64,000 bases of DNA, from contig CAJHZI010000303.1 in assembly GCA_905160935.1 (NCBI GenBank), positions 117,501 through 181,500 on the forward strand, read 5' to 3'. This DNA is from Enchytraeus crypticus (taxonomy: Eukaryota; Annelida; Clitellata; Enchytraeida; Enchytraeidae). Under the pieces are notes generated by a model. It was not told the origin of the DNA, did no database searches, and saw only the letters and a program-made list of their open reading frames with translations. Shown here in pieces: positions 1 through 64,000 of the stretch (its first letter is position 1; each line of letters begins with the position of its first letter). Made by a program: the position numbers and the translations under genes.

Positions 1-619
1 AATCTACCCAATTGTTGTAATACGTACTACAAGTGCATATTCACAACTAAACGTGATAGATATAGAATATAGAAATGGATGATCATTTTACTATAATCTA
101 CATTATACTATAAAGCTCTGTAGCTATAAGCTATATCTCTGTAGGCTGAATGATAAAATTCATTTATTTTAATTCTCTTAGTTGTGGAAAGTTTATCGTC
201 CAGAAATAATAACAATTCTTCCTGATTCAGTGAAATGAGAAACACCGTAAACTGTGAGAGAGTCACATAAGTAACAAGAAAGCTGAGATACTTGACCGAT
301 CCGACACTAGATTCATTTTCAGTGCAGTCCCATTGACCGCGAGGATCTACAGATTTTGGAAAAGATTTTGGACTGGAAATTGAAGGACTATGGAAGGCAG
401 GAGAACGTGCTCGTCTATCAGGAATAGGACTTCCTGGACTGACTGCTTCGCTTCTGACCTTTCGCTGAAGTATTCTCCAGTCATCATCGCAAATGTCATA
501 ATGCCGTGATTCCGTGATTCCATATCATCTATGACGTCTGAGTAACAGCAAGTATTTTGTCTGTTGCATTCATATTGCAACCGATGGCATACCTTGGATA
601 AAATTTGTTGAAGGGAGAC

Positions 620-910
620 TTAGATATTAAAATATGAAAATGAGTGAAGATTATATAGGAGTTCTTCTTCTTATCGTGTCCTTATACTGCATTAATCCAG
701 CGTCCTACACAATTTCTCGCCCGATCATTAAACTCTCTGAGATCCTCATGCTTGACCCCATCACCGGTCAAGTTTCAGTTCATCAAATGATCAATGTCCT
801 CCTCCTCCAGGCCGCATTCACATACTGTAGAACCATTATAATAACCCCATCGGCTCATTGCAACCTTTGTCCGACCGACATCTGTCCTAAATCTATTTAA
901 ACATAACCAC
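620..910 (-). mobile_element. LINE ORF2 C-terminal fragment
   Basis: Minus-strand translation gives TWLCLNRFRTDVGRTK, then MSRWGYYNGSTVCECGLEEE with IDHLMN, a stop, and after it LREFNDRARNCVGRWINAV. Cys-x-Cys with a downstream His and this Asn/Ala/Val/Trp block is the typical end of many LINE polyproteins. One internal stop shows that it is dead. The sequence between this and the window start (1-620) may be its 3' untranslated part; nothing else was recognised there. Confidence 0.65.
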
Positions 911-1159
911 GTTCGTCGATCCTCATCGCACCCACACGGAAGACTTTCTGACGCTTCTACACATTTTATCCATCTTATTTTAACTTTATACAGCAGATAT
1001 AGGAGTTGATAACTTTCTTATAATTTGATTTATATAGTTATTTTTGTATAGGGGTAGGACACCCCTGAACCCTTTCTCTCTGTTTCATCCCCTGGGAATT
1101 TTATAAAGAAATTCTTTTCGAGACATTAATGATATAAGCCCGTCGTGTTGATTGCAGTC

Positions 1160-1700
1160 GCTGGTAGGAACGAGAAAATAAGAGAAAATAACGAAGAGAA
1201 AATAACGAAGAGAAAATAACGAAGAGAAAATAACGAAGAGAAATTATCGAGGAGAGAATAGCGAGGAGAATATAGCGAAAGAGAAAATAACAAGGAGAAA
1301 ATAAGAGAAAATAGCGAGGAGAAAATAGCTAGGAGAAAATAACCAGGAGAAAATAACGAGGAGAAAGTAACGAGGGAGAAAATAGCGAGGAGAAAATAAC
1401 GAGGAGGAAGTAATGAACAGAAATTTTGAAGTGAAAATAATGAATATGAATTAATGAACAGAATATAATGAAGAGAAATTAACAGAAAATAATGAAGAGA
1501 AAAAAATGAAAGCAAATAATGAAGAGAACATAGCGAGGAGAAAAGAACGAGGAGGAATTAATGAACAGAAATTTCGAAGAGAAAAAAATTAATAAATAAT
1601 TAATATACAAAGTAATGAAGAAAAAGTAATGAGGAGAAGTTAACAGAAAATAATGAAGAGAAAATAGCGAGGAGAAAATAGCGAGGAGAAAATATCAAAA
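1160..1700. repeat. Purine-rich minisatellite
   Basis: About 40 degenerate units of GAGGAGAAAATAGC or GAAGAGAAAATAAC, 12-15 nt. The minus-strand 129-codon frame across it is repeat translation. Confidence 0.85.
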
Positions 1701-1776
1701 AGTTAATCTTGTTATATCTGTATTCATGTACATTTTATGAGTAGGCCTATAATAGATTTATGTCAATGTATTCAGT

Positions 1777-1819
1777 GTACATCATTGCATCGAATTGTAT
1801 ATTCGATGCAATGATGTAC
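1777..1819. repeat. Perfect 19-bp hairpin
   Basis: GTACATCATTGCATCGAAT and its reverse complement, separated by TGTAT. Confidence 0.85.
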
Positions 1820-2640
1820 GTATTATTAGTTTTCTACGCGTTTATAGTGCGCACGTAACAATGTATAGCTCCTTGTAGTTTTTAATACCATTTTCCTATT
1901 ACATGTAACTGGGGTTAGCAATTGCCAATTGTTTTGATTAGGGGTGATTGGGATTAACAGCAAGATTAACGAATATTTGAAACTCTACGAAGCTTATGTC
2001 TGACAGTTTACGAAAGATTTGACATATTAAAGATGGGTTAGACATCAATTCCACTTGGTATTACTATCGTCTCTTCCACCCTTCATTCTTTTCTTCAGCC
2101 TTATCCAATAAATTCATCAGAAAACAGTGTCTTATCCAGGGGGCAATGGGGCCATACTCCTCCGAAATTTGTGCAGTTTTTTTATATTAAAAAATTGTGA
2201 TCATATATTTACGGAAATGACTTAAAAAACATTTACCAGTGGTTTGTTAGGGTCCGAGGATGATGGCGATTATAGTCAATCATTTCAGTCATTCGAAAGC
2301 TAACAAAACGATTGCATGATTTTAATAAAGGTCTTGAAAATATTTTTTCCCCCCTAATTACACCAATTTAATGTGCTAACCTGATAGGATTGATAGACCT
2401 TCAGGCAATTCGACGAAATATTTGCAAATGATAGATTCATAAATCCCCTTATTTATTATTATTGTTCGAAATATTTGTAAAAACTCCTTATATTAGTCTC
2501 ATATAGAATCTCGTTTAATATTGAATTTTCTTGTATATTCTGAAGAATTATTTCCGTTCGGGGGTTAGCCTGTTATTAGAGGACCACTCACTCAAGACAA
2601 CGTGACTTACGACTGAACTATCAAATCCTTTCATTACTAG
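1820..2640. other. Unassigned AT-rich sequence
   Basis: No repeat family or convincing exon recognised. Confidence 0.4.
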
Positions 2641-2739
2641 GACTCAACGCTTCCGGTGAAGAGATGGGACTTCATGGATCAGCGTCCATCAAAGGAACCG
2701 GTGGAGGATAAATATTGTACAGGATACCGTGTGACCTTT

Positions 2740-2744
2740 AGAGA

Positions 2745-2783
<39 letters not shown>

Positions 2784-2838
2784 TGAGAGATAGAGAGGGA
2801 AAGAAGATAGAGTGAATGAGAGAGATAGAGAGAGAAAT

Positions 2839-2874
<36 letters not shown>

Positions 2875-2900
2875 GGGAGGGGAGAAGAGAATTGAGAGAT
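2740..2900. repeat. GA microsatellite
   Basis: GA repeats with GACA and GATA interruptions. Confidence 0.9.
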
Positions 2901-3000
2901 CGAGAGAGAAAAATGAGTGGGAGTAAAGTTCCTCAACCCCCCTCTCCCCCTACAAGTGGCTTATATAGGTTAATTCGTTGTTAGCGGGCATCTAAAGTGA

Positions 3001-3085
3001 TTGTTAGTCTCTTTCTATTGCTCTATCTCTTCCAGCAGTTTCTTCTCTGTCTCTTTCTATTGCTCTATCTCTACTAGCAGTTTCT

Positions 3086-3140
<55 letters not shown>

Positions 3141-3400
3141 ATGTCTCTATATACCATTAGTTTCTTCTCTGTCTCTCTCTATGTCTCTATCTCTATCATC
3201 AATTTCTTCTCTGTCTCTTTCTATGTCTCTATCTCTACCATCAGTTTCTTCACTGTCTCTCTCTATGTTTCTATCTCTATCATCAGCTTCTTCTCTGTCT
3301 CTCTCTATGTCTCTATCTCTATCATCAGTTTCTTCTCTGTCTCTTTCTAATGCTCTATCTCAAACAGCAGTTACGTCTCGGTCTCTCTGCCTCCCAACCA
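3001..3400. repeat. Pyrimidine minisatellite, about 55-nt units, with TC core
   Basis: Units of TCATCAGTTTCTTCTCTGTC plus TCTCTATGTCTCTATCTC; at least six copies around a 50-nt TC run. Confidence 0.88.
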
Positions 3401-3502
3401 GGCCTCTCTTTCTCTTGATTCTTACGTGAGAAATGCCTAATTATTCTGTAATGCTGAAAAAATACAAACTTGTCACGCAACTGAATTTATAATTAGAAAA
3501 TG

Positions 3503-3504
<2 letters not shown>

Positions 3505-3552
<48 letters not shown>

Positions 3553-3585
3553 TATATATATATACATGTATATATATATAATTTA
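3505..3585. repeat. AT microsatellite
   Basis: TA dinucleotide run with a short TACATG interruption. Confidence 0.95.
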
Positions 3586-3819
3586 TAATACAGTAGCGTA
3601 TTACTTAATACATAACGAAAGAGTTAGCTTGTCTAATAAAGTCCTAAGATCATGTAACTCACTGATTTCTTCTACTATATTAAAAGTGCTATTTAGAACC
3701 TGCTTCTGCCAATGATCACTGTATTTATAGTGGATGTTAAATTCCATGTCTTATTTTATTCTATTTCTGAAATAAGCATATGGGCTGCTTTAATGTCTGA
3801 AATAAATAAATGATGATGA

Positions 3820-3926
3820 TATATGTATAAATATATATAAATATATAATAATATATACATGTATATATACGAATATATATATATATACATATATATATAC
3901 GTACGTATATACGTATATATATATAT
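3820..3926. repeat. AT microsatellite with TACG interruptions
   Basis: TATATA with scattered ACG; target of hAT-like copy 1. Confidence 0.9.
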
Positions 3927-5395
3927 TAGAGATGGGAATCGAACCGAACCCGAACCGAGCCCTAAAATCTAGAATTTTGACCGAGCCGAACCGAACTCGA
4001 ACCAAGACTCTGACCGAACCCGAACCGAACCCGAACCCAGACTCTGGCCGAACCCGAACCGAACCCAGACTTCGTCCAAACCGAACTGAACGAAACTCTT
4101 GTAGTTCCTTTCTTCTTCACCAGCCTGACATTAAATAGAGATAGTAAGAACAATACAAATATATTAGTTTTTGCATTTACATGTCTTACAGCATCCAATA
4201 GCATATATTCAGGTAAGGCTGGTTCCGACACAAATTTTAAAATGGTAGCGGTACAAAGGAATGGTAGCGGGAAGCGGGACAGGCCTACAGAAGATAATGG
4301 ATAGTCTGAATGATACGGTATTGAAATATGGAATGATGATTAACATCAAAGAGACAAACATGATGAGAGTATTCCATAAAAATCTGAAAATGCTTGTCTC
4401 AATCTAGGTGGATTTGTTCTTGTTAAATTCAAATTATGAATTTTTTCTAAATTTAGTGTGCTACCTTAATATTTTTGCAGCCAGATTTACAAATAATTAT
4501 ATTTGACATTCTATATGTGTTAAGACTATCTGGAGTAAATAATTTTGCACCATAGCAATGCAATAATTTCATAACTATTTTCGTAACTTCATAATTGATC
4601 TGAGAGTTTCAAATTTGAAACCGTAAGGTAAATTATGACGCTTATTACTGGTCAGTTGATAGCAAACGGTGTATATTATGATCATTTTTCTATGGAAGTA
4701 CACGTGTTTACCAAATCATCTTTATTTGACATTTTTATGTTACTAAATTGAACTTTGTCTCTGAAATATTGGATCAAATTTTAGCCAAGACATTTCCACT
4801 TAATTATAAACGTATCTAATATATAGGCCTATAGTGACAAAAAAATTTTAAACATTGGTGAAGCATTCTATTTGCTCGTTATAATCAAGGAGAATATTTC
4901 AGATGCAATAATAAAGCTAAATATCTATATTATGAACATTTGTTGGTCAACTAACAATATTTTAGGAAATGTACAGGAATAAATACCACTTCTCTCCTTT
5001 TTTCATTGTCATATTTTTACCCAGGTGAAAAAATGTGGCAGCTATTATGACTTAATGAATTTTTAAGCATTATTTACCATAAACCATTTTAAATATGTTT
5101 GTCATAACCATGATTATTATAAGTAAAGTTAAACAATTGCAACATTATCAAAACCAAATCATTTCGAACTCGAATCGAACTCTTGCGAGTTGGAAGGCAA
5201 GCCGAACCCGAACCGAACCCGAGCCGAACCCGAACCCTTGATAGAACCAAACCCAAACCGAACCGAACTTTCATTTTCAACGAACCGAACCGAACTCTCA
5301 AATTGTCAACTGTTAACCGAACCCGAACCGAACTTTCATTTTCAACGAACCGAACCGAACCCGAACTCTGGAAATTCATAAAATTCCCATCTCTA
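3927..5395 (+). mobile_element. hAT-like non-autonomous element, copy 1, with CGAACC-rich ends
   Basis: Begins TAGAGATGGGAAT and ends ATTCCCATCTCTA, a 13-bp terminal inverted repeat. Next to both ends are subterminal arrays of CGAACC/CGAACCC units (3938-4090 and 5170-5370). It sits in an AT microsatellite, with atatatat on the left and ttatatat on the right as the likely 8-bp target duplication. The interior carries a short LINE RT fragment (4258-4390, reading MVAGSGTGLQKIMDSLNDTV) and shared unique sequence with copy 2 (for example the TTTCAAATTTGAAA block). No transposase reading frame. Confidence 0.75.
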
Positions 5396-5396
5396 T

Positions 5397-5482
<86 letters not shown>

Positions 5483-5520
5483 AATATCTCTATATATATA
5501 TATACTGTATAATATATATC
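5396..5520. repeat. AT microsatellite
   Basis: Continuation of the TA tract on the other side of hAT-like copy 1. Confidence 0.95.
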
Positions 5521-6036
5521 CCGCCGTTCCGTATTCTAAATATATTTAGATTTTAAGCTATGTATAATTCTCCATATACATGTAGATAGTACAAAACCTG
5601 AGTGCTTTACGTGATGGTAACATTGAGCCCTCCGCAAGTTAAAATAATTGCTAAATAGTTACTTTACTCAACCTTCATTCATTTTATAAGACTAAGTATA
5701 CGCAACTGTTTAAGGACTTCATTTAAATTTAAAATCAAAAGAGATTGGTAAACATTCAGGAAACATTCTGTGGAGTGTTTCGGTTTCCTTTAATTTTTCT
5801 TTTAACACAATTGACTTTTAAAATATTTTAGGGTCAGTTTCTGTAACATAGGTGATTGTGATCAGAGTCGAGTCCAACTAAAGAGTTTTGAGTTAAATGC
5901 ACCTGGTTTGTTTGTTTACCAATAATGTCATAGAACAAATAGGCACGGGTTCGTATTTTTGTCCTGCAGGCTAGTCCCGCTTCTGAGCCTGTTGTTAAGT
6001 TTCTTAAGCGAAATAAAGTTGTGATTAATAGTTACC
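5521..6036. other. Unassigned AT-rich sequence
   Basis: No feature recognised. Confidence 0.4.
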
Positions 6037-6182
6037 TAGAATTGAACTCCTGGATTTTGGATTGCACCGTTTTTGGACCCCATACTCTGCTCATCAGATT
6101 GGATTTGGTAGTGCTCAATGTTGTCATGGACGACTGTAGCACTCTAATTATGCTATTGTTGTTGTTGTTGTTGTTGTTAAGA
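6037..6182 (-). repeat. Repeat family D copy
   Basis: Reverse copy with TGGACCCCATACTCTGC, GTGCTCAATGTTGTCATGGA, GTAGCACTCTAATTAT and a TTG-repeat tail. Also at 15717, 19206, 36362, 38405 and 41395. Confidence 0.7.
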
Positions 6183-6189
6183 GACAGAC

Positions 6190-6515
6190 TTGTAAAAATA
6201 ACTAAGTGAACGAATAGAGTGTACGGAAATAACTAGGTGTACGAATAGAGTGTATAGAAATTACTTAGTGTACGAGTAGAGTGCACAGAAATAACTAAGT
6301 GTACGAATAGAGTGCACAGAAATAACTAAGTGTACGAAAAGAGTGTACAGAAATAACTAAGTGTACGAATAGAGTGCACAGAAATAACTAAGTGTACGAA
6401 TTGAGTGTACAGAAATAACTAAGTGTACGAATAGAGTGTACAGAAATAACTAAGTGTACGAATAGAGTGTACAGAAATAACTAAGTGTACGAGCAGAGTG
6501 TACAGAGAGACTACA
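6190..6515. repeat. 31-nt minisatellite, about ten units
   Basis: Unit ACAGAAATAACTAAGTGTAC plus GAATAGAGTGT with few changes. Confidence 0.92.
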
Positions 6516-6570
6516 CGTGACATTGGGGGATGATAGATCCCGGATTTTCTTTAAACAGGATTTCAGTCAC

Positions 6571-6639
6571 GTGATGCACTCAGGACTGAGTCCATGACTC
6601 CTGCCATCCAGGAGTCACCAGGGTTCCGCTTACAAGTCT
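6571..6639 (-). CDS. Candidate small coding exon, protein unknown
   Basis: On the minus strand, 69 nt open in one frame encode roughly TCKRNPGDSWMAGVMDSVLS. The stretch is bounded by AG (acceptor) and by GTGACT (weak donor). The intron-side repeat unit at 6640-7010 repeatedly carries CTAGCAG followed by AGACTG, resembling the putative acceptor AAAG|AGACTTGTAAG, which is the same pattern seen at proven exons in this window. A good donor (GTAAGTGTG, exon edge 7043) lies about 400 nt upstream in gene order. Both could belong to the gene that starts at 9538. This is inference from pattern, without homology. Confidence 0.25.
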
Positions 6640-7012
6640 CTTTGTGACACGCCACTTCCATGTGAAACAGTTCCTGCGTGGCATGTCACGTGACATTGTC
6701 CCTCTTGCTATCATGCATGATGTGTCACATGACACAGTCTCAACTAGTGTGGCATGTCACTTCTACATGTCACACCCTCTACTAGCGTGCAAACCACTCC
6801 TATACGACAGAGTCTCTACTACCGTGGCATATCACTATCGCCAGACACAGTCTCTACTAGCGTGGCATGTCACTATCACGTGACACAGTCTCTGTTAGCG
6901 TAGTATGCCACGTGACAGTCTCTGCTAGCGTGGCATGCCCCTGCCTCGTGACACTGTAAGTCTCTGCTAGTGTGGCATGTCACTATCATATGACACAGTC
7001 TCTGGTCTCTGT
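6640..7012. repeat. Degenerate tandem array with CACGTGACA units
   Basis: Seven or eight units containing CGTGACACAGTCTCTACTAG and CGTGGCATGTCAC, 35-60 nt. On the minus strand each carries CTAGYAG|AGACTG, an acceptor-like site. Confidence 0.75.
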
Positions 7013-7080
7013 TCTTCACGATCTAGTCGCAAGCACACTTACCACGACGTCAGCTGTCTTTGAGACAATTTTAGAAACGG

Positions 7081-7195
7081 TATTCGGTTGATGAACATAT
7101 ACATGTACATGTAGACTCCAGAAATTGCTACAGAATTTTTTAATCCAGATCCAAGTTAAACTGGGATACAAAGGAAGACGATGGTGGTGATTAGG
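7081..7195 (+). repeat. Repeat family C fragment
   Basis: Matches ATTCGGTTGATGA, CCAGAAATTGCTACA and AAGTTAAACTGGGATACAA, followed by a GAT-like tail. Confidence 0.6.
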
Positions 7196-8630
7196 TTAAT
7201 GGTCACTAGATTTTTTAAGGTTAATTAAGTTCGTTTGTTCAGATCAATTAAGAAAATCTGTATGAATTTCACACAGTAACATTCATATTTGGGAATAGGT
7301 GTCAAGACATTCTGGGCAGTTTTTGGAGGCAGTGAAGCACAGAAGAGAGAACATAGTGGGATATAGGTTAGGAACCCCTGTTCCAATGCTCTCAATGTTT
7401 CTAGTATCCCCACCCACCTTCTCCTAAAGATCAATGAGTTTGATATCCGGTGGTGACATAAATCCTATAGGACTTTTATCAGGAACAAACAGACTGTGAT
7501 CCAGTCACTGTGGTGATCCAGTCACTGTGGAGCTAGAATCCATGCGATAACGCGGTGGACTTGTTCTATAAGAGTTCAGGGTGCTTCTGACAACTGCTTT
7601 TTCATCAAATCTACTGAGGAAATTTGTTTACAACAAAGTTTATTACGAGGTATGACAGTGCTAGTGATTTTGAGTATAAAGATTTAGAGGATTTCCATCT
7701 CTGTATGATAGTTAAGGAGACGAAAATTTATCGGAATTCTTATAAATGATTAACTTTCTAGTTAAATTTATTTAAATTTCTTGTTAAATTTAAATTTCTA
7801 GTTAAGGTAGATGTAGGCATACTGAATTAGATAATTTCCATCTCTGTGTGATTGTTATGAAGACAGGATTAATTTGATTTCTTACGGATGATTAACATTC
7901 TCAGTTTATACGAACTTTACTAGTGACAAAACTCAGTAATAAATGACAAAGCAGATGATGTACCAACACTCAGTACCTCGTCGTTCTTGTTCAAGCTACT
8001 CTCTAAATTACTGGCCCCTGGCACACATTTATATATACGTATACTCTTCAGTCTCTTTCAACCTAGTGTAATCATTTTTGTCTAAGCCTATTCCTGTCAG
8101 AGAGGATATTTTGCAGCTATGATGTTTTTCGATCGTATTAAAGACAAAATGGAACAACTTCGAAGGTTGTGAACGTCAATATTACCTTAAAACTTAAAAA
8201 CTCCATATCCCTAAAATGTGATTTGAGTTTACATATCTAACGATCTCAATACCATGAACAAATTTGAGCTGAGTTTAAGGGATAAAATTCTGACAGGAAC
8301 AGAATTTGAAGGGATTAAATAAAAGACAAGTATGAAAGGAATATATCAATGGATGGAGTTTAGGTTGGGAATAAACACAAAGAGATGAAGGAATGGTTTG
8401 TCGAGAGTGGTGTAGGCTAGGGGGGGGGGAATAACGGAAGGTCCGTACCTCGTCAATGATATCTCGTCAGCACAGAGGCTCTCTCAAAGGGGCTCTCACT
8501 AAACCCCTCATCCCCCCCCCCTCAACTTCATACAAAGTCTAACGCAATAAAACAAAATTTGTGAATAATGTTCCTTTCTCAACCCTGGTTGTTTTCTCTG
8601 GTGCAGTAAACTTACGAATTCTTTCTCTAT
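7196..8630. other. Unassigned sequence
   Basis: A 17-nt direct repeat GATCCAGTCACTGTGG at 7498-7532 and short duplications near 7770 (AAATTTCTAGTTAA) are the only structures seen. No convincing exon. Confidence 0.4.
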
Positions 8631-8646
8631 CTTTCTCCCTCTCCCC

Positions 8647-8684
<38 letters not shown>

Positions 8685-8690
8685 GTAGTA
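8630..8690. repeat. TC microsatellite
   Basis: TC run of about 35 nt with flanking pyrimidines. Confidence 0.9.
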
Positions 8691-9442
8691 ATCTATTAAT
8701 AAATTATTGCTACACGACACATATTCCTGCACACAATTCCCTCAGTCTGTCTCTCGCTCTCTTAAGAGCACCTCGTCTACTTAAGAGATGATGCCATCGC
8801 AAACTACCTGCACTCGCTGCTAAGAGGTGACCACTGCGAATACTGACGTGAAGAAATTACCAGTGCAATGATCAACGGAAGATTGCACTAGACTTTTCCT
8901 ACTCAAATTATTTAATAGAAAAAATTTCTCACTGAAATCTTTTAAACATCTCTCTTTGATCTCTGCGATACGATGATTTTCTTTAATAGTTTTTAAAGAG
9001 CTTAAGTGCATGTAGGGGTAGGCGTGAACACGTGGATTAGGCACAAAACAATTATAAGTAATTAGGGTATTCAGTTCGCTAGCAGACATTTTATTTGATG
9101 CTATTTTAATTTTTTACGGAGTGGGCACCTGCTTCTCTACTATTAACATTATATAGAATCAGGTTAATAGCAGCACAGAATAAAAATATTATAATTGATT
9201 TATTAAAATATTATTACAACAATAGTAGAAATGTTTTTATTTTATTACTGTAATAGCTAAGGTAACTTTAACGTCAGTTTACTGCTCGATATCATATCGG
9301 TTACTGGGAGAGCACTGGATTTGAATCTTGTTCCTACTAGATTAGAATCGTGCTACTACTGCATTTGAATCCTGCTCCTACTGCTTCTCTGTCTAAGAAA
9401 CAAGCATTTTAGCGAGCTAGATAGAACAATTTTCATACTTAC
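8691..9442. other. Unassigned; probably intron 1 of the gene starting at 9538
   Basis: An 89-codon minus-strand frame (8820-9089) has no family features. Confidence 0.35.
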
Positions 9443-9538
9443 ATTAGCAGACTCTATGTAGTAAGCTGAGGAGAAGTCTGCCATTAGACAGCTCAGCGCT
9501 ACCAGCAGAGCAAGAACACGAAGAAGAATTGCCGCCAT
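9443..9538 (-). CDS. Probable first exon of a secreted protein (partial gene)
   Basis: A 32-codon exon reading MAAILLRVLALLVALS...SAYYIESAN and followed at once by a strong donor, GTAAGTATG. It has the layout of a signal peptide: short basic n-region, a leucine/alanine core at about residues 4-18, and a possible cleavage after the SSA near residue 25. The ATG context (AAGATGGCGG) is favourable. The rest of the gene should lie at lower coordinates on the minus strand, but I could not assemble it; 6571-6639 is one candidate exon. The family is not recognised. Confidence 0.55.
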
Positions 9539-9714
9539 CTTGCCTCCTCTATAACGCTTTTGCTTACACTAAATATGAAGATTTAAATCTTTCTCAGTTT
9601 TTATATGATTCGGTGAAGTTGGAGTATCGAGTCGAAAAGTTTTCTACATCAGGCAGAAAAGTTTTAATAGATTATATATAATATAGATTTATATCAATAT
9701 GTCATGCAGTAAAA

Positions 9715-9736
9715 TATACTATATATATATATATAC

Positions 9737-9788
<52 letters not shown>

Positions 9789-9885
9789 CATGTATATATT
9801 CAGTAAATTTATATATATATATATATATATATATACGTACATATATAAGTACATATATACATGTATATATATATATGCATAAATA
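9715..9885. repeat. AT microsatellite with TACA interruptions
   Basis: TATATA and TACATATATA runs. Confidence 0.92.
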
Positions 9886-10250
9886 CATACATAGATACAT
9901 AGCCTACAACCGAATTGCTATATATCTGCCTAATTCACATTAAAAATCTAAATACCTAAATCTATTATACTGTAAATCACTACTGTACTCTAATGTAGGC
10001 CCTACTCATTGTTTGTTATGCTAAATATTATAAATCTTTTTAATATTTAACATCAGAGTTTAGCCGTCATTTCATGTTTTAAAATCAAAATAATTAAATA
10101 TCACCGGCGATCAGAGAATATTAGCTCTATACCTATACGTATTCACAGTCGTATACCTATTATACCGCTCTCTCAGTCAATTCTGTCTTATGAGCAGCAT
10201 AATTTATCCTGACAACCTTCCTTATAAAATAAAACGGGGAAAATTACAAA
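9886..10250. other. Unassigned AT-rich sequence
   Basis: Nothing recognised. Confidence 0.4.
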
Positions 10251-10276
10251 GTAATGAGAGAGAGATAAATGGAGAT

Positions 10277-10308
<32 letters not shown>

Positions 10309-10335
10309 AGGGAGAGAGGGAGGGAGGGAAGGAGG
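10251..10335. repeat. GATA/GA/GGGA microsatellite
   Basis: GATAGATAGATAGA passing into GAGAGA and GGAGGGA. Confidence 0.9.
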
Positions 10336-10477
10336 CACAAATATGCAATAACACACAATTGGCCGTCAAAGAGGTTAGAAAAACCAATCTAGTTGACCAC
10401 CCGTAATATTTACATAAAAAATACAAACTAAAAAAAGAATATGCAAACTGAAAATGAAAAAATAAATCATATAAAAT

Positions 10478-10514
<37 letters not shown>

Positions 10515-10546
10515 AAAGAACAGACGCAATGTGCATATACATATAT

Positions 10547-10600
<54 letters not shown>

Positions 10601-10616
10601 TTAAATCTATTCTTTT

Positions 10617-10655
<39 letters not shown>
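10478..10655. repeat. AT microsatellites
   Basis: Three TA runs separated by related spacers (TGTGCATATAC / TATGCACATT, an inverted pair). Confidence 0.92.
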
Positions 10656-10657
<2 letters not shown>

Positions 10658-10740
10658 TTATATGATTTCTTTTTTCATTTTTAGTTTGCATATTCTTATT
10701 TTAGTTTATATTTTTATGTAGACATCTTAACGACTTCGCC

Positions 10741-10885
10741 ACCGGCTGGAGCCAGTGGCTAAGTCGGTAAGATACTCGACCGCGGATCAGTAGGTGCGGG
10801 TTCAAATATTAGGCTCGCCCGTCACTAACATCGCTTTCGAGTGAGGAAACTGACGTTAACCTTAGCTTTACCTTAGCTTTATATA
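10741..10885 (+). repeat. SINE family A copy (tRNA-derived)
   Basis: Near full-length copy: GGCTGGAGCCAGTGGC start, A-box-like TGGCTAAGTCGG, B-box GGTTCAAATA, then GTCACTAACATCGCTTTCGAG and GACGTTAACCTTAGC. At least eleven copies of this family are in the window, on both strands. Confidence 0.8.
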
Positions 10886-11099
10886 TACATGTATATGCCT
10901 ATAAAACATACACATATATAGGCCTACATATACAAATAATCTCATATGCACCTAGTACTAAGTAATATTTCTCGGGTACTCAAAAATTATACGTTGAATT
11001 AATAGATTATAAAATGAAATGATTGAAATAAAATCTGAAGTTCATTACACGAGAGCTGCACAAGAGCAATGAGGACTGTAGAGTGACTCCGCTCTGCCT

Positions 11100-11190
11100 T
11101 AGTCTATCCTTCTCTATTCCTCTGCTCCTTACCTCTCGCAATCTGTATCTCGCTATTTCTCTGTCTTTCTCACTCTTTCTTTCTTCTCTC

Positions 11191-11240
<50 letters not shown>

Positions 11241-11474
11241 TCTCTCTGTGTCTCTCATTGTCTTTCTATCTCTCTCTTTGTATTTTTCTCTCTCTCTCTC
11301 TTTATTTATTTATTCGACCGCTGATCAGTATGTGCGGGGCTCAAATCCTGGGCTCGCGCGTCACGGACACCGCTTTCGAGTGAGGAAATTTAGGTTAGCA
11401 TTAGCTTTTTTGCTCTTTCTATATTTCTTTGTCTCTCTGTCACTCATTCTTTTCTCTCTCTCTCTCTCTCTGTA

Positions 11475-11522
<48 letters not shown>

Positions 11523-11525
11523 ATT
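11100..11525. repeat. TC microsatellites around a SINE A fragment
   Basis: TC and TTTC runs on both sides of 11312-11410. Confidence 0.9.
11312..11410 (+). repeat. SINE family A, 3' fragment inside a TC tract
   Basis: Carries the GCTCAAATCCTGGGCTCG B-box region and the CGCTTTCGAGTGAGGAAAT tail. TC-repeat tracts flank both sides. Confidence 0.7.
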
Positions 11526-11774
11526 AGGCTACCAGTTTTAGTTAATTGATGACTAATAAACTAATGATTAAATTAATTGATTAACTCCAGAAAGCTGGTA
11601 ATTATATGTATTGGGTGTTACGTATATTTGGCACGAAGAATGGACTATAAAAATTTCGAGTAAATGTTTAAATGAATTTTGAAAAGTAGATAGTGAAGAA
11701 AGAAACTACAAACAAGAAAGACAACAAATAGTTATATACACAACCTGCAGTTAACATCTCGTCAGTGCTGATAT

Positions 11775-13355
11775 TACCGATGGGAATTTTATGAATTTCC
11801 AGAGTTCGGTTCGGTTCGGTTCGTTGAAAATGAAAGTTCGGTTCGGCTCGGGTTCGGTTAGCAGTTGACAATTTGAGAGTTCAGTTTGGTTCGGTTTGTT
11901 GAAAAAGAAAGTTCGGTTCGGTTCGGGATCGGTTAGAACAACGGTTCGGGTTCGGTTCGGGTTAGGCTTGCTTTTCACTTCACAAGAGTTCGATTCCAGT
12001 TCGAAATGGTTTGATTTTTGTGCTTAAAAAATATATGAATTAATAATAACTGCCACATTTTTCACCTGAGTAAAAAAATGAAAATGAAAAAGGTGAGAAG
12101 TGGTATCTATTCCTGTACTTTTCAATATTTCTTAAAATACTGTAAGTTGACCAACAAACGTTCATAAAAAAGACATTTAGCTTTATTATTGTATCTGAAA
12201 AATTCTACTTGATTATAATCAGCAAATAGAATGCTTCATCAATTTACAAATAAATTTTGTCTCTAGCCTATATATTAGATACGTTTATAATAAAATGGAA
12301 ATGTCTTGGCAAAAATTTATCCAATATTTCAGAGATAAAGTGCAATATATTAACATAAAAATGTCAAATAAGGACGATTTGGTAAACACTTGTACATCCA
12401 CATAAAAATTATCACAATATATACCGTTTGCTATCAACTGAACCAGTAGTAAACTTCATAAGTTACCTTAGGGTTTCAAATTTGAAACTAATAATTTAGT
12501 TGAGTCCAGCTAATCCTTTCCATTCATTTCCATATCCATATTTCCAGGGCTTGTAGTTTCCTGGTATTTTCTTTCCTTTACGTCCATGTTTCACATTCAT
12601 ATAATAGCGTGGCCCATACCAAGGTTTTCGCTATCTTTATCTTAGTGTCTTTCTTTAGGCTTTTTGTTAGAAGTTCTTTCCTAATATCGAAGACTTCTTT
12701 TGCTTGTGCAATCCTACTATATAGTTTAGTCTCACATTTCCAATCATCTGTTAAGAGTATGACCTAAGTATTTCAAACTCCTTTCCTGTTCCAATTTCGT
12801 AAATATTTTTTATAATATTGACTTCACCTCTATTCTGGGATACTCTCATCACTTTTGTCTCTTTGATGTTAATCTTAATTCCATATTTCAATGCCGTATC
12901 ATTCAGATTATTCATTATCATGTGTAGACCAGTCTCGCTTCCCGCTACCATTCCTTTGTAACCCTACCATTCCTTTATATCGCTATCTGTTATTAATTTA
13001 AAATTTGTGTCGGAACCATCCTTACCTGATATATGCCGTTAGATACTGTAAGACATGAAAATACATAAACTAATATATATTTGCATTGTTCTTATATTAT
13101 TTATTTAATGTCAACCACTCTCCATAATATTTTAATGAAGACTTTGAAAAATATCTTTAAAGAAAAGTGTTCTTTTCTCCTGGAGCTGGCGAAGGAGAAA
13201 GGAACTTCAAGAGATCGGCTCGGTTCGGTTTGGACGAAAGCCATGGTTCGGGTTCGGTTCGGGTTCGGCCAGAGTCTGGGTTCGGGTTCGGTTCGGTCAA
13301 AATTCCAGATTTTAGGGTTCGGTTCGGTTCGGGTTCGGTTCGATTTCCATCTCTG
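11775..13355 (-). mobile_element. hAT-like non-autonomous element, copy 2, with perfect 8-bp target duplication
   Basis: Same element as 3927-5395 in the opposite orientation. It is flanked by GCTGATAT at 11767-11774 and 13356-13363, a perfect 8-bp direct repeat, which with the CAGAGATGG-type terminus points to the hAT superfamily. The end at 13355 reads CAGAGATGGAAAT; the other terminus is mutated (ATTCCCATCGGTA). CGAACC-type subterminal arrays lie at 11808-11990 and 13210-13345. The interior includes a LINE RT fragment (12500-12955) that is longer than the one in copy 1. No transposase seen. Confidence 0.85.
12500..12955 (-). mobile_element. LINE RT fragment nested in hAT-like copy 2
   Basis: Minus-strand reading includes ETGLHMIMNNLNDTALKYGI followed by KINIKETKVMRVSQN, the 'leucine/asparagine ... 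KTKVM' block of animal endonuclease-RT polyproteins, and further on, in broken frames, AKTLVWATLLYECETWT. The homologous piece in copy 1 is 4258-4390. Its presence in both copies means it was captured before the element spread. Confidence 0.7.
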
Positions 13356-13764
13356 GCTGATATCAGACACTTTTAACAGAACGTATATAACATTTAAGCT
13401 GTAATTGCATATTATCCAGTTACCGATCCCGTGAATATCCAAGATTTTATTCTTTATTGTGCCCGTTCGAGAATCAAACCGACGGAAAGTTCAAGGTCAG
13501 GATACGTCGTTTAAAATTTACTCACTTGGACATCTAATGCAAAAGTTGTGAAAGAAAGCACTAATAATTTGAGAAAGAAGAACGACTGAGCGATGAAATG
13601 AAGTAGCGAATGAATGAAGTACAGTGAAGGTGGTGGAGCGGTCATCTGTCTTCACTGACAATGTGTAATCGAAATGTCAGTTAAATGCTTCCTCAGCCGT
13701 AGTGTTGTGATAAAGGTAGGGCCAAAGAAAAGAGTAGTCATATCAAATTACATAGCTGCTTCAG

Positions 13765-14050
13765 CTGCACTGCTGCTGCTGCTGATGTTAAGTTGCTGCT
13801 GTTGAGCTGCTGCTGTTGAGCTGCTGCTATTTGAGCTACTGCTGCTGTTGAACTGTTGTTGTTCAGCTGCAGCTGTTAATCTGCTGCTGTTTATCTGCTG
13901 CTGTTTATCTGCTGCTGCTGCTATTTAGTTGCTGCTTCTGTTGAGCTGCTTCTGCTATACTGCTAAGCTGCTACAGTTGAGCTGCTGCTATTGTTGACTG
14001 TTTAGCTGCTACTATATACTGCAGCTTTTGAGATGCTATTGTAGAGCTGT
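13765..14050. repeat. Degenerate CTG/TTG triplet minisatellite
   Basis: GAGCTGCTGCTGTT and related 15-24-nt units. No splice-consistent open frame. Confidence 0.88.
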
Positions 14051-14274
14051 TTCGAAAGGTCAACTCCCTCTAGCTTCTTTGAGTATTCATATATACCTAA
14101 ATGCACTCAAAACATACACACATCACATACATATTTTCTTATATTATCCCACATTACTTTTACAATAAAGTCCTAAGGAGTTGACCGATGAATCTTAAAG
14201 ATCATGCAGTGTTTTCAAGAATTGTAATTTAACAAATCTACAATTCTTAATAGGCACATGTAAAATCTTGGAAT

Positions 14275-14497
14275 AAAAAGTAAACACGCATTATAGTGAA
14301 TAATCAACTATGTTGATCACTATCTATCACTTTTTTAAAACCACATGTTTAATCCGTTAGGCAATTTAGTCCATTTTCAGTATAACCAGTCCAGTGACTG
14401 TCCGAGATTTTACTCTCAGGTCGCGCTGATCAGAATCCCACCTCAGGATTTGTCATTTAAAACTTCATGACGTTACCCCTAAGCTATTTAGACATTC
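14275..14497 (-). repeat. SINE family B copy (tRNA-derived)
   Basis: Family recognised by ACACGCATTATAGTGAA, ATCAACTATGTTGAT, CACATGTTTAA and a degenerate B-box region. Other copies are at 20062, 45139, 47690, 50313, 56094 and 62040. Confidence 0.7.
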
Positions 14498-14577
14498 AAT
14501 TATGAAGCAAATTATTATATTGGAATTATGGAAACAGACACAATTAGTTATTATTGACTATCCGTAAGACTAAAAGT

Positions 14578-14636
14578 AAAGCAAGCTAAGGTTAACGTCA
14601 TTTTCCTCACTCGAAAGCGATGTCAGTACGTAGACA
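14578..14636 (-). repeat. SINE family A, 3' fragment
   Basis: Minus-strand match to the CGCTTTCGAGTGAGGAAA...GACGTTAACCTTAGC end of the family. Confidence 0.6.
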
Positions 14637-14639
14637 CGT

Positions 14640-15716
14640 TGCTAAAATCTATGCAACCCCTCAATATCGAAATAAGGTTTTACAACCCACGACCCTGGAT
14701 TCTATTGTTGACCTTTGAACAGAGGTCACGCATGTTTACTGATCAGCTGTTAGCCCTGTGATCATGTTTGATTGTTTTCTTGTATATTCATTACTTTAAC
14801 ATAACTTAACAGTTTTTGAGTCAGAAAGCAACTTATAACTTATTTAAGACTCATTCAAAATACTTATAAAATAGGCCTACACAACTAACTAAAAAGAATG
14901 CTTATATATACTTAGCTAACATAATATACAGTTATATTTGGCATTTAAAGTACTGTTTAATGTGTGCTAATTACTGGATATATTGTTTTAGGCCACACAG
15001 CCTAACAGTTTGCTCCAATTAACGGATTATCGATTTAATTATCGAAAGATAATATTGCTTGCCTTAGATTAATTGCAATATAAAATTTATCTAAGTTCAA
15101 AGATTTTGTTGATAAGGTTTTCGGATCCTAAGGAGCATATTTTGCATGTAGCTGTAAGATTTACGTTTACGTTATTTCATTACGCCTACATGTCTACATG
15201 TATTATATTTATTATAATATAATTTGACTAATTTCGAAGTATTATTTTAAAGGAGTTAAAGGAAATATTTTGTAGGTAAATTTCGCACAGAGAAATTAGA
15301 ATTTCATTTTCGCAAATTCGTCGTCCAAAAAACAATTACCAATTGTTGTCATTTAAGAAGCCTCTAACTCTAATTAACCTATAGTTAATTTTGAACAAAT
15401 TATTATTACCTTACTTTATATTGTAATTAAGGGCACTTTAAGGCTCATAAATTTCAAATGAATATTGTACGTATTTTAGTCATTGAATTATACAATTAAT
15501 TTGAAGAAAATAATTTAATTGAATTATAAATTAAGTGGTCTCCTTCCTTTTAACTCTTTTTAATTCACTTTTAATAATTAATAAGGAGATAATTTGGAAG
15601 AATTTTCTGGTTGACAGTATCCTATAAAATAGGAAAATCCAAACTGTCATCTTTCATAATCTAACTTAAGATACTAATCAACTGTTTGTTAACAAGAAAG
15701 ATAATTAACTCAATTG
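14640..15716. other. Unassigned AT-rich sequence upstream of PIPOX
   Basis: No repeat family or exon recognised. The PIPOX promoter probably lies in its last part or within 15876-15997. Confidence 0.4.
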
Positions 15717-15875
15717 TAATAATAATAATAATAATAACAACAATTAGAGTGCTACAGTCATCAATGACAACATCGAGCACTATTGAGACAAAATCAAGCC
15801 GGCGAGCAAAAAAAGAAGGTCCAAAAACAGTGCAAAATCCAGAAATTCAGTCCAAAGTAAAGGGAGTTAAAGAAA
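15717..15875 (+). repeat. Repeat family D copy just upstream of PIPOX
   Basis: AAT/AAC triplet tail, ATTAGAGTGCTACAGTCATC, ACATCGAGCACTATTGAGAC, and GGTCCAAAAACAGTGCAAA. It ends about 120 nt before the PIPOX start codon. Confidence 0.75.
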
Positions 15876-15997
15876 AGGTGGTTTAGGCGCAATCATATAT
15901 AGATATTGATGTAATACTAGTGCATTCAGAATACAGAACAGTAAGATAGTGCCGTAGATAAACTCTGTGATACGTCGATATATTTACAAAGAGAGTG

Positions 15998-18621
15998 ATG
16001 TCAGGACAGGGGCCTATAGAATGGGACACCATTGTGATAGGAGCGGGGGTAGAGGGATCTGCTACTGCTTATCATCTCGCCAAAATGGGTCGCAAAACTC
16101 TCCAATTAGAACAGGTTTGAATTTCTGTATTATATGTGAGCTTTTATGTTATAAGCTACTGAGTCTCATTGAACAGTTACCGATTATTATGGTGTAGTTG
16201 GCTAATTATTACAGACAAATAATGATTATTACATTAAATACTAATTACTACTAATTACTATGACTAATTTATTACAGTATTTCATTTAATTGATTGATTT
16301 TACGAAGCATTGATAGATTAATTTTTTATTACATTTAATTGGTTAATTGTGCAGTTTTGAATGGCTCTAAGTACTGTATGTTTCTCAGTAACCAGGAAGA
16401 ACTACTCAAAAAATATGCTGCTACATTAGAACTACTAATATTCACATTTGATGAATTGATGACTAAGATGATCAATGATGTAATAGTTGATTGATTAATT
16501 TAATTATGACTTAAATGACAAGATGGATTGATGACTTGATGGATTTCTATTGCTAGGTCTAAATATAAATAGAAATTACATTAAAATGGCTGTTTTTTGT
16601 TTGTAACTATAATTGTATAATGTCAATATATCACTATTGTGTTGGTTAAGTGTATATATGCCTTCTTGTTAGTTAATTATATATTTGTATTAGTGTTTTT
16701 AATGAGTCTTATGCAGGCTTGTAATTTGCTTTCTGAATAAAAACTGTTATGTTATGTTATGTTATTTAATTAATTGACTGCTTTATTATGTTATTTAATT
16801 GATTGACTGCTTTATTATGTTATTTAATTACTTAACTGCTTTATTATGTTATTTAATTGATTAACTGCTTTATTATGCTATTCAATTGATTGACTGCTCT
16901 ATTATGTTATTTAATTGATTGACTGCTTTATTGTGCAGTTTTCTTTACCGCACTCTCGCGGCAGCTCACACGGTCACAGTCGTATCACGAGGAAAGCTTA
17001 CCCGCAGCTCTTCTACTCTCAGATGATGATTGAAGCCTATCAAATCTGGGAGGATCTTGAAAAAGCTGTCAGAGCTAAACTATTTACGTTAGTCTGTTAC
17101 AATAAGAATTACTTGATCATGTAATAGCAATACCATTATTCCATTATTAATTATTATTCCAATTCATACCGATACACCATTATTCTTGGGGGATTCTGCA
17201 TATGACGAGATGGGCCTCTCCTGTAGAACATATTTATCCCCTATACCTTCATCAGCTTAGACTAACATTTGCCCCTGACCGGTAATGTTAGTCAAAGCTG
17301 AGGAAGGCATAGGGGCCCACCTCATCATATGCAGATTCTCCCAAGAATATTGGTGTATCATGTTAGATGATTTAAAGATCCACTCAAACGTGGACATGAA
17401 GAGAAAAAGGAAAACAAAGAAGAGCTGAAGCGTTATATACCATGGACCTGCCAGTGGGCAGTGCACTAAGAGAGAGAGAGAGAGAGAGTAATAGCAATCA
17501 TTTGAGGCTGTTACAACATAATTACTTGATCTGTAATGAACTGTCTCCTTCAGAAATAGTTATTGGATTTGTTATAGTAATAATATTGATAATTGTGAAA
17601 GAAAGTGAAAGCAATATTGACTCTAAGCGATATTAACGAGGTGTGATGTTAGATTTTAGCTCTATAGCTACTGATCCACAGTGATATAACTCTACTCGTA
17701 TTGATAGAAGCTTGTAGGATTTTTTCTTGTGTTTGTTGATTGATTGATTAATTGACTGATTGATTATATGATTTATTAATTGATTGTTGGATTGATTAAC
17801 GTAGGAAAATAGATTTGTCTATTGGTTAAGAATTTATAGAAAATAGAAATAGATTTGTCTATTGGTTAAGAATTTATTAACAGATGTGCTTGTTATGCAC
17901 AAATTTTCTGAAATATTTCACGTTTACGTATAGTTGTGAGAAAGATGACATTGGTAGTATTCTTCAGAGATACTGATAGTGAATAAGAGACTTTAGTACT
18001 TATATTGAAATATATTGCAATCAATATTTAGCGTTTCCCTATACTGATTAAGATTGACTGATTGATTATATGATTTATTAATTGATTGTTGGATTGATTA
18101 ACGTAGGAAAATAGATTTGTCTAGTGATAGAGAACGCAGGTGCTCCCACCTGTGATTCAAGGTGAATATTGTTGCTAGCATTATGTTTATTTACGAATGA
18201 CATTTAATTAATTATTGTTTTACATTAAATAATTATTCCACAATGCTTAATGTCTTAATGGATTGCTTTATTGATAGATAGACTAATTTACTACTCAATT
18301 GATTTGTTAAACTGGGATTCAAGGGAAGCTGATGATGATGGATTGATTGGTTGTTGTAGGAAGACAGGCTGTGTAGTCGTGGAGAAGGCAGGGGCTGGTA
18401 CAGAGGTCCACGACATAGAGAATGCTCTCACTAGTATTAACAGCGTGCCTGTGCTCATGAATGGTGATCAGCTGCGTGCTCGCTACCCCGTCATGAACTT
18501 TGACTCCTCGTTCAACGCTGTGCTCGATGTGGATGGAGGAATTCTGTCGGCTGATAAATGTCTGAGAGCTTATCAGGTAAACATGTGCGAGAGTCTGAGC
18601 GTTTATTAGGTTTAAGGGAAC

Positions 18622-18652
<31 letters not shown>

Positions 18653-21600
18653 GTTGCATGTTTCTGTAGGTCTATTTGTATCCAGACCCTAATTAAGATT
18701 TAAGGGAAAGATGATGATGATGATGATGATGATTGTTGCATGTTTCTTTAAAGTCTATTCATGTCCAGACCCTGGTTAAGATTTAAGGGAAAGATGACGA
18801 TGACGATGATTGTTGCATGTTTCTATAAAGTCTATTCGTGTACAGACCCCTGGTTAAGATTTAAGGGAAGATGACGATGATGATGTTTTTTGCATTTTTC
18901 TATGTCTGCTGTAGACTGAATTTGTTCGCCTGGGTGGCACGCTGCGAGATAAAGAGAATGTTCTAGAGATTAAGCCTGTGTCATCCAGTCACGTGACCGT
19001 GAGGACCAATCAGAACACGTACGAAGCTCGTAGTATAGTAATAGCTGCAGGCTCATGGACCAATCAGCTTACAGATCCTTTAGGCCTTCACCTTCCTCTA
19101 ACGGTTAGTAATATAGTAATACGAAACGCAAGAATCTTTAACTTTATGCGTTATAAAAATAAAACATAAATAATAAATTATCACAATAGTTAATTTCATT
19201 GTAATTGAATAACATAACATAACAACAATTAGAGTGCTACAGTCATCAATGACAACATCGAGCACTATTGAGACAATATCATGCCGGCGAGCAAAAAGAA
19301 GGTCCAAAAATGGTGCAAATTCCGAAATCCAGAAAATCAGTCCAAAGTGAAAATTGGAAATAGTGCATATGGGCTTTAAAGTGTTCTAAATATATATAAA
19401 TAAATAAAACAGTTATTATACTTCCTAGTTGTTATATGTATTAAAGTGTTGCAAATAAATGTAAATAAATAAAGCAGTTATTATGCTGCCTAGTTGTTAT
19501 TTGTATTAAAGTGTTGCAAATAAATGTAAATAAATAAAACAGTTATTATGCTGCCTAGTTGTTTGTCCAATACATGTATGTATTAAAGTGTTCTAAATAA
19601 ATATAAATAAATGAAACAGCTATTATGCTGCCCAGTTGTTTGTCTTACAGCCTCAGAGAATCCTCGTGTGGTACTGGAAGGCTCTTCAGAAAGGTTTTGA
19701 TGTGGCAGATGGATTCCCAACCTTCATCGTTCCACTGGGACCAGGAAACGAGATGTGGGGGTTGCCGTCCTTCGAGTATCCTGGTCTTGTTAAGGTGATA
19801 GTACTATGTAATCATCATCATCATCATCATCATCCTCCCTTGAATCCCAGTTTAACCAGAGTCGGGATACAAATAGACTGTCTCAATTTCTCTCTATCCT
19901 ACATCATATCATCCGTCAGTCAATCTCCTATTTGAGCTTTTTCCATTCGTTTAAATTTTTGTAGCAATTTCTGGAGCGTAGGCGCTCACCAACCGAATGT
20001 CCTTTCTGATGTATAGTTTCTGTTAAGGTGATGTAATGTCACTAATAATTCATTAGAATACGTCCTAACAGCGTAGGGTTAACGTCATGAAGTTTTAAAT
20101 GACAGATCTTGAGGTGAATTGAACGCTCGTGGGTTCGAATCCCAGTCGCGCTGATCTGAGAGTAAAATCTTGGATATTCAGTAAGCTGGTTTAAAAACGG
20201 TGTAAATTGTCCAACGGTTTAAACATATGGTATTAAAAGTGATAGATATCAGCGTAGTTGATTATTTCGCTATAATGCGTGTTTACTTTTACTTTTACTT
20301 ATGTAGTATTGTTTGATCGTCATCATATTCGTCTTCCCTGAATTTTCGCGTAAAATTTTCACGTAACAATTATATTATAATTATTATTGTTATTACAATA
20401 ATAATTGTTACGTGAAAATTTGACCTCCGTTACGTGAAAATTGTAAGCACAGCATGGCAGCTAAGTGCAGATTGCTGGTCTGTATGCATTCTATGCACTG
20501 TCTGCATATTGAAGATTTGCGATTTGTAGCCGTGGCGATGTCGAAAAATTAAATTCCTGTCATACGTACACTTCCGAATGTCAACCTTTAAGAATCTAAT
20601 GAAGACCAGGATGATTATTTACTTACTTAGGAAATACATATTTTAAGTAAATCCATTAATCTACATGAATGCTGCTGGTAAAGCTGGTAAAGCTAATATT
20701 AACGTCAGTTTCCTTACTCGAAAGCGATATCGATGACGGGCGAGCTCAGGATAAAAACGTAACTTAGATTAACGCCAACAGAGCTTCCTGGAACACACTC
20801 CGTGATATAGCACTCTGATTGATTGATCTATTTACTGGTGGATTCTTCTTCTTTTTTTTCTCTGTGTAACGTCACTTTGTGGACACCAGAGCAGCCTCTT
20901 TTACCTTCTCTCTCCACTGATACCGGTCCTGGGCAGGAACATAAACATCACTCTGTGCTAGGTTATATTTAGTGTCTATTTGTTCTGTATCGTTATAATT
21001 TTGCTTAATTAAAGTATATTTATTTCCCATTCCTAATTTCATTTTATTATTTGTTATGCTATAATTTAGAGCTTTTCTTACTGGTATATTTTCATCCAAT
21101 CTTAGCGCTTGTCCTATCTAACTGAGTCTTTTGATGGTAGCATATGTCCTATCCAACTGAGTCTTTTGATGGTAGCATATGTCCTATCCAACTGAGTCTT
21201 TTGATGGTAGCATATGTCCTATCCAACTGAGTCTTTTGATGGTAGCATATGTCCTATCCAACTGAGTCTTTTGATGGTAGCATATGTCCTATCCAACTGA
21301 GTCTTTTGATGGTAGCATATGTCCTATCCAACTGAGTCTTTTGATGGTAGCATATGTCCTATCCAACTGAGTCTTTTGATGGTAGCATATGTCCTATCCA
21401 ACTGAGTCTTTTGATGGTAGCATATGTCCTATCCAACTGAGTCTTTTGATGGTAGCATATGTCCTATCCAACTGAGTCTTTTGATGGTAGCATATGTCAC
21501 ATCCAACTGATTCTTTTGATGGTAGCATATGTCCTATCCAACTGAGTCTTTTGATGGTAGCATATGTCACATCCAACTGATTCTTTTGATGGTAGCATAT

Positions 21601-24486
21601 GTCACATCCAACTGATTCTTTTGATGGTAGCATATGTCACATCCAACTGATTCTTTTGATGGTAGCATATGTCACATCCAACTGAGTCTTTTGATGGTAG
21701 CATATGTCACATCCAACCGAGTCTTTTGATGGTAGCATATGTCCTATCCAACTGATTCTTTTGATGGTAGCATATGTCACATCCAACTGATTCTTTTGAA
21801 TGGATGATCTATTAACTAATTGATTGAATGATTGATTGTTGTTTTGATGACCAGGTGTGTTATCACTATGGGCCTAACATCGACCCTAATCAGCGGGACC
21901 TGCAGGAACCTGCCCAGGGCTACAACAAGGCCGAGCTAGAGAATGTCATCAAGTTTGTACGGGAGCACTTCAAGGGACTTGAACCCCGGCCTAGTATTGC
22001 TGAGCCTTGCATCTATACGGTAAGACCATTTCTATTTACTTACTGTGCATCTAAACAGTAAGACCATTTATGTTTAGTTACTCTGCATCTTTTGATGCAC
22101 AATCTGTTGTTATTGATCAAAATCGCTCTTCTGAACTACCCCTCCTACGCGGTGTTCCTCAAGGTTCAGTGTTAGGTCCATTGCTCTTCTCTTTATATAT
22201 CACTCCTCTTAGCTACCTGCTTGCTCGGTCCTCCATAAATTTTCATTTCTATGCAGACGACACACAACTATATATTTCCTTTTCTAATCATGATTCTGAT
22301 CAAAAACTAGCTCATCTCTCATCCATTCTAGACATGGTTTATTCCTGGTTTTGTGCTAACCGTCTTGCTGTTAATCCTTCCAAAACTGAATACCTTTTAA
22401 TTGGCACTCCTTTGCAAAGAAGTGAAATTACCTATAGCTCTGTTAATTTTCAGAATCTTGCTCTTTCACCTTCTCGATCCGCCAAAATCCTTGGAGTCAT
22501 ATTTTATGAAAACCTTGACTTTAAATCCCATATCTCTTCTGTTTGTCGCGCTTCTTTCTTTCGGATTCGTCAGATTAGGCAAATACGTCCATCCCTTACT
22601 AGAAATTCAGCCACTATCCTTGCTAATTCTATAGTTCATTCAAAGCTCGACTACTGTAATTCATTATTACATGGGTTGCCTACTTCTTCTCTCAATCGTT
22701 TGCAGCACGTCCAAAATTCTCTTGCACGTGTTGTTTGCAAGTCCTCTCGACTTCAATTTCGCTCTCTTTCTCTACTTCGCAGTCTTCACTGGCTCCCTGT
22801 TAATCAACGCATAAAATATTAAAATAGCTCTATTAACTTTCAAAACTCTGCGATTTGGCAAGCCTTCTTACAAATCTGAAATTCTTCTTCCCTATCGTCC
22901 CTCACGTTAACTTCGCTCCACCGATGCCAATCTTCTCTCAGTTCCAAATATTCTCACGTCATTGGGCAGACGTTCATTTTCTTACGCAGCACCCACAATC
23001 TGGAACTCTTTACCTGCTAATCTTCGCTCTTGTTTTTCTCTTTCAACATTCTCTAGCAAGCTTAAAACTTACCTTTTCCCACCATAGACATAATCAATCT
23101 ACCCTTACCACTGTTTTTGCGTTTAGGACCTTACTTCTCCTCAGCACATTTCTTTCGCAGATTGGTCTGGGTGAATTGATCTGTAGTGATGTGTGCTGTT
23201 GGGGACGTCCCCGACATCATCCCTGGATGAGGAAACGGACGTTAAACCTTTATTTATTTATTATTATAATTATTTATCTAAACGATTACAACTATTTATT
23301 TCTGTTTAGTTACTGTGCATCTAAACGGTGCTACTGTTTATTTAGTTACTGTGCATCTAATCAGTACGGCTATTTATTTCTATTTAAATACTGTGCATCT
23401 AAACAGAACGACTGAGATACATGATCATACTGAAAATATAGTATAAAAAATCGAACTTCTAAGTACTATACTGCCACAGACTGTCGAGTTTTATTTTATT
23501 TTATTACAGCATTAATTACAGAAACACCAATTTGTAACCTATGAATTGAATCATATATGGAATTTGTATATTTTAGGTCGTTATGGCTTGTTGCATATAT
23601 CTGCAACTTATGCAATTTATTAAATATTGATTGATTGATCGATAGATTGATTAATTGATATGATTGTTACAGTACACTCCAGATCAGGATTTTATTCTTG
23701 ATAAACATCCAAAGTGGAACAACATCATCATTGGAGCTGGTTTCTCTGGTAATTTATATTTACTATATAAACTCTTGTATGTTAGTAGGCATTTCATTTT
23801 TAATTATATTATAAATATAAATTCTTCTACTTCTTATAGTGCACTGCCTAACGGCAGGTCCATGGCATGTAACTCTTCCAATCAATTCTATCCTCAGCTT
23901 TCCTTTTTATCTCTATATACAAATTTGTTTTAAGATCATCCAGAATCCCATGTCGCAGTCTTCCTGTAACTCTGCATTCTTCCTTCTACTACATCCTTTA
24001 GCAAACCATCCCTCCTTTTAAAATGTCCTATCCAGCTTTTTATCCAGCTTGAATATGAATATATTAGTACATTTCATCATCATCATCATCCTTATCTTCC
24101 CTTGAATCTCAGTTTCACTAGGGTCAGGATACGAATAGACCTTTTTCATTCGTAAAACTTGCCATAGCAGACTTTCTGTATTATTATTTTATGTATCCAG
24201 GACATGGCTGTTTGCTGTAGCGAGTTTTTGTATTATTATTTTATGTATCCAGGACACGGCTGTTTGCTGTAGCAGAGTTTTTGTATTATTATTTTATGTA
24301 TCCAGGACACGGCTGGTTGCTGTAGCAGAGTTTCTGTATTATTATTTTATGTATCCAGGACACGGCTTCAAGCTGTCACCAGTGGTAGGCAAGGTTTTGG
24401 CTGAGCTAGCCTCATTCAAACAACCGTCCTACTGTCTCGATCCGTTCTCTATCCGCAGGTTCTACACACCGGAGGCGAAGCTTTGA
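15998..24486 (+). CDS. PIPOX: Peroxisomal sarcosine / L-pipecolate oxidase, 8 exons, complete
   Basis: FAD-dependent amine oxidase of the MSOX family; the family oxidises sarcosine and L-pipecolate in peroxisomes. Exons: 15998-16114, 16939-17087, 18360-18576, 18915-19103, 19651-19794, 21855-22019, 23673-23748, 24359-24486 (1185 nt, 394 aa; human protein 390 aa). All introns are GT-AG and all phases join. Seen: N-terminal Rossmann motif [15 protein letters not shown] (about residues 14-28), [16 protein letters not shown] in the middle, EPCIYT with Cys324 at the place of the covalent-FAD cysteine, the C-terminal FAD motif [19 protein letters not shown], and a C-terminal AKL peroxisome signal. 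The start is the only ATG just before the dinucleotide fold. Introns carry many repeats: a LINE in intron 6, SINEs, a 35-bp minisatellite, and tandem copies of the exon 6 donor and exon 8 acceptor. Identity is sure; substrate preference is inferred from the family. Confidence 0.93.
16735..16938 (+). repeat. 29-nt tandem array running into the PIPOX exon 2 acceptor
   Basis: Units of ATTGACTGCTTTATTATGTT type. The last unit becomes the exon 2 acceptor GACTGCTTTATTGTGCAG; the upstream copies keep the pyrimidine part but have ATG in place of CAG. Confidence 0.7.
17171..17359. mobile_element. Foldback (MITE-like) element in PIPOX intron 2
   Basis: A nearly complete 189-bp inverted repeat: GATACACCATTATTCTTGGG on the left pairs with CCCAAGAATATTGGTGTATC on the right, and the inner arms (TCTGCATATGA / TCATATGCAGA) also pair. 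No coding capacity. It borders a family E repeat. Confidence 0.7.
17360..17485 (-). repeat. Repeat family E copy in PIPOX intron 2
   Basis: Reverse copy containing CAGTGCACTGCCCACTGGCA (complement of the printed strand) and GTCCATGGTATATAACG, next to a GA repeat. Other copies: 23838, 34450, 44655, 49385, 52080 and 63025. Confidence 0.65.
17700..18130. repeat. GATT-rich repeats and a 65-nt duplication in PIPOX intron 2
   Basis: TTGATTATATGATTTATTAA and TTAACGTAGGAAAATAGATT occur at about 17760 and again at 18060; a shorter duplication lies at 17810-17880. Confidence 0.65.
18305..18345 (+). repeat. Repeat family C tail directly before PIPOX exon 3
   Basis: TTAAACTGGGATTCAAGGGA followed by AGCTGATGATGATGG, ending about 15 nt before the exon 3 acceptor. 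Confidence 0.55.
18604..18914 (+). repeat. Four roughly 85-nt units in PIPOX intron 3
   Basis: Each unit has ATTTAAGGGAAAGATGATGA, a GAT run, TTGCATGTTTCT and GACCCTGGTTAAG, i.e. a family C tail that has been tandemly amplified. The last unit ends in the exon 4 acceptor TGTCTGCTGTAG. Just before, at 18587-18607, the exon 3 end GTCTGAGAGCTTATCAGG is echoed as GTCTGAGCGTTTATTAGG. Confidence 0.7.
19206..19355 (+). repeat. Repeat family D copy in PIPOX intron 4
   Basis: ATTAGAGTGCTACAGTCATC, AATGACAACATCGAGCACTA, and GGTCCAAAAATGGTGCAAA. Confidence 0.75.
19370..19650 (+). repeat. Tandem array running into the PIPOX exon 5 acceptor
   Basis: Three to four units of 60-80 nt (AACAGTTATTATGCTGCCTA, GTTGTTTGTC, TATTAAAGTGTTCTAAATAA). 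The last copy supplies the exon 5 pyrimidine tract TTGTTTGTCTTACAG. Confidence 0.7.
19812..20022 (-). repeat. Repeat family C copy inserted at the PIPOX exon 5 donor
   Basis: Minus-strand copy with an ATC-repeat tail at 19813-19834 and the ACCCCTGGTTAAACTGGGA-type 3' segment. It lies about 18 nt from the exon 5 boundary, and GTTAAGGTGAT occurs on both sides. Confidence 0.7.
20062..20300 (+). repeat. SINE family B copy in PIPOX intron 5
   Basis: tRNA-like head: AGCGTAGGGTTAACGTC near the A box and GTGGGTTCGAATCCCAG at the B box, then TGATCTGAGAGTAAAATCT and the TTTACTTTTACTT tail. Confidence 0.8.
20353..20421. repeat. Perfect 21-bp hairpin in PIPOX intron 5
   Basis: AAATTTTCACGTAACAATTA and its reverse complement around an AT-rich loop of 27 nt. 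Confidence 0.85.
20676..20756 (-). repeat. SINE family A fragment in PIPOX intron 5
   Basis: Minus-strand copy with the family's CTCGCCCGTCA and CTTTCGAGTAAGGAAACTG segments. Confidence 0.65.
21108..21805 (+). repeat. 35-nt minisatellite, about 20 units, before PIPOX exon 6
   Basis: Unit CTTTTGATGGTAGCATATGT plus CCTATCCAACTGAGT, period exactly 35. Variants (CCT/CAC and GAG/GAT) alternate in the last third. TTTTGATG is shared with the exon 6 acceptor TTTTGATGACCAG, so the array may derive from it. Confidence 0.92.
22020..22090 (+). repeat. PIPOX exon 6 donor array, left part
   Basis: The exon 6 end and donor (TGCATCTATACG|GTAAGACC) recurs as TGCATCTAAACA|GTAAGACC with the edge at 22057 (period 38), and a third unit starts at 22085 before the LINE interrupts it. 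Confidence 0.85.
22070..23270 (+). mobile_element. Non-LTR retrotransposon fragment (RT C-terminal half and 3' tail), in PIPOX intron 6
   Basis: Reverse transcriptase signature blocks are visible: [17 protein letters not shown], the catalytic [10 protein letters not shown], a thumb-like segment with LGVIF, and [14 protein letters not shown]. The first reading frame closes near 22820; the continuation ([34 protein letters not shown]) runs in other frames with stops, so the copy is dead. It ends with a 3' sequence (GGACGTCCCCGACATC...GTTAAACCTTTATT) followed by TTAT repeats. The block order fits a CR1/L2-like or Jockey-like LINE; the clade is not resolved. The 5' part is missing. It is in the sense orientation of the host gene and splits an array of exon 6 donor copies. 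Confidence 0.88.
23276..23420 (+). repeat. PIPOX exon 6 donor array, right part beyond the LINE
   Basis: Units continue with ATCTAAACG, ATCTAAACG|GTGCTA, ATCTAATCA|GTACGG and ATCTAAACAG, edges near 23283, 23327, 23363 and 23405, each with TTTAGTTACTGTGC between them. Confidence 0.82.
23838..23945 (+). repeat. Repeat family E copy in PIPOX intron 7
   Basis: AGTGCACTGCCTAACGGCAG, GTCCATGGCATGTAAC and the pyrimidine-rich CTTTCCTTTTTATCTCTA segment. Confidence 0.65.
24067..24160 (-). repeat. Repeat family C, 3' fragment
   Basis: ATC-repeat tail and CCCTTGAATCTCAGTTTCAC, the family's 3' end in reverse. Confidence 0.65.
24170..24358 (+). repeat. PIPOX exon 8 acceptor array, 52-53-nt period
   Basis: Three upstream copies of TTTATGTATCCAG|GACACGGCT with decoy edges 24201, 24253 and 24306; true edge 24359. 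Each decoy would read GHGCLL or GHGWLL and stop, losing the last FAD-binding residues and the AKL signal. Confidence 0.92.
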
Positions 24487-25449
24487 TCATTCTAGTGCTA
24501 GAGCATTGGTTAAAGAACTCGGATCACGTTCCATTGGCGTGTGTTAAATCCAGGATGAATTCATTGACGATACTGCTAATCTAAGTAGTTGTGACAAATT
24601 TTAGCCTTTAATATTCCGTTTTACGGCTACTCATTTATTTCATTTTAAATGCCCTTCAAATGTATCTACTTTTGCGTAAATGGAAGACTAATATTAATCA
24701 TGAAGATTAGCGGTAGCTCGAGTGTGTCTTCTTAAAGGAAGTCCTGGTTCATCTGATCCTTAAAGTTAAGAACATGGCGTATTAAACTGTGTGATGATAG
24801 ATTGTAGCGTGCATTACAGTTAAATCAAATATTACTGTGACTAGACAAGATTCCGCAAGAATTCTATATTATGCTACTTTTATGGAAAAATTTACTCCTA
24901 GTATTTATAAGGCTCTGTCGGATTAAATTGGATTGTTTTAATTTTATTATTTTAACGATAGTAGTATTAAATTTTGCAATAGTATTGTGCAGTATAATTT
25001 TTTATTGATGTAATATTCTCCTATCATTATAGGTGATATTTTGACTAATCTGACAGCTATTTCGCCAGACACACAGATTGAATCTGTGGCCCTGATTTAT
25101 TACAACTATAAAATGTTGTTTCTAAATCTAGAAAACGTTGTTAGCTAAATTTTCTATGTTATTTTGCTGCCAATTCATTGTTACGACTTGCCTAATATAG
25201 GTTAATTGTTGTTATGAGTATTGAATTTTTCACTGTTTAGCTCTTTTTTAGGTGCCAAATATACCAGTATTTTGATTGTACGTGTGAAACGTTTATTGTA
25301 CTGACATAATCGCCTATTTTGTTTAAGATACAAATGAAGTTGATTTGAAACTGTCTTGTGTTATTTGTTTGACATGAATTGCGAAACTTATGACATACAG
25401 GAGGAAATGTTTGAAATGAGAAAACGAGTCGTGTAAAATCAACAAGTCA
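24487..25449 (+). other. PIPOX 3' untranslated and intergenic sequence
   Basis: AT-rich, no open frame of note and no repeat family recognised. It probably includes the PIPOX 3' untranslated region; I could not fix the polyadenylation site. Confidence 0.5.
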
Positions 25450-26290
25450 CTCAAATACTACCACACTGCGTGATACCATGCTGTGATACAACACGCTGTG
25501 ATATATCATAATGTGATATAACACAATTTGAGATAACACATTGTGAGATAACACAAAGTGTGATACCATGCTGTACACACTGTGATGTAACACACTGTGA
25601 GATAACACGCTGTGATATAATGCACTGTGATGTAACACACTGTGAGATAGCACATTGTGAGATAACACAAAGTGTGATACCATGCTGTGATATAACACAC
25701 TGTGATGTAACACACTGTGAGATAGCACATTGTGAGATAACACAAAGTGTGATACCATGCTGTGATATAACACACTGTGATGTAACACACTGTGAGACAA
25801 CACATTGTGAGATAACACGCTGTGATATAACACACTGTGATGTAACACACTGTGAGATAGCACATTGTGAGATAACACAAAGTGTGATAACACGCTGTGA
25901 TATAACACACTGTGATGTAACACACTGTGAGACAACACATTGTGAGATAACACGCTGTGATATAACACACTGTGATGTAACACACTGTGAGATAGCACAT
26001 TGTGAGAAAACACAAAGTGTGATAACACGCTGTGATATAACACACTGTGATGTAACACACTGTGAGACAACACATTGTGAGATAACACGCTGTGATATAA
26101 CACACTGTGATGTAACACACTGTGAGATAGCACATTGTGAGATAACACAAAGTGTGATACCACGCTGTGATATAACACACTGTGATGTAACACACTGTGA
26201 GACAACACATTGTGAGATAACACGCTGTGATATAACACACTGTGATGTAACAGGCTGCGAGATAACACAATGAGAGATAACATGCTTTAT
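25450..26290. repeat. 15-nt satellite between PIPOX and MDH2
   Basis: About 55 units such as ACACACTGTGATGTA and ACACGCTGTGATATA, arranged in larger blocks of five to seven units. Because 15 is divisible by 3, several frames stay open on both strands for 240-300 codons; these are not genes. Confidence 0.92.
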
Positions 26291-28379
26291 TGATAAGATA
26301 GAAGGCCTATATCTGCTAAGTCTAAGTCTAGCCGCTAACAACAAAATGGAAATAATAGCAAAATAAAATATATAACTCAGTTGTTACTAAGTTACTATAA
26401 ATTCAATACTCTGAACTTGGTGACACCTAATTCATTAAGTCTAAACTGCAGGTCATCCCTGCAATACCTCTAGCCGAGTTTAAGATTTTTCAAGACGACT
26501 TAAATTAAGCTTGGCTAATTTTAAAGTTAGTTAATTCAAATCAATAGCTTGAAGTCCCTTATTTGCCCTATAGTTTGGTAGGAGCACATGCATGTTTTAC
26601 ACAATATGTTATTTAAATATACAGCAGCAATTTAATTCAAAAAGAAATAAGAAATCCTTGACCACAACATAAATGGAACAAAATAGATGTCGTAACAAAA
26701 GCTGTAAACTAAAACTACATCAGAAAATAGCCAATTGCTACGTAAAGCTTCAAATACATTTAAAATATGGCAAATAATTTAAGCAAACTCATGGCTAAGG
26801 CGATTTTAAAGTACTACTAACAGTGTATCATATTCGTATAAAATCACACCAGAACATTTAGTCATATTATCAGCTGCATAACGATAAAAAAGTGGTCAAA
26901 AACATTCTTTGCAGATTAACAGTTCCAGAACCGAAGGTATAAAGTAAAATTTCTGCTCCCATATCAATTACTGTTCCAGCAATAAAATTGAGTTGATTCG
27001 GGCTAAAATTACACCCTCTGTCAAAATGAGAAAATACACCATTTCGTAACAGCCGAATTACTGAAATTACGAATTAATTGATTAATTAACCATTAATCAA
27101 TAACATCACATAAAAATTCAATAATTAATTGAACTATAGAAATATTTCGAATTTCGACGTCATTTGATTATTGTTTGAGAAGAATGAAAAAAACTTACTT
27201 GAATAAATTCAGCCAATACATACTACGCATACTGGCATTCATTTAGAAAAATACTTAGAAAATTATGGATAAAAGTAAATCTACTGAGGTTTGGAGGTAA
27301 GGCAGGATATTATTTCTGGCTTTCAACTGAACGATTTTACATTACAAACAACGTTTGTAATAGGAGTAGTCATTACCATAACTCCAAATTAAGACTAATA
27401 ATTAATCGGTCACAATTTCGAAATAGCCTTGATTAGTACAATATTGTCCGTCCGTTCTGCTTCACATTTAAACACACACACATGACTTGTCAATTTAATT
27501 CTGATTGTTACTTCTAAGTCACCAATTACAAAGTGGCTCTTAACACCGTTTTGCTGTACAGAGGGTGAAATGTGATTAAATATTTAGAATGCATATTTTA
27601 CATCTAAAAACAGAGCTAGTGTCACCAATATACGTGAATGACAGAACTAACGGCTTGGGGACATACGGTACGACCGCAAAACGTATGAATAGAGAAGAGA
27701 GCGGCTTAGCTACAGACATAGACTACAACAACTACTACAGCCATATAAAATATTACAGCTTTAACAGAATATTGCGAGTCCATTTCTTCACCTGACAATG
27801 ATATTAGGTACGAATCTGCACAACTAACGTCGGTGCATAAGCATTATAAACAGCACGTTAGCGATAGTAGCAATAAATTGGCGGAATATAGCAATACAAT
27901 GAAGTTATTATACATTATTCTGTTCAGGAAGAAACAATGTTCCACCACTGCTATACAATATATAGTTACATGATTCTAGTAAAATAGATTTTCATTGATA
28001 AACGATTCATTGCAGTACCTTCTGCATTCAAATCAACTTCTATTTCATCAATCTCGACATAAATTCCCATAGATCATCTAGTACACGACTACTGGCATAG
28101 TGCGACTATTCAATCAACGACAAAATAGTCATAAAATCAAAGAACAATAATACAATAGCGCCCATATCAATCAATACCTTAATCAGCATGTATATTTTGT
28201 ACAGAAATATAACGTCCCTGCAAACATTTAAAAAGTGAATAGCCGTTACTTTCTCATACCTGCTCTACAATGCTGACAAGACGTAAATAATTGCAACGTA
28301 ATCATCGGACAACAAAATGGACATAGAACCATAGAACTTGTAACTGCCTCTCACAGCAGAGTGTTGAGATTAAAGATGC
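26291..28379. other. AT-rich intergenic stretch downstream of MDH2
   Basis: About 2.1 kb without recognised repeats or conserved coding sequence. Part of it should be the MDH2 3' untranslated region. A 68-codon frame at 27589 has no family features. Confidence 0.5.
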
Positions 28380-28740
28380 TTAGCAGGGTCGTGGTGAGGT
28401 TAGGATAAGGGCGTGGTGAGGTTAGGATAAGGGTGTGATCAGGTTAGGATAAGGGCGTGGTCAGGTTAAGATAAGGGTGTGGTCAGGATAAGATAAGGGT
28501 GTGGTCAGGTTAAGGTAAGGGCGTGGTCAGGTTAAGATAAGGGTGTGGTCAGGTTAGGATAAGGGTGTGATCAGTTTAAGATAAGGGTGTGGTTAGGATA
28601 AGATAAGGGTGTGGTCAGGTTAAGATAAGTGCGTGGTCAGATTAAGATAAGGGTGTGGTCAGGTTAAGATAAGGTCGTGGTCAGGTTAGGATAAGGGTGT
28701 AGTCAGGTTAGGATAAGGGTGTAGTCAGATTAAGATGAAG
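28380..28740 (-). repeat. 22-nt minisatellite starting at the MDH2 stop codon
   Basis: About 16 units of ACCCTTATCTTAACCTGACC type. The first unit overlaps the coding end (CCTTCATCTTAATCTGAC, stop underlined by TTAA), so it forms the start of the 3' untranslated region. Confidence 0.75.
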
Positions 28741-30288
28741 GCGGGTTCTTTGCAATGAACTCCTCCCCTTTCTTGATGTTCTTCTGCAGCTCAGGCATTG
28801 CAGCCTTTACCAAGCTGACTTCATAGTCGTTCATCTTACCAAGGCCAAGATTCTTCTCTACGCCGTTCTTCTGCAACAGCAACACAAAGAGCAAAATGAT
28901 CATCTCATCTCTACACCTGCTCCCTTGCGCAAGTCACTGAGTCAGTCATTAGTGCTGAGTCACAACCAGTCTTTAGTGCTCTCATTGTACAGGTCGTATA
29001 GGTGACTGAGTCACAACCAGTCTTTAGTGCTCTCATTGTACAGGTCGTATTATTTATTATCTAGCAAGCCATTAATTCACCATGATGCTGCACTCCGACT
29101 CCATAATTTTACTACTGTATCATACTTCTCATATATAGTGGACCAAAAGGACTCTTTTAGATACAATGCAGATAATTTTATCTTCAGTTTTCATAAAAAA
29201 GAAACAACATATCTATCTTCAAATGTGAACTATTATATCCTTCTGCAAAAGGAAACATAAGCATACTTATTTTCCTATACAACAGAAAACAGGTAACGCA
29301 AGTTATTTGACAAAAGGACTTAAAGCGAGTACTGTCCGATTTGCTGAAGAAAAGATCAACCATAGAACTGCATGCGTCATAAATGGCAACAAAGCACTAT
29401 GATCCAAACCAAGGTCAGAAAGAGCATTCGGTGGGAGATCTCCAGAAATTGCTAAAAAACTTTCTAATCTCATCTCAAGTTAAACTTGGATTCAAGGGAT
29501 GATGATGACGTAAAGCGTTACCTATAGATACACAATATTTCTGATTTATACCATATGTATAGTTTGTGCCTTAAATACCAGGCACACAAGTACTTACTCC
29601 AAGCGCAGCAAGGGGGTGGAGAAATACTCTGTACTTACTCCGAGCAGTATGGGGGTGGAGAAATACTATGTACTTACTTCGAGCAGTATGGGGGTGGAGA
29701 AATACTCTGTAATTACTCCAAGCAGTATGGGGGTGGAGAAATACTCTGTACTTACTCCGAGCAGTATGGGGGTGGAGAAATACTCTGTAATTACTCCAAG
29801 CAGTATAGGGGTGAACAAATACTCTGTACTTACTCCGAGCAGTATGGGGGTGGAGAAATACTTTGTCTCGGCCACGTCTGACTGAACGAAGGCGCACTCA
29901 ACGACCCCGGACTCTCCCTCCAGAGCTTGTAGCACAGAGTAGACAAACTTGTTACCAGCATAGGCCATAGAGAGAGTGGCTGAGCCCTAGTCAATCAATC
30001 AATCAATCAATCAATCAACCAACCAATCAATCAATCAATCAATCATCGGCCATAGAGAGCATGGCTGAGCCCTAGTCAACCAATCAATCAATCAATCAAT
30101 CATAGGCCATAGAGAGAGTGGCTGAGCCCTAGTCAATCAACCAATCAATCAATCAAGCAATCAATCAGTCAATCAATCATAGGCCATATAGAGCGTGGCT
30201 GAGCCCTAGTTAATCAATCAATCAATCAATCACATCATAGGCCATAGAGAGCGTGGCTGAGCCCTAGTCAATCAATCAATCAATCAAG

Positions 30289-30320
<32 letters not shown>

Positions 30321-33300
30321 CAATCAATCAATCATAGGCCATAGAGAGCATGGCCGAGCCCTAGTTAATCAATCAATCAGTTAATCAATCAATGCATCCA
30401 TCAATTAAATAATTACATAAATCTGGAAGTTGTTAGTAATTAGCAAATAGTAACCAAACCTATTGCTATCATAGACTATAAAAACAGCAGGAGAATTTCT
30501 ATCAATAGCAATACATCATTGTACACTTTATTTTGAGTTTGTCACAGATTAACGAGAGTAACCGATAACGAGAATCTTTAAGTTATTACGTTAACATTAT
30601 AATTGATTGAACATTGATTGAATTGATTGGCGTTTCTTAATCACTGGAAGAACCCGGTAGTCAGGACAGAGTGGCTGTCTAACAGGGAATTAGTGGGTTC
30701 AGGTTTCAAATCCCACACTCATATGTCAAGGATATTCCTTCTCAGGATCTAACTGATATTAAATTAGGTTTCAATTATTTTAGTCTGTTGGAGATTCCCT
30801 GGTCACCATTTGATTGCATTTCTGTAACAATATTTTATATAAAGTGAAGTCTACAGTCAATTCGGCTACTGTAATTTACACCGCTCGTAAAGCACTCAAA
30901 GAAACCTATGTGCTGCAACAAATCTGGCTACATTGAATTTTATTTAAATTAAAATAAGACATTAATTTTTTTACAGTAATACATTTTTAATCATAGCTGT
31001 CCATATAAAAGATAAATAATAAATTTATATTATCATTTCACTCAGATGTTATAATTATAAACCTGCCCGTGTTGTGGCCGGGTTGCTTGAAGAATAGACC
31101 AACTGTGTAAATATGCACGTGTCGTAGAAGGCAATATAAAAACTAGATCCAAACAAACGTCAGAAAGGGCATTCGGTTGGTGAGCGCCTAGGCTCCAGAA
31201 ATTGCTACAAAAACTTAAACGAATGGAAAATAGTCTATTCGTTCGTATACCGACCCTGGTTAAACTGGGATCATTTAAGGGACGATGACGATGATGTTAT
31301 AGTTATAAACAGCACAACAACAACAACAGCAACAGCACAACAACAACAACAGATACTCACCGCCCCAGCCTTGGCTTCCACAACCTCAGTGCCGGCATTC
31401 TGAATCCTCGTTGTCATGGCAACCCTCTCCTCCTAGAACCACACAGTGCTAATGTTTAATGTGTACTAGAGTATATCAGGCTAAGACATCTCTATACTTT
31501 ACAACAGTTACAGAAAAACACGCAACATACAATAAAATGCGCTCAGTAAAAATCACTAAAATATCAAATAACTATCATATGTAACATAGCTTAAATATAA
31601 CAATCTGAGAAATGTAACAGTGAGCAGAATTCAAATGGAATAATCTATATGATAAATTATGATATATTATATATGATATATTGTATATGATATAATGACA
31701 TATTGTATATGATATATTATGATATATTGTATATGATATATTATAACATATTGTATATGATATATTATGATATATTGTATATGATATAATGACATATTGT
31801 ATATGATATATTATGATATATTGTATGTGATGTATTATGACATAGTATATGATATATTATGATATATTGTATATGATATAATGACATATTGTATATGATA
31901 TATTATGATATATTGTATGTGATGTATTATGACATATTGTATATGATATATTATGATATATTGTATATGATATAATGACATATTGTATATGATATGTTAT
32001 GACATATTGTATATGATATATTATGACATATTGTATGCGATATATTATGACATATTGATATATATGATGAATGGAATTAAATGTAGAGTGCATGACTAAT
32101 TGTTCTGGTCATTTCAAAATATCTAAATAGCCGGGTGTCTAGGAAGCCAGGTAATGTCGTGAAACTTTAAAAATCTTTATATGACTGATATAGACGCCTT
32201 AGAGATCCAGGGATCAACTTCCAGATGAGCTGATATGAAAGTAGAAGCTCAGAAGTTTGAAGAACAGGTAACATTGACTACTGACTATAAACAGCCGGAT
32301 GGTTCAGACGCTTCAGACATTAATAAAAGGAATTAGAAGTGAAAGATACCCATGTTGTGTCTGCGTTACTGAAGAATAGACCAACCATGGACTGCGCGTG
32401 TCGTAAATGGCGACAAAGAACTAAGATCCAAATCAACGTCAGAAAGTGCATTCGGTTAATGACCACCTAGGCTCTGGAGGTTGCTGCAGGATTTTCGATC
32501 CTGACCCTATCTAAGCGGGGATTCACGGAAAGACGATGTGATTAAAAAAACCTAATGTTAACGTCAGTTCACTCACTCGAAAGTGATGTCAGTGACGGGC
32601 GAGCCCAGGATCTGAACCCCGCACATACTGATCTGCGGTCGAATACCGACATCGCCACTGGCATCAGTGAATTAGAAACGACAGACCTCATCACTGATGT
32701 TCAAATGAACTAATGTATGTTTAACTGTTAGAGTTGAATATGTCGGAAGCTAGATAGTAAACGTTTCGTCATGCATGAAGGATTCTATACTACGAAAGAT
32801 GTCACTGATTAGAACTGATTCATTATGGAATCTATCAAGATATATTTTTGCTCAAATTCCCTCAAGAGATGATTTGTTTTATGTTCAAATTTATCATCAA
32901 GATAAACTAATAAAAAGTGATTGATTGATAGATTACTGGAGGAAAAGGTACAAGTTCAAGTAGATTGAGAGATAAGCGGTATTAAAATGACTCCTGATTG
33001 ATTGATAAAATAATTTAAAGATGGGGAATGATTGTGACTAGTGATTGATTGATTGATTGATTATATTACCTGAAGGAAAGATACAGGTTGGGTGCACTGA
33101 GAGATTAGGGGTATAATTATGACCAGTGATCGATTGATTGATTGATTACCTGAGGGAAGGATCCAGGTGGGGTGCACTGAGAGATTAGGGGTACGATTGT
33201 GATCTGTGATTGATTGATTGATTGACCACCTGAGGGAAAGATACAGGTGGGGTGCACAGAGAGATTAGGGGTAAGATTGTGACCAGTGATTGATTGATTG

Positions 33301-36300
33301 ATCGACTACCTGAGGGAAGGATACAGGTGTGCTGCACTGAGAGATTAGGGGTAAGATTGTTACTAGTGATTGATTGATTGATTGATTTACCTGAGGGAAG
33401 GATACAGGTGGGGTGCACTGAGAGATTAGGGGTATGATTGTGACCCCTGAGTGACCTCCTACCACAGGACAATTCACCTGTGTCACATCTAGTCCCTAAC
33501 AACAACAACAACAACAACAATATAAACTCAATATATGCAACGAATTGATTTTTTAAATTATATTTCTTTTTACAGCTATAGTCTAATACACATGCATGTA
33601 ATATACACAAATATACAGATATTCCTTTTTTAAAATTTAAATTGGCTCATTTCTTTCTTTTAAAAAAAATTTAAATTGGCTCACTTCTAGTAATTCTATC
33701 ATGCTGCCTCTCAATGCATACACAGAAGTCAATTAGATTGATAATCGAGAAGGTAACTACTACTAAACTATGTCCAAAATGCAGGAGATCTTATATGCCC
33801 AGAATTTGAACCCAGGTTGTCTGAGTTGAGCCTACAATTATCAATTAATCACGCGACCATCACCACTACGACTGAGTCATTATCTAAGAGAAATGATAAC
33901 AAATGAAACAAGTGTCCTGTACAATAAATGGCAACCAATACACAAGTTCTAGTTTTAAACAGGCTTAGTTGTTTAGCTTTACAACTGTTGATTAGAATGC
34001 TTTAAAATTTAATTACAATAAAACAATTGCATTTATATAGACCAGACCAGACGAGAAACATAACAAGACTTTAGCACTAACCTTGGCTTGTGCGATGAAT
34101 GTATTTGCTCTGACGATATCTAGAGTGGTCACACCAAACAGTCGCTTTGGATCGAAAACATTGTGCCTCTTCAACACCTCCGCAGCTATTGGCACTGTGG
34201 AATTGACCTGTATGCATAAAAACAACAAACATTATGAATTCATCTACACCTCCATATATTAAAGCACCCCAAAGAACCTTGCTATGATAAAGAAACTGCA
34301 TACAGAAAGTTAGAAAGGAACACAGAAAAGTTTCTTTAACAAATTATCTCACAGTGACTTATAGGGTGATCTTTCCTGCGGGGCTATACATTAGAATTAT
34401 GAATAATAGATACAATAAGAATAATTGTGTATCAAAAGGAATGCAATAGATGATTTAAAGAAATAGATGATATCCACTTGTATGTGGACATGAAGAGGAA
34501 AACGGAAGATAGAGATGAGTGGAGGCGTTGTATGCCATGAACCTGCCAGTAGGAAGTGCACTAAGAAAGAGAGAGATATATAAATTAGAAAACCTGTAGA
34601 ATGGCATCGAAAAAAATTTAAAGACAAAGTGAGTAACCCATTAAAAAGAAGAAACTGCTTACTTGTCCATTTATATAACAGGACCATGACAGAAACAATA
34701 ATAATTAAGCAAGAGAAGACAATTATTACAAATCAATTATTTAAAAGAGTCACATGCAAGTTAGAATAATAAATAACATAATAAAGCATAAAATAGGAAA
34801 CTGTTGAAGACATAACTAGTATATTAGCAAAGTTATACAGCAGGTATAAAAAAACAAATCTCAATTTCAAAACAGCTGCAAAAATTCTATTGAAAATAAT
34901 TTACTAAGTACTTATATTAAATAAATCCAAATTAGGAATAAAAACTTATTTCAAATGCCGTGCAATTCGCAATGAACTGAACGGGAGAGCTAGACATACC
35001 GGATTAGATATAATGCAGATCATTGCAGTGGGACTGTATTTAGCACAAGCGTCCGCCAAGTCTCTCACAATAGAGGCATTCGTGTTAAACAAGTCATCTC
35101 TCGTCATTCCTGCAGGTAATTAAGCAATTAGGGTATAAATTAAGGTATAATTAAGTGATTAAAGTATAAAGAAATTTATTTCAAAACGCATAATTCGTTT
35201 TCTCCCAACACGAAGGCCCGAGTAACATGGCAACATTAAACATTACCATCGAACATTTTATGAGCTCCTTTAAATTCTGGCCGGAGCCAGTGGCGAAGTC
35301 AGTTGGATATTCGACTGCTGACCAGTATGTGCGGGGCTCAAATCCTGAGCTCGCCCCGTCACTGACATCACGTTTTCGAGTGAGTAAACTGATGTTAAAA
35401 CTAGCTTTTAGCTTCTTAGCATTATTTACAGACAATAAGTACCTTAGAAAAGTGCCGATTTCCGAGAATTCAACATCATCATCATCATCATCTTCCCTTA
35501 AACCCCAGTTTAGCCAGGGTCAGGATCCGAATAGACTGTCTTGTATCCACTCGTTTAAGTTTTGAGGCAATTACTGGAACCTAAGAATTCAACATAAGAA
35601 ATGAAAACAACAGAAGTGATGGGGTCTTCGTACCAGGTTTACGAGGCACCCCAGCGGGTACAACAACCACAGCTGAACCCTCCAGGGCCTCCCTGATCTG
35701 CTGGGGGCCGAGGTGCCCCGTGACTTGAGCTCCCGTGGAGCAGTGGCTGATGTCTGCGGCCACACCCGGTGTGTGGACGATGTCATAGAGAGCGAGATGA
35801 GATACTAGCGGGTTCATCTTCAAGAGGAGAGACAGAGGCTGACCTATTCCACCAGCGGCTCCCAACAGGGCAACCTTCATATCCCTCTACAATACATAGT
35901 GAACATAGACCATGTTATATCTACTCCATAACATACACACAGTGAGTATATAGCATGTTATACATCATCTATAACATACACACAGTGAGTATAGAGAATG
36001 TAATACCTCCTCTATAACATACACACAGTGAGTACAGAGAATGTTATACCTCCTCTATAACATACACACAGTGAGTACAGAGAATGTTATACCTCCTCTA
36101 TAACATACAGCGACTACAGAGCATGTTATATACCTCTTCTATAGCATATACATAGTAACTATATAACATGTTATACATCCTCTATATAACATACACATAG
36201 TAACTATATAGCATGTTATACCTCCTCTATACCATACACATAGTGACTATATAGCGTGTTATACTTCCTCCATAACATACACACAGTAACTCTACAGCGT

Positions 36301-37315
36301 ATTATACCCTATCTAAATCATACTTAAAATAGAATGAACATAACATAAACATACAAAATGGACTGACTACCCGTATTGTGGCTCGGACCGTTTATGGAAC
36401 CCTCACTCTGCCCATCGGTTTTGATTTGATTTCACAGTGCTTTATGTTGTCATGGACAACAGTAGCACTCTAATCGTATTGTTGTTGTTGTACATATTAA
36501 CTATATAGCTATATCTTCAATATAAACTTACCCATGTAAAGTGATAAGCCTTTTGACAACAACAACATCATCTATTACTATGGAATCTAAGTCAAACTGA
36601 CGAACAATTTTAAGCGAAAGGGATATGATGCAAGTACAATGTCCGAAAAATCAAACCAAACATACGGATTAAAAGAAAAGAGTATTACATCTCGGCTGAA
36701 ACTCTTGAACACTAGATCATCATTATCTTCCTTAAATCCCAGTTTAACTAGGGTTGGGATACGAATAGACTTTCTCCAACACTATTGAATAAATTGCTGG
36801 TGTAATAGAACTTCTTGAACAAAAATAATAATAAAAAGGAGGTCTCCCAATGGAACTATTCATAAGAAAGCAAATGCAAATATTGGATAGAAATCAAATA
36901 ATTAGCCAATTTAATAAGCGAACAACCTCTACTATTGTCAAACATTTTACTGCCCAATCTCAGAAATAACATCGATTTTGACCTTGGAATTAACTAGCTA
37001 CATCACGTAAGCATTGCAGAGTTTTCTTGAATTGTAAAATATTATCAAATGTAATTTAATATTATCAGACGCAGCATTTTGTCTACAATCGCCGATTATT
37101 GATATAACCCATTTCGAAACAAGTTAAGAGAAATCTCTTTATTTCTTACATTATTAGCCATTTAACTTTGGTCGTTCCCGCTTATATCCCGTTTAACAGC
37201 TATTTTAAATTATGAAAAATGACAAGATGATTCAAACCTGCTGGGAGGTAGAAAAGGCCCGGGTGCCCCCTGTCAGGGTCCTGATTGCTCCCTCGATCCT
37301 CAAAACTTTCAACAT
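28730..37315 (-). CDS. MDH2: Mitochondrial malate dehydrogenase, 8 exons, complete
   Basis: NAD-dependent L-malate to oxaloacetate conversion in the mitochondrial matrix (TCA cycle, malate-aspartate shuttle). Exons in gene order: 37315-37238, 35886-35634, 35109-35000, 34207-34082, 33495-33391, 31432-31361, 29986-29834, 28870-28730 (1038 nt, 345 aa; human 338 aa). Exon 1 is a basic, Ser/Thr-rich presequence ([14 protein letters not shown]...FSTSQQ). Seen: NAD motif GAAGGIG (35-41), substrate arginines in VPRKPGMTRDD (R108, R114), TTLDIVRAN (D177, R180), and the catalytic histidine in VVGGHSG (H204). Acceptor of exon 2 is taken as TAGAG|GGATAT because only this keeps frame. Exons 5 and 7 are flanked by tandem copies of their own splice junctions. 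The gene lies tail to tail with PIPOX and head to head with NIPSNAP. Confidence 0.96.
29355..29510 (+). repeat. Repeat family C copy in MDH2 intron 7
   Basis: CATAAATGGCAACAAAGCAC, GTCAGAAAGAGCATTCGGT, CCAGAAATTGCTA and the TTAAACTTGGATTCAAGGGA end with GATGATGATG. Confidence 0.7.
29590..29833 (-). repeat. MDH2 exon 7 donor array, 39-nt period
   Basis: Six downstream copies of the exon 7 end and donor (CATACTGCTCGGA|GTAAGTAC). Decoy edges: 29795, 29756, 29717, 29678, 29639 (all 39 nt apart) and 29598; true edge 29834. Two copies have GTAATTAC instead of GTAAGTAC. The 39-nt unit equals 13 codons, so the frame continues through the array as [13 protein letters not shown] repeats until a stop in the fifth unit. 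Confidence 0.93.
29987..30395 (-). repeat. MDH2 exon 7 acceptor array with TCAA repeats
   Basis: Five upstream copies of the acceptor and the first 24 nt of exon 7 (CTAG|GGCTCAGCCACTCTC). Decoy edges: 30071, 30128, 30205, 30263 and 30360; true edge 29986. Variable numbers of GATT units separate them. Decoys would add [10 protein letters not shown] and stop. Confidence 0.92.
31066..31300 (+). repeat. Repeat family C copy, near full-length, in MDH2 intron 6
   Basis: Starts CCCGTGTTGTGGCCGGGTTG, continues AGAAAGGGCATTCGGTTGGT, CCAGAAATTGCTAC, ACCCTGGTTAAACTGGGATC, and ends in GACGATGACGATGATG. Confidence 0.8.
31640..32070. repeat. ATATG-rich tandem array in MDH2 intron 5
   Basis: Units of GATATATTATGATATATTGT and TATATGATATAATGACAT, 20-45 nt, about 15 copies. 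Confidence 0.88.
32348..32545 (+). repeat. Repeat family C copy in MDH2 intron 5
   Basis: CCATGTTGTGTCTGCGTTAC start, GTCGTAAATGGCGACAAAG, AGAAAGTGCATTCGGTTAAT; tail partly lost. Confidence 0.7.
32551..32668 (-). repeat. SINE family A copy in MDH2 intron 5
   Basis: Includes box B (GGTTCAGATCC) and the 3' end ACTGACGTTAACATTAGG; lies directly after a SINE C copy. Confidence 0.7.
32920..33390 (-). repeat. MDH2 exon 5 donor array, 80-nt period
   Basis: Four downstream copies of the last about 55 nt of exon 5 and its donor (CCTTCCCTCAG|GTA). Decoy edges: 33310, 33230, 33150 and 33070; true edge 33391, spacing 81, 80, 80, 80. A fifth, more diverged copy is near 32934. GATT repeats fill the rest of each unit. 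Confidence 0.92.
34450..34580 (-). repeat. Repeat family E copy in MDH2 intron 3
   Basis: Reverse copy: GTGGACATGAAGAGGAAAAC, GTATGCCATGAACCTGCCAG and AGTGCACTAAGAAAGAGAGA. Confidence 0.65.
35279..35415 (+). repeat. SINE family A copy in MDH2 intron 2
   Basis: Near full-length: GGCCGGAGCCAGTGGC, B-box GCTCAAATCCTGAGCTC, and the TTTTCGAGTGAGTAAACTG tail. Confidence 0.75.
35471..35590 (-). repeat. Repeat family C, 3' half, in MDH2 intron 2
   Basis: ATC-repeat tail followed by TCCCTTAAACCCCAGTTTAG and GTCAGGATCCGAATAGACTG; antisense end near the exon 2 donor. Confidence 0.7.
35890..36310 (-). repeat. Tandem array upstream of MDH2 exon 2
   Basis: Units of roughly 42-50 nt with TATGTTATAGAGGAGGTATA on the gene strand, eight or so copies. 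The unit resembles the exon 2 acceptor region (TATTGTAGAGGGATATATGA), so it may be an old junction array. Confidence 0.6.
36362..36493 (-). repeat. Repeat family D copy in MDH2 intron 1
   Basis: Reverse copy with CCGTTTATGGAACCCTCACT, ATGTTGTCATGGACAACAGT and the TTG-repeat tail. Confidence 0.65.
36718..36790 (-). repeat. Repeat family C fragment in MDH2 intron 1
   Basis: ATCATCATTATCTTCC tail and AATCCCAGTTTAACTAGGGT segment. Confidence 0.65.
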
Positions 37316-38014
37316 TTTGCAAAATTCGTAAGAAAAAGTAACACGAAAATCCACAAACAATTTTATGGCAAGCTGATCGACTGACCTGATTATGAGCTAA
37401 AAATAGATCAGAGGCAGGGTAGCAGATTACTAGGCCCAGCTGAAGCTTTGCTGTCTAAAATAAATTTTTAAATCAAAAAAGTTAATCTAATTTTAATTAC
37501 TTCCTTAAAATAAATATCGAAAATAATAGTTAAATGTAAGTGCATGTATTAGGTACATACAATACCTTAAGCGTATCTTAGTAGCCTAGCTTGACATTTA
37601 TCATATTTAAATTGTATTACTGATCTGAGTAAAATCTCAGATATTCACAAAAAATTAATATCAACACACGCAAAACAATATTTCATAGGATAAGATAAGC
37701 ATTTCCTTTTTAAAATAGTTCTTTGCAGTTTGCAGCCAATTACCTGACCTGAAATTCTCAAAATTTTCATTTCCCACCTTAGCCTTCCTGAGTATCGAAC
37801 AGTCTTAGTTTAGTTAATTTATTTGCAATTCAATTAATTGTTAAAATCTTATGAGAATCAGTTTCATTGTCGTTTTTTTTATGTATTCTCGTTAATATGC
37901 GACCAAAGTATCTAGTCTCTACTTTTTAAATTCATTGATGACAATAGCAATTGCGAATATATTTATATGTAATACATGTACTCCAACGAATATGGAGTTA
38001 TATTTGCGGTGACC

Positions 38015-38072
<58 letters not shown>

Positions 38073-38094
38073 TTAAAATTAAAATTAAATTTCA
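37316..38094. promoter_or_regulatory. Shared upstream region of MDH2 and NIPSNAP, MDH2 side
   Basis: The two start codons are 1.5 kb apart and face away from each other. No TATA box or CpG-rich core was evident. An AAT triplet tract lies at 38018-38070. The promoter role is inferred from position only. Confidence 0.35.
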
Positions 38095-38300
38095 GACTTA
38101 TTGCAGAGCAAACCGGCGATAAGCGAGAGACTTCTTTTCTTTGGCAAAGGCTTTCCATGCCTTTGCAAAGATTTAATGCAGTCTGCTTCTATAATTCTTT
38201 TAAGCCGTTTGATGACCTCGAGTAGACGGGCGGCGATTCAGCACGTATTGCTTGAATCGTTTTTATCAAACCCCAGGTTCTTTACACCGGGGTAAATTAA
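38095..38300 (+). repeat. Unclassified dispersed repeat with A-rich tail
   Basis: TTGCAGAGCAAACCGGCGAT...TTTGCAAAGATTTAATGCAG recurs in reverse and diverged form at 48061-48170 (GCATTAAATCTTTGCGAAG, TCATCGCCAGTTTACTCTGC). It is followed by TTTACACCGGGGTAAATTAA and a long A tract. Confidence 0.5.
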
Positions 38301-38307
38301 AATAAAA

Positions 38308-38320
38308 AAAAAAAAAAAAA

Positions 38321-38382
<62 letters not shown>

Positions 38383-38412
38383 AAAAATAAAAAATAAAAA
38401 AAAAAAATAATA
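38308..38412. repeat. A-rich tract of about 100 nt between MDH2 and NIPSNAP
   Basis: Almost pure A with scattered T, leading into AAT triplets. It probably is the joined tail of retroposed repeats. Length may be uncertain in any assembly. Confidence 0.8.
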
Positions 38413-38560
38413 ATAATAATAATAATAATAATAATTAGAGTGCTACAGTCATCAATGACAACATCGAGCACTATTGAGACAAAATCAACCTGGCGAACAA
38501 AAAGAAGGTCTAAAAACGGTGCAAATTCCAAAATCCAGATAATCAGTCCAATGTCTATAA
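38405..38560 (+). repeat. Repeat family D copy between MDH2 and NIPSNAP
   Basis: AAT-repeat tail, then ATTAGAGTGCTACAGTCATC and GGTCTAAAAACGGTGCAAA. It starts at the end of a poly-A-like tract. Confidence 0.75.
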
Positions 38561-38832
38561 ATTGAGCATTATAGCTCTGTCAAATGAAGTTGTTGCATCT
38601 ATATTGTTAAGATCATCAATTACAGTATGTGTAACAACGTTTCGCTATGCATCTGAGGGCGATTGTTAAGAATTTATGGAATTTTTAAAGCTTCCTTTTT
38701 GAAAAACTTTGAACCCTCTGACCTAACTATTTATCGAGTTTTTTTTAGAGAAAGTATGGTATCACAGGCTAAAAAGTCAAAGGTTAACACTTGTAAATAT
38801 AACATCCCAGATTACCTGTTCAGGTATTAAAC

Positions 38833-40994
38833 ATGGCGTCGCGCTATATTTTGTCAAGTTTTTTGTATAATTCAGGAAAACTCGCAAGAGCTGCCACGTT
38901 CAACTCCAGCAGGTAGGTTTCGCTGAATTTTCTTCGTTATCTACTCTAATTTTTGTTAGCTGTCATAAAATGTATATGATTTCAAAATATTGCTTAATGT
39001 CCCTGTTTACTTCCAACGATGAAAATTTGAAGTCAGCTGATGCTGATTACGTCTTAATCAGTTATGAAATTAATATAAACACTGAAATTGTGCAGCAGTG
39101 AATGTTCGTAATCGTATGCTATATTTGAATGGTTTGAAATCAAATAAATTATTCGTTAATGCAATATGTTATGCTTTGGAGATCTTCAGAGAGTTTCATC
39201 CAGATTTTGACCCTGGACTCTGTAATATTAAATACAGTTCATATCAATAAATTCAAATGTTAACCTTTAAAATAGGTTTATTTTACTGGATTTAACTTAC
39301 TCAAAACAATGAGGTTCTAATGGTAATAATTTTGTAAATTGAAATCCGATGCCCATTACTTCATTTATCTTAGGCTATGACAGCGCTGTATTGTTAATTA
39401 CTTATATTTTCACTTTGTTTAGATTCATTGGTACTCGATCCAATGGAGTGGTTGGATCACTGTTACAAAAGCAGGGAGGTCAGGTTAAGGAGACAGAAGG
39501 CAATGCGAAGACGGGGGATAAGGAGAAGGGAGGGGAGGGAACAGAGGGTGGGGAGGGAACTAAGAAAACGTGGTTGAGCAGATTGCTTGCCAGCAGTGCT
39601 AACCCAGTCTCAGAGTCACATTCGTCGCTGCTGGCGGACAAAGATACCGTCTATGAAATACAGTGTAAGCCATCATAATGCTCAATATTGTCATAAATAA
39701 GATTAGTTTTCTAATCCTCTTGTAGATGTCGCAGGTCTTCAAGATATGCCTGCAGCTAAACTGAAATTTTAATACAAAATGGTTTTTATCTAAATAAAAC
39801 TCGTTATGATAATAGGGTGTCTGCAAGATGATTTGAAATAGCGATGGACAGTGTTTTAACCTTAAAATTTAATATTGCTAAGTTTTATACAGTACTAAGT
39901 AATAAAGAGAAAGGTAGGGATAATGAAGGGGAGAGAGAATGAGATAGAGAGAGAGAAAGTGAGAGAATGAGAAAGAGAGAGAAAGAGAGAGGGCAAGTAT
40001 TTTAGGGAATAGTGTTTTCAATTACTTGTAATTCTATTTCCATAATTTGATATTTTAGCAATATATAATAATAATGTTATGTTCTACATGTATATATTTT
40101 ATATTTAATTTTGTAGTTCATTCAGTAAAGCCTGAATATATGGAGTCTTACCTTCAGGAATTGTAAGTCATAAATTTGTGATCAATTAATTATGATTATC
40201 CATTAATTAAGATTATTAATTAATTATGACTATCAATTAATTCTGATTATTAACTAATAATAATGATTATCATATTATTATGATTATTTAGTTATGATTA
40301 ACACTTAATTATGATTATTAATTAATTATGATTATTAATTAATTATGACTATCAATTAATTATGATTATTAATTAATTATGACTATCAACTATGATTATT
40401 AATTAATTATGATTATCGGTAACTGTCTTTTATGATAGTAGAGTGTCTACAATATACATCAATACTGCATGCTGTGCTATATATAGAGTGTTCCACTGCT
40501 ATTGTAAATAATTTGTCATATTAGACTCTCATTAGGTAGTAGATTAGAATGTGATCTTGCTGGTATTAATTGCTGCTATGCGGTAATTGGTAGTGATATA
40601 AATTGCAATTTGTTGTTAAGTATTCGATGATTCTAAACATTATTTGTCTTTGGAAGAGTTTGTTCTGGCATTTAATCTTGATGAATTTATGGATTGATTA
40701 GCTAATATTGTTTATATTATTATATTATATTATTATTATTATATTATATTATTATTATATTATATTATTATTATATTATATTATTATATATTTTAATAAT
40801 ATTGTATGAATTCTTGTCCATCATTGGTGGAATTGATAAAGGAAATGGTTTGATTGACTGTTTATTGATTGATCCACTGACTGATTGATTGATTGATCCA
40901 CTGATTGATTGAATGATTTATTGATTGATTGTTAGTCAGACGATGATGAAGTCGATAGATTGTTAGACTGATTAATTGATCAACATATTGAATA

Positions 40995-41026
<32 letters not shown>

Positions 41027-41353
41027 TTAGTCAGACGATGATGAAGTCGATAGATTGTTAGATTGATTAATTGATCAAATGACTGAATGATTGATTTATT
41101 GATTGAATGATTTATTGATTGATTGATTGATAGTCAGATGATGAAGTCGATAGATTGTTAGACTGATTAATTGATCAGATGATTGAATGATTGATTGATT
41201 GATTGATTGATAGTCAGACGACGATGAAGCTGATAGAGGATATGAAGACGGGAGCTGAGTTGGTCGCTAGTTGGACAGTGGAGGTGGGAGATCTAGATGA
41301 GGCAGGTCTCTCGCTAGAGCCTCGTGTTTCTTACTAATTATTATTTTATTTTC

Positions 41354-41387
<34 letters not shown>

Positions 41388-42731
41388 ACCAGGGTAAAAA
41401 AATTAATAATAACAACAACAATTAGAGTAGGTAAATGAGGCAGGTCTCTCGTTAGAGCCTTGCCTTTTCTTACAAATTAATATTTTATTTTCTTATTAAC
41501 CAATGTTTCTCATGAAATAATAAGTTGACTACGAGGGGATCATATGTTTGTTATACTGAAACTTGTTTTAATCACTGGCTGGAGCCAGTGGCGATGTCGG
41601 TAGGATATTAGACCGCTGATCAGTATGTGCGGGTTTCAAGTCCTGGGCTTGCCCGTCACTGACATCGCTTTTCAGTGAGGGAGCTGACGTTAACATTAAC
41701 TTTGCCAGCTTTTATGTGTTATAATCATGAATATGTTGTAAATCACAAATATGTTGTAATCACGACTATGTTATAATCAATAATATCTTAAGTTGGACGT
41801 ATGAAAGAATTGCTATAAGTGATTCGTTACTGATATTCTACTTAATTACTGAAAGATAAGCAATCAGCAATGGATCTGTCTATTCAATAGCAATATAGTA
41901 CTCTCCTATTGGCATGCGAGATTTGTTATTCCTCGTGAGTAACGCTAGTAGAGGTTCCAATAAGTTCAATGCATTAGAAACTTAAAATTATCTGATGTTA
42001 ATATTATCCTTTTTAATTTGAATTATTGTTATTCTTCAAACACCAACAACACAAGAAAAGTAAAGAGGATGTACCATTCAGATGGCGCTTTATTTCTTAG
42101 AGGAAACTAATGCTGAGGCTTCTTTGAGTTGTAGCTTCTATTTAACTCTCTACTCTCTAGCTTGTGTTTAATATGGTATTGTTAGTTCACCTGTGGAAAC
42201 TCTCTAACTTGCATTGTGTATGGTACTGTTAGTTCACCTGTGGAAATTCTCTAACTTTTATTTTGTATGGTATGGTTAGTTCACCTGCAGAAACTCTCTA
42301 GTCTGTATTTTGTATGGTATTATTAGTTCACCTGTGGAAATTCTCTAGCTTGCATTTAATATGTTATTGTTAGTTCACCTGTGGAAATTCTCAGGAGGTT
42401 ATCCTGTTCTGAACAGTCACAAGCATCTGCTAAGGACCAATAAGGTTAGTGTGTTACTTGTTAAATTCCACTAATAAAAAATAAATTACTTTCTCTCCTT
42501 ACATCACCTGAGATCTTACCCATGTTGTGTCAGGGTCGCTGGAGAATAGACTAGCCGTGAACTGCAGGTGTCGTTAAAGGCGACAAAGCAAGATGCAAAT
42601 CAACGTCAGAAAGGGCATTTGGTTGGTGAGCGCCTAGTCTACAGAAATTGCTACAAAATTTTCTGAAAAGATTGAAAGCAAAGGTCTATTCGAATCTGAA
42701 CCCTAGTTAAACAGGGATTCAAGGGAAGATA

Positions 42732-42766
<35 letters not shown>

Positions 42767-43312
42767 AATAGTGATGGTGACGGTGATGATGATAATGATG
42801 GTGATAGTGAGTGATGGTGATGATGATGATGATATGCTATCACTTGAGATCTTGGGAGTCATGGTATACTCTTATAGATTGTGTGACAGGAATTTTAATT
42901 GATTGATTTTATGCTAGACTACATCTGTCTCAGCTTTTCATTTCAATTATATTTACAAATTGGCTAAAGTAGATAAATCAGCTAAAAATGTTAGTAAATA
43001 AATAATGAAATTGAGAAATGCATTGTTCCATTCTTTAACAACAGCAATATAGAAATATTAAGTATGGCCTAGTTGTGCAATTTTAAAAATTTTATTTTCA
43101 GCGCCTCCATCTATTTTTTGTCTGTTTCCCGTTGTCTAGTCAATGAAGAAATTGCTTGTAAACAGTAAACAGGGAATATAATTATGTGTTGGAAGTTGAT
43201 GCAGTCCCACTATATCGAATTATTGTATTCTATTCTGACAGTCTATTTTGAAGAACCTTGCATTGCATTCATTTAAGAAACCCTGTGTTAAATTCTTATG
43301 GACTGATTGTTC

Positions 43313-43367
<55 letters not shown>

Positions 43368-44659
43368 GGATTAATTGATTTGTCTGCAGGAGTTCCAGGA
43401 GTTCAAGAAGCGACGGAACATGATGCTGAGGTATCGTAAGAATCAGATTTTGCTAGCATTCAGCTTCTGGAGAGACATCATGGCCCGCGAGGGGCCGAAT
43501 ATTTATGAGCTGCGTAGCTACACGCTCAGGGTTTGAAGTCTATTATCATCATCATCATCTTCATCATCATCTTCATCATCATCATCATCATCTTCATCAT
43601 CATCATCATCATCATCATCATAATTAGCGTCATCATCATCTTCATCATCATCATCATCATCATAATTATCATCATCATTATCATCATCATCTTCATCATC
43701 ATCATCGTCGTCGTCGTCATCATCATCGTCAGCATCATCATCATCTTCATCATCATCATCATCGTCATCATCTTCATCAGCTTCCCTTGAATCTCCGTTT
43801 AACTAGGGTCAAGATACAGATAGATCTTCTCCACTTATCTCTGTCCCACACCATATCATCAGTCAATCCCCTTTGATCTCTTCCGTACATTTTATAAAAT
43901 TTTCATAAAACTGTGACGAAATAGGAATAATAATATTACGGGCACATTTTTGCACTGCTATTGATACTTAGTTAATTTGTATCTAGGTGTTTGGTATACG
44001 ACTGCTATTTTGATGTTTGGGAGTGTTGTACGTAACATGGTAATGGATTAATAGATTTTCTCGAAGTTTTTGGGATCAGTGTGAGATCATTCATTGAGAG
44101 AATTTCCTATTCAGTTGAAAGTTGTTCTGCGCAACTATCATTTAACCTTATTTTATCCCTGGATGATGAAACGGACGTTAAACCTTTATTATTTATTTTA
44201 TTTATATTGATCTCAAAAACAGCTGATGATGGCGTATTTTACTCTGTACTGTATTGGATTCCAAGATATATGGGCTCTTTTCACACAGTGCAGTAAAATG
44301 TTATAAAAAGTTTATTTATAAATTCTTAATTACATAATTTTATATATAATAAACGTTTGTGTTTTTCTCGTAATGATATAATAGTTAAGACATAATTTTG
44401 ATTTTATACCTGTAGTGTCTGTTCTGTGTATTGAGGTATGCTAGACGTCAATAAACGTTATTCGATTGTTTGTTGTAGCCTGGAATGATGATTGAATGGG
44501 GAAATCACTGGTAAGTAAATAGTTTTCTAATAATTATTGATATATAATTAATAAAATCAGTGTTTTAACTGATCCTTGGGTTTAGGAGCTGGTTCTGCCT
44601 TGAATTTTATTTTCATGCAAACTTATAATATACTTTTTAATAATTATTATTTGTTTATA

Positions 44660-44697
<38 letters not shown>

Positions 44698-47600
44698 GTG
44701 CACTACCTATTGGCAGGTCCATAGTATAAACGTGTCAGGCTGGTTGATACATGAGTTGTGTTTAACTTGATGTAGGGCGCGTGGTTTGAAGTACAGACAG
44801 GAACAGAACGAAGCTGTGGCAGGCTTCTTCTCGCACATTGGAGAGCTTTACATCGCTCATCATCTCTGGGGTTACTACTAATTGATCAATAAAGCTTAGT
44901 TTAGCGTCTCTTTCCACACTGTGTTTTATCGGAATCATTCTAGTGGGATATTTCAGGTAATGTAGTGTAGGACAGAGAAGATTTGAGACAGTCTACTTTT
45001 ATCCCGACCCTGGTTAAACTAGGATTCATGGTAAAATAATGATGATGATGATTCTGGTGGGATATTTAATCCTTGGCTTCTGGATTATTGGGTTAGAGTT
45101 CTACCTATACATCTACCGGACCTCGAATCTCTTTTCCGCGTATTCGAACCTCGCGGGTTCGTATCCCAGCCGCGTTGATCTGAGAGTAAAATCTCGGACA
45201 ACAGTTCCTCACTCGATAGCGATGAAGATAGAAGATTGATATTCTTCTTTGGTTGAAAATTTATAATATTTTATTCTTCTCTAGTTCTACGTGTCGCATC
45301 TGGAGAGTTTTAGTCAGGCTTCTTTCTGAGATTTCGTTTTCTTGTTTCAAGGGGTTTGCGTTCTTTATACTTACTTTAGCTAATGAAATAATGGTGATTA
45401 ATATTTCTTGAATGTTCAGTTTTGAAAAAATAGAGACATTAAGCTGTTGCTAAATATATTTTACGTCAGTTTTGAGACCTTCAAGGATCCATTGGAGTCA
45501 GTTTAAATTCCTACTAACCACAGCCTAGACATGTTAACCGATGTGTTATATAAATCTGAATGATAAATCGTTCAATACTGTAAATAACTTGCTGTTGTGT
45601 CTTACATGTATACTACACTTTCTCTTTGCAATATGTACATGTAGTGTGCTTGTGTGAATGTGTGTCTGTATTTGTATGTGTGTGTGTGTTTATATGGGTG
45701 TATGTATGTTTATGTGTGAAGGTACTTGTATGTATTTGTGTGTGTGTATATGTATGTGTATGTGTGCTTTAATGTGCGTATGTATGTTTATGTGTATTGG
45801 TATTTGTCTGTATTTGTATATGCGTGTAGATGTGTTTATATATGTGTGTGTGTACACAAAATATATCGGAGCTTGTTGCAAATTGGCGCCGTTAACAACA
45901 AAGTGTGTATGTGTGTGTATATGTGTATATGTGTGTGTATGTGTATGTATGTATGTTTATGTGTGTGTGTATGTATTTGTATGTGTATGTATGTGTGTAG
46001 CCTATAACAGTCTTCAGGGTAGACAGGAGGTGAGGGAGTCAGCCTGGGCTAAGCCTGGGTGGGATGAGCTTGTTGCTAATACTGGTAAGTGTGTGTATAT
46101 ATCTGTGCGTGTATTTGTGTGTGCGTGTGTGTGTGTGTGCTAATGTACGTGTGTCTACATCTATGTATGTATGTGTAAGCTGTTTTTGTAAGTATGTGTG
46201 TGTATGTGTGTGAATATGTGTGTTTTTGTATGCATATGCAACGCTGTGTATGTAAGTATGTGTGTGGATGTGTGTGAGTATGTGTGTTTATGTATGTATG
46301 TGCAACGCTGTGTATGTAAGTATGTGTGTGGATGTGTGTGAGTATGTGTATTTATGTATGTATGTATGTGTAAAGCTGTGTATGTAAGTATGTGTGTATG
46401 TGTGTTTATGTATGTATATATGTATATGTAAAGCTGTGTGTAAGTATGTGTGTGTGTATGTTTGTGAGTATGTGTGTTTATGAACGTATGAATGTGTAAA
46501 TCTGTATATGTATGTGTGTGTGTGTATGTGTGTGAGTATGTGTGTTTTTGTATATATGTATAGAGAAGAAACATATGTTTATTTGTTCACATATCACACA
46601 GCACGACAGTCAACATATTTCGAATAACATAAAGGTACAAAGTAAAACGCAAAGACAGGCACTCTAATCAATGCAAAACCAGGCCATCAAAGAGGGAGCA
46701 TAACACCCTATCGAGTTGACCACCCGGATATCAATCACCCCGCTAACAATCGTCCCACATGTTTAAATCAAACTTTTAAGCAAAATAAAAGAGTGAGAGT
46801 GTCAAATCATAGAAGATTTAAATTACAACAAACCAGAAGTTGGATGAGAAAAAAAATTCTTATTGTGACAAATTTTCTAATAAATACTGTTTAAATTCTC
46901 TAGAAAAGGTTGGTAGCAATTTGATGTTGCGTAATATTGGTGGAATTTTATTCCAGTCCGTACATGCCTCATTTACATAAGATTTATAGAATGTCACATT
47001 GGATTTTTTAAACAGATAGTTGGAGTCAAGCAGTCTAGTTGAATAATTATGGTTAGAGTGGTTGAGATCAAACATATTAGCCAATACTGTAGACTTAGGT
47101 AGATTACTGCTAATACATTTATGAATCAACTTGGCCATACAGTATTTATGCAATAGATGAACTGGCAAAATATCATAAGAAACATAAAGATCTTTAGCAT
47201 AACAGTAACGATGTCTTCCCTGCAAGGTTCGCAGAATTCTGTTACAAGCAAGATGTAGTGGTTGTAAAACATTCCAAGTGGCATAACCATAAATTTCAAT
47301 GCAATATCTTACACAAGAATATATCATAGAGAGATACAAGTTCCTGCGACAGGACATTGGTATAAATTCTCTTCGATTAAAGAGTAATCCATTAGCACTT
47401 TTAACAGTTTTTGTAATTTTTTGCGATATGATTTTTAAAACTTAAATGTTCATCAATTTCTTCACCAAGGAATTTAATACAATTAACTCTTGCAATTTGA
47501 TTATGGTCCATAAATAATGTAAGATAGTTATCACGTATATACGCTTCGTCATTGGTAGACGGAAAGAAAACAATATATGCTGATTTAGCTGTATTAATAG

Positions 47601-48797
47601 TTAAACAATTACTCAGTCAGTTTCTTGTCTCACACTAAGCATATCAATGATACAGTGAGAGCTAGATTCGAACCTGTAAGTGTATACTGGGGAGGAGATA
47701 TGGCTTAACGGTTAGAGTGTTCACCTTAGAATGAAGTGACTTTGGTTCAAAGCCCAGCTCCGTCAACAAATGAATACCGCCTAGTGCCACTGGAATATTA
47801 ATCATATATCGTATCATGTTGATCATATATCTTCGCATAAAAGTAAAATAGAAACACGCATTATAGTGAAATGATCAACTATGTTGATATATATCACTTT
47901 TTAATTCAAAGTTCTTGTTTCAAAGAGGCGCCGTTAGCAACAAAATTATGATTTGTCATGGAAAGTTTTGTACAAGTTTAATTCTTTACATTTTGGATGA
48001 ATAACCGGATTTGAATTTAATTATTTTACTAATACTAATATTGTTATTATTATATTTAATTTTTAATTCCGGAGCAAACTGCATTAAATCTTTGCGAAGT
48101 ATGTAAAACCTTTTGCCGAAGATAAAGGTCTATCTCTTGCTCATCGCCAGTTTACTCTGCGGTAAATCTGCATGTGCCATTAATGTAGTCAACTCCATCG
48201 GGATTCATAGGACTCGTAGTTTAAATGGAACAACCTCTTAACCTGGGCTCGGTTCATAATATTTATCAACTTTCTTGGGAGTGAGTAATTCAGCAGCTCC
48301 GCCTGCAGTGACTGAAATTTTACTGAAGTAAGAGTTCGCCATAGTGTCAATGACCATGACGTTGTTATTATAAGTAATAATAGCCCATATTTGAACTTTG
48401 CTTCTCCTAAGCACATTTCATTTGCAGATTGATCTGGATGAATTGATCTGTAGTGATGTGTTCTGTGTGGACGTCCCTGACATCTTCGATGAGGAAACAA
48501 ACGTTAAACCTTCATTATTATTATTAGCACTACTAATACTACCACAACTATTATCATTATTATTGTTGTTTTTAGCTTTAGTACTACAAGAAACTTTACT
48601 AGTTTTATACTATTAGCGACAGGCCTACTTTGTACCTTTGTGGTAAATGTATTCTTTGAATATATTTAATGTAATTCTTTGTACCTTTAATTATTATGAT
48701 TGATACTAGTTCTTGTTTTGTTTTTGTTTCAGTGCCTCTGATTAGACACATGACGTCACGTATTCTGATACCAACTCCTTTCTCTCCTCTGAAATAA
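38833..48797 (+). CDS. NIPSNAP: NIPSNAP family protein, 10 exons, complete
   Basis: Homologue of vertebrate NIPSNAP1/2, mitochondrial proteins with a ferredoxin-like dimeric barrel fold, linked in vertebrates to mitophagy signalling. Exons: 38833-38912, 39423-39664, 40117-40162, 41214-41305, 42374-42444, 43390-43530, 44479-44510, 44776-44870, 46001-46084, 48733-48797 (948 nt, 315 aa). Residues 1-27 are a basic mitochondrial-type leader. About 40-80 is a Gly/Glu/Lys-rich low-complexity stretch longer than in vertebrates. The domain follows with recognisable blocks: [60 protein letters not shown], and the C-terminal [17 protein letters not shown]. The donor GTTACT after exon 8 is unusual but restores HHLWAY as in the family. 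Exons 4 and 5 are preceded by tandem copies of their acceptors, and exon 9 sits inside a TG-repeat tract. Paralogue assignment between 1 and 2 is not possible. Confidence 0.94.
40163..40420. repeat. 17-nt AT-rich array after NIPSNAP exon 3
   Basis: AATTAATTATGATTATT units starting within 15 nt of the exon 3 donor. Confidence 0.8.
40715..40800. repeat. ATT/TATATT array
   Basis: TATATTATTATTATATTA units. Confidence 0.85.
40925..41213 (+). repeat. NIPSNAP exon 4 acceptor array
   Basis: Three copies of TAG|TCAGACGATGATGAAG at edges 40936, 41031 and 41134 precede the true edge 41214 (TAG|TCAGACGACGATGAAG). GATT/GATC repeats separate them. All three decoys read to the same TAG about ten codons in. 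Confidence 0.88.
41342..41430 (+). repeat. AAT triplet tract with a repeat D remnant
   Basis: AATAAT repeats, CACCAGGGTAAAAAA, and AACAACAACAATTAGAGTAG, the first bases of family D. GAGGCAGGTCTCTCG is found on both sides (41299 and 41429), so it looks like a target duplication that includes the exon 4 donor. Confidence 0.55.
41574..41715 (+). repeat. SINE family A copy in NIPSNAP intron 4
   Basis: Near full-length: GGCTGGAGCCAGTGGCGATG start, GGGTTTCAAGTCCTGGGCTT B-box region, and GCTGACGTTAACATTAAC end. Confidence 0.8.
42173..42373 (+). repeat. NIPSNAP exon 5 acceptor array, 47-nt period
   Basis: Four upstream copies of the exon 5 3' splice site plus exon start (TTAG|TTCACCTGTGGAAA), with decoy exon edges at 42186, 42233, 42280 and 42327, then the true edge at 42374. 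Each spacing is exactly 47 nt. In the exon's frame each decoy closes exactly on the TAG of the next unit's acceptor. Confidence 0.92.
42523..42840 (+). repeat. Repeat family C, full-length copy with long GAT tail
   Basis: Best copy: CCCATGTTGTGTCAGGGTCG start, TCGTTAAAGGCGACAAAGC, CAACGTCAGAAAGGGCATTT, CAGAAATTGCTACAAA, TTAAACAGGGATTCAAGGGA, then about 100 nt of GAT/GGT triplets. No clear tRNA boxes were seen, so it may be a V-SINE-like or 5'-truncated LINE tail. Confidence 0.8.
43540..43875 (-). repeat. Repeat family C fragment with about 250 nt of ATC/CTT triplets
   Basis: A long ATC-rich triplet tract (43543-43780) is followed by CCCTTGAATCTCCGTTTAAC and AGGGTCAAGATACAGATAGA, i.e. the reversed 3' end of family C with an expanded tail. 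It begins 10 nt after NIPSNAP exon 6. Confidence 0.75.
44155..44212 (+). repeat. LINE 3'-tail fragment (family F) in NIPSNAP intron 6
   Basis: TCCCTGGATGATGAAACGGA and CGTTAAACCTTTATTATTTA match the 3' end of the LINE at 22-23 kb. Confidence 0.65.
44655..44735 (+). repeat. TC tract and repeat family E fragment in NIPSNAP intron 7
   Basis: About 35 nt of TC repeats, then TTAGTGCACTACCTATTGGC and AGGTCCATAGTATAAACG. Confidence 0.65.
44960..45055 (+). repeat. Repeat family C-like tail in NIPSNAP intron 8
   Basis: TGTAGTGTAGGACAGAGAAG, then CCGACCCTGGTTAAACTAGG and GATGATGATG. The 5' part differs from copies at 31 and 42 kb but matches 51528. Confidence 0.65.
45139..45202 (+). repeat. SINE family B fragment in NIPSNAP intron 8
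   Basis: Only the B-box part (GCGGGTTCGTATCCCAGCCG) and the TGATCTGAGAGTAAAATCTC segment remain. Confidence 0.65.
45655..46000 (+). repeat. TG/TATG-rich tract upstream of NIPSNAP exon 9
   Basis: About 300 nt of TGTATG-type repeats run into the exon 9 acceptor (GTATGTGTGTAG|CC), which has no pyrimidine tract. A short non-TG insert lies at 45855-45900. Confidence 0.85.
46085..46565 (+). repeat. TG-rich tract with about 60-nt units downstream of NIPSNAP exon 9
   Basis: Starts at the exon 9 donor (ACTG|GTAAGTGTGTG). From 46170 on, units contain GCTGTGTATGTAAGTATGTG, repeating a donor-like GTAAGTATG several times; this may derive from the exon 9 end. Confidence 0.75.
46861..47620 (-). mobile_element. 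Non-LTR retrotransposon RT C-terminal fragment, in NIPSNAP intron 9
   Basis: The minus strand reads a LINE thumb/C-terminal region: [25 protein letters not shown]-like block (here [18 protein letters not shown]), then after a stop near 47400 an open stretch with [30 protein letters not shown] and a terminal [17 protein letters not shown]. This is the usual order for the end of LINE ORF2. It differs in sequence from the element at 22-23 kb, so it is a separate family. Antisense to the host gene and truncated at the 5' end. Confidence 0.8.
47690..47910 (+). repeat. tRNA-like SINE joined to a family B 3' end
   Basis: Clear tRNA-like head with TGGCTTAACGGTTAGAG (A box) and TTTGGTTCAAAGCCC (B box). 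The downstream half shares ACGCATTATAGTGAAATGAT and CAACTATGTTGAT with family B. The head differs from the other family B copies, so it may be a subfamily. Confidence 0.7.
48061..48175 (-). repeat. Unclassified dispersed repeat, second copy
   Basis: Reverse, diverged match to 38095-38200. Confidence 0.45.
48398..48530 (+). repeat. LINE 3'-tail copy (family F) in NIPSNAP intron 9
   Basis: AGCACATTTCATTTGCAGAT, TGAATTGATCTGTAGTGATG, GGACGTCCCTGACATC and ACGTTAAACCTTCATTATTA match the last 130 nt of the LINE at 23.1-23.27 kb, without RT sequence. Confidence 0.75.
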
Positions 48798-49060
48798 TGC
48801 TGAGTCAGCAGCTTATCAGTGATAAGACATTCTCTTCATAGTAATGCTGCATTAACATCTTATCAGTGATAAGACATTCTCTTCATAGTAATGCTGTATC
48901 AACATCTTATCAGTGATATGACATTCTCTTCACATTAATGCTGTATCAACATCTTATCAGTGATAAGACATTCTCTTCACATTAATGCTGTATCAACATC
49001 TTATCAGTGATAAGACATTCTCTTCATAGTAATGCTGCATCAGCAACATGTCAGTCGTAA
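48797..49060 (+). repeat. About 57-nt tandem array beginning at the NIPSNAP stop codon
   Basis: Units of TCTTATCAGTGATAAGACAT plus TCTCTTCATAGTAATGCTG, five copies. The first edge overlaps the coding end (CTCTGAAATAATGCTG), so it forms the start of the 3' untranslated region. TTATCAGTGATAA is itself palindromic. Confidence 0.85.
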
Positions 49061-49137
49061 GACATTCAGTCTCTACTGTAAAATATCTCTGAATCAAGTT
49101 GTTACCAGTGATATGACGATAAACTGTAAGAAGAACA

Positions 49138-49365
49138 ACATAGACTTACTTCAGTGTTGTGCTCGGTAACACCATAGACTTGCTTCAGTGTTGTGCTCGG
49201 TAACACCATAGACTTACTTCAGTGTTGTGCTGGGTAACACCATAGACTTACTTCAGTGTTGTGCTCGGTAACACCATAGACTTACTTCAGTGTTGTACTG
49301 GGTAACACCATAGACTTACTTCAGTGTTGTGCTCGGTAACATCATAGACTTACTTCAGTGTTGTG
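49138..49365 (+). repeat. 34-nt minisatellite in the NIPSNAP 3' region
   Basis: Unit TAGACTTACTTCAGTGTTGT plus GCTCGGTAACACCA, period 34, nearly seven copies. Confidence 0.92.
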
Positions 49366-49384
49366 AAAGTAGTTTTTCCTGTTT

Positions 49385-49533
49385 TTCACATCTTCAGATC
49401 TCTCTCTGTTAGTGCACTGCCTATTGACAGGTCCATGGCATATAACGCTTGCAGTCTTCTCTGTCTTCCGCCTTCCTCTTCATGTCGATATATGAGTGGA
49501 TCTTTAACTATAAAATATATATTAATATTAATT
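49385..49533 (+). repeat. Repeat family E copy
   Basis: GTTAGTGCACTGCCTATTGA, GGTCCATGGCATATAACG, CTTCATGTCGATATATGAGT and GGATCTTTAACT. Confidence 0.65.
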
Positions 49534-49569
49534 ATTAGGAATGTTAGATAGCTATCTAACATTCCTAAT
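49534..49569. repeat. Perfect 36-bp palindrome
   Basis: ATTAGGAATGTTAGATAG joined directly to its reverse complement, at the end of a family E copy. Confidence 0.92.
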
Positions 49570-50312
49570 CTCGGCCTGCCCCTGCCACTCTTTCTTTTCA
49601 TTAGAACTGCCTTATATGACCTCTCTTAGTAGAATTTCCCTATTAGAATGTGTCCTATCCAACTCTTCTTCCTATTTCTTAGTACATTTATCAACTGTCT
49701 GTCTGTACCAACTCTCTCCAGAACTTCCTCATCTGATAACAATAGTAATATATGCTCATCTTACCTGAATTCTTTCACACTACATTATGTTATGTGCTAT
49801 TATCTTTGATGAGACTGCTTGACGTTATGTGATAGAATTGACTGGGTGTGTCTATTCAAATGATTATAATTGTCAACAATTTTAGCGAATTTTTTATGAT
49901 GATTTCTGAAGATTTCTAAAGTCGTGAAATGAGATTCCTTCATAGTTACTTTAAATTGTGATTGTTATCATTAAATACTGGCTAAATCTTTATCTGTGAT
50001 CTAACGCTATCAATTTAGATTTGTGCTGAAGCAAATATATTTTGTGTATTTGTACATTTTATGCAATTATCTATTATATTTTTTGTCATTCTAAAATATT
50101 AATTTACTGCACAGCAGGTCCCTGAAATGCATTCCTCGTGTTTTACTGTCTCGCTCTTCGTTTGAACAATCCACTGATCGATCGTTTATGCTTTTTTCTC
50201 GTGATAAACGCTCTTGATTGTTATCCATCGTAAAGTATTCGCAATGGCAAAAGTAAATATTTAATGCATTGATTGACCCATTCATTCTTCGGTATCCAAT
50301 TCATATTAATAT
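49570..50312. other. Unassigned sequence
   Basis: No repeat family or gene recognised. Confidence 0.4.
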
Positions 50313-50550
50313 AATAAACGCACATTATAGGGAAATGATCAACTATGTTGATATCTATCGCTTATAATACCACATGTTTAAACTGTTGGGCAATTAAATT
50401 TTTTCGTTTAATCAGTCCAGTGAATGTCCGAGATTTTACTCCCAGAGCAGCTCGGCTGGGATTCGAACCCACTAGGTTCAATTCACCTCAGGATTTTTAA
50501 ATTAAAACCTCACGAAGGTACCCCTACGCTATTAAGACATTCTCATAAGA
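50313..50550 (-). repeat. SINE family B copy
   Basis: Minus-strand copy with AGTGGGTTCGAATCCCAGCC, TCCGAGATTTTACTC on the plus side, and the CATTATAGGGAAATGATCAA end. Confidence 0.75.
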
Positions 50551-51159
50551 ACATTAGGCTGCTCAAGTGAAGTAACATACAGAGATATATTATATATTGC
50601 AGGTCGCCCTGCTAATGTACTGTCCGGTAGCGTCATTAAGTGCCAAAGATTGATAATTGACTATTAGCTTTGTCAGAATTTAACTTTAGTGTTATTGTTG
50701 TATTTACTATCAATTTATTATTTTTAATTTTAACTGTATAGTATTGTTTTCTTAATTATACATTTCATTGTATAGTTGTAATTGCACCTTATATTCTTTT
50801 CTAGATTTGCTATTACGCGAGCATGGGCTAACTTTTTCTTGTATTTTTATAATTGCCTATTATTTCGTTATTAGACTCTATATTTGCTATATATTTATCC
50901 CGGTTGAATTTAATACGTATTAATTGAACGAATGGACTTCTAATAGATGCCTTTCATATCCAACTGAAAATTGTATTCGTATTTAACCATCAAATCGTGC
51001 TTTATAAATATATTTTCTAATATAAACTGATCTTGTTATTATTTGTTAGGCTTCTCAAGGGTTTTGTTAAACTTGCCGTAAAATATATTTTCGGAACAGT
51101 ACCATGCCGTAATCATTTTGCTATTTTTCATTGTTGATTGAATAAGGTTGGATTGTTGA
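50551..51159. other. Unassigned AT-rich sequence
   Basis: Nothing recognised. Confidence 0.4.
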
Positions 51160-51265
51160 GCAGAGCCGGTGGCCTGTAGGCAAGTTATTTTGCTGCGGAT
51201 CAATAGGTGCAGAGTTCAAATTCAGTGCTCTCCTCGTCACTATCATGCTATCTGTTAGGAAACAG
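51160..51265 (+). repeat. SINE family A, diverged copy
   Basis: Matches at GAGCCGGTGGCC, GCGGATCAATAGGTGCAG and TTCAAATTC, then decays. Confidence 0.5.
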
Positions 51266-51527
51266 ACATTATGTTTATCGTTTAAGCTTTGTATTGTCGC
51301 CGTCCTAAGTATCTAATTAATATTGTCGCATATTCGTACATTAATAACTTTAATATTTCCCTATATGAATGGATCATAGATTTCATACGCTCAATTGATT
51401 GCTTCATATCATACAGGGATAAAGTTTTGCTTATCAATGTATATGTTACTGCCAACCAGGAGTCTTGCTGTGAATATATTTAACATATTTGTGTATATAC
51501 ACTAGTCTCAAATAGGGGATTGGCTGG

Positions 51528-51692
51528 TTGGTGGTGTGGTGTAGGACAGAGAGGATTTCAGACGTATTTGTATCCCGACCCTGGTTAAACTGAGATTAAA
51601 GGGAGGATGATGATGATGATGATAGTCTATTTGAATCCCAACCCTGGTTAAACTGGGATTCAAGAGAAGATGATGATGATGCTGATGATGAT
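51528..51692 (+). repeat. Two repeat family C-like tails in tandem
   Basis: Two successive ACCCTGGTTAAACTG segments, each followed by GATGATGATG (51568-51622 and 51640-51692). The first has the same 5' part as 44960. Confidence 0.65.
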
Positions 51693-51699
51693 ACACTAT

Positions 51700-52079
51700 A
51701 CTATGTGTACAGTATTGTGAATAGTAGTAGGATGATTTAAGTTCAGTGGAGCATTTAAAAAATCTAAACTATTAAGTGTAACGTTCTTTTGTAATCTAAC
51801 ATGATTATAATTATAAAATATCACTTTCTATGACATTAATCGTGCGAGTTTCTGTCTCCAACAGCTTATATTCATTTCTGTTTTATCACTCATGAAGATT
51901 GCATAATATTCTTAAAGTTTCACTTTACGTCTTACTGTGGTTTTTATATGGATGAGAGAATTAAATATCTGGATTTGAATTGTTATTGATTAATTAGACC
52001 TTTCCAAACTCTGAAATATGGGCACTTACGATAGCGTATTGCTATACATACAGATGTACATACAGATGTCAGACAACCA
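51700..52079. other. Unassigned AT-rich sequence
   Basis: Nothing recognised. Confidence 0.4.
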
Positions 52080-52180
52080 AAGACAGATATCTGTCTATCT
52101 CAGTGCACTGCCTATTGGCAGGTCCATGGTACATAACGTCTCCACTCTTCTCTTTAATTATCATGCTATGTCTGTTTAAC
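52080..52180 (+). repeat. Repeat family E copy
   Basis: CAGTGCACTGCCTATTGGCA and GGTCCATGGTACATAACGTC. Confidence 0.65.
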
Positions 52181-52393
52181 TTACAAATGAAAAGGAGATA
52201 CTGCATTATGTATTTGATTGGGACGCTACGGCTGGGCATGCAGTTATCAGACCAATGCACTAATTATAGAAAGAAACGTTATATATGGTCTGCTGGATTT
52301 GTTGTTAAATAGAGGTTAGAAAGAGGAAGATTGGAATTATAAAAGTATTTTGAAACTTACATTTCAGCCTAAATATTATCGACAGAGTATCTT

Positions 52394-52545
52394 CCACTGG
52401 CTGGAGCCAGTGGCGATGTCGGTAAGATACTCGACTGTGGGTCAGTAAGTGCGGGGTTCAAATCCTGGGCTCACCCGTCACTGACATCGCTTTCGAGTGA
52501 GGAAACTGACGTTAACATTAGCTTTACCAGCTTTTACAGTCATGT
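52394..52545 (+). repeat. SINE family A copy, best preserved
   Basis: Contains all family landmarks in order: CTGGCTGGAGCCAGTGGCGA, GGGGTTCAAATCCTGGGCTC, CATCGCTTTCGAGTGAGG, ACTGACGTTAACATTAGC. It reads like a tRNA-derived head with A and B boxes joined to a unique tail. Confidence 0.85.
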
Positions 52546-53030
52546 TATGGCATAACTGAACGTTCATTGTTGGATCATTGTAGGTGAAATGGTAAAAACT
52601 TTAGTAAAATCAAAACCTAGAAGAAAGCGAGATTTATTCTTCAATCTGTAATAGAATGCCAGTCATATTCATTGTGTTTTAGTACGAAGAAATCAGCACT
52701 CTTATCAAAGCACAAACTATTATCAAAAAACAAATGTTATTTTTAATCTTCTTACAAATTTCATATAGGCCTACTTCAATAGCCGAATATAGATCGTGAC
52801 CATTAAACCACAGGTACGTTCTGAATACATCACAACACAAGGCTTAAATCGAAGCTGAAACATTAGCTTGTTAAACAAAATATTACGAATGTGGGTAGTG
52901 TATAAAGATAATTTAACAATTTAACAATATTTTGCTAGATAGCGAATGACTAGCCGAATATGAAAAGTAGAAACGAAAATCTGACCATCCTTATTTGTAA
53001 TGTGTTCAACTTCTATTATAATTATACTCC
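52546..53030. other. Unassigned AT-rich sequence
   Basis: Nothing recognised. Confidence 0.4.
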
Positions 53031-53031
53031 G

Positions 53032-53033
<2 letters not shown>

Positions 53034-53078
<45 letters not shown>

Positions 53079-53085
53079 TAGATAT
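53034..53085. repeat. AT microsatellite
   Basis: TA run. Confidence 0.95.
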
Positions 53086-53351
53086 ACACATTCGTTTATT
53101 ACATGAAATCTGACATACCGCAGAAAACTTACACATATACAAATAGCAAAACAGAAAGCAATAAACACATGTACACATTGTAAAAAGACATAATAAGCGT
53201 CATTATATAGCATTCTAATGAAGTTCTTATCCATCAGAGGTGTGCGTTTAGATGGTAAAGAGAAAGGGTGAGCCCTCTCCCTGAGCTTAGAGTTCAAATT
53301 ATCTTTAAGCGGCGGAAGAAGCCAGTGCAGTACATGCTGTTTGTTACTATA

Positions 53352-53405
53352 TTAGATGATCAATATAGATTGCGTATAGATGTCGTAGGCGGCATCTATA
53401 CGCAA
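53352..53405. repeat. Short hairpin
   Basis: TTGCGTATAGATG and its reverse complement, separated by about 10 nt. Confidence 0.7.
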
Positions 53406-53409
53406 ATCC

Positions 53410-53849
53410 ATGACTAAACTCTGAGTAATAACTAAAAAATGCGATTTCTTTCTAGAAATCAAAGAGGTAAACCAAGATTTCACACTAACCCAGACAAATG
53501 ACATCAAACATTAGTTGCAAAAAATGTATAAACATTAGATGTATACATACGAAATCAATCAGTTTTCATAACTCAAAGGTAAAATGAATGTTGACTAAAA
53601 GAGGCTCAGTCTATGATTCGAGAAAACATCGTCATCGAGTAATCGAGCAGAAGTATAGCCTATGGAGGTTACCAGAGTTAGAACAACTCATGAGTGAAAG
53701 ACAAAGTAAAATGAAATATCTCAATCGTCCGATGAATCTATTTGATTCTAAAAGACAGTAATTAGCACAATAACAGAACACCGTTTGTGATCATATAATC
53801 AGATCTAAAAATATTAGCGTACATTCAAATACGATCGCATCTTTGCATA
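53410..53849. other. Unassigned sequence
   Basis: Nothing recognised. Confidence 0.4.
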
Positions 53850-54118
53850 TAGCATCATTATCTTCATCTTTCCTTGAGTCATCATCTTCCCTTGAATCCC
53901 AGTTTAGCTAGAGTCGAAATACGAATAAAAAATTAAACTTTTCCAATAGTTTTACAAAATTTTTTGCAATTTCTGGAGCCTAGACGCTTACCCACCGAAT
54001 GCCCTTTCTGATGTTGGTTGGATCTTAGTGCTTTGTTGCCTTTTAAGACACGTACACGTCGTACAGTCACCGGTTGGCCAATTCCTCATAAACCCAGACG
54101 CAACACGGGTTAATCATA
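53850..54118 (-). repeat. Repeat family C copy, near full-length
   Basis: Reverse copy: TTCCCTTGAATCCCAGTTTA, GCAATTTCTGGAGCCTAGAC, CCACCGAATGCCCTTTCTGA, and the distal end CCAGACGCAACACGGGT. Confidence 0.75.
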
Positions 54119-54342
54119 TATCTGATCTTAACATGTAACAGATGTAAATATTCAGAGAGGCCTTCAAAGCGAAGTATTCATATAAACTTCATACAGATTA
54201 TGAGAACCACTGTATGACTGTTTGTATTTATACAATGTATACATAGGCCTAACAGTAGTTCTCTACTAAAAGTTGCCATAACCAACAGAAGATAACACGA
54301 ATAGTGGGCAAATAGTCAAGACAGATCAAGAAAAATGCATAA

Positions 54343-54472
54343 AAAGGTAATGTTAACGTCAGTTTCCTCATTCGAAAGCGATGTCAGTGAAGGGCGAGCC
54401 CAGAATTTGAACCCCGCACATACTGATCCGCGGTCGAATAACTTATCGGCATCGCCATTGGTTCCAGCCATG
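54343..54472 (-). repeat. SINE family A copy
   Basis: Minus-strand copy, nearly full-length, with the B-box GGTTCAAATTCTGG and the GCCAATGGCGATGCCG A-box region. Confidence 0.75.
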
Positions 54473-54571
54473 AAATTTTTTAATGATAATTACGTGCAAA
54501 ACGTTATCACGGAAGAGATATAACAAAACATTTATAAACACTAGGTGCTTGCCTAACTTGGAGTTAACACC

Positions 54572-54574
<3 letters not shown>

Positions 54575-54603
<29 letters not shown>

Positions 54604-54725
54604 TAAATAAAAATAATAATAATAATAAAAATAATAAAGGATTAACTTCCGTTTCCACATACAAGGATGATGTCAGGAACGTCCCCCATCACATGTCACT
54701 ACATATCGATTCACCCCAAACGATC
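54575..54725 (-). repeat. LINE 3'-tail copy (family F) with AAT tract
   Basis: Reverse copy: AATAATAAAGGATTAACTTC, GGATGATGTCAGGAACGTCC and ACATCACTACAGATCGATTC-like sequence; the AAT repeats are its 3' tail. Confidence 0.7.
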
Positions 54726-55015
54726 TGAAAAAAAAAACATGTGCTGAAGAGTATAATAGTATAACAGTGACGCAAAGTGGTCTACCGTTTAACAACAGAA
54801 GATTTATTCAGTAAATAAGGTATAGCCATGAACATCTTAACAATATGATACGCTGGTATGCTTCCGAGTTAAATTCTAAATATAGCCAATTAGGCTTCTA
54901 CTGAAAGAACTTGCAGAGCATTATTATGTATTTCCCAGAACATAACAGAATGAAAAGAACCAGATTTCATAGATATATATTCATTACATATATTTAATAT
55001 TTATTTTATATTCTA
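54726..55015. other. Unassigned AT-rich sequence downstream of the phosphatase gene
   Basis: May contain the end of its 3' untranslated region. Confidence 0.35.
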
Positions 55016-55017
55016 TA

Positions 55018-55018
55018 T

Positions 55019-55075
<57 letters not shown>
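55018..55075. repeat. AT microsatellite
   Basis: TA run of about 50 nt. Confidence 0.95.
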
Positions 55076-55076
<1 letters not shown>

Positions 55077-55306
55077 CCAACTCAAATATTCAAATACGAC
55101 TTCCACAGATCCTGATTCACTTTATCCAACACTCTAACAAAAAACCTTCCTTTTAGCGTGCCGTTAATCCCTATTCGGGGTCGACACGGAGGAGTCTAGA
55201 TATGAAACAGAACACTTGTCCACCACGCTAACATTCAAGCAATATTTACAATTTCTGAAAACAAATGATCTGCAAGTTTCTGGGATATATGATTTCGGAT
55301 AATCAA

Positions 55307-56809
55307 TTACATCTTATTTGCACCGACACTCTCAACATCGTCATCAAGCGATGTTCCCTCATCATCCTCATCTTCCGGTAGATCAATCAGATTGGCTTTC
55401 AGCTTCTCCTGATCAGAACGACTGAACGCCAATGACTCGAGATAGTCTGCTGCAGATCCATACCTAAACCAATCAATAGAATAATCAATCAATCAATCAA
55501 CCAATCGAGTAATCAATCAATCAGTCAATCAAATAATCAATCTATCGAATAATCAATCAATCAATCAAGTCTGCTGCAGATCCATACCTAAATCAATCAA
55601 TAGAATAATCAATCTATCAAGTAATCAATCAATCAACCAATCGAGTAATCATTCAATCAACCAATCGAGTAATCAATCAATCAATCGAGTCTGCTGCAGA
55701 TCCATACCTAAATCAATCAATAGAAGAACCCATTTTCTCATTTTCTGTTCTAAATACAGAACAGAAAAAAACTTTAACTGCTACTACAAGATAAACCAGA
55801 TAAAATTTAATCTTTACAATTGTATTTTTATTCAGCGCATCAGTGTCATTTACGAAAATGAAGTTGCATTTAACTAAATTAGCGATATACATAAAATAAA
55901 ATACTTGTATTTCATATACCGTTCCTTGTAGCAGTTAAAGTAACAATCATATTCACTATATGAATTCATAAACATTTTTATAAATGGTAAATTACTAAAT
56001 TTACAATTTACGAATATTATGTAGACCCCAGCACTTCCAATAAGGTTTCATAATTTGCGATGATTAACTGAAGAGTTTGTAGTATATCGTAAAATGTCTT
56101 AATAGCGTAGGGGTAACATCGTGAACTTTTAAACGACAGATCCTGAGGTGAATTGAATTCTCGTGGGTTCAAATCCCAGCCGCGCTGATCTGAGAGTAAA
56201 ATCTCGGGCATTCACTGGACTGGTTATACTGAAAATGTTCTAAATTGCCTAACGGTTTAAACATGTGGAATTAAAAGCAATAGATATCAACATAGTTGAT
56301 CATTTCACTATAGTGCGTGTTTACTATTTTTAGTATAGTATACTCACGTATCGTCGATATACTGCAGCACTTTCATCATGGTCTCGTACTTAGCGGTGGT
56401 GAACGTCTGACACATGTGAAACTTCTCTACAATCTCAGTGTACAGTCGCTCAGCCATCGGCTCCAGGCCTTCCTGTAATGAGCAGAGTAAAGAGTCTCAC
56501 ACACTGTCAGATATAACGAGCAGAGTAAAGTGTCTCACACAGTGTTAGACACAATGAGCATACTAAAGAGTCCAACACACAGTCAGACATAACGAGCAAA
56601 ACTAGAGTCTAACACACTGCAGATATAAAGAGCACACTAATGTGTCTCACACACTGTCAGATATAAAGAGCACACTAATGTGTCTCACACACTGTCAGAC
56701 ATAACGAGCATACTAAACAGTCTCACACACTGTCAGATATAACGAACACACTAAAGTGTCTCACACACTGTCAGATATAACGAGCATACTAAAGTGTCTC
56801 ACACAGTGT

Positions 56810-56868
<59 letters not shown>

Positions 56869-57587
56869 ACTTTACCTCTTTCCAGGGACACTCTCCTCAC
56901 TTTTATCTTATACTATACTTATACTAAAAGACATACAATTGACTCTGGTACATTGCCTGTAATTATAATTTTTTAATATTTTCTGATGACCAACCTCAGA
57001 TCTTGCGTAGTCGGTAGCGATGAAATGTTTTGACTTGCCGAGACAAGACAGCACCATCGCAGAGACAATACCCGTTCTGTCCTTACCATGTGCACAGTTT
57101 AGCATGGCCGGCACGTTGTCCTTCTCACACAGCAGCTTTAGTGCTGTGCGGTCAATTCAATAATCATTTCAATCTATCAATCAATCAGTTGATCAAATAC
57201 CAATTAATCACTCAATTAATCAATCACTCAATCAGTCGATCAAACAATCTGTCAATATATCAGTCAATATATCAGTCAGTCAATCAATAGATCAATCACT
57301 CAATCAATCAATCAGTTAGAACAAACAATCGATCAATCAATCAGTCAATCTATCAGTCAGTTGATCAATCAATAGATCAATCAATCTATCAATCAGTCGA
57401 TCAAATCAATGATCAATCAGTTACAGGAAGGATGGCACCTAGGCAAAGCCAGTATCAATTCAGTCCTCGCCACTTACACATTTTAGTATAATTCGTACGT
57501 TATCTTTCTCATAGAGTATGGTTAGCAGCTGCACAATAAATCAATATATATATCTCACTATAACCACCAAATAAAGAATAATAAGTC

Positions 57588-57630
<43 letters not shown>

Positions 57631-60148
57631 GTAACTGAAAATAATTAACACCAAATAAAGAATAACAAGACCAAAATACATATTCATATACGTAACTGAA
57701 AAATAATTAATCTTCAAAACTAATAATTAATCTCCAAAACTCAGTCGTAAGATGACAAAAGAAATGTCAAAATATGTAAAAAAAATGATACAATGCTACA
57801 CACCTGCACAGATAGCTGACTGACTGCGTTCTATCATGTCTATATACTGATATAATACAATGCTACATACCTGCACAGATAGCTGACTGACTGTGTTCTA
57901 TCATGTCTATATACTGGCCCAGTAGACCTTCCTTGTTCAGCACGTATTTCGCAAACACTCTCACGAAGTATCGATAGCCAGTTCCCAGCACGAGATCAAT
58001 GAGTAAGCAGAGGAGAGAATAGAGTTTTATGTACCACGGGGCACGACGGAATACTGCCCATATGTACTGCATCTGTAAATACACACACAATACATAAATA
58101 CAGAATACTGCCCATATGTATTGCATCTGTTCACATACAATACATAACTACGTAACGACAGAATACTGCCCATATGTATAGCATCTGTAAATACACGTAC
58201 AATACATAACTACACAGTGACGGAATACTGCCCATATGTATTGCATCTGTTCATACATATACAATACATAACTACAGTAAATAAATACATAATTTATGTT
58301 TCTATTTTCTTTGTTTTTTGCACATTTGCATTAATTTCTGTTCTGTATGTATTTTGGTTGCCCAAGCGGTGAATAAAAATATATATAACACAAGTCAATC
58401 AAGAATTGCTTTAAGTCCTTCTCAACCCAAGCTAAAGTTGAGCTCAATGATTAGCACCAGATTAGCATCAGCTGTAGGTTACCAAAAGCTAGATATTAGT
58501 GCCAGGCCCAGCTACCACTAAGGTAGCCTAGGGGTAGAGCTGATTTTGACTCAATACCTGCCTGAACGTAGATCAAGGAGCATGATATGTTTGCAAAATG
58601 GAAATAAATATACTCATACTAAAATCTCCTATTTGGAATACAAAACTAAGATTACAAACCATGTCAGGGCAAATGTAAATAAATTTACCAAAGAGCTTCC
58701 AGTATTATATATCTACAAGTCTTAACATTTGACGGACAACTTCAAGTAGCAAACAACTTATTTTATACCGTTCGGAGTCAAGACCATTAAAGTGATGCAT
58801 CAACAGTGGCTGGAGCCAGCGGCGAAAGCTGTAAAATCCGTGAATCAATAGGTGCAGGGTTCAAATCCTGGGCTCGCCCGTCACTGGCATCACTTTCGAG
58901 TGAGAAAACTGACATTAACCCTAGCTGTTAGCTTTAGCAGTGCACGAATACAAACCTTAAAGAAATTAATTAGAATGTGTTTGCCAGTAGGAGCATCAGC
59001 AGTTGTGATTTCTTCATTATCTTCACAATTCTCAACACTGCTACCACTGCTGCTTGCAGAAAATCCGTTACTCTCAGTGCTACCATCCACACACGTTGAC
59101 TTATAGAAAAGTCCCTTGAGAGGAACATAGCAGATAGGCTCTCCAGGTCGATAGCGGGATCTCAGCGGCAGCTTTACCTGTCACAAAACAGGTTTACAGA
59201 AGTGTATATTAGTTTATTTTTCTTTTAAAATTGATATTAATGTCATTAAATTACATAAAGTAAGTAGAGTTAATTTGATTATTAATTGTACTTACTTTAT
59301 GTAATTTTAATTTTAATCCTACTTATTTTTAAAGCATCATCGTCAGTAATTTACAGATAAGTATCGCTTGCCTCTTCAGCACATTTCTTTCGGAGATTGG
59401 TTTGGATGAATTGATCTGTAGTGATGTGTGCTTTGGGAATGTCCCGGACATCATCCCTGGATGAGAAAATGGATGTTAAACATTTATTATTATATTATAA
59501 ACTAATGCTATAGGAGGCTTTAATGTGAGTATAACTTTAGATATTACCCATTAAATGTTACAGATTATCATTTACTGATAACTCTTTCTCCCAATCAACT
59601 TTTAGTCTATGGGCAAACATTTGATCCTTTAGCAAACCACTAATAGACCACATTACGTTAACCACTCTTCAGTGCAACAATGACGTAATGTCAATTAAGT
59701 ACGCAACATGACCTGCTTGTCACTTATGACATTTCTGAAATTAAAGTTTAAAACTAACTACAGTTGCATAATAAGAAGTTTTTAAGGGTACCTTATAGAC
59801 TGGGTATAGACTATCGAGAAGTTTACAACCAGTTGCCTTCCTATATTCAGTCGATGATCTGAAATCAATTATACAACGAATTCCCAAATTTCTAAATCTG
59901 CTGATCTCGTCTTCTGTCAAAAAATCAGGCCTCGATGATCTATAGAGTTTAACGGGAACACACTTCTCTTGCAGGTCGGGTATAATACCATTGGACTGAT
60001 CTTTTTGCAAATTTTCAGAAGTTTTTATTTTATTTCCACTCTCGTTCCCTGAAGCAGGCACATCAAGGTCATCATTACTGCTGACTGTTGACTTGTTAGG
60101 GCAACCCACTTCACGGAAATTAGGCATAGAAGTGAACAATTGAGACAT
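55307..60148 (-). CDS. CX5R tyrosine/dual-specificity phosphatase, Y_phosphatase3-like, 6 exons
   Basis: Phosphatase of the class typified by MptpB/LipA (P-loop CxxGKDRTG; in that family the Lys/Asp pair goes with phosphotyrosine and sometimes phosphoinositide substrates). Exons in gene order: 60148-59792, 59177-58956, 58072-57871, 57143-56995, 56472-56348, 55463-55307 (1212 nt, 403 aa). Seen: domain start SMPNFREVGC near residue 8, YRSSRPDFLTEDEI then IRCIIDFRSSTEY, a hydrophobic segment around residues 205-230 (WYIKLYSLLCLLIDLVLGTG), and NCAHGKDRTG with C277 and R283 as the predicted catalytic pair. The C-terminal part has the helical LEPMAERLY...VLQYIDDTYGSAADYL block and an acidic tail. 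Two Ser/Asp-rich inserts (about 20-60 and 140-175) look disordered. A start 15 codons upstream is possible; I chose the one next to the conserved domain. No vertebrate name is certain; the substrate is unknown. Confidence 0.88.
55464..55735 (-). repeat. Phosphatase exon 6 acceptor array with TCAA repeats
   Basis: Two upstream copies of TTTAG|GTATGGATCTGCAGCAGA; decoy edges 55587 and 55707, true edge 55463. TCAA-type repeats fill the intervals. Both decoys read four codons past the copied exon and stop. Confidence 0.9.
56094..56335 (+). repeat. SINE family B copy, next to phosphatase exon 5
   Basis: Full-length copy with CGTGGGTTCAAATCCCAGCC. Antisense to the gene; it ends about 10 nt from the exon 5 donor. 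Confidence 0.8.
56476..56812 (-). repeat. 40-nt tandem array upstream of phosphatase exon 5
   Basis: Eight or so units with CTGACAGTGTGTGAGACAC and TTAGTATGCTCGTTATAT on the gene strand. It ends in the acceptor TACTCTGCTCATTACAG|GAAGG, so the last unit supplies the splice site. Confidence 0.75.
56812..56868. repeat. AT microsatellite in phosphatase intron 4
   Basis: TA run of about 55 nt. Confidence 0.95.
57150..57425. repeat. TCAA/GATT degenerate repeats in phosphatase intron 3
   Basis: AATCAATCAATCAGT-type tetranucleotide repeats, starting within 10 nt of the exon 4 acceptor. Confidence 0.75.
57455..57537 (-). pseudogene. Decayed copy of the phosphatase P-loop exon (exon 4)
   Basis: In intron 3, upstream of the real exon 4 in gene order, the minus strand reads LLTILYEKDNVRIILKCVSG then ED and a stop. 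This parallels LKLLCEKDNVPAMLNCAHGKDR of exon 4. The active-site Cys is kept, but the Arg codon position is TGA and the acceptor is shifted by one base, so it cannot work. It may be a dead alternative or duplicated exon. Confidence 0.65.
57590..57630. repeat. AT microsatellite in phosphatase intron 3
   Basis: TA run of about 35 nt. Confidence 0.95.
57791..57870 (-). repeat. Duplicate of the phosphatase exon 3 end and donor
   Basis: A 67-nt direct duplication: the last about 45 nt of exon 3 and its donor (ATCTGTGCAG|GTATGTAGC) recur with a decoy edge at 57804 (GTGTGTAGC). Confidence 0.9.
58073..58290 (-). repeat. Phosphatase exon 3 acceptor array
   Basis: Three upstream copies of ACAG|ATGCAATACATATGGG and the next 20 nt. 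Decoy edges 58126, 58184 and 58246; true edge 58072. The nearest decoy is 54 nt away and in frame (18 extra residues); the second reads into a stop. Confidence 0.92.
58805..58945 (+). repeat. SINE family A copy in phosphatase intron 2
   Basis: Near full-length; antisense to the host gene. It ends about 10 nt from the exon 2 donor. Confidence 0.75.
59370..59505 (+). repeat. LINE 3'-tail copy (family F) in phosphatase intron 1
   Basis: AGCACATTTCTTTCGGAGAT, GAATTGATCTGTAGTGATGT, GTCCCGGACATCATCCCTGG, then TTATTATTATATT. Confidence 0.75.
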
Positions 60149-62034
60149 TTTTATGACTATATTCGTCTGGAAAGAAATCAAAAAGACAGTCAATGAAAAT
60201 ACAAAAACATGAATAAGTCTAAAAATAATGGTAGCATTTGCAAATAATTATAAAAGGAACAATATATTAGGATAAAACAGTTAACTGCAGACACCCTGAA
60301 TATAGTTTTCATGTGTTTTGTGTATTTCTCAAGGAAATATACACAAACTGCCTGGAAAGATTATAAATTACATGCAAGTAATTAAATTATTAGATAATTT
60401 AAAATAACGATAAGATCGTAATACAACTATCATATATTTTGCTTTTATCACACCAATCCTGATTCTTCTCTTACTAAACGTTTTTAATTTCCAAATTTTC
60501 AAAAGAATTTCGCTAAGTATTTATATTCTAATTTTGACACTCTAGCTGTTGTTACATTCACTTTTTATATTGCTCTAGATAGCAAGGGTCTTCTGAATTT
60601 AAAATTATCTCTTTCTAAAAGTACTAACAAATACATAAATTTACGATAACGTAATATTAAAAATGGTAACAATGCAGTTAAGAACAGAAATCTTGATGAG
60701 AATAATCAGTGTTTATTGTGCTCTTATGGCCAAAAGGCCCAAAACCGGCAAATTCTTCTAAAACATACCTAACAAATTATCCTATGGTAAATTATAGGTT
60801 TGTTTATATCTGTTTATCGCTCACATGGATTAAAGAAAAGAAATCAATGCAATCACAACTGAGACTACGAATTAGCTATAATGATATTGCCACTAATAAA
60901 TCATGAACAAACGTGTGCTAGTGTAATAATACTTCCATAATTAAATTAAACTTAAAAGTTGAGTGTAAATCGGTAACTATTCCCGATATAATTGTTGACT
61001 AAATCTTACTTAATATGATATTCGGTTCTCACAAAATCTCTCTAATCATAGAAATTGTTTAGTTTATCTTGTAATTCCGTGGATCACAGTACAAGGTGGC
61101 ACAAACCAGGACGCATTACCAGTTATAACACTCCAGCCTTGCATAAACTAGAACTGTGGTTGTAAATCAACGACGATATGCTAAAAAGAACTTAAATACA
61201 GGACTTTAGTCTCTCCTGGGTTTAGAAGCAAGGTTATTGAAGTGAGTCAGACTTAGAATTAAATATACCGGGTCCAGTTTTAACGCTTGAGATAAATAAA
61301 CGGATATCTCAAGAGCAGAACTTATAACTTATTGACATGTGTTATAGGCCTGTATGCCATTTAGTTAAGCCTTTTAAGCCCCGTTGAGCGCAATATCATT
61401 ATAAACTGTAGACCATTTGGAATACCAGAGCAGCTCCACGTAAATTAAAAGTACTCTAGCTATTATTTCTGGAGAGGGTCCAGCCGTAGAATCTTTGTTT
61501 AGGCTTCACCAACCTAAAGCCGTTGGTACATTTAACAGTTATATAAGGGCCAAGGCTAGAGCGTATGGATCTGCTGATCTACACTAAACTGGTTGATCTA
61601 CCGAGCTATGAAGAGATGAGCTGAGTGGTTTAGTATCGGCTGAGTCATTTTGTGATGAACCTTCAGTTTAAACCGGTAGTCTTTGCTATAAATACCATCA
61701 AAATATGCGACATTAAGTTCAACGCCCTTTTATAGTGTCTTGTAAAAGCCTTAAGGCTTCTGAACACGACGTTAAACATGTTTCTGCGACTAGTTCGTTG
61801 CTCGGGCAGGTTTATGAGGTTTTAAAGGTCTAGACTAGAAATGCAATGCAACGTACGACAACCAAACCAATGAGGCTAATAACTTTGATAGCGTCGCTGT
61901 TTAACACATATGCATGTATGTGAGTAATATACACCATACAAAATATATGCTTCCCTACCAAATACATAACAAGTCGTCCGCCGTTCATTGTAAATGAATG
62001 GAAAACTTCTGAAGTTCCTTTGAAATCTCTAAAA
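60149..62034. other. Upstream of the phosphatase gene, otherwise unassigned
   Basis: The promoter and any 5' untranslated exon of the phosphatase should be near 60150-60700 but I could not identify them. A LINE-tail-like ACGACGTTAAACATG is at 61767. No other gene seen. Confidence 0.4.
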
Positions 62035-62282
62035 AAGTGAACACGCAAAGTGCTACGCATTATAGCGAAATGACTAACTACGTTGCTATCTATCACTTTT
62101 AATACCACATGTTTAAACCGTCAGGCAATTTAGTCCATTTTCCGTCTAACCAGTCCAGTGTATGTTTGAGATTTTACTCTCAGGTCAGCGCGGCAGGGAT
62201 TCGAACCCACGACGGCCACGAGGGTTTAATTCACCTCGGGATCTGTCATTTAAAGCTTCATGACGTTACCCGTTACGAAGCT
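62035..62282 (-). repeat. SINE family B copy
   Basis: Minus-strand copy with CGTGGGTTCGAATCCCTGCC and the ACATGTGGTATTAAAAGTGA segment; abuts a LINE tail fragment. Confidence 0.75.
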
Positions 62283-62500
62283 TTTCGGACACATTATGCA
62301 GAACAAAATAGTTGAAAATACCGTAGTGATAGGAATAATAAAAGGAAAAAGATGCAAGGGTCGACAGCGGAAGACGTTTATTAAGATTCTTAGCAAATGG
62401 ATGCAGTTAACTGAAACAGAGATGATCAGAGCAACAATGAACAGAGACATATGGAGGAATATGACCATGACCGCCCAGGCTTGAAACAGGCACGGCACTT
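62270..62500 (+). mobile_element. LINE endonuclease-RT C-terminal fragment
   Basis: Frame reading FGHIMQNKIVENTVVIGIIK, then GKRCKGRQRKTFIKIL, and MNRDIWRNMTMTAQA before a stop. This is the characteristic tail of a widespread animal LINE polyprotein (GHxxR...GKRxRGRQR...DRxxWR). The fragment abuts a SINE B copy in the opposite direction on its left. Confidence 0.75.
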
Positions 62501-63024
62501 AGAGAACATAACATAACGGTACACTGGGTCAGGAAGCACAGATGCTTGTTTAAGACCCATTTCCTCCTTCTTCTCCCTGGTTATTAGTAATCGTTGCCTT
62601 TTGATGGCGCATCAATTGCAGCCGGCGCGGATTTAAGAATTTCTTTCCATCACCATGGGATTTTTTCCTTCCTAAGCTTTTACCAACACTCGGTCTTCCA
62701 AGGTGGTCACCCACAAAGTACTAACCAAGGTCGATGCAGCTTAACTTCTATAATTGACGCGCAACTAAACCAAGTGCGCTAATCCCGCCGTCCCGACGTA
62801 GAAGAAAGGAGACGTCATCCCTACTCTATTAAGACATTCTAAACTTCTGCGGTACACGCTGAGTTGATCGCATCTTGTGTTTCTGTATAGGATCAAATTG
62901 TTAGGACTCGTATGAAATGATCATGTACTGTATATACATTAATGTTTTAAATAGAATTCGATAGGCTATATCTCAATGAATTTCTGTGTTAAATTTTCCC
63001 GTGTGATGTTCGGGATGAATGGAA
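62501..63024. other. Unassigned sequence
   Basis: No repeat family or gene recognised. A 62-codon frame at 62594 lacks family features. Confidence 0.35.
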
Positions 63025-63155
63025 TTTCTCTCTTAGTGCGCTGCGTACTGGCAGGTCAATGGAAAATAACGCCTCCACTCTTCTCTGTCTTCCGCTTTTC
63101 TCTTCATGTCCACATATGAGTGGATCTTTAAATCATCTAACATTCCTAGTAACAT
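63025..63155 (+). repeat. Repeat family E copy, full
   Basis: TTAGTGCGCTGCGTACTGGC, CTCCACTCTTCTCTGTCTTC, CTTCATGTCCACATATGAGT and TCATCTAACATTCCTA. Confidence 0.7.
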
Positions 63156-64000
63156 GTATAAGTGATTATAAATGAAGAGGTTATAGCTATAATTAAGCTA
63201 TTTAAGCCTAGAGTAAGGATAGACGTAGGAAAGTTTTCTTTTTCTCAAAGGGAAATTGATAGGTGGCACTCTTTGAGTGAGGAGGTTGTAAATTCGGTGT
63301 CGGTGAATAGTCTAAAAACAAGCTGGATGTTGTAATCATGTATGATTTTTGGGACTGAAATAAGCCCTTGGCTTTCTTCCCTTGTACCTGCTAAGTTTGA
63401 AGAAAGAATGAAATAACGAAAGATGGTAGTAGCTCTGGTAAATTATCTTGACTTTCATGTATTAAGACGTATGAATTTAGAAGTCAGTGTATTCATCGTG
63501 TTTCCGACTTAGATAAACTATGATTTAAGGGAAGAAGATGATGATGGTGTCAATGTATTCATCGGGCATTTATTAGCCGTGATGTAAGCGAAGCTGTCTA
63601 TATATCTTAAAATAGTAACAACGGAATAACTTTTTTATTCTTACATTCTCCAAAAATCGTAAAAAGTAAAACTAAATTCTACGGTCAAACGTTGGTGGTG
63701 TAAGTTGAAAAATTACTTAAGCGATGGCATAATAAATGTTGATAATCTGATATTTATACGCAAATAATCTAAGAGAAACATTCATAAATATAGTGGAAGA
63801 TGATATAAAGTTATTAACTGTATATTAACAACTGTAATCAATCAATTATTAATAATAATTCAAGAATATTGTATTATATGGTAACGCAAAGAAAAAAGTC
63901 AATATTTCTGTAATACTTTATGATGTGGACTCTAATTTAATCTTTTAACCCAATTGAATATATATAGGCCTAAGTTAGTAAATGCATGCGTGGCAGGAAG
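63156..64000. other. Unassigned AT-rich end of window
   Basis: Only a family C tail remnant (63498-63552) was recognised. Confidence 0.4.
63498..63552 (+). repeat. Repeat family C tail remnant
   Basis: ATTTAAGGGAAGAAGATGATGATGG; only the tail is recognisable. Confidence 0.4.

Follow-up and report, generated by a model that had tools for sequence, protein, structure and literature searches.

Tandem copies of intron/exon boundaries in the annelid Enchytraeus crypticus and their bias toward the 3' splice site

Introns of the annelid Enchytraeus crypticus commonly carry tandem arrays in which the edge of the adjoining exon is copied together with its AG or GT splice signal. Across 12 loci picked blind to repeats, the DNA at splice junctions is prone to this kind of duplication at acceptors and not at donors. 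We read these arrays, with a probability of roughly 60%, as minisatellites of the type called mirages in lancelets, with founding duplications concentrated at the 3' splice site and tolerated as near-neutral variants. Within the reach of our literature searches, the novelty lies in the annelid case, in how common the arrays are in this genome, and in their preference for the 3' splice site.

Junction-spanning arrays in four neighboring genes

The window, the whole 64,000-nucleotide stretch of DNA analyzed here, contains four complete genes on both strands, with 32 exons, 28 introns, and 56 junctions (Table 1). Exons were placed by reading frame and GT-AG edges, and with the outer splice sites each of the 28 introns is GT-AG and the reading frame of every gene stays open. 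Pfam supports the four labels, namely, DAO for PIPOX (a family wider than PIPOX), Ldh_1_N/C for MDH2, NIPSNAP, and Y_phosphatase3 for the tyrosine phosphatase, in which the HGKDRTG loop is present. The introns have a mean length of 982 nt and sum to 27.5 kb; the GC content is 34.8% in the window and 35.5% in the loci fetched for comparison.

Junctions were screened with an edge test, in which a 24-nt segment (12 exon and 12 intron nucleotides) was aligned to the remainder of its own intron and passed with a score of at least 20/24. The scores were bimodal, reaching 20 to 24 of 24 at 11 of the 56 window junctions and at most 14 at the other 45. A preliminary description of this DNA had named ten junctions with intronic copies of the exon edge and its splice signal, and all ten passed; the eleventh is the NIPSNAP exon 4 donor. 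About eight weaker junctions, left unnamed in that description, were not recovered, as none of the remaining 45 window junctions passes the edge test. Furthermore, the junction segments gave no match in the introns of other genes (0/390 per side), and the junction copies are therefore not due to chance. The copies do extend only away from the exon, as had been described, but this is true by definition, since the outermost copy is the only one that runs on into the body of the exon.

Five further window junctions were inspected residue by residue alongside the 11. At the acceptors of PIPOX exon 2, MDH2 exon 2, and phosphatase exon 5, a minisatellite adjoins the exon and copies the intron with at most three to four exon nucleotides, and at the PIPOX exon 5 donor no copy was found on residue-level inspection. 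The exon 8 acceptor copies of PIPOX comprise the pyrimidine tract, the AG, and the initial exon nucleotides, and exon 7 of MDH2 is arrayed at both edges. A LINE reverse-transcriptase fragment at 22091-23275 (RVT_1 by Pfam, in the open reading frame 22055-22822) splits the PIPOX exon 6 donor array, which consequently predates that insertion.

Table 1. Genes, junction arrays, and related repeats in the window (positions in window coordinates)
Feature	Position	Strand	Unit	True exon edge	Copies and other details
PIPOX gene, rebuilt	15998-24486	+			8 exons
PIPOX exon 6 donor array	22008..23404	+		junction 22019/22020	GT copies 22050-22087 and 23316-23355; partial unit 23376-23397
PIPOX exon 8 acceptor array	24165..24367	+	53	acceptor 24358/24359	three upstream AG copies
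MDH2 gene, rebuilt	28730-37315	-			8 exons
MDH2 stop-codon minisatellite	28385..28741	-	22 nt		from stop codon into 3' flank; edge score 17/24, below threshold
MDH2 exon 7 donor array	29590..29866	-	39	exon end 29834	7.1 units (TRF); three aligned copies, 3/3 with GT
MDH2 exon 7 acceptor array	29959..30390	-	(TTGA)n + AG + ~28 exon nt	exon start 29986	five upstream AG copies
MDH2 exon 5 donor array	32918..33445	-	80	exon end 33391	five GT copies; ~50-55 coding nt + GT in each unit
NIPSNAP gene, rebuilt	38833-48797	+			10 exons
NIPSNAP exon 4 acceptor array	40902..41237	+	~95	acceptor 41213/41214	three AG copies
NIPSNAP exon 4 donor	41294..41473	+		junction 41305/41306	single copy 41432-41473, GT kept; absent from the preliminary description
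NIPSNAP exon 5 acceptor array	42154..42392	+	47	acceptor 42373/42374	four AG copies
NIPSNAP stop-codon minisatellite	48795..49067	+	47 nt		starts at stop codon; edge score 11/24, below threshold
Tyrosine phosphatase gene (Y_phosphatase3 type), rebuilt	55307-60148	-			6 exons
Phosphatase exon 6 acceptor array	55444..55733	-		exon start 55463	two AG copies
Phosphatase exon 4 start and acceptor AG	57459..57546	-			one old diverged copy 385 nt upstream; score 25 over 88 nt
Phosphatase exon 3 donor duplication	57785..57916	-	67	exon end 57871	single GT copy
Phosphatase exon 3 acceptor array	58043..58276	-	~61	exon start 58072	three AG copies

Other repeats lie between the genes. Between PIPOX and MDH2, window positions 25481-26282 are occupied by a 15-nt minisatellite whose higher-order period is 135 nt. 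At 38299-38407, a 109-base A-rich run (90% poly-A match) stands beside (AAT)n and is followed by a dispersed repeat, which by eye is also present near 15740 and 19220.

Acceptor bias inside and outside the window

It is important to consider that the window was selected for the pattern itself. Tandem copies occur there at 11/56 junctions (19.6%) versus 598/3366 intron positions (17.8%), at 473/3120 (15.2%) of the non-simple intron segments, and at 5/366 exon-interior positions. By side the window is balanced, with copies at 6/28 acceptors and 5/28 donors. Under a null model in which the founding unit of each array is placed randomly within its own intron, 8 of the 35 arrays detected by TRF span junctions, compared with 4.1 expected (P = 0.03). 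Among the 28 arrays with a period of at least 20, four overlap an acceptor and four a donor, where 2.0 were expected on each side, which is not significant by side. The TRF array limits drop two acceptor cases, MDH2 exon 7 and NIPSNAP exon 4. Since tandem copies are no more frequent at window junctions than at ordinary intron positions and the by-side overlaps are not significant, the window by itself could not support a claim of junction enrichment.

A second set of loci was picked blind to repeats and comprised the Cpn60_TCP1 family (CCT1-8 and HSPD1, by Pfam search), ATP6V1A, and two ATP5F1A paralogs. Their introns (91 + 11 = 102) were placed by a purpose-written spliced aligner with manually entered human references, and first or last exons may have been missed or may be wrong. 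One probably false CCT6 intron was retained among the 102, and it contains no copy. In the same family, an intronless near-full-length Cpn60_TCP1 frame of 554 codons is found at C373:1699388-1700899, and contigs C259 and C400 gave matches with identical scores and spacing, which may be haplotype or duplicate copies.

In these a priori loci, a second test was applied, in which a copy had to cover the junction, match 8 or more exon nucleotides at no less than 75%, and score at least 22. Copies were found at 22/102 acceptors versus 7/102 donors (Fisher, 0.004), or 29/204 junctions, and together with the window at 28/130 acceptors versus 12/130 donors (p = 0.009), or 40/260 junctions overall. Counted by intron, 19 had copies at the acceptor only, 4 at the donor only, and 3 at both (McNemar, 0.003), and a gene bootstrap gave 0.04-0.27 for the acceptor-donor difference. 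Random intron points treated as pseudo-junctions carried copies in 28/409 acceptor-like and 43/405 donor-like cases. The bias is also present with targets limited to 300 nt, a comparison in which junctions were excluded if they offered under 200 nt of target or if their 24-nt segment was simple, so that 128/130 per side were kept. A priori acceptors had copies in 17/100 cases versus 362/4438 intron positions (p = 0.005), and donors in 3/100 versus 279/4616 (not significant); including the window, the counts were 23/128 for acceptors (p = 0.004) and 8/128 for donors (not significant).

The founding-unit null was applied to the a priori loci as well. Among 49 a priori arrays with a period of at least 20, an acceptor was overlapped by at least 4 nt in 20, compared with 4.07 expected (0/1,000,000 simulations), and by at least 10 nt in 13, compared with 3.58 expected (20/1,000,000 simulations). 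The corresponding donor overlaps were 3 versus 4.07 and 3 versus 3.58. When the window arrays are included, acceptor overlaps rise to 24 and 16 against 6.07 and 5.37, with 7 for donors. Random placement, which the coverage within the window had favored, was consequently rejected for acceptors once the a priori loci were set against this null. Additionally, tandem-copy coverage by intron fifth, from 5' to 3', was 7.6, 4.5, 6.8, 11.7, and 17.6% in the a priori loci, and background coverage was 98/2510 (3.9%) in eight stretches not selected for genes (four flanking the window and four on other contigs).

The asymmetry was measured in a sample of 12 loci. Eleven of these loci contain copies, CCT6 being the one without any (0/10 introns), and in ATP6V1A the copies are confined to donors (2/5 introns). 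With sides pooled, the CCT and HSPD1 junctions are not above intron coverage (14/182 = 7.7% versus 8.9-10.6%). The preliminary description had offered two options, the first being that DNA at splice junctions is prone to tandem duplication in this lineage; this stands for acceptors (20 versus 4.1 expected) and fails for donors (3 versus 4.1) across the 12 loci. Its expectation of an enrichment over random intron placement was likewise borne out for acceptors in the a priori loci but not for donors, and not by side in the window. The second option, selection that merely filters random arrays, cannot lift acceptors above random placement.

The same description had pointed to arrays at two stop codons. 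The MDH2 and NIPSNAP minisatellites do begin at the stop codon or next to it, although both edge scores fall below the threshold (Table 1). Stop-codon edges scored 20/24 in CCT7 and 24/24 in CCT6, where the last exon looks false (an aligner artifact). In CCT7 (L014), a minisatellite starts in the last coding codons and continues beyond the stop, so that a coding end lacking any splice site shows the same pattern. An effect of coding edges in general was nevertheless rejected, since under the strict criterion 1 of the 9 genes with a usable stop edge (four from the window and five CCT genes) qualifies, which is too few.

Decoy splice sites and the (TTGA)n tract

The AG or GT is intact in 88 of 96 copies, in agreement with the earlier expectation that each array would offer serial decoy sites; at the DNA level, such candidate sites do exist. 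The copies are spaced at a median of 80 nt (middle half, 64-100), and their identity to the true edge averages 87% over the first 10 exon nucleotides and 80% over the adjacent 18 intron nucleotides. Decoy offsets from the true site are spread evenly modulo 3 (35, 31, and 30 of the 96 copies), spacings of up to 160 nt give 33, 23, and 35, and frame selection on the decoys was rejected, as neither count shows it. Because there is no frame bias, we read the retention of AG and GT as youth or homogenization of the copies rather than as use.

By weight matrix, upstream decoy acceptors look usable, with a mean of 6.83 versus 8.06 for their own true sites (p = 0.14) and a best decoy that equals or exceeds the true site in 18/28 cases. 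Decoy donors average 5.29 versus 7.87 for true donors (p = 0.03), with the best decoy at least equal to the true site in 6/12. True acceptors with arrays (8.06) and without arrays (8.72) have close means. In the two ATP5F1A paralogs, a decoy at the homologous acceptor lies at -79 and -77, and one paralog has an extra decoy at -163; the shared decoy is either an inherited copy or a recurrence. The possibility that the two contigs involved (C158 and C743) are haplotypes was rejected, as they are diverged paralogs.

Pooled over 16 gene loci (the window and L010-L021), (TTGA)n shows a strong, sense-strand-specific concentration directly upstream of 3' splice sites. The word TTGATTGA occurs 82 times in the final 60 nt of the 130 introns, or 10.5 per kb, versus 0.26 per kb near donors and 1.78 per kb in mid-intron, and its reverse complement is absent (0) from the last 60 nt of the same introns. 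In the 94 introns that lack copies, the density at acceptors remains high, at 8.5 per kb. Similarly, TTGAT is present between -60 and -4 at 59/130 acceptors, versus 14/130 donor-side and 24/130 mid-intron windows. The loose animal branch-site pattern is yUnAy. Since UUGAU matches it, the tract may be the branch/pyrimidine region in E. crypticus, a reading based on sequence resemblance.

In a good share of the arrays, an exon-edge copy runs into this tract, which suggests a breakpoint in (TTGA)n. A (TTGA)-type 6-mer lies no more than 20 nt from the seam of the exon copy in 12/28 acceptor arrays when any copy is considered, compared with a 12% background, and in 7/28 when one copy per array is considered (p = 0.04). 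Acceptors with TTGATTGA are not significantly more often arrayed than those lacking it (12/43 versus 16/87, p = 0.26), and the tract would therefore be at most one seed; as the sole seed, it is unsupported.

Origin of the arrays and comparison with known systems

The copies themselves are plain in the DNA, and they probably arose by tandem duplication of a segment of about 30-150 bp across the intron/exon boundary, with later expansion and contraction probably occurring through slippage or unequal exchange. In the 12 loci the founding duplications cluster at the 3' splice site, in the T-rich acceptor region that often bears (TTGA)n, and for a good part of the arrays one breakpoint lies as if inside that tract. 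Duplication across a junction would create a full decoy site and would leave the message unchanged while the outermost site, beside the exon body, is the one spliced. Array alleles would then drift as near-neutral length variants, with the AG and GT presumably kept because the copies are young or homogenized and not because they are used. A further reading, which we hold only tentatively, couples tandem duplication to the 3' splice site by way of splicing, transcription, or (TTGA)n, so that about one intron in five would have grown from its acceptor end, the intact decoys being ignored or redundantly used.

Other explanations start from a uniform origin of the arrays or from selection on them. 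If arrays arose uniformly and purifying selection cleared the coding sequence, the boundary cases would be leftovers of random placement and would reflect no property of the splice site. The window, with junctions no richer than intron positions and nonsignificant overlaps by side, and the a priori donors (3 versus 4.07) agree with this. However, the a priori acceptors are about fivefold above the null (20 versus 4.07, and 13 versus 3.58 at 10 nt or more), coverage rises toward the 3' ends of introns, and selection against arrays could only reduce junction counts, all of which make such an origin unlikely. We consider equally unlikely a form of survivorship in which arrays arise everywhere and a junction unit under purifying selection re-homogenizes its neighbors by unequal exchange, thus remaining recognizable for longer; the higher identity over the exon part of the copies (87% over the first 10 nt) than over the 18 adjacent intron nucleotides (80%) is as it predicts, but it also predicts an equal excess at donors, which is absent.

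Positive selection is rather unlikely as well. An extra branch region, pyrimidine/TTGA tract, AG, and exon edge could make recognition of the 3' splice site more robust, in line with the acceptor bias, with the AG or GT kept in 88/96 decoys, and with decoy acceptors that are not significantly weaker than the true sites (p = 0.14) while decoy donors are (p = 0.03). Against it, competition with the true AG would be expected from any decoy AG that brings a tract along, with a frameshift in most cases (35/31/30 modulo 3), and true acceptors score close whether arrayed (8.06) or array free (8.72). Errors of assembly or of reads are very improbable as a source of the arrays, even though the genome is reported as a PacBio and Illumina hybrid assembly (PMC8460440), in which the copy number of an array may be wrong. 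The copies differ mutually, with 80-87% mean identity to the true edge, the LINE fragment interrupts one array, and copies are present in 11/12 a priori loci.

The preliminary description had maintained that neither of the known processes it considered predicts arrays anchored on junctions, which overlooks the lancelet mirages (PMC3087553, PMC3902484) and the human boundary minisatellites (PMC2812944). Mirages are reported for lancelet Adh3 and the globins BflGb6 and BflGb9 (PMC3087553) and for PGBD5 in a paper that cites troponin C as another case (PMC3902484). In these accounts, as in E. crypticus, intron/exon boundaries of both kinds, donor and acceptor, are duplicated in tandem in a minisatellite-like manner, AG or GT persists in many units, and the real exon is the outer copy. 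The E. crypticus unit contains the exon edge and the splice site at 11/56 window and 29/204 a priori junctions, both boundary types are affected (28/130 acceptors and 12/130 donors), and the imperfect copies have a minisatellite unit size (96 copies; median spacing, 80 nt; identity, 87%/80%), which overlaps the 10-160 bp given for amphioxus. Length instability is reported for the lancelet Adh3 and globin mirages (PMC3087553); here, within a single assembly, the two ATP5F1A paralogs differ in copy number at a homologous acceptor, which bears on length variation only indirectly. The lancelet mirages are reported not to disturb regular splicing (PMC3087553, PMC3902484). The present case differs in its host, an annelid and not a cephalochordate, in being common (40/260 junctions) where the amphioxus reports proceed gene by gene, and in the 3' splice-site bias and the (TTGA)n at many acceptors.

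In human segmental-duplication genes, minisatellites are also located at exon-intron boundaries, with units of about 30 bp on average, 27 intron modifications reported after manual inspection, and cryptic splice sites activated in some (PMC2812944). According to that account, the human repeats frequently either stay within the exon or are removed from it by splicing, and they can give rise to new introns in recent paralogs, whereas in E. crypticus conserved genes retain the exon edge and the copies are intronic. The nearest annelid parallel that we found is in the metallothionein genes of earthworms, clitellates like E. crypticus, with minisatellites in intron 1 and one clone with two exon 4 duplications, one of them inverted, absent from the transcript (PMC12783039). 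The accessible text of that report does not describe the intron 1 repeats as spanning exon edges and gives no multigene count or side bias. One abalone gene has an intronic minisatellite, not described in the available account as spanning an exon edge. The Rogers model of intron gain (AG/GT proto-splice sites; PMC2891723, PMC4974935) has in common the tandem duplication that includes splice signals, but there a duplicated exon segment becomes a new intron (PMC2891723), and the E. crypticus arrays stand at one end of an existing intron.

The E. crypticus arrays and the introns of other sampled genes share no near-identical copies (0/390 per side), and a genome-wide search with the PIPOX exon 8 array region, skipping simple and very common words, returned only the self-match. 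Introner elements are dispersed, intron-making copies that carry splice sites. Both they and the E. crypticus arrays are repeated DNA with splice sites, but the E. crypticus units are local to one junction. In the literature searched, mostly outside subscription journals, we found neither a tally of junction-spanning arrays that separates the two splice-site sides nor one made for an annelid genome.

Mirages at about one-fifth of the sampled acceptors in an annelid suggest a common, position-specific route of intron growth, and the placement of founding units provides a measurable null for claims about junction arrays. The arrays also provide ready-made decoy acceptors that look usable, bear the edge of the exon itself, and are for the most part stacked 50-350 nt upstream, with which the choice of the spliceosome among near-identical 3' splice sites becomes testable with RNA reads. 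Gene predictors may misplace exon edges in array-rich genomes.

The assembly used here has 524,188,772 bases in 802 contigs; the published E. crypticus assembly is given as 525,192,231 bp in 910 scaffolds with a GC content of 35.41%, and its mtDNA as 15,205 bp with the Lumbricus gene order (PMC8460440). Six protein genes were placed on the mitochondrial contig of 15,205 bp, all on one strand, with NADH-subunit matches at 902, 3153, and 8346, COX1 at 9116, COX3 at 11749, and CYTB at 13165. By their spacing, we read the NADH-subunit matches as ND5, ND4, and ND2, respectively. This gene order fits the annelid order. Fragments of mitochondrial-type genes, probable NUMTs, are also found in nuclear contigs, including C158, C330, C361, C382, C424, and C442.
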